Below, piece after piece: positions 1 through 40,027 of a stretch of DNA of 40,027 bases. The stretch spans positions 1-40,027 of the forward strand of contig QZJP01000035.1 in the NCBI GenBank assembly GCA_003599345.1, given 5' to 3'. The DNA is from Bacillota bacterium (lineage in GTDB: Bacteria > Bacillota > Sulfobacillia > UBA995 > UBA9673). Under the pieces are notes generated by a model. The model was not told the origin of the DNA, searched no databases, and worked only from the letters and a program-made list of their open reading frames with translations. Within the stretch, counting starts at the first letter, position 1. Each line of letters begins with the position of its first letter. Position numbers and translations under genes: made by a program.

Positions 1-126
1 TGGGCGCCAAGCCAGGCCTCTCCCTTGTTGGTCCCGGCGTCCCCAACTTTCGGAATTCCCTTTGCTGCCAAGAAGGAGTCCGCCGCGGTTCATCGAAACC
101 GTGCTAGTGTTGGTCTCTATGTCTGA

Positions 127-137
127 TGGACTGACAA
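127..137 (+). promoter_or_regulatory. candidate operator half (TGGACTGACAA) upstream of the GntR-family gene
   Basis: Matches 9 of 11 positions of TGGTCAGACAA at 985-995, which lies upstream of the next gene; resembles the TGGTNNNACCA-type sites of FadR-subfamily GntR regulators. Confidence 0.3.
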
Positions 138-174
138 CTAAGGACCCGATAATGTCGCCTAAGAGGGGTGGCGT

Positions 175-933
175 TTGTTGTCGTTCGGCCCTATCTCGCG
201 AAGCACGCTTCCGGACGCGATAATCGAGGAGTTCAGAAGGGCTATCGCGAGTGGTAAGTTCCAGACCGGAGACAGGATTCCTCCAGAGCGCGAACTCGCT
301 GACATGTTCAGGGTGGGGCGCACATCAATCCGCGAGGCTATGAAGGCTCTCGCTATGCTCGGCCTCATCCGCCGGACCAGGGAAGGAACATTCGTGAGCG
401 ACGGCAGGCCGATGGCGCCGGATCGCCTGGCCTGGGAACACGCGCTGCAGAAAGCCAGCCTGCGAGAGGTTTTCGAAATGCGAAGGATGTTCGAGAGTAA
501 TCTGGCCGACCTGGCCGCCAGCAGGGCTGCGGATGAAGACATAGCTGAAATGCGGGGAGCCTTGGACGAGGACGACGGAACCCTGCAGGGCTTCCTGGGC
601 TCGGACATTGCCTTTCACTCGGCTGTGGCGGCAGCTGCGCAGAACTCCGCGATATACGAACTCTATACGGCCGTGAAGGACTTGCTCTTCCGGTCCCACC
701 GGGTGTTTCAGAGTGCTCATCAGGCGGGTCGGCAGGATCAGGTCCTTCAGCTCGTGAGAGAGGCAAGGGTGGATCACGAAGCACTCCTCGCGTTGATTGA
801 AAAGCAGGACCGGTCCGGCGCGCGCCGCGCCATGCGGGAACATCTGGACCGGCTGGAGCGGGCCCTAGTCGAGCTGACTGACTACGGCGGCAGCAAAGAA
901 CCAGCGCTTGAGGAGGCAGCAGCTAGGGAGTAG
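175..933 (+). CDS. GntR/FadR-family transcriptional regulator
   Basis: N-terminal wHTH 'GDRIPPERELADMFRVGRTSIREAMKALAMLGLIRRTREGTFV' and a FCD-type helical C-terminal domain; TTG start with a G-rich RBS. Confidence 0.93.
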   Translation: MLSFGPISRSTLPDAIIEEFRRAIASGKFQTGDRIPPERELADMFRVGRTSIREAMKALAMLGLIRRTREGTFVSDGRPMAPDRLAWEHALQKASLREVFEMRRMFESNLADLAASRAADEDIAEMRGALDEDDGTLQGFLGSDIAFHSAVAAAAQNSAIYELYTAVKDLLFRSHRVFQSAHQAGRQDQVLQLVREARVDHEALLALIEKQDRSGARRAMREHLDRLERALVELTDYGGSKEPALEEAAARE

Positions 934-945
934 GGAGAGGATATG

Positions 946-974
946 ACCCGGGCTTGGCAGGCCTGGGTTTCTTT
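946..974 (+). terminator. intrinsic terminator/attenuator-like hairpin after the GntR gene
   Basis: acccgggct-tggca-ggcctgggt followed by ttcttt: 9-bp stem with two G:U pairs, then a T-rich tract. Confidence 0.5.
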
Positions 975-984
975 AGGGCTCGGA

Positions 985-995
985 TGGTCAGACAA
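985..995 (+). promoter_or_regulatory. candidate GntR operator TGGTCAGACAA in the leader of the catabolic operon
   Basis: One mismatch from TGGTNNNACCA; similar copy at 127-137. Confidence 0.35.
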
Positions 996-1038
996 GCAGA
1001 TTCACTGAATGTCAGGAATTGGGTTAAGGAGGCCAACC

Positions 1039-2001
1039 GTGAGAATCGTAATAACGGACCACCCTTTCCCATCAACGGACATCGAAAGACGCGCCCTGCG
1101 AAAGGTGGGGGCGGAGTTGGTCCTCGGCAACTGCGTCACCGAAGAGGAAGTCCTCAATCTGGTACGGGACGCCGATGGCATTCTTGTCACCTATGCGCCC
1201 ATCACCGAGCGCGTCATCGATAGCCTCGTCAAGTGCCGGATCATTTCGCGCTATGGGATAGGCCTGGACAACATCGACCTTGCGGCGGCCACACGGCGCG
1301 GCATCTTGGTGACCTACGTTCCGGACTACTGCGTGAACGAAGTGTCCGACCACGCGATGGCGCTGCTATTGGCCTGGGCTAGGCGGATAACGCTACTTGA
1401 CCGTGCCGTGCACGATGGCGACTGGGACTTCCGCCCGTTCAGGCCGTTCCCGCGCCTGGCAGGAAAGACACTGGGGCTGCTGGGTTTTGGCAAGATCGGT
1501 CGTGCGGTGGCCGGCAAAGCGGGGGCCTTCAACATGCGGGTCCTTACCCACGACCCGTACGTTACGGAAGATATGGCCCAGCAGCACTGCTGTGAGTTGG
1601 TCCGGTGCCGTGAAGAGCTCTTTTCTGCTTCTGATGTCATCTCAGTCCATATGCCCTTGACACCTGAGACCAGAGGGTCAATAGGGGCACGAGAGCTAAG
1701 CTTGATGAAGGACACTGCCTTTCTAATCAATACTGCTCGGGCTGAGATCATCGATGAAGACGCACTCTACGAAGCCCTGAGGGCCGGGCGGCCAGCGGGG
1801 GCCGGTCTCGACGTCCTGGCCAAGAGAGATCCCGGAAACAAGCTTTACTCGCTCCCCCAGGTCATCCTGACTCCTCACGCCGCGTTCTACTCGGAGGAAT
1901 CGATTCTTGAGTTACAGACCAGGGCGGTTGGCGAGGTTGTGCGGGCGTTCACGGGCGAGCCGCCTCTTTGCCCTGCCAACTCGAGCGCGACCAAACGCTG
2001 A
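1039..2001 (+). CDS. D-isomer-specific 2-hydroxyacid dehydrogenase (phosphoglycerate dehydrogenase/CtBP-like)
   Basis: NAD-binding 'GKTLGLLGFGKIGRAVAGKAGAF', 'SVHMPLTPETRG', 'INTARAEIIDEDAL', 'LTPHAAFYSEES'; GTG start with RBS taaggagg. Confidence 0.92.
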   Translation: MRIVITDHPFPSTDIERRALRKVGAELVLGNCVTEEEVLNLVRDADGILVTYAPITERVIDSLVKCRIISRYGIGLDNIDLAAATRRGILVTYVPDYCVNEVSDHAMALLLAWARRITLLDRAVHDGDWDFRPFRPFPRLAGKTLGLLGFGKIGRAVAGKAGAFNMRVLTHDPYVTEDMAQQHCCELVRCREELFSASDVISVHMPLTPETRGSIGARELSLMKDTAFLINTARAEIIDEDALYEALRAGRPAGAGLDVLAKRDPGNKLYSLPQVILTPHAAFYSEESILELQTRAVGEVVRAFTGEPPLCPANSSATKR

Positions 2002-2024
2002 CGAAACGAGGAGGTAACTGCCGA

Positions 2025-3311
2025 ATGTGTATCGAGCTTGTGGCAGGTCGGCGAATCGACACCAGTTTCATCGGGAGGCCCCACGAGTATCTACCGCGCC
2101 AGCTGTATAGCACGACGGCCACTGACTGGCAGGAGCGGGTCAACTTCGAGCGCCTCCGTAACCAACGGTTACAGAGAGCGAAGCAGATGATCGAGAAGCA
2201 TGACCTGGGCGCCGTTGTCTTGTTCGCCGGTGAGAACTTGCGTTACGTGACCGGGGTCTTCCAAGGCAACTGGAAGAACAACATCTTCATCCGGTACTGT
2301 GTCCTGCCCCGCGGGGGAGAACCGGTCCTCTTCGAGACAGTCGGCTCTGACTTCCACGTCGCCCGCATGGATGCCCCGTGGCTCGAAGGTCGTGTGCGCC
2401 CGGCCATCACCTGGAAGTGGGCCGAGGCCGCCGAGGAGTACATGGCGCGGAACATGGCCGCCTCCGTGATGGAGGTCCTTAAGGAAGCGGGCGTGGAGCA
2501 GGAGCGCATCGGCATCGACATCATGGATATGCGTGCCTACCAGGCTCTGCAGGCGCTCGGTCTCAACATCGTCAACGCTTGGCCGGCGATGTCGGAGGCC
2601 CGCGTTGTCAAGACCCCGGATGAGATTGAATGCCTCAAGATCTCGTCGGCCTACGGTGACGCTGCCATGTGGCGGGTCATCCACGAGTGGGCGAAGCCCG
2701 GGGTGAAGGAATCCTACATCTGCGCCAAGGTCAACGAGTTTCTTTACGAGGAAGGATTTGACTTCGTTTACGACATCATCGTGGCCTCCGGCGGCAACAC
2801 CTCTCCCTACCGGCGTTGGCACACCGACAAGATCCTCCGTCAAGGCGACCTGGTCATCGTCGACATAAACGCCATCGGACCCGGCGGTTACTTCGTCGAC
2901 TTTGTCCGTTGCTTCAAGGTCGCTGGGAGGCCGACCCAGGCCGAAAAGGATCTCTATCGGGAGAGCTATGACTCTCTTCAGGCCGCCCTCCAGGAATTCA
3001 GGCCGGGCGCGACCACGGCCGATGTGGCCAAGAAGTTCCCCGTCTACGACGACGACAAGTACCAGAGCGTCAGCCTCCAGCAGTTCGCTCATAGCATAGG
3101 GCTCTCGCTCTACGAGGGCATGTGGATCTCTCGGGCCTACTCGCTCAAGTACCCGGCTGAGATCAAGCAGAACATGTGCTTCGCCTGCGAGACCTTCGCC
3201 GGCCATCCCGGTCTTCAGCAGACGGCCCGCCTTGAAGAGAACCTCGTGGTCACTGACAACGGGTTCGAGTTGCTCACGAGGTGCCCATTTGAAGAGGACT
3301 TCCTGAGCTAG
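2025..3311 (+). CDS. M24 metallopeptidase-fold protein (Xaa-Pro dipeptidase/creatinase/DddP-like)
   Basis: Pita-bread metal ligand pattern D-D-H-E-E: VDINAIGPGGYFVDF, QFAHSIGL, CFACETFAG, ARLEENLVV; RBS gaggagg before the ATG. Confidence 0.88.
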   Translation: MCIELVAGRRIDTSFIGRPHEYLPRQLYSTTATDWQERVNFERLRNQRLQRAKQMIEKHDLGAVVLFAGENLRYVTGVFQGNWKNNIFIRYCVLPRGGEPVLFETVGSDFHVARMDAPWLEGRVRPAITWKWAEAAEEYMARNMAASVMEVLKEAGVEQERIGIDIMDMRAYQALQALGLNIVNAWPAMSEARVVKTPDEIECLKISSAYGDAAMWRVIHEWAKPGVKESYICAKVNEFLYEEGFDFVYDIIVASGGNTSPYRRWHTDKILRQGDLVIVDINAIGPGGYFVDFVRCFKVAGRPTQAEKDLYRESYDSLQAALQEFRPGATTADVAKKFPVYDDDKYQSVSLQQFAHSIGLSLYEGMWISRAYSLKYPAEIKQNMCFACETFAGHPGLQQTARLEENLVVTDNGFELLTRCPFEEDFLS

Positions 3312-3330
3312 GCTAAGGGGGTGACGTGCG

Positions 3331-5103
3331 TTGACCCCGCCATCGTTAGTGAACGTTGCCTTGGGGAAGGAACCCGCCGACTTGGTTGTGCGGGGCGGGC
3401 GACTCGTAGACGTGCATACGGCCCAAGTCTACGCGGCTGACGTGGCGGTCAAGGGTGAGCGGATTGCCGCGGTCGGTAAGGTCGAGGGCGCGATCGGGGC
3501 TGACACGGAAGTGCTCGATGCCTCCGGCCGCTTCATTTGCCCCGGGTTCATTGACACGCACCAGCATAGTTATGAAGCCCACCTTAACATGACCGAGTAC
3601 GCCAGGGTTCTCCTCGAGCACGGCACGACGACGGTGTCCGAAGCCTTCTACGGCATGGGCTTCGTTTCGGGAGTCAGGGGCGTTCGGGAATCGCTCGATG
3701 AGCTCCGGAGGACTCCCGTGAGGGTCCTCTTCATGGTCCCGATACTTGCGTACCTGCAGAACCGGGAACTTGGCCTGCCCGTCACGCCCTGCTGTCCAAC
3801 GGCGGACGAGCTTATCGAGATGCTTGATTGGCCGGAATGCCGGGGCCTCGAGGAGCCTCCATACATCCCCATCTTAGAGAAGGATCCCTTCTTCCTTGAC
3901 CTGTTCGAACGGACCGTCGCCGGCGGGAAGGTCGTGACCGGGCACGGCTGTGGTCTCTCAGGGCCGGAGCTGCAAGCCTATGCGGCTGCCGGCGCGTCTT
4001 CCGACCATGAGGCCGTGACCGCTGTGGAGGCCCTGGAAAGAGCTCGGCTCGGGATGTGGGTTTCGATGCGGGAGGGTTCCGGGGCCTCAAACGTCAGGCA
4101 GCTCGTGGAGGCCCTCGTTGAAAACAAGGTGGACTCCAGGTCCTTCTGCTTCTGCGGGGACGAGGCGGAGTTCCTTCGCCTTCACCGGCAGGGCCACCTC
4201 GATTACTGCCTGAGGCTAGCCGTGGGGGCGGGTGCCGACCCGGTCAAGGCCGTGCAGGCCGCTACCATTAACGCCGCGTCACTCCTAGGCGTTGACAAGG
4301 ACATCGGTTCTGTCGCGCCCGGGAAACTCGCCGACATGGTTATCGTGGATGATTTGGCGGGCTTCAACGTCTTCGCGGTGATTGCAGCCGGTCGGCCGGT
4401 GTGGCACGACAGACGCATGCTGGCGTCCCTCAGGCGGCCGGACTACGCGGATTGGATGCGCGAAACGGTCAAGGTGAGGCGTGAGCTTACTCTGCAAGAC
4501 TTGCGAATTCCCGCGCCGCCGGGTCGGTCGAGGGTTATGGTTCGGGTCATCGGGGTGACCGATGGGAGCCTGATATCCGACGACCTCCGTATAGAGGTTG
4601 AGGTGAAGTCCGGCGAGATCGGTCAGGATACCTCGCAAGACCTCCTGAAAGCAGCGATGGTGGACCGCTTCGGGCGGTTTGAGGGCGCGGGCCTCGGCCT
4701 GATTCGGGGCTTTGGCCTCAAGCGAGGGGCCGTCGGAACCTCCTACAATGGTCTCTGCCAGAACCTCCTGGTGGTGGGCGCTGACGACCGCGACATGTTG
4801 TTGGCTCTGGAGCGCATGGCCGCTCTGGGCGGCGGCTTCGTAGTCGTCGCCGGGGGAAAAGTGCTGGCCGAGCTGCCGCTGCCCCTCTACGGCCTCCTAA
4901 CGGACCTTTCCCTCGAGGAGGCGACGGCGAGGATGGAGAGCGTGTACCGGGCGATGCGCGGCCTGGGGTGCGGGCTGAGCAAGGGACCGTTGCACACCCT
5001 GGCCTTCACCGGGGTTTGTGGGGAGATCGGACACCTCAAGATCGGACACGCGGGTCTCTTTGACGTAGCCGCCAGGAGGTTCGCCCCGATTGTGATCGAC
5101 TAA
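3331..5103 (+). CDS. adenine deaminase-family amidohydrolase, copy 1
   Basis: CPGFIDTHQH, VTGHGCGLSG, SSDHEAVTAVEALERARLGMWVSMREGS, GSVAPGKLADMVIVDD and the typical Ade C-terminal domain (RGFGLKRGAVGTSYN, LGGGFVVVAGGKVLAELPLPLYGLLTD). Confidence 0.88.
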   Translation: MTPPSLVNVALGKEPADLVVRGGRLVDVHTAQVYAADVAVKGERIAAVGKVEGAIGADTEVLDASGRFICPGFIDTHQHSYEAHLNMTEYARVLLEHGTTTVSEAFYGMGFVSGVRGVRESLDELRRTPVRVLFMVPILAYLQNRELGLPVTPCCPTADELIEMLDWPECRGLEEPPYIPILEKDPFFLDLFERTVAGGKVVTGHGCGLSGPELQAYAAAGASSDHEAVTAVEALERARLGMWVSMREGSGASNVRQLVEALVENKVDSRSFCFCGDEAEFLRLHRQGHLDYCLRLAVGAGADPVKAVQAATINAASLLGVDKDIGSVAPGKLADMVIVDDLAGFNVFAVIAAGRPVWHDRRMLASLRRPDYADWMRETVKVRRELTLQDLRIPAPPGRSRVMVRVIGVTDGSLISDDLRIEVEVKSGEIGQDTSQDLLKAAMVDRFGRFEGAGLGLIRGFGLKRGAVGTSYNGLCQNLLVVGADDRDMLLALERMAALGGGFVVVAGGKVLAELPLPLYGLLTDLSLEEATARMESVYRAMRGLGCGLSKGPLHTLAFTGVCGEIGHLKIGHAGLFDVAARRFAPIVID

Positions 5104-5144
5104 CGGCCCGCCTTCCAGCGGACCTTCCTTGAAGAGGTGGGACC

Positions 5145-6923
5145 ATGCAGCGCTGTGAGTTAGTGGATGTGGCGGCGGGTAGGGTGCCGGCCGACCTCCT
5201 GATTCGCGGGGGGCGCCTTGTGAATGTGCACACCGCCGAGATATACCGGGCAGACGTCACGGTCAAGGGGGATCGAATCGCTGCCGTCGGCGAGGTTGGC
5301 GCCGGAGCCGTTGGCCCAAAGACGGTGCTGGTAGAGGCCGACGGACACTACCTGACCCCGGGACTCATTGAGACCCACCAGCACGTGGCCGGGAGTCACC
5401 TGAGCATGACGGAGTTTGCACGGGTTGTTCTAGCGCACGGGACTACGGCGATGGCCACAGACTTTTACGAGATTGCCGCGGTGGGCGGTGTTAAGGCCGT
5501 CCGCTGGTGTCTGGATGAGCTGCGAGCAACCCCACTGAAGGTGATGTTCGTCATCCCGATGCCTGCGTTCTACCAGAACGAGAAGTTCGGCCACACCGGT
5601 AGCCTGGATTTCAAGGACATGGTCGAGATGCTTCACTGGCCGGAGTGTTACGGGCTAAACGAGGCCTTCGCCTCGAGGGTGCTGGCCGGGGATGCCGAGA
5701 TGTTGGAGCTCGTCCGGCTGACACGGGAGCTAGGGAAAACAGTTGTCGGCCACGCTTCGGAGTTCACCGGGGAACGCTTGCAGGCTTGGCTTGCCGCGGT
5801 AGGGTCCACGAATGACCATGAGTGCATCAGTGCCGAGGAGGCGCTGGAGAAGGCCAGGTTGGGTATCCGCATCCTCCTCCGGGAAGGGTCCGCCGCCTCG
5901 GACGTCGTCCGGGTGTCGCGGGCCATCACGGGTTTAGGGGCCGACCCTCGTATGTTCGCGTTCTGCACGGACGAGGAGGAACCACTGCGCCTAGGCCGGG
6001 TAGGCCACCTCGATGAGAAGATCCGCCTCGCGGTGAGCGCGGGGGTGAACCCGGTAACGGCCGTTCAGATGGCCACCCTGAACGGCGCCGAGACTTACGG
6101 CGTGTCTAGAGAGATGGGTAGCGTTACCCCGGGCAAGTTGGCCGATATCCTTCTAGTCAAGGACCTGCGGACGTTCGAGGTTTCCACGGTCATCGCAAGC
6201 GGGAAGGTCGTCGCTTCGGAGGGCCACTACACTGGAGACCTGCGGCGTCCCACCCATCCTGACTTCGCGCGGGGCACCGTTCGGCTGAAGGCTCCGGCGC
6301 GGCCTTCCGACTTCCGTGTCGCCGCGCCTGACGGGGTAGACCGGGCCAGGGTTAGGGTCATTGTCTGCGTCGACGGCGACCTGGTGACCACTGAAAGGGA
6401 AGCGGTCCTCCCCTGCCGGGATGGTGAAGTCCTAGCCGACGTGCGTCAGGACGTGGCCAAGATAGCTGTGCTTGAACGACATCACGCGTCGGGGAAGATC
6501 GGGGTCGGCTTCATCCACGGTTTTGGGTTGAAGCGGGGAGCCCTCGGGAGCACCTTCAACCCTCACACGGAGGATCTAGCTGTCGTTGGAACCAACGACC
6601 GGGACCTCGCCGTGGCGGCGAACCGCGTGGCTGAACTCGGCGGTGGCTTCGTGGCGGTTGCCGACGGCAAGGTGGTCGGCGAATTGCCGTTGCCCCTGTT
6701 CGGACTCCTATCCGATCTACCAGTCGAAGAGGTCTACCCGAGACTCGACCGGCTCTACGCGAGCGTCCGCGAGCTCGGCTGTCAACTACGGGGTCCGTTT
6801 ACCAGCCTCGGTTTCATGTGCCTACCCACGATTATCGGCAATCTCAAGATCTGTTGCGAGGGCGTCGTTGACGTCTGGAAAGAACAGCTGGTTGACATCG
6901 TGAGTGGGGTGAATGGTAGTTGA
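5145..6923 (+). CDS. adenine deaminase-family amidohydrolase, copy 2
   Basis: ETHQH, VVGHASEFTG, TNDHECISAEEALEKARLGIRILLREGS, GSVTPGKLADILLVKD, IHGFGLKRGALGSTFNPH, LGGGFVAVADGKVVGELPLPLFGLLSD. Confidence 0.88.
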   Translation: MQRCELVDVAAGRVPADLLIRGGRLVNVHTAEIYRADVTVKGDRIAAVGEVGAGAVGPKTVLVEADGHYLTPGLIETHQHVAGSHLSMTEFARVVLAHGTTAMATDFYEIAAVGGVKAVRWCLDELRATPLKVMFVIPMPAFYQNEKFGHTGSLDFKDMVEMLHWPECYGLNEAFASRVLAGDAEMLELVRLTRELGKTVVGHASEFTGERLQAWLAAVGSTNDHECISAEEALEKARLGIRILLREGSAASDVVRVSRAITGLGADPRMFAFCTDEEEPLRLGRVGHLDEKIRLAVSAGVNPVTAVQMATLNGAETYGVSREMGSVTPGKLADILLVKDLRTFEVSTVIASGKVVASEGHYTGDLRRPTHPDFARGTVRLKAPARPSDFRVAAPDGVDRARVRVIVCVDGDLVTTEREAVLPCRDGEVLADVRQDVAKIAVLERHHASGKIGVGFIHGFGLKRGALGSTFNPHTEDLAVVGTNDRDLAVAANRVAELGGGFVAVADGKVVGELPLPLFGLLSDLPVEEVYPRLDRLYASVRELGCQLRGPFTSLGFMCLPTIIGNLKICCEGVVDVWKEQLVDIVSGVNGS

Positions 6924-7273
6924 ACCAGGCTTCCGTCGTCTTCGTCTCGGACATGCCCGCCACCTGTCCGCCTTTGCACCACGGGGTGGAACTCAGGGAG
7001 TTCTTCCGTCAGACGGGCCGTCTGGCATTTGCTGTAGTCCGCATGGATGCAGGGGGCTACGCCGAGGCTCATGCCCATCCCGGGTCGAGTCACGTGATCT
7101 ACCTGCTGGAGGGACGGCTCGAGGTCACCTTGGGGGACGCCCGGCCGGTGACCCTAGAACCTGGGGGTGCGGTGCTCATCCCGGAAGGACTTGCGCACGC
7201 GACGAGGACCACCGGAGACGTGACCTGCGCTTACGTCATCGTCACTGCGCCGCCTGCGGCTGAGGAGGACTAG
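6920..7273 (+). CDS. small cupin-domain protein
   Basis: EAHAHPGSSHVIYLLEGRLEVTLGDARPVTLEPGGAVLIPEGLAHA: both cupin motifs; start overlaps the upstream stop. Confidence 0.88.
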   Translation: MNQASVVFVSDMPATCPPLHHGVELREFFRQTGRLAFAVVRMDAGGYAEAHAHPGSSHVIYLLEGRLEVTLGDARPVTLEPGGAVLIPEGLAHATRTTGDVTCAYVIVTAPPAAEED

Positions 7274-7276
7274 ACG

Positions 7277-7561
7277 TTGCGCGTCAGCGTGTCCGGCATA
7301 CCGGCCGGGCTGGTCCGGAGCGTGGTAATGGACCTGCCGGACGGCGCGACTGTGGGAGACCTCGTCGAGAGGCTCCTTCGCGAGGACCTGAGTCGCGACG
7401 GGATGTCAAGCGCCCAGGGCCCGGACCTGCCCGACGGTCGGGGCCCAGGTCAGTCTGTGATCTTCGTCAACGGGCGGAACATCGGGTCCCTGGCCGGGGT
7501 GAAGACGCGGCTCGGCGAGGGCGACAAGGTCTTATTCGTCATCCCGGCCGCCGGGGGTTGA
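7277..7561 (+). CDS. MoaD/ThiS-family sulfur-carrier protein
   Basis: Short beta-grasp-type protein ending in GG (…GDKVLFVIPAAGG); same operon as AOR. Confidence 0.8.
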   Translation: MRVSVSGIPAGLVRSVVMDLPDGATVGDLVERLLREDLSRDGMSSAQGPDLPDGRGPGQSVIFVNGRNIGSLAGVKTRLGEGDKVLFVIPAAGG

Positions 7562-7583
7562 GACAAAGAAAGGGGCGGTTGCC

Positions 7584-8603
7584 GTGCGAGCGATGGTCCT
7601 GAGAGAGTACGGGTCGCCACTTGCGCTCGAGGAGCGTCCGGTGCCCGAGCCCGGCCCTGGTGAGGCTGTCATCCGGGTTAGGGCCTGTGGCCTCTGCGGC
7701 ACGGACCTTAAGATTGCGGCCGGTAAGCTCCCCGGCACGAGGGTACCTGTCACCATGGGCCACGAGCCGGCGGGTGAGGTGGTTGCCGTCGGTTCCGGAG
7801 TGCGAAACGTCACCGTGGGCGACCACGTTCTGGCCCACTTCTACGTGACTTGCGGCCTGTGCGAGTACTGCCGCACCGACCGCGAGAGTATCTGCCGGAA
7901 TCTCCTGGGTCGAGTGGGGTTCGAGATTGACGGCGGCTACGCCGACTACTTGCGGCTCCCGGCCACAAGCTTCCTGCGGTTGGCTCCCGGCATCGGCTTT
8001 GAAGAGGGCGCTATCCTGGGCGACGCCGTCGGGACGGCCTTCCACGCTCTCTACAGACGAGGCCATCTTCGCCCTGGGGAGACGGTCCTTGTGATGGGAG
8101 TTGGCGGAGTGGGTCTCCACGTCGTCCAGGTCGCCCGCGCCCTCGGCGCGCGGACCGTGGCGGTCGACCTGTCGCCGGCGAAGCTGGAGCTCGCTTGCGC
8201 CCACGGCGCCGACCACGCCCTCCGGTACGGCGGCCACTACGTGGAGCAGGTCAGGGACGCGCTGGGCGGGGAGGGGCCTCACCTCATCGTGGAGACCGTT
8301 GGGCGACCCGAGACGGTCGAGGCCAACCTTCGGGTGCTCCGACCGGGAGGGCGTCTGGTGATTGTGGGCTACCTTCCGGGGAGCACGTTCCGTGTGGATC
8401 CCCTGGCGGCCTTGCTCGACGAGGTCTCCGTGGTGGGCTCGCGAGCCTGCACCAAGGACGACCTGGGCTCCGTGATGAGCCTGGTCTCACGAGGCGCCGT
8501 GAAACCCGTAATCACCCGCCGGTTCCCACTCGAACAGGTGAACGAAGCTTTCTCCGAACTTGCGGCCGACAGGATACTGGGGCGGGCGGTGGTCGTTCCA
8601 TGA
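7584..8603 (+). CDS. zinc-dependent alcohol dehydrogenase (MDR family)
   Basis: GLCGTDLKIAAGK, GHEPAGEVVAVGSGV, structural-zinc cysteines CGLCEYCRTDRESIC, VMGVGGVGLHVVQVA. Confidence 0.92.
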   Translation: MRAMVLREYGSPLALEERPVPEPGPGEAVIRVRACGLCGTDLKIAAGKLPGTRVPVTMGHEPAGEVVAVGSGVRNVTVGDHVLAHFYVTCGLCEYCRTDRESICRNLLGRVGFEIDGGYADYLRLPATSFLRLAPGIGFEEGAILGDAVGTAFHALYRRGHLRPGETVLVMGVGGVGLHVVQVARALGARTVAVDLSPAKLELACAHGADHALRYGGHYVEQVRDALGGEGPHLIVETVGRPETVEANLRVLRPGGRLVIVGYLPGSTFRVDPLAALLDEVSVVGSRACTKDDLGSVMSLVSRGAVKPVITRRFPLEQVNEAFSELAADRILGRAVVVP

Positions 8604-9394
8604 ATGTTCCGACTACTGGCGCCCCTCTCGCGGCTAGTGATCTCTTCTCGGTAAAGGGCAAGGTCGTGGCTATCACCGGGGCGGCCCAGGGAGTGGGACG
8701 TGACCTTTCGCTCGGGTTTGCCCGGGCCGGTGCGAGGGTAGTCGCTATCGACCTTCAGGCCGAGCCCCTGAAGGACCTGTCCGACGAGATCGTCCGGCTC
8801 GGCTCCGAGGCGCTCTCCTTCGCCCTGGACCTCAGGAACGTGGCCTCGGTCAACGAGTGCTTCCAAGAGGTGTTGAAGCGGTGGGGGGGCCTGGACGTCC
8901 TGTGCAACAACGCGGGGGTCAACGTGCACAAGGACTCCACGGACCTCACCGAGGACGAGTGGGACTTCGTCCTGGACGTCAACCTCAAGGCCTTGTTTTT
9001 CTGCTGCCAGGCGGCTGCGCGCGTGATGGCGCCGGCACGCGAGGGGAGGATCATCAACACCGCGTCGACGTTTGGAATCGTCGGGTTTCCCCAGCGGGCA
9101 GCCTATTGCGCCAGCAAGGGCGGGGTCGTCCAGCTCACGCGGGCCCTCGCCCTCGAATGGGCGCCCCTCGGCATAAGGGTGAACGCCGTGGCTCCGGCCG
9201 CGGTGTGGACTCCGTCGCGGGCCGAGCTCTTTTCGAACGAGGATTTCATGCGCAGCCTCCTTGCCAAGCTTCCCCTGGGCCGGCTGGCCCGGACCAGCGA
9301 CGTTCTTGCGGCAACCATCTTCCTGGCGAGTCCAGCGTCGGAGTTCGTGACCGGCCAGGTCATCGTGGTCGACGGCGGCTGGACGGCGGCCTAG
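8600..9394 (+). CDS. SDR-family oxidoreductase
   Basis: AITGAAQGVGRDLSLGFARAG, LCNNAGVN, INTASTFGIVGFPQRAAYCASKGGV, C-terminal VTGQVIVVDGGWT; ATGA overlap with the upstream gene. Confidence 0.93.
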   Translation: MNVPTTGAPLAASDLFSVKGKVVAITGAAQGVGRDLSLGFARAGARVVAIDLQAEPLKDLSDEIVRLGSEALSFALDLRNVASVNECFQEVLKRWGGLDVLCNNAGVNVHKDSTDLTEDEWDFVLDVNLKALFFCCQAAARVMAPAREGRIINTASTFGIVGFPQRAAYCASKGGVVQLTRALALEWAPLGIRVNAVAPAAVWTPSRAELFSNEDFMRSLLAKLPLGRLARTSDVLAATIFLASPASEFVTGQVIVVDGGWTAA

Positions 9395-9409
9395 CGAGGT
9401 GATGGACTG

Positions 9410-11245
9410 ATGCCGGATCTCAAGGGTCATATGGGGCGGCTTCTCCTTGTGGATCTTCACAGCCGTGAGCACCGAGTGGTGCCCCTTAATCCGGGCATCG
9501 TCCGACACTTCGTAGGCGGCCGGGGTCTCGGTGCCAGGCTTCTGTGGGACTTTGCGCCGGTCGGGTGCGACCCCCTCGGCGGGGAGAACCCGCTCATCTT
9601 CGCGACCGGGCCCATGACGGGGACTCCAGTGCCCAACGCCTCGAAGTTCGTGGTCGTCACGAGGTCGCCGCTTACGGGAGGCTTCCTCGATTCGTACGCC
9701 AGCGGGGCTCTGGCCGTTGAGCTGAAGTTCGCCGGCTACGATGCCTTGGTCGTCAAGGGTCGGGCTTCGTCGCCCACCTACCTCTGGATCGATGATGACC
9801 GCGTCGAGCTGCGGCACGCCGGCCACCTTTGGGGAGCCGACACGTTCACGACGGAAGACCGGGTTCGCCAGGAGACTTCAGCGGAAGCCGGAGTTGTCTC
9901 GATCGGTCCCGCCGGTGAGCACCAGGTACACTTCGCCAGCATCAATAGCGACTACTTCCGCCAGGCGGGGCGAGGCGGCGCGGGCGCCGTCATGGGAGCC
10001 AAGCGCCTGAAGGCCGTGGCCGTGCGAGGGACCTCGGGCATCGCGGTGCACGACTCCGAGGGATTGCTCAGGCGCCTGAAGTGCGATACCGACAAGGCCA
10101 GAGTAAGCAAGGTAGCCACGGCTCGGCGGCACTATGGGACTCCTCTTACCCTCCGCATTACCAACGCGGCGGGCATGCTCCCCACCCGGAACTTCACGGC
10201 CGGGGTCTTCCCCGAGGCGGAGGGGACCATCGACGAGGAGGCCGTGGACAAGGCCGTGGTGGCCTCGCGCGGCTGCTACGGATGCATATCCCACTGCTCC
10301 AAGGTGACCCGGGTTGCGGGCGTGACCCTTGAGGGTCCCGAGTACGAGAGCCTCGGGCTGCTCGGGTCGAACCTTGGCATCGCCGACCTCGGCTTTGTGA
10401 CCGAGGCGAACCTGCGGTGCGACGCTCTCGGGCTCGACACGATGTCGGCTGGAGTAGTAGTCGGGTTTGTGATGGAGTGCGTCGCGCGAGGCCTCCTGAC
10501 CGACACTGAGGTCGGTCGACGGCTGCGCTTCGGCGAGTCGCGGGAAGTGCTCTCCCTCTTGGAGGACATCGCCTACAGGCGCGGCTTCGGCCGCGTCCTG
10601 GCGGATGGGGTCCGGCGGGCCGCCGCAACCGTGGGCAAGGGAAGCTCGCGATTCGCCATGCACGTGAAGGGGATGGAGTTCCCCGCCTACGACCCGAGAG
10701 CCGGCTTCGGGGCCGCTCTGGCGTACGCTGTCAGCCCGCGTGGTGCGTGCCACCGGCGGGCGTGGCCGCCCGCCCGGGAGGTTCTCGGCGATGTCCCCCC
10801 GTACACCACGGAGGGCAAGGCGTCGATGGTCAAGGAGCTCTACGACGAGAACACCGTCTTGCACTGCCTGTTGGTCTGCGATTTCCCCGCCAAGTTCGTA
10901 CCCCTGAGCCTGGACGATTACGGGGGTTACTTCGGCCTGGTCACCGGTCGGAACGCCTCCCGGGAGGAGTTCCTGGCCTTGGCCGAGCGCACCGAGACGC
11001 TGATTCGCCTCTACAACATCCGCGAGGGCTTCGGGAGCCCCGACGACACCCTGCCGGAACGGCTCTTCGACGACGCCATGGACGATGGCCCGGCTCGCGG
11101 CCAGCGTATTCCGCGCGACGGGTTTCTCCGGATGCTCTCGGAGTACTACAGCCTCCGTGGTTGGGATGGCGAGGGCCGGCCAACGCCCGCCACTCTCGAC
11201 CGACTCGGTCTTGCCCGGCTCGGCGAGGGGGTGCGGGCCGGATGA
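9410..11245 (+). CDS. aldehyde:ferredoxin oxidoreductase (tungstopterin AOR family)
   Basis: GRGLGARLLWD N-terminus; 4Fe-4S cysteines CYGCISHC plus downstream VLHCLLVCDF; RQAGRGGAGAVMGAKRLKAVAVRG. Confidence 0.95.
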   Translation: MPDLKGHMGRLLLVDLHSREHRVVPLNPGIVRHFVGGRGLGARLLWDFAPVGCDPLGGENPLIFATGPMTGTPVPNASKFVVVTRSPLTGGFLDSYASGALAVELKFAGYDALVVKGRASSPTYLWIDDDRVELRHAGHLWGADTFTTEDRVRQETSAEAGVVSIGPAGEHQVHFASINSDYFRQAGRGGAGAVMGAKRLKAVAVRGTSGIAVHDSEGLLRRLKCDTDKARVSKVATARRHYGTPLTLRITNAAGMLPTRNFTAGVFPEAEGTIDEEAVDKAVVASRGCYGCISHCSKVTRVAGVTLEGPEYESLGLLGSNLGIADLGFVTEANLRCDALGLDTMSAGVVVGFVMECVARGLLTDTEVGRRLRFGESREVLSLLEDIAYRRGFGRVLADGVRRAAATVGKGSSRFAMHVKGMEFPAYDPRAGFGAALAYAVSPRGACHRRAWPPAREVLGDVPPYTTEGKASMVKELYDENTVLHCLLVCDFPAKFVPLSLDDYGGYFGLVTGRNASREEFLALAERTETLIRLYNIREGFGSPDDTLPERLFDDAMDDGPARGQRIPRDGFLRMLSEYYSLRGWDGEGRPTPATLDRLGLARLGEGVRAG

Positions 11246-11628
11246 AGCCCTTACGATTGGACCGCTCGCTCTGCGTGGGCTGTCGCTTGTGTGAGATCGT
11301 CTGCTCCATGAGGGACGAGGGCACGGTCAACCCCAAACGGGCAAGAATCCGGGTTCCGGCAAGCTTTCCTTTGCCGGCGCCACCCATCTTCTGCAGGATG
11401 TGCCCCCGGCCCAAGTGTGCCGAGGCCTGCCCGACCGGAGCCCTCGACGCGAAGGACATCAGGGTCCTTGATAGGTCGAAGTGCGACCTGTGCGGGGCCT
11501 GCGTTAAGGCCTGTCCATTTGAGGCCATCTGGAAGTCGCCCCAAGAGGACGTGGTGCTGAAGTGCGACCTGTGCGGGGGCGACCCTCTGTGCGCACCGCA
11601 CTGCCCAACTGGTGCGCTCTCGTGGTGA
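11242..11628 (+). CDS. 4Fe-4S ferredoxin-type electron-transfer protein, AOR partner
   Basis: Multiple Cys clusters CVGCRLCEIVC, CRMCPRPKCAEACP, CDLCGACVKACP, CDLCGGDPLCAPHCP; ATGA overlap with AOR. Confidence 0.92.
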   Translation: MKPLRLDRSLCVGCRLCEIVCSMRDEGTVNPKRARIRVPASFPLPAPPIFCRMCPRPKCAEACPTGALDAKDIRVLDRSKCDLCGACVKACPFEAIWKSPQEDVVLKCDLCGGDPLCAPHCPTGALSW

Positions 11629-11672
11629 CCGAGACGACCGCGACCTTTGAGAAAGGGAGGACTGAACACGAC

Positions 11673-12692
11673 TTGCCGGACATCGTCATCGACGTGCACG
11701 CCCACACCATACCCCAGACCTTCCTAGCCGCGGTGGGCCGCGACCACCGCTTCAGGGTCCGGGTCGAGCAGCGCGGGCCTTCCCTTTGGCTCGTGCACGA
11801 CGAGGGCTACGGCTATCCGGTCACGCCGGACTTCTACGACGCGAGTGCGCGCCTGACGGCTCTCGACCGAATGGGCGTGGACGCGGCCGTCCTCTCGCCT
11901 TCCCCGACGCTCTTCTACTACAGCGCCGACCCCCGGTTTGCGGCCGAGGTGGCCCACCTAGTCAACGACGGCCAGGCGGCCATGGTCGCCGGGAACCCTT
12001 CGCGGCTGCACGCCATGGGCGTGGTCCCTCTGCAGGATACCGAACCGGCGATACGCGAGTTGGAAAGGTGCGTTGACGAACTCGGCTTCGCGGGCGTGCA
12101 CATCGGCTGCACCGTGGGCGGGGAGAGTGTCTTTTCACCAGCCCGGGAGGCCTTCTTCAGACGGGCAGCCGAGCTTGGAGTGACGGTGTTCGTGCATCCG
12201 GCGTATGTGGGCCCCAGACCCGGGCTGGAGCAGTACTATTTGACGAACCTGGTGGGCAATCCGGTCGAGACCACCATTGCGATTGGCAACGCCATCTTCA
12301 GTGGGCTGTGCGAGCGCCTTCCCGGGCTTCGTCTCCTGTTCGCGCACGGCGGCGGGTTTGCTCCATATCAGATCGGTCGGTTTGACCATGGCTTCCGGGT
12401 GCGGCCCGAGTCGCGCGTCGCGCTCACCCACCCCCCATCGCGGTACGCTCCAAGGCTGTTCTACGACACGATCACCCACAACGGGCAGGCCTTGGCCTAC
12501 CTCGTGGCGACCGTAGGACCCGAACAGGTCCTTCTCGGCTCGGACGCTCCGTTCGATATGGCTGATCCTGACCCGGTTAAGAGTGTCCGCCAATGCCCCC
12601 TGGACGACCGCGCCCGACGGCTGATTCTTGGCGGAAACGCGGCCGCCCTGTTCGGCTGGTCAAACCCCAAGTCGGAGGTGCGTCATGGCTAG
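11673..12692 (+). CDS. amidohydrolase of the ACMSD (aminocarboxymuconate-semialdehyde decarboxylase) family
   Basis: IDVHAHTIPQTF, GVHIGCTVGGES, FVHPAYVGP, LLFAHGGGFAPYQIGR, FYDTITHNGQAL, LLGSDAPFDMADPDP. Confidence 0.88.
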   Translation: MPDIVIDVHAHTIPQTFLAAVGRDHRFRVRVEQRGPSLWLVHDEGYGYPVTPDFYDASARLTALDRMGVDAAVLSPSPTLFYYSADPRFAAEVAHLVNDGQAAMVAGNPSRLHAMGVVPLQDTEPAIRELERCVDELGFAGVHIGCTVGGESVFSPAREAFFRRAAELGVTVFVHPAYVGPRPGLEQYYLTNLVGNPVETTIAIGNAIFSGLCERLPGLRLLFAHGGGFAPYQIGRFDHGFRVRPESRVALTHPPSRYAPRLFYDTITHNGQALAYLVATVGPEQVLLGSDAPFDMADPDPVKSVRQCPLDDRARRLILGGNAAALFGWSNPKSEVRHG

Positions 12693-13125
12693 AGAGGACT
12701 ATCCGGAAGGGTGCGCCATCCACGTCAAGGACGTCAAGCCGGCCCGTGTCGGGCCGGGGACGGGATGGCAGAACGTAGACATTCGCTTCGTCGTCGGCTC
12801 GGAAGTCGCTGGTCCCGGAAACCTGACCTGGTGGAGGACTCTGTTCACGCCCGGCGCGACCCACCACAAACACCGTCATAATCTGGCCGACGAGGTTTTC
12901 TACGTCATCCGCGGTCGCGCGGCCCAGGGCATCGGGACGACCGAGTACGAGGTGACCCCAGGCGTGAGCGTCTTCATCCCCCGCGGGGCGACACACTGGC
13001 TGCGAACTTTGGAGCCCAACGAGCCGGTGGAGGTCGTCGGGGTCTACGTGGGGGGTTCCACGGTCGAGGAGAGCGGCTACGAGTACGTGGGACCTGTTAG
13101 TGAAGTAGACAAGAAGCTGCGCTAG
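12685..13125 (+). CDS. cupin-domain protein
   Basis: GATHHKHRHNLADEVFYVIRGRAAQGIG…VTPGVSVFIPRGATHWLRT. Confidence 0.88.
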   Translation: MAREDYPEGCAIHVKDVKPARVGPGTGWQNVDIRFVVGSEVAGPGNLTWWRTLFTPGATHHKHRHNLADEVFYVIRGRAAQGIGTTEYEVTPGVSVFIPRGATHWLRTLEPNEPVEVVGVYVGGSTVEESGYEYVGPVSEVDKKLR

Positions 13126-13145
13126 GTGAAAGGCGGATGTGATTG

Positions 13146-14366
13146 ATGTCCGGTTGGGCCAGAGGCCAGTTCCAGGCTGATTACGAACAAAGGATTGACT
13201 TCGACACCCTGAGGACAAGTCGCCTTGAGCGCGCCCGGGCGGCCATGCGCGAACAGGGAGTCGACGCCGTGTTCGTCTGGCGCGATGAGAACGTCCGATA
13301 CCTCAGCTCGCTGCGCGCCATTATGATCCAGTACCGGGCCTCCACCACCTACGGGGTGTTCATGCACAGAGATGGAGACCCGGTTCTCTTCTTGAGCAGC
13401 GGTGAGTTGGCTCGGGCGGAGCGCGACATGCCTTGGATAAGGGGCCTCGTCCCTATTCCAATCATGGACGAGGCCGGCCTTGTGGAGGAAGTCGTTCGGG
13501 AAAAGGTTCGACCCGTCTTTGCCGAGCACGGTGTCCTTGACGGCAAAGTGGCGCTGGACGCCATGACATTCCAGCAGCACCGGGCCTACGACAGGCACTT
13601 GGCCCAGGTCGAATGGGTCGACGGCGACGCTCTCATGAACGCCGTGCGTAGGGTCAAGGTGCCCCAGGAGATCGCCCTCCTGGAGGAAGTGACAGCCCTG
13701 GCCGACGCGGTGGTCGCCAGCGGTACCGAGGCTGTACGGGCCGGCGTGAGGGAGTGCGAAGTCTCGGCAGCCGCGACTCACACCCTCTTCCGCCTTGGTG
13801 GGGAATTCGGGCACTTGGCGAGCCCGTTTGTCGCGTCCGGGGAGCGAATGGCGCCACCCACCCGCTTCCCTACCGACAAGATTATCCGCCACGGCGACCT
13901 GGTTTTCATGGACATCGGTGCCAGCTGGAACGGCTACTTCGCCGACGTTGGTCGCACCGTCATCTGCGGCAAGCCTTCGCCCGACCAGTCACGGATCTAC
14001 CGGGCCGTTTACGAATCGCTGCAAGCCGGCCTGGCCGCGATACGGCCGGGGGCGAGGTGCTCCGACGTGGCGAGGGCCTTCCGTCTCGAAGCGGAGAGGC
14101 ACGACCTGGCCGACCGCTTCATCAATCTCTTCATCGGCCACGGCATCGGATGCGCACCCACCGAGCATCCGTTTGTCGGCGAGACCATGCCCGGCGCCGA
14201 CGACCCGATCCTGGAGGCTGGCATGGTCTTGGCCCTTGAACCGCTGATCTGGGCGGAGGGCGTCCGAGGCGGCGGGGGTGTGCGCATCGAGGACATGGTC
14301 GTCGTGACGGAGACCGGCGCCCACGTGATGTCTCGCGCTCCATACGACGACGGGCTCTTGGGCTAG
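13146..14366 (+). CDS. M24 metallopeptidase-fold protein, second copy
   Basis: TDKIIRHGDLVFMDIGASWNGYFADVGRT, FIGHGIGCAPTEHPF, MVLALEPLIW, VRIEDMVVVTE: full D-D-H-E-E set. Confidence 0.9.
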   Translation: MSGWARGQFQADYEQRIDFDTLRTSRLERARAAMREQGVDAVFVWRDENVRYLSSLRAIMIQYRASTTYGVFMHRDGDPVLFLSSGELARAERDMPWIRGLVPIPIMDEAGLVEEVVREKVRPVFAEHGVLDGKVALDAMTFQQHRAYDRHLAQVEWVDGDALMNAVRRVKVPQEIALLEEVTALADAVVASGTEAVRAGVRECEVSAAATHTLFRLGGEFGHLASPFVASGERMAPPTRFPTDKIIRHGDLVFMDIGASWNGYFADVGRTVICGKPSPDQSRIYRAVYESLQAGLAAIRPGARCSDVARAFRLEAERHDLADRFINLFIGHGIGCAPTEHPFVGETMPGADDPILEAGMVLALEPLIWAEGVRGGGGVRIEDMVVVTETGAHVMSRAPYDDGLLG

Positions 14367-14381
14367 GTGGGAGGTTATCGG

Positions 14382-15455
14382 ATGAAGGCTGCGGTTCTGA
14401 GGGGTCCCGAAGACCTGGTGATTGGCAGAATCGAGCGGCCCGTTCCCGGTCCGGGAGAGGTACTCGTGCGGGTGATGGCTACCGCGCTGTGTGGAACCGA
14501 CCTTGCCGTGTACCGCGGTCACTTCAAAAGGGTTGTCTATCCCATCGTGCCGGGCCACGAGTCGGCGGGGCAAGTTGAAGAGAACGGACCGGGGGTCGCC
14601 GGGCTCCAGGCGGGAGACAGAGTGGTCATCAACCCCCTGGCCTTCTGCGGCCGATGCCGGTTCTGCCTCAGGGGTGACACTCCGCTCTGCCCCCAAGGGG
14701 GCCTCCTGGGGCGGGACCGGCCCGGAACCTTCGCTGAGTTCGCGATTGTGAAGGCGGCGCAGTGCCATCTGCTGCCGGAATCAATCGGATGGGGAGACGC
14801 GACCGGGCTGGTCGTCCTCGCCAGTGTCCTCCGGGGACAGCGGCGGGCCGGGCTCTCGTTGGGGACCTCCGTGGTGGTCATCGGTCAGGGGGTATCCGGT
14901 CTCCTTCACACCAGACTAGCGAAGGCCGCGGGCGCGAGTCCAGTGGTGGGTCTGTCCCGTACAGAATGGAAACTCGAACTCGCTCTGCGGCTGGGAGCGG
15001 ACCTCGTGGTCGAAGCCGGACAGCGGGACGCGGTCGACAAGGTGAAGAGGGCCACACGGGGCGGTCCTGACATCGTGATCGATACGGTGGCGACCGACCA
15101 GACCCTTGGGATGGCTTTCAGGCTGGCCGGCCCCGGTGCCGTCATCCTGGCGTTCGGTGTAGACCCGAGCCCCATTAGTTCTCTAAGCAGCCACACGCTC
15201 TACTCGGGGGAGTACTCGGTCGTGGGCGTCAGGGCCATGTCTCCCCGCGATGTCGACCTGGCTATCCGAGCAGTCACGGACGAACGGGTTGACATCGGGT
15301 TTCTGGTTACCCAGCGTCACCCCCTCGACAATCTACCCGCGGTCATGCGAGCCCAGACTCGTTCAAGAGAAGGACTTCGCACGGTCTTCTTCCCGTGGGG
15401 CGTACCCGATGGGGTCGAACAGGGAGGTGCAAGGGATTGGGCGACCGCAGAATAG
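14382..15455 (+). CDS. zinc-dependent alcohol/polyol dehydrogenase (MDR family)
   Basis: ALCGTDLAVYRG, GHESAGQVEENGPG, CGRCRFCLRGDTPLC, VIGQGVSGLLHTRLAKAAGA; RBS gggagg before the ATG. Confidence 0.9.
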   Translation: MKAAVLRGPEDLVIGRIERPVPGPGEVLVRVMATALCGTDLAVYRGHFKRVVYPIVPGHESAGQVEENGPGVAGLQAGDRVVINPLAFCGRCRFCLRGDTPLCPQGGLLGRDRPGTFAEFAIVKAAQCHLLPESIGWGDATGLVVLASVLRGQRRAGLSLGTSVVVIGQGVSGLLHTRLAKAAGASPVVGLSRTEWKLELALRLGADLVVEAGQRDAVDKVKRATRGGPDIVIDTVATDQTLGMAFRLAGPGAVILAFGVDPSPISSLSSHTLYSGEYSVVGVRAMSPRDVDLAIRAVTDERVDIGFLVTQRHPLDNLPAVMRAQTRSREGLRTVFFPWGVPDGVEQGGARDWATAE

Positions 15456-16987
15456 CCGTCGAGGTTCAACGAGTCAGCAAGGTCTTCCCTGGTGTCAGGG
15501 CTCTCTCCGACGTCAGCTGCGACTTCAGGAGCGGTGAAGTCCACGCTCTGCTCGGGGAGAACGGCGCTGGCAAGTCGACTCTAATCAAGATCATAGCCGG
15601 CGTTTACCAGCCGTCGTCCGGCACCGTATCCATCCGGGGCACTCCCGTCACCCAGTTCACTCCCTACATGGCTCGCACGGCGGGGGTCGCCACCGTCTTC
15701 CAGGAACTGAGCCTGGCTCCGGACCTGACGGTGGAGCAGAACATCTTCCTGGGCGCGGAGCCGACACGTCTTGCCGCGCTGGGCTGGATTGACGGCCTGT
15801 CGCAGCGGCGGAGGGCCATGCAGGTCCTGGAGACCGTCGGGGCCGACGTGGATCCGCAGATTCGACTCTCCGCGCTCGGCGCCGCCCAACAGCAATTGGT
15901 GGAGATCGCGAAGGCGATCTGGACCGATCCAGCAGTCCTCATCCTGGACGAGCCGACCGACAAGCTCTTCGGGGAAGAGCAGCTCAGGCTGTTCGATCTC
16001 ATCCGGCGCTTGCGTGAGCGCGGCATCGCCATTATCTACATTAGCCACAAGCTCGAGGAGATCCACCAAATCGCCGACCGCGTGACCATTCTTCGAGACG
16101 GAACGCTCGTCGATACTACGTCCGTCGGCGAGGTCACGATCGACGACATGATCAGGAAAATGGCCGGTCGGAAGCTGGGGGATCTCTTTCCCAAGATCTC
16201 GGCAGACCCGGGGCCAGAGGTGCTCCGCCTGGAGAAGATTTCGTCGGCCGGGTTTCTCGAGGACGTCAGCCTGACTCTTCACCGCGGCGAGGTGCTCGGG
16301 GTCATGGGCCTGGTCGGAGCCGGCCGGACTCTCCTCGCCAAGACAATAACCGGAGTCGTGCGGCCGACGGGTGGCCGGATCCTCGTGCACAACCGGCCTG
16401 CTCGGATCGACAGTCCCGGGGCCGCGGTCAGCATGGGGTTTGGTTTCCTTCCCGAGGACCGCCGCACGCAGGGGCTCATTGTCATGCTTCCCGTGCGCGA
16501 GAACATCGTCCTGGCGTCGCTCAGCCGGTGGCTCATCAACCACCGCCAGCTGAACGACATGTCCCGACGCTATTTCGAACGACTCGAGATTAAGGCTCCG
16601 AGTATCCACGTCCCCGTCTCCACGCTCAGCGGCGGCAACCAGCAGAAGGTGGTCTTGGCGCGCTGGCTGTGCTCCAAGGCCAAGGTCTTCATCTTCGACG
16701 AGCCGACCCAGGGCATCGACGTGGCGACCAAGGTCGAGATCTACAACCTCATCAACGAGTTGACCGCCCAAGGGGCGGGAATCATCATGATCTCTTCGGA
16801 CATGCGCGAGATCCTCGGCATGAGCGACCGCATCGTCGTGATGCGCAAAGGGCGGGTGGTCAGCGAGTACAGGCGTGATGACGCCACTCCGGAGCGAATC
16901 CTTGCCGATGCCCTAGCCGGGAACAGCGATAGCAGCTCCGGGTTCGGCCGTGACAACCAGGAGGTGCGGACCAACAATGTCGGTTGA
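15437..16987 (+). CDS. sugar/nucleoside-type ABC transporter ATP-binding protein (RbsA/MglA-like, two NBDs)
   Basis: Walker A GENGAGKST, DEPT Walker B, second half LSGGNQQKVVLARWL and FDEPTQGIDV; start TTG after agggaggtg. Confidence 0.93.
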   Translation: MGDRRIAVEVQRVSKVFPGVRALSDVSCDFRSGEVHALLGENGAGKSTLIKIIAGVYQPSSGTVSIRGTPVTQFTPYMARTAGVATVFQELSLAPDLTVEQNIFLGAEPTRLAALGWIDGLSQRRRAMQVLETVGADVDPQIRLSALGAAQQQLVEIAKAIWTDPAVLILDEPTDKLFGEEQLRLFDLIRRLRERGIAIIYISHKLEEIHQIADRVTILRDGTLVDTTSVGEVTIDDMIRKMAGRKLGDLFPKISADPGPEVLRLEKISSAGFLEDVSLTLHRGEVLGVMGLVGAGRTLLAKTITGVVRPTGGRILVHNRPARIDSPGAAVSMGFGFLPEDRRTQGLIVMLPVRENIVLASLSRWLINHRQLNDMSRRYFERLEIKAPSIHVPVSTLSGGNQQKVVLARWLCSKAKVFIFDEPTQGIDVATKVEIYNLINELTAQGAGIIMISSDMREILGMSDRIVVMRKGRVVSEYRRDDATPERILADALAGNSDSSSGFGRDNQEVRTNNVG

Positions 16988-17951
16988 ACGTGAGACGCAG
17001 AAGCCCGCTCGAGCATCCGGGCGCTGGAGACGGGGACTGACCTGGGAGACCTTTGGCGTCCCCCTGGCGGTGCTGGCCGTGTGTCTTCTCTTCGGGCTGT
17101 TGGCACCGCAGTTCTTTCAGCTGCAGAACATAGCCAACATCGGTCGGCAGACCGCCGCCCTGGCTTTGGTGGCTTGGGGCATGACCATGATCATCATCAA
17201 CGCGGGCATCGATCTGTCGCCCGGAGCCGTGGTGGCTCTTGTGAGCGTCATCGCGGCTACCGTGCTCAAGGAGTTCGGACCGGCGGCGGGTGTCCTGGCC
17301 GGTGTGACCGTCGGACTAGGGTGCGGCCTGCTCAACGGGGTCCTCATTTCCAAGCTGCGCATGCCGCCCTTCATCGCCACTCTGGGCGTGATGTCTGCGG
17401 CCCGGGGAGCAGCCCTGACCTACACAGGGGGCGTGCCCGTGTTCGGCCTCCGTTCCGACTGGTTTGCCTGGTTGGGCGCGGGCAGTGTGCTGGGGCTCCC
17501 TGTAATCGTCGTCGTCGCCCTACTCGGTTTCGCGCTCACGTACTCTATCTTGCGCTTCACGAAGCTGGGCGTCTACACCTACGCGATCGGCGGCAACGAG
17601 ACGGCGGCCAGGTGGGCTGGCATTCCCGTGGACCGCTACAAGATTCTCATCTACTCGTACGCCGGCCTGCTCACGGGTATTGCCGGCGTCCTTCTGGCGG
17701 CCCGCGTCAACTCAGGGCAACCGCTTCTCGGTACGAGCATGGAGCTTCAGGCCATCGCCGCCGTGTGTATCGGCGGCACTTCCCTCTTTGGGGGACGCGG
17801 TAGCTTGGCGGGTACGTTCTTCGGCGTGCTGTTGACCGGAGTCCTCAACAACGGCCTCAACCTACTCGGTGTGTCCAGCTTCATTCAGCAGATCGTTATC
17901 GGTGCAACCATTCTGATCGCCGTGTTGTTGAGTCTCTGGCGGCAGCGCTGA
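16977..17951 (+). CDS. ABC transporter permease (RbsC-like)
   Basis: MTMIIINAGIDLSPGAVVAL, YAIGGNETAARWAGIPVDRYKI, AVCIGGTSLFGGRGSLAGTFFG. Confidence 0.93.
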   Translation: MSVERETQKPARASGRWRRGLTWETFGVPLAVLAVCLLFGLLAPQFFQLQNIANIGRQTAALALVAWGMTMIIINAGIDLSPGAVVALVSVIAATVLKEFGPAAGVLAGVTVGLGCGLLNGVLISKLRMPPFIATLGVMSAARGAALTYTGGVPVFGLRSDWFAWLGAGSVLGLPVIVVVALLGFALTYSILRFTKLGVYTYAIGGNETAARWAGIPVDRYKILIYSYAGLLTGIAGVLLAARVNSGQPLLGTSMELQAIAAVCIGGTSLFGGRGSLAGTFFGVLLTGVLNNGLNLLGVSSFIQQIVIGATILIAVLLSLWRQR

Positions 17952-17953
17952 TT

Positions 17954-17984
17954 CTTTAGGGCAGGGCGCTCCGATGCCCTGAAG
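17954..17984 (+). other. intergenic hairpin between permease and binding-protein genes
   Basis: ctttagggca-gggcgctccga-tgccctgaag: 10-bp stem with one G:U pair. Confidence 0.7.
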
Positions 17985-18073
17985 GGAGGTGGTGGCTGGA
18001 GTGCGTGTTAGCGGGGAAGAGAGACGTTACTGCCGTTCGGAGCGGAGACTACAAGGAAGGGAGATCGGATGAC

Positions 18074-19105
18074 GTGAGACAGATCTGGGCAAAGCGCTGG
18101 ATTCTGGCACTAGTGGCGGTTCTGCTTGCTGGGACCTTGATTCTGAGTTCCTGCAAGGCCACGACCGGGGAACAGGGAGAGAAGCAGAACATCACCATAG
18201 CCGTCTTCATGTCCAACGCTGGCGACCCGTACTTCCAGAACAAGTCCTACGGCTACGTCGAAGCGCAGAACCTCCTCAACGCCCGCTACCCCGATTACAG
18301 CGTGACTGTCGAGCTCTACGACGCGGGCGGGTACGAGTTCTCCGAGAAGCAGATCTCGCAGATTGAGGACGCCATCACCCGCGGGGTGGACGCGATAGTC
18401 ATCACCGCATGCAACCGCGAGGCGCTCAAGCCTGTCATAGACACGGCCATGGCCAACGGTATCCCCGTGGTCAACGATGACGTGCTGGTCAACACTGAGA
18501 CGACCATCGAAATCAGTGAGGACAGCTTCCATGTCGGGCAGGCCGTGGCCGACTTCGTCGCCCGTAAGATCAACGGCACGGGTGGCGTCGTCATGCTCAA
18601 GGGGCCAGCCGGCGCTGACCTCTTCATGAAGCGGGCCGACGGAGCGCACGCTGAGTTCGCCCGCTATCCGGGGATTCGCGTCCTTGCTGAGCAGTGGCAT
18701 CCCTCCAACATCGTCGAGGCCCGTCGGGTGATGGAGGACTTCATTCAGGCGCATGGTCGGAACATCAAGGGTGTCTACGCCTGCGGGACCGTCTCGGCCA
18801 TGGGTGCCGCCGAGGCCCTCAAGGCCGCCGGGTTCCAGCCTGGTGAAGTCATCATCGCCTCCATCGACCTGCATGACGAAGGTATCAAGTACATGGAGGA
18901 CGGGTGGATCACTGGGCTCGTTCCGTGCCAGCCCGTGAAGCTCGCGCGGATGAGCGTCATGTACGCGTTCCTGGCCGTCACCGGCGAAGATGTTCCGGAG
19001 ATTATCCGGACTTCGGACGAGTTCGTCGTCGACCTCGAGCGCCTGGCTACGTTCGACCTCAGTGACTGTATGGCTCCCGAGGGCTGGGCGCCTCCGATTC
19101 GGTAG
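18074..19105 (+). CDS. sugar-type ABC transporter substrate-binding lipoprotein (RbsB-like)
   Basis: Signal and lipobox LAGTLILSSC; IAVFMSNAGDPYFQNKSYGYVEAQ, DAITRGVDAIVITACNREALKPVIDTAMANGIPVV. Confidence 0.9.
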   Translation: MRQIWAKRWILALVAVLLAGTLILSSCKATTGEQGEKQNITIAVFMSNAGDPYFQNKSYGYVEAQNLLNARYPDYSVTVELYDAGGYEFSEKQISQIEDAITRGVDAIVITACNREALKPVIDTAMANGIPVVNDDVLVNTETTIEISEDSFHVGQAVADFVARKINGTGGVVMLKGPAGADLFMKRADGAHAEFARYPGIRVLAEQWHPSNIVEARRVMEDFIQAHGRNIKGVYACGTVSAMGAAEALKAAGFQPGEVIIASIDLHDEGIKYMEDGWITGLVPCQPVKLARMSVMYAFLAVTGEDVPEIIRTSDEFVVDLERLATFDLSDCMAPEGWAPPIR

Positions 19106-19132
19106 CCCGTAGCCAGTGAGAGTATGGAAGAG

Positions 19133-19175
19133 CGCGGGGCCTGGCCGGCGCGAACGCTGCCGGACGGGCCCCGCG
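19133..19175 (+). other. GC-only intergenic hairpin
   Basis: cgcggggcc (19133-19141) pairs exactly with ggccccgcg (19167-19175). Confidence 0.7.
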
Positions 19176-19190
19176 AGGGGAGGCGGGAGA

Positions 19191-20954
19191 GTGAACCGCG
19201 TGGCGCTGAGAAGGGCGGCCCTGGGACGTGAATCGGCAGACCTGGTCATCAAGGGAGGTCGCCTGGTAAACGTTCTGACCGGCGAGGTATACCAGGCCGA
19301 TGTCGCCGTGAAGGACGGCTTCATCGCGGCCGTCGGAGACGTCGTCGCCGGTGCTGGGGGCAGCCCGACGGTGATCGACGCCTGCGGGCGCTACGTGCTG
19401 CCGGGCTTCATAGACCAGCACGTTCATACCTACGAGAGTCAGCTCAATGTGACCGAGTACGCGGCTGCGGTCCTGGTCAACGGCACAACGGCCATCTGCA
19501 CCGACTTCTACGGCGAGTCTACAGTAGGCGGGAAGACTGCGGTGCGGCACTCCCTGGACGCCGCGGCCGGAACTCCCCTGAAGATTCTCTTCGTTCTCGG
19601 CGTTCCCGGGTACTACCAGAACGAACCGTTCGGTCACTCAGGGACGCCGACAATGGACGACATGTTTGAAATGCTGGGTTGGCCCGAGTGCGTCGGCCTG
19701 AACGACACCTTCGCCTCGAAGCTGGTCGGTGAGGACACCCGCCTCCTGGAACTCGTCGAACTGGCCCAGTCGCGCGGAAAGAAGATATGCGGCCACGGCT
19801 CCGAGATAGAGGGGGCCGCTCTGAACGCCTGGGTTGCCACCGTCCCGAACACGGACGATCACGAGTGCGTCAGCGCGGTCGAGGCGGTGGAGAAGGCCAG
19901 GCGGGGCGTGTGGGTATCCATGAGACAGGGGTCCGGCTGTCCCAACGTCCCCGAACTCGTCAGAGCCATTACCGAGTTGGGCGCGGATCCGCGACGGTTC
20001 ACCTTCAATACCGATCTGGTGTCAGCTCACGACCTCGTTGAGAAGGGTGGCATCGACCACGCCCTTCGCACGGCCGTCCGGCATGGTCTGAGACCGGTGA
20101 CCGCCATTCAGATCGCGACGCTGAACGCGGCCGAGTGTTTGGGAGTCAGTCACCGGATGGGAAGTGTGTCTCCCGGCAAGGAGGCTGACATTGTTCTGGT
20201 CGACGACCTCGTGGAGCTCAGACCGCGTCTTGTCGTCGCCCGCGGCAGGGTCGTCGCCAGGGACGGCGAGTTCGTCGGAGAGATCCCGTCCCTTGCCTAC
20301 CCGTCCGAGGCGAGAGACACCATCCGGGTCGCTCTCCCGCTCGGCCCCGACGATTTCCGCCTGGAGGTGGGGGGCGGGGACCGGGAGGACTCGGCTCGGG
20401 TCATCGGCGCCAGCGGAGACAGCCTGATAACGGAGGAAATACGCGAGACAGTGCGGGTAAGGGACGGGCTCGTTACGGCCGACCCCGCACGGGATCTCCT
20501 CAAGATCGCGGCTCTGGAGCGGCACAACCGCTCGGGCGAGATCGGGAAGGGACTTATCCGAGGGTTCGGGCTGAAAGCCGGGGCCATAGCGAGCACCTAT
20601 AATCCACAGCAACAGAACCTCCAGGTGGTTGGGACCAACGACGCGGACATGGCTGCCGCAGCCAATGAGCTGGTCCGAATCGGCGGGGGGATGGTCGCCG
20701 TCCGAGACGGTAAGGTCTTGGCTTGCCTCGGATTGCCACTCTATGGTCTCCTCTCGGACAAGCCGGCAAAGGTGGTAGCTCGCGACTACGACCGACTCCT
20801 GTCGGTCGTCCGCGATCTCGGTTGCTCCCTGCCGGCTCCCTTCCATACCCTGGCGTTTGTCGGCCTGCCCATAACCATCGGAAAACTCAAGATCAGCCCC
20901 CGTGGCCTGGTAGACGTCTGGCAGGAGAAAGCGGTTGGGCTGCTTGCGGAGTGA
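19191..20954 (+). CDS. adenine deaminase-family amidohydrolase, copy 3
   Basis: LPGFIDQHVHTYESQLNVTEYA, ICGHGSEIEGAALNAW, TDDHECVSAVEAVEKARRGVWVSMRQGS, GSVSPGKEADIVLVDD, IRGFGLKAGAIASTYNPQ. Confidence 0.87.
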   Translation: MNRVALRRAALGRESADLVIKGGRLVNVLTGEVYQADVAVKDGFIAAVGDVVAGAGGSPTVIDACGRYVLPGFIDQHVHTYESQLNVTEYAAAVLVNGTTAICTDFYGESTVGGKTAVRHSLDAAAGTPLKILFVLGVPGYYQNEPFGHSGTPTMDDMFEMLGWPECVGLNDTFASKLVGEDTRLLELVELAQSRGKKICGHGSEIEGAALNAWVATVPNTDDHECVSAVEAVEKARRGVWVSMRQGSGCPNVPELVRAITELGADPRRFTFNTDLVSAHDLVEKGGIDHALRTAVRHGLRPVTAIQIATLNAAECLGVSHRMGSVSPGKEADIVLVDDLVELRPRLVVARGRVVARDGEFVGEIPSLAYPSEARDTIRVALPLGPDDFRLEVGGGDREDSARVIGASGDSLITEEIRETVRVRDGLVTADPARDLLKIAALERHNRSGEIGKGLIRGFGLKAGAIASTYNPQQQNLQVVGTNDADMAAAANELVRIGGGMVAVRDGKVLACLGLPLYGLLSDKPAKVVARDYDRLLSVVRDLGCSLPAPFHTLAFVGLPITIGKLKISPRGLVDVWQEKAVGLLAE

Positions 20955-20972
20955 GAGGAACGTGAGGCATTC

Positions 20973-22127
20973 TTGACACCCAAGGTGGTCCGCATCGCCC
21001 TCATCGGGGCTGGGTGGATGGGCCAGATACACAGCGAGACTTATTGCCGTCTCTACACCAGGACTACCGATAGTGGGGTTCGTCCTGAGCTACGCTGGGT
21101 GGTTGACGTGGACGAGCCCCGTGCACGCCGGTTGCTGGAGACCTACGGCTACGCCCGCATGGGCGCGAAGTGGGAGAAGGTGATAGCCAGAGAGGACGTG
21201 GACGTGGTCGACGTGTGCGTCCACAACTCCCTCCACCGGGACATCGTGCTGGCCGCGGCGAGGGCCGGCAAGCACTTGCTCTGCGAGAAGCCCTTGGCTA
21301 CGTCTGTCCAGGCGGCCGAGGAGATGGTGCGGGCGGTGGAGGAAGCAGAGGTGGTCCACATGATCAACTTCAACTACCGAAGGGTCCCTGCCATCGCCTA
21401 TGCCCGCCAGCTGCTTGGGGAGGGAGCGCTCGGCGAGGTCTACCAGATGCGCGTGCTGTTCGCCCAGGACTTCGCGGCGAGCCCCGATCTTCCCGTGAGT
21501 TGGCGTTTCCGGCCCGACCTCGCCGGCGGAGGCAGCCTGGTGACGATGGGATCCCATGCGATCGACCTCATGAGGTGGTTCATGGGAGATGTCAGTAGGC
21601 TTGTCTCGATGACCAGCACCCTGGTGCCTGAGCGCCCCCTGACGGGTGACGACGGCCGTGTCGTCCCTGGTCGCCGGGCCAAGGTTGCTGTTGATGACGT
21701 CACTTCAGTCATAGTCAGGTTCGCGAGCGGAGCTGCGGGGACCCTCGAGACCACCTGGCTCGCCCACGGCCGGAAACACCATCTCGAGTTCGAGGTCTAC
21801 GGCAGCCGGGGTGCCCTCCGGTTCAACAGCGAGCGACTCAACGAGCTCATGTTCTGTGACGGCTCTTCTCCGGCGGAACTCAGGGGCTTCAGAACCATCC
21901 TCGTCGGAGAGCCCCATCCCTACGGGACCCAGTTCGGGCTCAAGACGGGCATGGGGATAGGCATCAAGGAGACCTTCCTTCTCCAGCTCCAGGACCTGCT
22001 TGCCGGGGTGGCATCCGGTACCAAAGTGACCCCGGACTTCCGGGATGGCCTCGAGGTGGACCGCTTCATCGCCGCCGCCTTTGACTCCGCTGGCCTTGGG
22101 CGGTGGGTGGAACTGCACACTGGCTAG
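20973..22127 (+). CDS. Gfo/Idh/MocA-family oxidoreductase
   Basis: IALIGAGWMGQIHSETY, LLCEKPLATSVQAAEEM, NFNYRRVPAIAYARQL. Confidence 0.93.
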   Translation: MTPKVVRIALIGAGWMGQIHSETYCRLYTRTTDSGVRPELRWVVDVDEPRARRLLETYGYARMGAKWEKVIAREDVDVVDVCVHNSLHRDIVLAAARAGKHLLCEKPLATSVQAAEEMVRAVEEAEVVHMINFNYRRVPAIAYARQLLGEGALGEVYQMRVLFAQDFAASPDLPVSWRFRPDLAGGGSLVTMGSHAIDLMRWFMGDVSRLVSMTSTLVPERPLTGDDGRVVPGRRAKVAVDDVTSVIVRFASGAAGTLETTWLAHGRKHHLEFEVYGSRGALRFNSERLNELMFCDGSSPAELRGFRTILVGEPHPYGTQFGLKTGMGIGIKETFLLQLQDLLAGVASGTKVTPDFRDGLEVDRFIAAAFDSAGLGRWVELHTG

Positions 22128-22166
22128 AGGGTGACCAGGAGAAAGACAACCTGAGGAGGTACAGCG

Positions 22167-23045
22167 TTGGACAAGCTCATCATTACAATAACAGTTGACT
22201 CCACGATGTCGTATCCAAGAAACCCGTACTGCCCACCGACCGAAGAAGTGGACAAGGTGGCCAAGGAGTATATCGAGGCCGTTAAGGCGGGTGCCAGCAT
22301 CGTGCACCTCCACGGCGTGCACAAGCTCGAAGCTACGTTCGGCGCCGATGGCCGCAAGCTCAGTCATGTTGATTTCGACGGTTGGAAACGGCTCAAGGAG
22401 AAGATCCAGGAGAAAGTCAACCCGGTAATCCAATACGGCATAGCCAGCGCGCGGTTCGAAGAGAAGGTCAAGCTAATGGAGCACAAGCCCGATCTCATGT
22501 CGATCTGCTTCGGACCGCACGACGAGGACTTCCAGCCGGATCCGGACTATCCGGCCCAGGAGATCTACGCCGTTCATCCCAGGGATGAGCTCGCAGGCTA
22601 CTCCAGGGAAGCGATGAACCACGGCGTCAAAGTGGAAGTGGAGTCGTTCACTCCCGGGTCGTTCTACAACATCCGCCACGTGTCCAAGAAGGGTCTCTTG
22701 CCCGAGCCCATTTGGACGACCCTCTTCCTCGGGTGGCCGGGCGGGACCTGGATGCCACCGACATCGAAGGGCCTGATCTTCTTCGTCGATTGTCTCCCTA
22801 AGGAATACAAGATCAACTGGAACACCAGTGTCATGGATCCTCTGGCCCAGTGGCCAGTTCTGACTGAGGCCATAATGCTCGGTGGACACGTTCGAGTCGG
22901 CTGGGAGGACAACCCCTACCTGAGCCCGGGAACGTATGCCAAGACCAACGCTGAGCTAGTCGATAAGATCGTGCGGATCGCGACGGAACTCGGCCGTGAC
23001 ATCGCGACTCCCGACGAAGCCCGGAAGATCGTTTTCGGCAAGTAG
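22167..23045 (+). CDS. beta-keto acid cleavage enzyme family (BKACE/DUF849)
   Basis: AGASIVHLHGVH, VNPVIQYGIASARFEEK, AIMLGGHVRVGWEDNPYLSPGTYAKTNAELVDKIVRIATELGRDIATPDEARKI. Confidence 0.9.
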   Translation: MDKLIITITVDSTMSYPRNPYCPPTEEVDKVAKEYIEAVKAGASIVHLHGVHKLEATFGADGRKLSHVDFDGWKRLKEKIQEKVNPVIQYGIASARFEEKVKLMEHKPDLMSICFGPHDEDFQPDPDYPAQEIYAVHPRDELAGYSREAMNHGVKVEVESFTPGSFYNIRHVSKKGLLPEPIWTTLFLGWPGGTWMPPTSKGLIFFVDCLPKEYKINWNTSVMDPLAQWPVLTEAIMLGGHVRVGWEDNPYLSPGTYAKTNAELVDKIVRIATELGRDIATPDEARKIVFGK

Positions 23046-23101
23046 ACTCGCGAACGCCCAGCCGGGACACCGAGAACACGCTCCGACAGTGGAGCCGGAC
23101 G

Positions 23102-23147
23102 GGCCGGGGAGGGGGAAGCCACCCTCCCCGGCCGGCCGGGGAAGGGG
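23102..23147 (+). repeat. three-arm GC-rich palindromic element (REP-like) upstream of the acyl-CoA synthetase gene
   Basis: Arm 1 ggccggggaggg (23102-23113), arm 2 ccctccccggcc (23122-23133) exact complement, arm 3 ggccggggaagggg (23134-23147); 23125-23142 is a perfect 18-nt palindrome. Confidence 0.85.
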
Positions 23148-23154
23148 TTTGAGA

Positions 23155-25194
23155 GTGCACGAACGGTATGGTTTCACAAGCCCGCGGAGCGCGGTAGCCA
23201 GGAATGAGGTTGAAGCCACCAAGCTAGCGGCTTCGATGAGGTTGCCGGTCGCCCTCAAGGTGGTCTCCCCGGACATCCTCCACAAGTCTGACGTGGGAGG
23301 TGTGCTGCTGGGCCTCTCGTCCGAGCAGGAGGTCCGAACGGGTTTCAGGACCATCGTGGACACGGTCGCCCACCGCGCCCCCGAGGCCACGATTGAAGGC
23401 GTCATGATCCAGGAGATGGCCCCCAGGGGCGTCGAGATCATCATCGGCCTGCTGAACGACCCGGCTTTCGGGCCCGTGGTCATGTTCGGGCTAGGAGGCG
23501 TGTGGACCGAGGTTCTCCGGGACGTCTCGTTCCGCTTGGTGCCTCTTAGCAGGGAGGATGCCCTGGCCATGATCCGCGAGATCAGGGGGGCGCCCATCCT
23601 TTCCGGCTACCGGGACTCGCCAGCCGTGGACGAGGACGCCCTTGTCTCCCTGCTGCTGAACGCGAGCAGGATGGCCCAGGATCTGGGAGACCGGCTCGAG
23701 GCCGTGGACTTCAACCCAATCGTGGTACGGGGCAAGGAACACTGGGTCGTTGACACGAGAGTCATCCTTCGGGAGGAAGGGGATCGACCGAGGGCGGCAA
23801 GCTGTCGCGTAGGCGCGGACCCCTCTCAACTAGAGCGGTTCTTCGAGGCCGGGTCGGTCGCCGTCGTTGGGGCGTCCGCCACCCCGGGGAAGATCGGTTT
23901 CATCGTCCTCGACGGGCTTGTGAACCACGACTACCGGGGCAAGGTCTATCCTGTGAACCCCTCGCGTTCGGAGATACTCGGCCTGGCGTGCTATCCTTCG
24001 ATTAGAGCTCTCCCGGAGCCGCCGGAGTTGGTCGTCGTCACCATTCCCCTGGCCGGTGTGGAGGGGATTATCGAAGAGTGCTCCGAGCGCGGCGTCCGCG
24101 CTGTGGTGGTGATATCAGGCGGGGGCAAGGAACTCGGAGGTGACAGTCTAGCCGTCGAGACCCGTATCAGGGAAAAAGCCCGGTCTCTCGGAGTGCGGGT
24201 CGTCGGCTGCAACTGCATCGGCGTGTTCGATGGCCGTTCCCGGCTGGATACGTTCTTCCACACGACCGAGCGGTTGACTCGTCCGGAATACGGCCCGGTG
24301 TCGATGATCACTCAGTCCGGCACGGTGGGTTGCGCGTTTCTCGAAGCCATGGTGGGAACGGGCGTTAGTCGATTTGTGAGCTACGGGAACCGAATCGATG
24401 TTGACGAGGCCGATCTTCTCGCCTTTCTCGCCCGGGACCCTTCCACCAAGGTCATCGTCGCGTACGTGGAAGGCTTCGAGCGAGGACGGGACTTCTTCGA
24501 GGCCGCGAAGGAGACGGTGAACCACAAGCCCGTTCTCATCTACAAGGCCGGACGGACCGACAGGAGCGGCCTGGCCTCCCTGTCTCATACCGGGTTCCTT
24601 GGGGGTGCCTACGCTGTCGCTCGCGGGGCCTTCGAGCAGTGCGGGGTAATCGCCACCGACAGCCTGGAGGATCTCATCGCGGGGGCCAAGGCCCTGAGCC
24701 GGCTGCCGCGCGCCGCCGGGAACCGGGTGGCTACCATTTCGAACGGCGCCGGGACGGTGGTCCAGGCCATGGACCTCCTCGACGAGTTCGGTCTGGAGGC
24801 GGCAACCCTGTCGGATGAGTCTGTGACCCGGTTGACGGCGGGCTACCCCCCGTTCTACCTGATTGGAAACCCCGTCGACGTGACCGGCTCCGGCACTGCC
24901 TCCGATTACGATGCTGGCGTAAGGGCCCTAGTGGACGATCCCGGTGTTGACATCGTCATGTCGTGGTTCGTCTTCCAGGACACCCCGCTCGAGGAGACGA
25001 TCGTCGAGGTTCTCGCCGAGTTGTCCCGGTGGTCGCCGAAGCCCATCATCTGCGGAGCCGCTGGGGGAGCGTACACCGACAAGATGGCCCGGGCCCTTGA
25101 GGAGGCGGGAGTTCCGGTCTTCCGCACAGTTCGCGCGTGGGTCATGGCCGCCAGGGCCGTTCTGCCCGGCCCGGACACAAAGCACCTAGATTAG
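23155..25194 (+). CDS. acyl-CoA synthetase (ADP-forming), ATP-grasp module followed by CoA-binding/ligase modules
   Basis: ATP-grasp_5 motif VALKVVSPDILHKSDVGGVLLG then CoA-binding AVVGASATPGKIGF…VYPVNPSRSEILG, ITQSGTVG, SHTGFLGG; GTG start after ggaagggg. Confidence 0.88.
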   Translation: MHERYGFTSPRSAVARNEVEATKLAASMRLPVALKVVSPDILHKSDVGGVLLGLSSEQEVRTGFRTIVDTVAHRAPEATIEGVMIQEMAPRGVEIIIGLLNDPAFGPVVMFGLGGVWTEVLRDVSFRLVPLSREDALAMIREIRGAPILSGYRDSPAVDEDALVSLLLNASRMAQDLGDRLEAVDFNPIVVRGKEHWVVDTRVILREEGDRPRAASCRVGADPSQLERFFEAGSVAVVGASATPGKIGFIVLDGLVNHDYRGKVYPVNPSRSEILGLACYPSIRALPEPPELVVVTIPLAGVEGIIEECSERGVRAVVVISGGGKELGGDSLAVETRIREKARSLGVRVVGCNCIGVFDGRSRLDTFFHTTERLTRPEYGPVSMITQSGTVGCAFLEAMVGTGVSRFVSYGNRIDVDEADLLAFLARDPSTKVIVAYVEGFERGRDFFEAAKETVNHKPVLIYKAGRTDRSGLASLSHTGFLGGAYAVARGAFEQCGVIATDSLEDLIAGAKALSRLPRAAGNRVATISNGAGTVVQAMDLLDEFGLEAATLSDESVTRLTAGYPPFYLIGNPVDVTGSGTASDYDAGVRALVDDPGVDIVMSWFVFQDTPLEETIVEVLAELSRWSPKPIICGAAGGAYTDKMARALEEAGVPVFRTVRAWVMAARAVLPGPDTKHLD

Positions 25195-25207
25195 AGGAGG
25201 TTGCCCG

Positions 25208-26431
25208 ATGAAGGAACCCTGGCACACCGACAAGTGGTTCACGAGTCCGTGGAACTTCGTCCCGGAGGTCGTGAAGGAGAACTGCTTCGCCCGTAAAGTC
25301 CAGTTGCACGACATCACCCTTCGAGACGGTGAGCAGCAAGCCGGTTTGGTGTTGCGGGCCGAGGATAAGGTGGCCATCGCTGAGAAGCTGGCCGAGGCCG
25401 GAGTGGACCGAATCGAAGCGGGCATGCCCGCCGTATCCCGGGACGACGAGAAGGCCATCCGGGAGATTGTCAAGCGCAAGCTGGGTCCGAAGATCTTCGC
25501 CTTCGCCCGGTGCATGGTCGAGGACGTCAAGCGCGCCAAGGACTGCGGCGTGGACGGGATCGTCATTGAAATACCCAGCAGCGAACACATCATCCGCAAC
25601 GCCTACGGCTGGCCGCCCGAGAAGGCGGTCGACCTCTCAATCAAGGCGACTCAGGCGGCCAAGGAGGCCGGCCTTTTCACGGCTTTCTTCACGATCGACG
25701 CTTCGCGGGCCGACCTCGACTGGCTCCTGAGCCTCATCGGGCGCGTGGCCGACGAGGGACACATGGACGCCGTGACCCTCGTGGACACGATGGGCGCATG
25801 CTCGCCCGCGGCCATCCGCTACTTCGTCCGCAGGGTCCGCCAGCGTTTCCCGGAAGCGCAACTAGAGGCTCACTTTCATGACGATTTCGGCCTGGCCACG
25901 GCGAACACGTTGGAGGCGCTGGCCCTCGGCGTTCAAGTGGCCCACGTCTCGGTGTGCGGCATCGGCGAGAGGGCCGGAGGAGCGGCCCTCGAGGACGTGG
26001 TCGTAGCCCTCAAGACCCTCTACGGAGTCGAGACGGCGGTCAAGACGGAGAAGCTGTACGAGCTATGCCAGGTCGTCCTCGACCGCACTGGGCACCCGAT
26101 TCCGCCCAACAAGTCCGTGGCCGGAAGAGCCCTCTTCGATGTGGAGTCAGGCATACCAGCCACGTGGCTGAGGCGCTGTGGAGAGAAGCTGCTCACGGAG
26201 GTCTTCCCGCTCCACCCGGACCTCATCGGTCAGTCGCAACCGAGAATCGTGCTGGGGAAAGGATGCGGCGACGAATCGGTCCGGCAGTGGCTCGAGGATA
26301 TGGGGGCTCAGGCGACGCCGGAGCAGGTGAGCCGGCTCACCGCTCTCGTCAAGGACTTCTCACTCGCCAAGAAAGATCTCCTGACCCGCCGCGAGTTCGC
26401 AACGCTGGTCCGTTGGGTGCTGGAGGACTAG
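25208..26431 (+). CDS. HMGL/isopropylmalate-homocitrate synthase family (pyruvate carboxyltransferase domain)
   Basis: VQLHDITLRDGEQQAGLVL, GVDRIEAGMPAVS, AHFHDDFGLATANTLEAL, SVCGIGERAGGAALEDV. Confidence 0.9.
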   Translation: MKEPWHTDKWFTSPWNFVPEVVKENCFARKVQLHDITLRDGEQQAGLVLRAEDKVAIAEKLAEAGVDRIEAGMPAVSRDDEKAIREIVKRKLGPKIFAFARCMVEDVKRAKDCGVDGIVIEIPSSEHIIRNAYGWPPEKAVDLSIKATQAAKEAGLFTAFFTIDASRADLDWLLSLIGRVADEGHMDAVTLVDTMGACSPAAIRYFVRRVRQRFPEAQLEAHFHDDFGLATANTLEALALGVQVAHVSVCGIGERAGGAALEDVVVALKTLYGVETAVKTEKLYELCQVVLDRTGHPIPPNKSVAGRALFDVESGIPATWLRRCGEKLLTEVFPLHPDLIGQSQPRIVLGKGCGDESVRQWLEDMGAQATPEQVSRLTALVKDFSLAKKDLLTRREFATLVRWVLED

Positions 26432-26432
26432 C

Positions 26433-27569
26433 GTGAACCGGCGGCTAGGGATTGCAGTGATCGGAGCCGGCTGGATGGGCCGCGTGCATAGCGAGGCCTA
26501 CCGGCGCCTCGCTGGCCTTCTCCCGTTGCCGGGGGTCGACGTGGAGCTGCGGTGGGTCGTGGACCGGGAACCGCATCTCTGCCGTGACCTCGCCGAGCGG
26601 TACGGGTTCGGTCGCTTCACGACTGATTGGACCGAGCCGCTCCGCGACCCAGAAGTGAGCGTGCTCGACGTCTGCCTGCCCAACGCCTACCATCGAGAGG
26701 CGGTGCTGGGCGCAGTTTCCGAGCGCAAGCACGTCCTGTGCGAGAAACCGTTGGGGAAGGATCCCCGCGAGTCCGAAGAGATGTACAGAGCAGCGCAGGA
26801 AGCCGGCATCTGCCATCAGACGGCCTTCAACTACCGCCGGGTTCCCGCTCTGGCCTTCGCCAGGGAACTGATTGCCGGCGGTGAACTAGGCGAGCTCCGC
26901 GAGTTCCGGGGGCAGTTCCTTCAGGACTTCGCCGCTGATCCCGGCGTGCCGGCCTCCTGGCGCTTCGCGAGTTCGGTAGCGGGGGCCGGAAGCCTTGCCA
27001 CTCTAGGATCCCACCTTCTTGACCTGACCCGGTGGCTGATGGGCGAGGTCACCGCGATAGCCGGAGCTAGTCAGACCTTCATCGCGGAACGCCCGGTGGA
27101 GGACGGGCGCCCGGTACGCGTGGATGTGGATGACACATCGTGCCTGGTGGCACGTTTCGCGGGACGCGCCATAGGCCTCCTGCAGACAAGCTGGGTCGCC
27201 CACGGTCGACGGTGTCAACTAGAGGTGGAAGTCCACGGCAGCCGGGGCTCGCTCGTCTTCAGCCTCGAGCGGATGAATGAGCTGCAGTTCTGTGAAGGCG
27301 ACGGCCCCTCGACCCGGAAGGGCTTCCGGACCATCCACGTGGGGCAGTCGCATCCGTACGGCGGGGTCTTCGAGCTCAAGACCGGCATGAACCTGGGTTG
27401 GCGGGACACCTTCGTCCTACAAGCCCACGAGTTCCTCAAGGCCGTGCTGGAAGGCCGTCCGGCGACGCCCTCCTTCTACGACGGGTGGCAGGTAGATCGG
27501 CTCATCGCCGTAGCCGCGGAGGCGGGACGTGGGGACGGCTGGGTGAGCGTACCCCCCGTGCCGACATAA
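26433..27569 (+). CDS. Gfo/Idh/MocA-family oxidoreductase, second copy
   Basis: IAVIGAGWMGRVHSEAYRRL, VLCEKPLGKDPRESEEM, FNYRRVPALAFARELI; clear paralogue of 20973-22127. Confidence 0.93.
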   Translation: MNRRLGIAVIGAGWMGRVHSEAYRRLAGLLPLPGVDVELRWVVDREPHLCRDLAERYGFGRFTTDWTEPLRDPEVSVLDVCLPNAYHREAVLGAVSERKHVLCEKPLGKDPRESEEMYRAAQEAGICHQTAFNYRRVPALAFARELIAGGELGELREFRGQFLQDFAADPGVPASWRFASSVAGAGSLATLGSHLLDLTRWLMGEVTAIAGASQTFIAERPVEDGRPVRVDVDDTSCLVARFAGRAIGLLQTSWVAHGRRCQLEVEVHGSRGSLVFSLERMNELQFCEGDGPSTRKGFRTIHVGQSHPYGGVFELKTGMNLGWRDTFVLQAHEFLKAVLEGRPATPSFYDGWQVDRLIAVAAEAGRGDGWVSVPPVPT

Positions 27570-27929
27570 TCAGGCGCTGCTATTGGAGAGGCCCGAGCCG
27601 CCTACCCGGGCCTCTCCGCCCGCTCCGGGCCAGACTGCTGCCGGCTTGATCACCTTTATCCTCAGTTCGACGACTCGCGAGGGGCAATACAGCAAGACCT
27701 CGTCCGGCGAGGAGTACGGCCTGAAGTTGGTGGCCGGGGCCTCGTTCCTGAGGGCGTGCAGAACCGGGTAGATATGGTGGTAGAACTCGCCGCATAGACC
27801 TTCGGGGGTCGCGTAGGCGAACGAGTAACGGTCGCCGACCTCGTGGCCGCACCGGCAGTTTTCCGGGCCGCCGCGAACGGAGACGACCTCCGCCTCGAAC
27901 GAACATGGCTCATCGAAGGAGATTCTCAT
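27570..27929 (-). CDS. TIGR04076-like small protein
   Basis: MRISFDEPCSFEAEVVSVRGGPENCRCGHEVGDRYSFAYATPEGLCGEFYHHIYPVLHALRNE…; internal ATG preceded by gaggaggga on the minus strand. Confidence 0.65.
   Translation of the reverse strand: MRISFDEPCSFEAEVVSVRGGPENCRCGHEVGDRYSFAYATPEGLCGEFYHHIYPVLHALRNEAPATNFRPYSSPDEVLLYCPSRVVELRIKVIKPAAVWPGAGGEARVGGSGLSNSSA
27585..27617. terminator. perfect 11-bp inverted repeat at convergent gene ends (possible bidirectional terminator)
   Basis: ggagaggcccg (27585-27595) and cgggcctctcc (27607-27617); no T-tract on either strand. Confidence 0.5.
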
Positions 27930-27945
27930 TGCTGGTCGCCGTCCC

Positions 27946-27993
27946 TCCTCTCGGGCGCTCGAGGCCCAACCGCCTCTCCTCTCGGGCGCTCGA
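27946..27993. repeat. 31-bp-period imperfect tandem duplication
   Basis: tcctctcgggcgctcga at 27946-27962 and again at 27977-27993; carries the SD-like gaggag on the minus strand. Confidence 0.75.
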
Positions 27994-28027
27994 CGCCCAG
28001 CCGCCCGCGGCAGCGCCACGCCGCTCT

Positions 28028-28237
28028 CTAGGAGCGCGCTTCCTCTACCGGCGCGTGGGCAGGCCTGCCGTGCACCTTCTCGTAGGCCCGGCACGACGGG
28101 CAGATACCGCGTTCCACGTTCTTGACGAACCAGAAGGCGAGCCCTCGCTGTTTGGCCCTGGCCCGACGGCAAATCGGGCAGTTCTCGCACATCTTGGCCT
28201 TGGCTCGGTCCTGCTCAGTGATTTCGGCTGTCCCCAT
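28028..28237 (-). CDS. Cys-rich small protein (putative metal-binding)
   Basis: CENCPICRRARAKQRGLAFWFVKNVERGICPSCRAYEKVHGRPAH; strong minus-strand RBS (ggagggggagcggagg) before the ATG. Confidence 0.65.
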   Translation of the reverse strand: MGTAEITEQDRAKAKMCENCPICRRARAKQRGLAFWFVKNVERGICPSCRAYEKVHGRPAHAPVEEARS

Positions 28238-28423
28238 CCTCCGCTCCCCCTCCTATGGCCGCGTGGAGCCCTATGACGATGGGTCGGCACTGGAACCCCC
28301 GCCGGCTCGATACGTCAAAGGAGGTGGGCGCCGCCCGCGTCCGGGGCAGGCGCTACTCGTCGACGGGAGCCGGGCTCAAGTTGGCGGAGCCGTCAGCCCT
28401 CCCGCGCCAGGGAGTGGTCCCCG

Positions 28424-29770
28424 GTGTCTGACGTGTTCCTCCGTGTGGAATTTCGAATTCGGCCTCGCGCTGGGCTTTCCCTACCCAGGCTCCTCAGCCT
28501 CGTTGTGGCCGTCTTGTTGGCTCTGGCCTCCGTCACCTTTGCCCTGAGCGGTTGCAGGGCCCTGTTCGGGCCTGCCGGGCCGTTCGGCCGGGGCGGGCCG
28601 GAGCCGCCCGACCCGGAGCAGGCTCGCCTGGTGGCGGCCTCCTCGAACGCCCTCGCCTTCGACCTGCTCGAGAAGCTCTCGGTGGCCGCGGCGGGGAAGA
28701 ACGTCGTCCTCTCGCCCCTGAGCATCTCCGCTCTGCTGGCCATGCTCCTCGAAGGCGCGGACGGCGAGACGGCGGCGGCCATCGCCGGCGTGCTCCACCT
28801 TCCGTGGGGGCAGGACCCGGCGGCGGGTGAAAGCGCCGGGGGCTTCGGCACCCTCCTTAACTACATCAGCCATCCGGATGCGACTGGTCCGGACGTGGAG
28901 CTCGCCATAGGCAACGCCATCTGGCCGACCGTGGGCTACCCGCTCACGGACGAGTTCGTGGAAACCATGACCGACGACTTCCGGGCGGAAGTAGCCGAAC
29001 TCGACCTCGGGTCGCAGCAGGCGGCCGACGAGATCGACCACTGGGTGGTCGAGAAGACCCGTGGCCGCATCCAGCGGATGTCTGACGCCCTCGGCCTCCC
29101 CGACCCGGGCGCCGTGACCGTCCTCATGAACGCCGTCTATTTCAAGGGCAACTGGACGCATCGCTTCGACAAGGAGGCGACGCAGCCCGGCACGTTCACC
29201 TTCCCCGACGGGACCGAGGTCACCGTGCCGATGATGTGCCGGAGGGGGGAGTTCGAGGTGGCGGAAGGGGCCCTGGCCGACGGCCTTGGATTCCTCATGC
29301 TCCGCCTGCCCTACGGTGAGGACCAGCGGTTCGTCATGGAGATCCTGCTTCCCGGCCTCCCCGACATCGGCCGGTTCGTCGCCGGCCTCACGCCCGAGGA
29401 GCGCCTCGAGGCTGCCGCAGCGCTCGCCGAGCAGGAAGTGTTCCTCGTCATGCCCAGCTTCGAACTGGAGTACGAGGCCACCCGAGAACTCGACGCCGCT
29501 CTCCAGGGCCTCGGCATGGCCATCGCCTACTCCCCCGAATCGGACTTCACCCCGATGTCGCCCCGCGACCCCTGGCTGAGCCGTATCGCCCACAAGACCT
29601 ACATCCGGGTCGACGAAGAGGGTAGCGAGGCCGCCGGGGTGACGGGCGGCGTGATGCGGGAGTCGATGCCGGCCGAACTGCGCGTCGACCGTCCCTTCGT
29701 TTTCACCGTCACCGACACGGATACCGGGGTCATCCTGTTCATGGGCGTGGTGACCGACCCGACGGCGTAG
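28424..29770 (+). CDS. serpin-family serine protease inhibitor, predicted lipoprotein
   Basis: Lipobox ALSGC; NVVLSPLSISALLAMLLEGADGETAAAI, NAVYFKGNWTHRFD, hinge VDEEGSEAAGVTGG and RPFVFTVTDTDTGVILFMGVVTDP. Confidence 0.93.
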   Translation: MSDVFLRVEFRIRPRAGLSLPRLLSLVVAVLLALASVTFALSGCRALFGPAGPFGRGGPEPPDPEQARLVAASSNALAFDLLEKLSVAAAGKNVVLSPLSISALLAMLLEGADGETAAAIAGVLHLPWGQDPAAGESAGGFGTLLNYISHPDATGPDVELAIGNAIWPTVGYPLTDEFVETMTDDFRAEVAELDLGSQQAADEIDHWVVEKTRGRIQRMSDALGLPDPGAVTVLMNAVYFKGNWTHRFDKEATQPGTFTFPDGTEVTVPMMCRRGEFEVAEGALADGLGFLMLRLPYGEDQRFVMEILLPGLPDIGRFVAGLTPEERLEAAAALAEQEVFLVMPSFELEYEATRELDAALQGLGMAIAYSPESDFTPMSPRDPWLSRIAHKTYIRVDEEGSEAAGVTGGVMRESMPAELRVDRPFVFTVTDTDTGVILFMGVVTDPTA

Positions 29771-29818
29771 CGCCGGCCATCTGGCACAGGATTCACAGAC
29801 GATTGCGAGAACTTGCCC

Positions 29819-29863
29819 CCAATCCAAGCCACGGCTGGGGAGCCGGCTGTGGCCATCGATTGG
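29819..29863 (+). other. imperfect hairpin in the leader of the M28-like gene
   Basis: Outer ccaatc/gattgg, inner gccac/gtggc and ggct/agcc; abuts ggaggg upstream of the ATG at 29874. Confidence 0.5.
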
Positions 29864-29873
29864 AGGGCTCCCC

Positions 29874-32004
29874 ATGAGACGCCCGCACGCCGTTTGGGTT
29901 CAGGTCTTGCTTTTCCTGCTCTTCGCCGTCGTTCTCTCGGCCGTTCCCGCGCTCGTAGGGTTGCTCGCGGACAAGTCCGGTTTGGGCTTAAGCCTGTTTC
30001 TGGCCTGGTACGGTATCTTCCCGCCTGTGACGTTGTTCCTTCTGGGCTGGCTCTTCTACCGGTACGAGAGCAACTGGCTCCGGTTCTGGGGGCGTGTGTC
30101 GCTGGGCGTGGGGATATGGTTCTCCCTCCAGGCCCTGGTGACCCCGCTGGCCGAGGCGTCGCTCGTCTTCCGGCTTCTCTCGCTCCCCACCGTCCTGGCC
30201 GGTGACAACTGGCTATGGCTCTGGACGGTCATTTTCCTGGGCGACGGCATCTGCCTCACCGTCGCCGGAACCTACAGGCTAGGGGCCGCGTCCCTGACTC
30301 GTGACGTGCCAACGGCGGCCTCGGCCTCCGAACCGGCCTCCGAACCGGCCCCAGGCCGGACTCGAATCCGCACCGCCGTGACCATCGCCGCCATCGTCCT
30401 CCTGGCGGCCGTCCCGGCGCTCGTGGTTTGGTCGTCGGTCCCCGGCACCCCACGCCTCCCCACCTCGACTCCCGGCGCGGAGGGGGACCCCGCCTCCTTG
30501 GGTCCACGGCTCCCCTCCACCGAGGAAGTCTGGAGCTACATCGTCGATATCTACAGCTTCGGCCCGCGCCGGACGGGCAGCCAAGCGGCCCTGGCCACGG
30601 CCGACTACCTCGCCTCCCGCCTCACCGGTTTCGGCTTCGCCGACGTCAGGGTGGAGACGGTCGACTTCGACTACTGGGAAGCCTCGCGCTGGCGGGTCTC
30701 GGTGGATGACGGCTCCGGTTCGGGTCCGCGGGACCTTGAGTGCTTCTACGTTCCGTACAGCGGCCCGACCGCCCCGGAGGGCGTGACCGCCGAACTCGTG
30801 TACGTCGGCACGGGCCGCTCCGAGGACTGGGCCGGGACTGACGTCGCCGGCAAGGTGGTCCTGGTCGACCTTCCCCCGGTGGAGGTGGCCTGGGACCAGC
30901 TCAAGATCTTCGGCTACCTGGCCTACGACAAGACCGGCCGGACGAAGGGTTGGAGTCGCCCTTACCCCATCGGCTGGATGATCCACTACCTTTCCGTCTA
31001 CCCGGCTCTGGAGGAGGCCGGCGTCGCCGGTATCATCGGAGTGCTCCGCGGTTACCCGGACATGGGTCCCCTGTCCTACTACGCCCCGTACGACGGCGAG
31101 CTGCGCTCCGTGCCGAGCCTCTACATCCGGGAGCGTGAAGGACAAAGGCTGGTGGAGGCTCTCCAGGGTGGGGCCGGCGTCACGGCCAGCGTCGTCCTCG
31201 AGGCCGCGGTGGCCCCGGGCGCCGGCAGGGCCCCGGTGGTCTACGGGGTGTTGCCCGGCCGTAGCGAGACCAACCTCATCATACACTCGCACTACGACTC
31301 GCCCTGGGCGAGCGGGGTCGAGGACAGCTCCGGCGTGGGCGTGGTCCTGGCCCTGGCCCGCTACTACGCCGCCGTCCCGGCCGAGGCGCGGGACCGCACC
31401 CTGGTCTTCCTGTTCACCGGCTCGCACATGGTCGGGGCCCCGACCAACCCGTGGTTCATCGAGAGCCACCGCGAGGACATCATGGCCCGTAACCTCTACG
31501 ACATCGCCATAGAACACGTGGCCGACGACTTCCCCTACGACGACGAAGGCCTCACGGCCCGGGGCGCCTTCGTCACGGAGAACCCCGTCGTGGCGAGCAT
31601 CTTCGCCCGCACGGTCACTACCCGAGGCCTGGACCGCACCCTCATCTTCCCGACGGGTACGCCCCTCGGGGTGCCGACCGACGCCGGGCCGTTCCAGCGG
31701 GCCGGCTACCGTGTCGTGAGCCTCATCAGCGGGCCGGTCTATCTCTTTGACGCGGCGGATACGCTGGACCGGGTGGCGAGGGACGAGCTCGGGCCCATGG
31801 CCGCCGCCTACGTGGACTTCATCGAACGCCTGGGGCAGGTTCCAGACTTCCTGCTGAGGCCCAAGGTCAACTTGCTGGCCGCCCTCTACGTGCTGGTGCT
31901 TCTGACGCCTCTCGCCCTCGCGGGATACCTCTCTAGGGGCCCCGGGTACGCCGGCCGCCCTGTCGTGATGACGACGGGCACTCGGAAGAACGGAGGAGAG
32001 CTGC

Positions 32005-32024
<20 letters not shown>
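29874..32024 (+). CDS. multi-pass membrane protein with M28-like peptidase domain
   Basis: Several N-terminal TM segments and one C-terminal; [24 protein letters not shown]-like insert, [37 protein letters not shown]. Confidence 0.78.
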
Positions 32025-33444
<1,420 letters not shown>

Positions 33445-33466
33445 GGGAAACCCGGGCGGCGGCTCT

Positions 33467-34360
33467 TTAGGTCGTACCCTGGAGCACAACCCGGATGGTC
33501 CCTGGGAGTCCGGTCTCCGCCGACTGGTACTCGACTCTCAAGTAGCGGGTGAAGTGGAGGGGCGTCAGCCTGGCGACCTCCCCGTTCGCCGCCTTGTGTG
33601 AGGCCGGGTCCGGAAACCACGTCAAGCCGTCGGTGCTATAGGACATGTGGACGTTTACGGCGTGACCGTCAACGTGGAAAGCGAAGGCGGTTACCACTTC
33701 CAGCCCGCCTACGTCGACGGCTCCCGTCGCACGCCTGGTGTCCCTGCTCTCGAACTCGCCTAGGTCGCGCGTCACCACTCGGCGGACCGGCGGCGGGGGC
33801 GGAACCGGTGGAGGAGGGGGCGGTTCGGGACCGACGCAGACTACCAGTCGGGGCCAGACCCCGGGATCTCCCCACCGCGTGCTCGGGGCTGCCGATAGCG
33901 CCTCCATCTCCTCGTTCCTGGCCCGAACGAGAAGGCCGTAGTTCGGCCTATCTCCGGCGACCCACGCCCGAACGAGGGCTGTGACGTTAAACTCGACCCA
34001 GGTGCCACGTGCTTGAGGGCACACCACGCAGTCGGTGGGCAAGATGTCGGCAGCCGGCTGGTTGAGCCAGGTGACCTCGCGTTCCCGCCACGAGCCTGCC
34101 AGCCCGTAGACGTCGAGCAAGAGGAGGTGTCCGGTGCGCCATCTCTGGTACCAAACGAGCTTAGCCTCTCTCATATATGGGCCGGTGGTGGGTGACGGTA
34201 TAGCTGCCACGTCGAACCGGAGTAAGCTTCGGTAGACGCCCCATATTCGGTGGCGACCGGCGCATAGGAGTAGGCTATCGCCCTGGTTACGAGTCGGGGA
34301 GAAGGCCCAGATGACGGCGTCGGCTTTGGGACGAATGGAGTGGTTGCCCAACAGCCCCAC
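33467..34360 (-). CDS. DNRLRE-like domain protein with proline-rich linker and DUF6385-like C-terminus
   Basis: SIRPKADAVIWAFSPTRNQGDS…YRSLLRFDVAAIP…WLNQPA…WVEFNVTALVRAWVAGDRPNYGLLVRA; PEPPPPPPVPPPPP linker; C-terminal RYLRVEYQSAETGLPGTIRVVLQG. Confidence 0.75.
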   Translation of the reverse strand: MGLLGNHSIRPKADAVIWAFSPTRNQGDSLLLCAGRHRIWGVYRSLLRFDVAAIPSPTTGPYMREAKLVWYQRWRTGHLLLLDVYGLAGSWREREVTWLNQPAADILPTDCVVCPQARGTWVEFNVTALVRAWVAGDRPNYGLLVRARNEEMEALSAAPSTRWGDPGVWPRLVVCVGPEPPPPPPVPPPPPVRRVVTRDLGEFESRDTRRATGAVDVGGLEVVTAFAFHVDGHAVNVHMSYSTDGLTWFPDPASHKAANGEVARLTPLHFTRYLRVEYQSAETGLPGTIRVVLQGTT

Positions 34361-34478
34361 CCCGTTCCCCCGCCCTTACGTCTACGCTCTCTCTTTGCAC
34401 CATATTACGGGCCGGAGGAACCGGGCGGACCCTCGACCGGCTGGCTGGGGCCGGAACTCGGGCCTAAGTCCGGGGGGC

Positions 34479-35987
34479 TCAGGAGTCCCCGGCGAGGCGG
34501 GCGGCCAATCGAAGCACGGCTGAGGGTGGACCGAAGCGGCCAGAAGGACATGCGGGCTCAGCTACGCCCAGGCATCGGGTGAGGAAGGCCTCGGCCTGAA
34601 GACGAAGGGGCTCACCGTGTAAGGCCACGGTCATTTCCTGTCGGACACTTTGCAGATAGGCCCCATGCTCGTAAGACGCTTGACCGCGGCTATAGGCCGT
34701 CAGGCGGTTGGCCAGGTGGTCCACCTCGTAGGTCACTTCGGGGGTGAACACCCGCACCTGGCGGACCTTGTCCTGGCAAACGTAGGCGGCCTCGAGGCAA
34801 GCCTTCACCCCATTCGACATACTTAGCACCGCTGCTCCCCATCCACCGTCGAGAACCGCGTTGGCGGTCTCGAGTCGACTGCCGCCGGACAGCGCCAACA
34901 GCAGGTCAAGGTCGTGGATCATGAGATCCCACACTATCGCGTCCCGCCGGTTGTCGCCGGCGTAGCCGCTCGCTAGCGGCCTTGCCGGTCCTCCCAGCCG
35001 CCGGGCCTCGATGGCCACCACCGGGTCGGCCGGGCCGACGCGCTCTAGAAGTGCCCGAAGGGCCGGGTTGTGACGTTCCACGAAGCCCACCTCAAAGACC
35101 AGACGGCGGCGAGCGGCTTCGGTCTCCAGGTCCTCGACGAGACAGGGATTAGCGGTGGCTGGTTTCTCGAGGAGGACGTGGCAGCCTGCCTCCAGGGCTT
35201 GCCGGGCCACCTCGAAGTGTGAGGTTGTGGGCACGGCCACGACCACGGCCTGGCACAGCTCACACAGCTCCTCGAGCCCTGAAGCGGCGACGGGACTCCC
35301 TGAGACGTGTGTGGCGGCGCGGGCCCGTTCCTTGTCGATGTCGTACAGGGCGGCGAACCTGACATTGGGCAGCCGCAGGCCGCCCAGGACCCGGGCGTGC
35401 TTGAGTCCCATGCTCCCTACTCCCACAAGCCCCACCCTGAGGGGGGCACCCACGGGGCGGACATTCTCCGACCGGGCCACGCCTGTCCCACCGGGGCGGG
35501 ACAAGGGCCTCGCCGGGTTGCCGGCCACGGTCTCGCCCGCCGCCACGTCTCGCGTCACCACCGCGCCGGCCCCGACCATGGCCCTCTCGCCGATGACCAC
35601 CCCCGGGAGGATGGTCGAGTTAGCTCCAATGGTAGCCCCTTTCCGGACAATCGTCGGGAGGAGGCGCCACTCACCTGTCGCCCGGGGGTACCTATCATTG
35701 GTGAAAACCACTCCGGGTCCCACGAAGACCTCGTCTTCGAGGGTCACGCCACGGTAGAGTGAGACACCGTTCTGGATTTTCACGCGGTCGCCGATGACGA
35801 CGCCGGCATCAACGTACACGTCCTTGCCCAGGACGCAATCGACCCCGACCCGGGCTCCGTCCCGCACCTGCGCCCCCACCCAGACGCGAGTCCCGCGGCC
35901 GACGCTGGCACCGCCCTCGATGATGGCCGTCTCGTGCTGGAAGTAGTGCTTCCGGCCGGGGTCGTTCGGTGCGCCGGCGCCCGTCAC
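34479..35987 (-). CDS. fusion: left-handed beta-helix N-acetyltransferase + Gfo/Idh/MocA dehydrogenase (WbpD-WbpB-type)
   Basis: Hexapeptide repeats ([41 protein letters not shown]) followed by [18 protein letters not shown]…[12 protein letters not shown]. Confidence 0.9.
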
Positions 35988-38900
35988 GTCGGGGTCTCTC
36001 CCGAGAGGCCGGGAGAGGGGTCGGGTCGGAGGGCCTCCTCCGCGGCCTCCCTGAGGGCCTCGTCGCCGGGAAATAAGGCGAGGGCTTCGCGGGCCACCAC
36101 TCTCGCCCGTTCAGTCAGGCAGTCCACCAGACCTACCCAAGCCCGCCAGGTCCGCGGGTTCCAGGTGAGGGCCTGGCGGAAGGCCTGTTCGGCATCGTGG
36201 GTCCGGCCCTTGGCGAGGAAACACTCGCCGAGAGTGGCGGCGGCTTCAGCGTCGACTACCCCGCGTCGCAGGCAATCGCTGAGTTCGGCGATGGCCATGG
36301 TGACGAGGCCGACCTTGTGGTAGTACAGGCCCAGGCGGACCCAGGGGACGAGGCTGTCGACGGGCTTCATGAGAGCCAGGGAAGCCTCAAGGAGCGCCTG
36401 GTGGCGCCTCGCGGCCGCCAGCGAGATGATGTCGATGGCCGTCTCAATGTACGTTTGGGGTGTTTCTGAGTAGAGAGCGGCCAGGTCGTTCAGAGCGCCC
36501 CGGGCATCGGCACCGCCGGAGCCGGGTTCGGTTTCATTGGTCAGCCTCCCGAACTCCTCGACCACCGCCAAGAGGAGCGGTGCCCTGACACCGGTCGCAA
36601 GGTTGGCCGCGGCTACCCGGGCTTCGCCACCGCGCGAGGATGCCAAGAGAGAAAGGACAAGCGCTCCAGTGGGGCCCTCCTTACCTGCAGCTCGAAGGTG
36701 ACCAACGGCCTCTTCGTCCCGGGCCAAGGCGAAGCAGGTCAACCCGATTAGGGCTTCGGCTTTGGCCACGCCCTCTTCGCGCTGCTCCGCCGGAAGAAGC
36801 TCCGCGCCCGCTCTGGCCCTGAGAACGTAGGGTAGGGCCCAATCGGGCCTCAGGGCCGAGAGCCAGGCGTAGCCCACGAGAAGATCCACTGCCGGGGTCG
36901 CGCCGTCGGCGGGGATGATTTCTGCCTCGAACCTGGCGCGGGCCTCTTCGCCGAGAAGGACGAGCAATGCCCTCGCGCGCCCTAGGAATGCGGGCACGTA
37001 CCGCAACTCCGCGGCCAAGGCGGAGGCGTAAGCCGCCGAGGCCGCGCGCGGGCTACCCAAATCCAGCCATATGTCGCCTAGATAGGTAGCCGCTCGGTAG
37101 GAACCGACGCCGAGGAGGGTGGGGTACTCGACCGGGGCCTCCCCGAGCGCGAGACAGCGCTCGAAGGCCGCCTTGGCCTCTAGGAGGCGACCCACCGCTC
37201 GCAGCAGTTCACCCTTGAGGAAGTAGACGTCGGTGTAGTTGGGGTAACTTCTCTCCGCCTCAGCCAGCTCCACCAAGGCGTCTTCGTGAGCCCCGAGAAG
37301 GGCCAGCGTGACGGCGGCCCGGAGTCTGGCCTCGGCCGCGTAGACCAGGCTGCTGTCGACCCTTCTTATTGCCTCCCTATAGTGCTCCAGAGCTTCATGG
37401 AGCCTGCCGGCCTTCAGGTACTCCGATCCGAGGTTGAAGTGGCTGAAGGGGTCGTCGAGGTCGGAAGCGTCCTTGGTGACCAGGGCCATGTTGCGCCCGG
37501 CGCGCTGCTTGGCCCGATCGACGGGGTTCAGATAGCCGTAGTGGCGGATGACGAGGTCGGAGATCTTCACCGTCGGCTTTCCGTCCCGCTCAACTGCCAC
37601 CGGGGTGACCTGCTCGTGAACGGCCCTGCGGTATCGGTGTTCAGGGCGGTTTCGGAAGAGGCGGAAGCTGATGTTGGCGGCCTGGTCGACACCCGGGTAG
37701 TTGCCCAGGTAGTCCACGACCCTGAGGAAAAACCCCTCGACTTCGTGGTCCTGGGCGATGAGTTTCTTGAGGAGAGCAGCGTGACCCGGGGCGAACTCTT
37801 CGTCGGCGTCAAGGACAAGTATCCAGTCGGACGAGGCCCTGTCGAGACCGGCGTTGCGGGCCTGGCTGAAATCGCCGTTCCAGGGGAACTCGACGACCGT
37901 GGCGCCGTGTTCGACGGCTATCTCCCTCGTGGCGTCCCGGGAGCCCGTATCGACCACGATGACCTCGTCCACATGGGGGGCTATGCTCCTCAGGGACCGC
38001 GCGAGTCCGACCGCTTCGTCCCTGACGATCATGCACAGCGCTACGGTCGGCCAAGGCAGTTCCGACGCCGCTCCGGTAGCCTCCGCAAGCGAGGTACCGG
38101 CCTCGTCAGGGGCCGGGCCGTCCGCCGCAGGGGGCGCCGGCCGTTCTGCTGCCGCTGGTGTTGACGCGGACGGCTGAACTCCCGGTGCCGGAAGCGGCAA
38201 TTGCGGCAGCACCGATGACGCGGGCAAGGATTCCCGGCCTCTGGAGACCAAGGCTTCGCACCAGGGAGCGATCTCGATTCCCCCGCGAAGTTCGGTCGTG
38301 GCCCGGCCCTTCAAGTACCGGACATAGCGGGTGACAAGTCGGCGGGCGGCGTCCCTGGTCTTGCCTCTCAGGCGCGGCGCGGACGAGAGAACGTTTCCGA
38401 AGCCGAGGTTATACGCGCGTTCCGCCAGGTCGTGGTCCCCGGACGATGCCGCCCTCTCCGCCACGTCGAGTAGAGTCATCAGGACCTTCCCGCGCCGGTG
38501 AGGGTAGGACCCCAGGAGAGCGGCCAGAAGGTCAAGGGCCAGCCGCCCTCCGAGACCGACATGGCCGTCGTAGACCACAGGGGCATCACCTTGTCTGAGA
38601 CACTGGCAGGCGTCGTCCACGGCGCCGGGAAGATCACCGACCTCCTGCCGGAGGCGGGCACGCAGGTACAGAAGGTCTGTGAACCCCGCGTGAACCGAAA
38701 GGCCCCAGTCCAAGACTCGGAGGGCTTCTTCGGCGTTACCGCACTTCTGTTCGGCCAGCGCTAAGAGCTTCACGGCCCGGTGGTGGTAGTGCCGGCTGGG
38801 CTCGATACGGTTCATGACCCTGGCCACGGTAAGGCGGGACTCCTCCGGTCGACCGGTGGAGTAGTAGTGCACGGCCAGGCTGTAGAGGAGGTAGGGGTCA

Positions 38901-39514
38901 TTCGGCTTGGTCTTCAGAGCCTCAAGGAGAAGAGTCTCGTTTCGCTCCGCCTTCCGCCGGCCGGCATAGACGTCCGGAAGGTAGCCCCAGTGATGGACTC
39001 TGATGGTAGTCCGGGCCGGGTGGCCGACCTGCGGTTGCTCATGTACGGATCCGGTATAGCGGTGGCCAGGTGAGTTCCGGAAGAGTCTCAGGCTGGCGTG
39101 GATCTCGGGAGGTGTCTCGTCGTCGGGTCTGAGGTGATTGATGACTCGGAGGAGGAAGCCCTCCGGGCCGCCATTCCGGGCTGAGTCGGTTACAAGAGCG
39201 CGAAGTCGCTCGCGATCCCGGTGGTCGAGTTCTTCGTCGGCGTCCAGGACCAGGAGCCAATCGCCGGTGGCGAGGTCGAGCGAGACGTTACGGGCCCGGC
39301 TGAAGTCGCCCGGCCAATCGATACGCTCCACTCTGGCGCCGTGTTTCTCCGCGACCTCCACGGTCCGGTCCGTCGAGCCGGTGTCTACAACCACGATCTC
39401 GTCAACGAGACCCCTCACGCTCCCGAGGCACCGGGGAAGGTTCTCGGCTTCGTCCCGTGCGATCAGGCAGAGGCTAATAGCGGGTTTATTCCGTACTCCC
39501 GGCTCCTTCCCCAC
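35984..39514 (-). CDS. tandem GT2 glycosyltransferase with TPR repeats (SunS-like modules)
   Basis: Two GT2 modules: [21 protein letters not shown]…[10 protein letters not shown]…LVLDADEEL and [21 protein letters not shown]…[10 protein letters not shown]…LVLDADEEF, each followed by a FRLFRN/HEQ motif; TPR-like C-terminus. Confidence 0.92.
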
Positions 39515-39540
39515 AAGCCTCCCACCCCAATGGGCCGACA

Positions 39541-39578
39541 GCCCTCGAGCCTAATGCCACGCAAGGTGGCCCGAGGGC
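39541..39578 (-). other. nested hairpin between the DUF6385 and glycosyltransferase genes
   Basis: gccctcg (39541-39547)/cgagggc (39572-39578) with inner gccac (39556-39560)/gtggc (39566-39570). Confidence 0.55.
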
Positions 39579-39589
39579 GGCTATCAGCT

Positions 39590-40027
39590 TCACACTTGCG
39601 CTTGGTACCAGACGGTCACGCTGGTTGACTGGCCGGCCGTTTGAGACTTATAGGCGACTCTGGCGTAGCGGAGGTACTTGCCGGGTACCAGAGCGACCGA
39701 ACTCGCGGCGGCGACGTTCGTCTCCGCGGTGTCATCTATCCAATCGCTGTTGTTGGGGCTTATCTGAATCTTCACTGTGGCCCCGTTCGTCGCTCCGGTG
39801 TTCTTGACTGCGAAGGAGAACTGGCTTTGCTCTCCGATATCCCGTGCCGTGGCACCCGTGTAGGTGTCGCCCGTCACGAGGCCCGATTCGTTCGTGTCCG
39901 TCGCCAGACGACGGTAGATCATGGTCTGCATGTTACCGCTCGTATCGGTCAAGAGAGCGTGGTTGGTCGTCCCATCGTTACCATAGACCAGGATGCTGTC
40001 GGAGGCGTTCGTGATGTCCCGGATGTC
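39590..40027 (-). CDS. DUF6385-like domain protein, 5' end beyond window
   Basis: TGDTYTGATARDIGEQSQFSFAVKNTGATNGATVKIQISPNNSDWIDD…PGKYLRYARVAYKSQTAGQSTSVTVWYQAQV; frame open to window edge, reading DIRDITNASDSILVYGNDGTTNHAL upstream. Confidence 0.78.
   Translation of the reverse strand, partial: DIRDITNASDSILVYGNDGTTNHALLTDTSGNMQTMIYRRLATDTNESGLVTGDTYTGATARDIGEQSQFSFAVKNTGATNGATVKIQISPNNSDWIDDTAETNVAAASSVALVPGKYLRYARVAYKSQTAGQSTSVTVWYQAQV

Follow-up and report, generated by a model that had tools for sequence, protein, structure and literature searches.

We have analyzed a window of 40,027 nucleotides of Bacillota DNA in which an unbroken run of 23 plus-strand genes extends from position 1039 to 27569. 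Open reading frames, their translations and Pfam and NCBIfam scans gave a family assignment for all 23 genes; some of the start codons were placed by hand. The coding density of the run is about 98%, and intergenic distances range between -19 and 122 bp, with several 4-bp overlaps. A sequence-only reading of this DNA had described about 22 consecutive genes; the run and the families it listed stand, but the count is 23, the SDR gene (8600-9394) having been omitted. Its reading of the island as catabolic and as supplying its own importer is borne out by the families found, which are listed here together with the gene that precedes the run.

175-933, + strand: GntR/FCD transcriptional regulator (Pfam FCD, GntR), preceding the run
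1039-2001, + strand: DHDH, D-2-hydroxyacid dehydrogenase, core module (Pfam 2-Hacid_dh, 2-Hacid_dh_C)
2025-3311, + strand: M24a, DddP-related M24-fold metalloenzyme, core module (Pfam M24)
3331-5103, + strand: AdeA, Ade-like amidohydrolase (Amidohydro_1, Adenine_deam_C; subclade A)
5145-6923, + strand: AdeB, Ade-like amidohydrolase (Pfam, NCBIfam score, tree)
6920-7273, + strand: cupA, small cupin, TTG start, 4-bp overlap with AdeB (Pfam Cupin_2)
7277-7561, + strand: MoaD/ThiS-like protein (Pfam ThiS; NCBIfam moaD_arch below cut-off)
7584-8603, + strand: MDRa, zinc-type medium-chain dehydrogenase (Pfam ADH_N, ADH_zinc_N)
8600-9394, + strand: SDR, short-chain dehydrogenase (Pfam adh_short_C2)
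9410-11245, + strand: AOR, aldehyde:ferredoxin oxidoreductase (Pfam AFOR_N, AFOR_C)
11242-11628, + strand: ferredoxin-type 4Fe-4S protein (Pfam Fer4 families)
11625-12692, + strand: AH2, ACMSD-type amidohydrolase, GTG start overlapping the ferredoxin stop (Pfam Amidohydro_2)
12685-13125, + strand: cupB, cupin (Pfam Cupin_2)
13143-14366, + strand: M24b, second M24-fold protein (Pfam M24)
14382-15455, + strand: MDRb, zinc-type dehydrogenase (Pfam)
15437-16987, + strand: RbsA-type ATPase of a CUT2 importer, TTG start with a Shine-Dalgarno-like sequence (Pfam ABC_tran)
16977-17951, + strand: RbsC-type permease (Pfam BPD_transp_2)
18074-19105, + strand: RbsB-type substrate-binding protein (Pfam Peripla_BP_4)
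19191-20954, + strand: AdeC, Ade-like amidohydrolase (Pfam; below the adenine deaminase cut-off; subclade C, with L033)
20985-22127, + strand: GfoA, Gfo/Idh/MocA dehydrogenase related to levoglucosan dehydrogenase (NCBIfam LevoglcsnDh; PDB 6a3f)
22167-23045, + strand: BKACE, beta-keto acid cleavage enzyme (Pfam BKACE, 170 bits, cut-off 24.8)
23155-25194, + strand: ADP-forming acyl-CoA synthetase (Pfam ATP-grasp_5, Succ_CoA_lig, CoA_binding_2)
25208-26431, + strand: HMGL-like enzyme, isopropylmalate/homocitrate-synthase type, core module (Pfam HMGL-like)
26433-27569, + strand: GfoB, second Gfo/Idh/MocA dehydrogenase (Pfam; 49% to GfoA)

Three gaps in the island exceed 80 bp (17951/18074, 19105/19191 and 23045/23155), the longest being 122 bp. 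Those between RbsB and AdeC and between BKACE and the acyl-CoA synthetase carry G+C-rich hairpins without a T run and may be boundaries of separate transcription units. Promoter- and terminator-like matches within the island are not commoner than in shuffled sequence, and thus neither support nor contradict an operon structure. The GntR/FCD protein is likely the regulator of the island; a 48% relative heads the core in genome G018 and others are found in loci L056, L057, L060 and L062.

Sixteen of the 23 genes occur together within about 23 kb in G370, a genome from another class of the phylum (AdeA, AdeB, cupA, GfoA, DHDH, HMGL, M24a, MDRa, SDR, AOR, the ferredoxin (Fd), AH2, M24b and RbsACB), and nine of them are colinear with the island in the order MDR-SDR-AOR-Fd-AH2-M24-RbsA-RbsC-RbsB. 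No counterpart of BKACE, the acyl-CoA synthetase, AdeC, cupB, MDRb or GfoB turned up in the G370 island; these six genes may therefore serve another substrate. G018 has GntR-DHDH-HMGL-M24a-AdeA at one contig end and, on a second contig, AdeA, a DUF362-like gene, AdeB and a CUT2 importer. The Oscillospiraceae MAG locus L033 presents GfoA-GntR-SDR-BKACE-RbsACB-AdeC without the M24a core; L033/G537 also harbours, by reading, KDG-kinase-like and KDPG-aldolase-like genes, in which L033 ends. The core itself (DHDH, HMGL and M24a) is found again, complete or incomplete, in about a dozen further genomes, with DHDH and HMGL adjoining the M24a orthologs in most loci. The island is modular, consisting of this core, an AdeA-AdeB pair, an AOR/importer block and an importer-AdeC-Gfo-BKACE group, and was probably assembled horizontally. 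Neighbourhood comparison, which the sequence-only reading had set as its own refutation test, left its proposal standing, in that most genes travel together. They are not an indivisible set, as the Oscillospiraceae MAG demonstrates for AdeC, GfoA and BKACE, and as G370 demonstrates for AdeA, AdeB and AOR, which it has in the absence of AdeC and BKACE.

XDH-type hydroxylases, hydantoinases, nitrilases or isochorismatases abound in the loci of the core. Of 14 M24a loci, 12 contain a gene of XDH or C-N hydrolase type, versus 1 of 20 control windows; this enrichment is partly circular because the seeds came in part from the same loci. Within the core, M24a orthologs are 61-84% identical, with 83-84% for the copies in G006 and G077, and the DHDH orthologs of M24a loci 46-57%. 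The M24a metal ligands D280, D292, H356, E389 and E404, aligned to DddP (4s01), are invariant in 16 orthologs. A function as DddP DMSP lyase was rejected at 114.9 bits against a cut-off of 600 (NCBIfam NF043017), and the cut-off for DoeA ectoine hydrolase (575-613) is not reached by either M24 protein (at best 58.6 bits for M24a and 97.1 for M24b). Wherever annotation exists, the M24a family is labelled peptidase, despite its catabolic neighbours. No relative of M24a was found in the viral contigs scanned, and plasmids searched for HMGL at E 1e-60 yielded no close relative. The HMGL-like enzyme retains a synthase signature that is invariant across 12 orthologs (L38 R39 D40 G41 E42 Q43, H222 H224 and G253 E254 R255 A256 G257), and scores 301 bits on LEU1_arch (cut-off 484.75) and 290 bits on nifV (cut-off 462.9). 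Because of this isopropylmalate/homocitrate-synthase signature, condensation of acetyl-CoA with a 2-oxo acid appears more likely than the C-C cleavage previously suggested. Glycolate or glyoxylate is a plausible core product, as the M24a locus L059 contains a GlcDEF-like 2-hydroxyacid oxidase sequence; this sequence is also consistent with a 2-hydroxy acid being oxidised.

The three Ade-like proteins have the Amidohydro_1 and Adenine_deam_C domains, and to this extent their earlier family assignment holds; they are not adenine deaminases, an identity rejected by curated score, motif and tree. They score 337.7, 408.2 and 360.2 bits, all below the NCBIfam TIGR01178 cut-off of 472.5. They form one clade separate from ordinary Ade, with three old subclades, each with a member in another genome, which rules out recent tandem duplication; AdeB orthologs in G370 and G018 stand at 64-68%. 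Residues H78, H80, H203, H225 and D276 of the amidohydrolase centre (AdeB alignment numbering) are shared, with E, E and D at the bridging position; on the pattern of the family we take these and the bridging Glu/Asp to be the metal ligands. The 29 ordinary Ade compared have 161 invariant columns, 99 of which are altered in one or more of the island proteins; these include the ordinary-Ade segments ESSM, MDPHE..AN, EM.NFPGV and DD.HP, whose replacements differ between A, B and C.

Proteins of the RbsA, RbsC and RbsB families, encoded in tandem, constitute a CUT2 ribose-type importer. Of the 399 genomes sampled, only G370 has a further copy of the binding protein (70-72% identical). The comparison with 2ioy concerned six positions presumed to contact ribose in E. 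coli RbsB: those equated with D89, R141 and D215 are unchanged, while R90, N190 and Q235 are replaced by V, G and C.

AOR shares Cys289/292/296 and Cys490, the cysteine ligands of the 4Fe-4S cluster, with its G370 copy. The MoaD/ThiS-like protein is likely its cofactor partner and the ferredoxin-type protein its likely electron carrier. Neither moaA nor moaC, needed for active AOR, was found in this MAG (82% complete); incompleteness is the likely reason, since 10 of 11 relatives tested have MoaC. AH2 is likely a decarboxylase. A cupA relative (41%) adjoins AdeB in G370, where SDR (50%) and M24b (58%, in the same order) also have relatives; those of MDRa are found in G370 and G006 (62-63%), and those of MDRb beside M24a in L056, L057, L070 and L071 (46-60%). 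GfoA scores 348.6 bits on levoglucosan dehydrogenase NF052479, below the cut-off of 650, and BKACE 142 bits on the Kce equivalog, whose cut-off is 382.

From the gene content, the families, the retained metal and cluster ligands, the module structure and the recurrence observed in these genomes, we infer a set of reactions, their order and a substrate. The island probably imports and degrades a small nitrogen-containing molecule, a reading to which we give somewhat more credence than doubt. A nitrogen-containing substrate is supported because the core associates with XDH-type hydroxylases and ureide/amide hydrolases, and a sugar- or cyclitol-like one because of the CUT2 importer and the Gfo proteins. 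The substrate is probably ring-shaped, our best guess being an amide or ureide that resembles a cyclic polyol or a nucleoside. The importer with its specific binding protein would take up this molecule, which probably resembles a cyclic polyol, a cyclitol or a nucleoside and carries its nitrogen as amide, lactam or ureide. Its hydroxyl groups would be oxidised by GfoA/B, MDRa/b and SDR, and the three Ade-derived amidohydrolases, with distinct specificities, would open the ring or cleave amide C-N bonds. Further C-N (or C-X) cleavage may fall to the two M24-fold metalloenzymes, which would then act like creatinase, ectoine hydrolase or DddP. AOR would convert an aldehyde to the acid and reduce ferredoxin, and AH2 may decarboxylate an intermediate. 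In the core, oxidation of the remaining D-2-hydroxy acid would yield a 2-oxo acid for the HMGL-type enzyme to condense with acetyl-CoA; BKACE and the ADP-forming acyl-CoA synthetase would take a beta-keto acid to acyl-CoA with recovery of ATP. This follows the general logic proposed before (import, C-N hydrolysis, redox steps, acid formation by AOR, and BKACE with acyl-CoA synthetase), which fits the families found. Only tentatively do we extend it to M24a-DHDH-HMGL as the common lower part of an undescribed N-heterocycle/ureide route in this phylum and in part in haloarchaea, with C-N (or C-X) cleavage by M24a new to M24 and with AdeA, AdeB and AdeC as three new specificities.

A chance run of unrelated same-strand genes is scarcely credible. 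The modules do vary between genomes, but the majority of the genes are found together again elsewhere, and the 16 shared with G370, nine of them colinear, refute chance for most of the island. Ordinary purine or adenine/adenosine salvage by true adenine deaminases, to which the Ade-like sequences and their Adenine_deam_C domain would point, is very improbable given the sub-threshold scores (338, 408 and 360 bits), the separate clade and the replaced invariant segments, and would need no AOR, BKACE or HMGL. The anaerobic xanthine route proceeds through ring opening, ureidoimidazole hydrolysis, decarboxylation, aminoimidazole deamination and imidazolone hydrolysis. It was considered since its steps call for three amidohydrolases along with a ureidohydrolase and a decarboxylase, and was set aside: it does not account for Gfo, AOR, HMGL and BKACE, and the island showed no gene of formiminotransferase type.

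Thermotoga-type inositol catabolism employs IolG, IolM and IolN. Such a cyclitol route, with the Ade-like proteins as ring hydrolases, would account for the resemblance of GfoA to cyclitol and anhydrosugar dehydrogenases, the match of MDRa to the scyllo-inosose 3-dehydrogenase model and the KDPG-aldolase-like and KDG-kinase-like genes at the end of L033. It is nevertheless improbable, as MDRa reaches 188 bits on that model (cut-off 450) and GfoA 129 bits on inositol 2-dehydrogenase (cut-off 355), while M24, HMGL, AH2, AOR and the XDH/hydantoinase neighbours of the core go unexplained. Two adjacent pathways are a less remote alternative, yet still an unlikely one: the core, AdeA/AdeB and the AOR/importer block would serve a nitrogen-containing substrate, and AdeC-GfoA-BKACE-acyl-CoA synthetase a sugar- or cyclitol-like one. 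This division agrees with L033/G537, where AdeC, GfoA, BKACE, SDR and an importer lie without the M24a core near the KDG-kinase-like and KDPG-aldolase-like genes, with G370, which has the remainder without AdeC and BKACE, and with the two hairpin-bearing gaps. Against it, GfoA accompanies one module in L033 and the other in G370, both of these carry a binding protein of the same kind as that of the window (70% identical in G370, 40% in L033), and in the window the core HMGL gene follows those for BKACE and the acyl-CoA synthetase.

The protein families of the island are all known, and the literature searches made for their combination returned nothing relevant and no matching pathway. Testable targets are the binding protein peculiar to the two islands, the three amidohydrolases, which combine intact metal sites with altered pockets, and the M24 family called peptidase; one solved substrate would aid re-annotation of about a dozen related loci at once.

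Several enzymes can be set beside known systems. AdeA, AdeB and AdeC share with the adenine deaminase family (TIGR01178; Atu4426-type, PDB 3nqb) the two-domain build, HxH, the bridging Glu/Asp, two His and an Asp, and AdeB is 40-44% identical to the nearest ordinary Ade of relatives; unlike ordinary Ade, they fall below the curated cut-off and have the invariant segments around the metal site replaced. GfoA aligns with levoglucosan dehydrogenase and its relatives (293 bits to 6a3f) but misses the curated cut-off, and no levoglucosan pathway partners were recognised. The closest solved structure to AH2 is ACMSD (2-amino-3-carboxymuconate semialdehyde decarboxylase, 182 bits); in contrast to the ACMSD setting, AH2 has no NCBIfam match and no kynurenine pathway genes were recognised in the island. 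The HMGL-like enzyme has the LRDGEQ, HxH and GERAG (GxGERAG) motifs of isopropylmalate/homocitrate synthases, its best solved relative being homocitrate synthase 6ktq; unlike the named synthases, it lies below the equivalog cut-offs and in a catabolic setting. Finally, the relationship of M24a to the DMSP lyase DddP (NCBIfam 115 bits, PDB 4s01) covers most of the protein, and M24a retains the five M24 metal ligands, but unlike DddP it sits in N-heterocycle/ureide-type loci with other partner genes.

The island at 1039-27569 is real and recurrent, but it does not form a single unit, being assembled from four or more separable modules. It consists of 23 plus-strand genes, to all of which a family could be assigned by ORF calling, translation and Pfam scan. 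The families listed for it in the sequence-only reading are right, but that list left out an SDR at 8600-9394. Coding density is 98%, the longest intergenic gap is 122 bp, and G+C content is 64%, versus 67% downstream. Three gaps exceed 80 bp, two of which contain G+C-rich hairpins. Promoter- and terminator-like matches in the island show no clear excess over shuffled sequence.

Regulator and hairpins of the island
175-933: GntR/FCD regulator, directly upstream of the island
19133-19175: G+C-rich hairpin without a T run, in the gap between the genes for the importer binding protein (RbsB) and AdeC
23095-23140: G+C-rich hairpin without a T run, in the gap between the genes for the beta-keto acid cleavage enzyme (BKACE) and the ADP-forming acyl-CoA synthetase

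Both hairpins sit at or near module borders. The window is a complete contig of a 2.32 Mb MAG of 82% completeness. Downstream of the island, the plus strand at 28424-33444 carries serpin, amidase and M28-type peptidase genes, the peptidase having membrane segments as judged by eye; the minus strand at 34482-39514 encodes a fusion of a hexapeptide acyltransferase with a Gfo-type domain, and a protein in which two GT2 domains accompany many TPR repeats.

Sixteen island-type genes recur over ~23 kb on a single contig of G370, a genome from another class of the phylum.

Identity of G370 proteins to their window counterparts
Ade-like amidohydrolases AdeA 58% and AdeB 64%; small cupin (cupA) 41%, Gfo/Idh/MocA dehydrogenase (GfoA) 47%
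Core: D-2-hydroxyacid dehydrogenase (DHDH) 53%, HMGL-like enzyme (HMGL) 52%, DddP-related M24 protein (M24a) 78%
Zinc-type dehydrogenase (MDRa) 62%, SDR 50%, aldehyde:ferredoxin oxidoreductase (AOR) 54%, ferredoxin 38%, ACMSD-type amidohydrolase (AH2) 44%, second M24 protein (M24b) 58%
CUT2 importer: ATPase (RbsA) 53-56%, permease (RbsC) 67%, RbsB 70%

The order MDRa-SDR-AOR-ferredoxin-AH2-M24b-RbsA-RbsC-RbsB is kept, and a nitroreductase and a transposon-like region interrupt the cluster; a small ORF standing where the window has MoaD matches no Pfam family. Among 399 sampled genomes of the phylum, only the window MAG and G370 carry window-type RbsB (E up to 1e-65) or AdeA/AdeB-type proteins (ordinary Ade, at 40-44%, excluded). 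G370 also has a second CUT2 importer upstream of AdeA, accompanied by genes read as RidA-like and PucR-like (L075, 8327-16650), and two M24b-resembling fragments between cupA and GfoA, perhaps a decayed copy (L069, 15487-15761).

A third AdeA/AdeB carrier, G018, was found among relatives within the class. One of its contigs ends in GntR-DHDH-HMGL-M24a-AdeA; another holds AdeA, a DUF362-like protein (so labelled by resemblance to an L071 protein), AdeB and a CUT2 importer, whose binding protein shares 52% identity with the one from the second G370 importer. In an Oscillospiraceae MAG (L033) the order is GfoA-GntR-SDR-BKACE-RbsA-RbsC-RbsB-AdeC, with an Amidohydro_2 protein next and then proteins whose translations read as permease, KDPG-aldolase-like and KDG-kinase-like. 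M24a was not found in this MAG, and its order has few AdeC-type proteins (1/345). By neighbourhood comparison the island genes do travel together, in modules.

AdeA, AdeB and AdeC share 45-51% pairwise identity, and none reaches the adenine deaminase cut-off. A maximum-likelihood tree built on 44 proteins places those of the window, G018, G370 and L033 in one clade (support 100/100) separate from ordinary Ade, with subclades A (100/100), B (99/92) and C (100/100), each including another genome's member. All three retain the metal ligands; stretches that do not vary among 29 ordinary Ade proteins have been replaced, differently in each subclade. The trio is best read as three hydrolases with probably new, distinct substrates.

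M24a was found in 10 genomes of the class set of 154 and in 6 of the phylum set of 399 (the sets overlap). Its aligned orthologs are 61-84% identical to the window protein, and DHDH and HMGL orthologs adjoin it in most loci. A haloarchaeal plasmid (Haloarcula sp. JP-L23) carries M24a (60.5%) and DHDH (45%) with an XDH-type hydroxylase, a cyclase, a histidinol dehydrogenase homolog and an amidohydrolase; HMGL was not found at this locus. Further M24a loci contain allantoinase/hydantoinase-like, biuret-hydrolase-like isochorismatase, carbamoyl-amidase-like nitrilase, DUF1989 and purine-type XDH genes. One or more of these XDH or C-N hydrolase-type families occur in 12 of 14 M24a loci versus 1 of 20 control windows drawn from four genomes that carry such loci (Fisher p about 2e-6), a comparison that is partly circular, since these loci themselves supplied the seeds, L070 and L071 represent one genus, and L036 and L069 count via Ade. 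The enrichment supports, but does not prove, a core that acts after N-ring or amide hydrolysis. GlcD/GlcE- and GlcF-like sequence downstream in L059 (by reading) fits 2-hydroxy acid oxidation, and HMGL carries the condensing-enzyme signature. Elsewhere, two neighbouring DUF1989-like proteins, the second alone confirmed, lie near the core and a nitrilase (L072, 13460-15232), and an S. meliloti pSymA M24 protein 30% identical to M24a adjoins an isochorismatase and a glycine-betaine-type ABC importer (L130, 8878-10862).

From enzyme family we infer the following reactions and their order. The CUT2 system would import the substrate, Gfo, MDR and SDR enzymes would oxidise ring hydroxyls, and Ade-like and M24 enzymes would open the molecule hydrolytically; AH2 might then decarboxylate and AOR oxidise an aldehyde. 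Carbon could leave by two exits: oxidation of a 2-hydroxy acid to a 2-oxo acid that is then joined to acetyl-CoA (DHDH, HMGL), and conversion of a beta-keto acid into acyl-CoA with a yield of ATP (BKACE, acyl-CoA synthetase). AOR keeps its cluster cysteines; its maturation here is uncertain, as neither MoaA nor MoaC was found in the window MAG, though MoaC is present in 10 of 11 relatives tested, including G370.

Among known systems, AH2 is nearest to ACMSD and GfoA to levoglucosan dehydrogenase. The binding protein is nearest to the ribose-type protein 2ioy; of the positions taken to be ribose contacts it keeps some and differs at several, so plain ribose is perhaps an unlikely ligand. M24a, aligned with DddP, keeps the five M24 metal ligands, yet scores 115 bits against a DddP cut-off of 600. 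Built from known families, the island comprises a conserved core whose catabolic chemistry is unassigned, together with three new Ade subclades.
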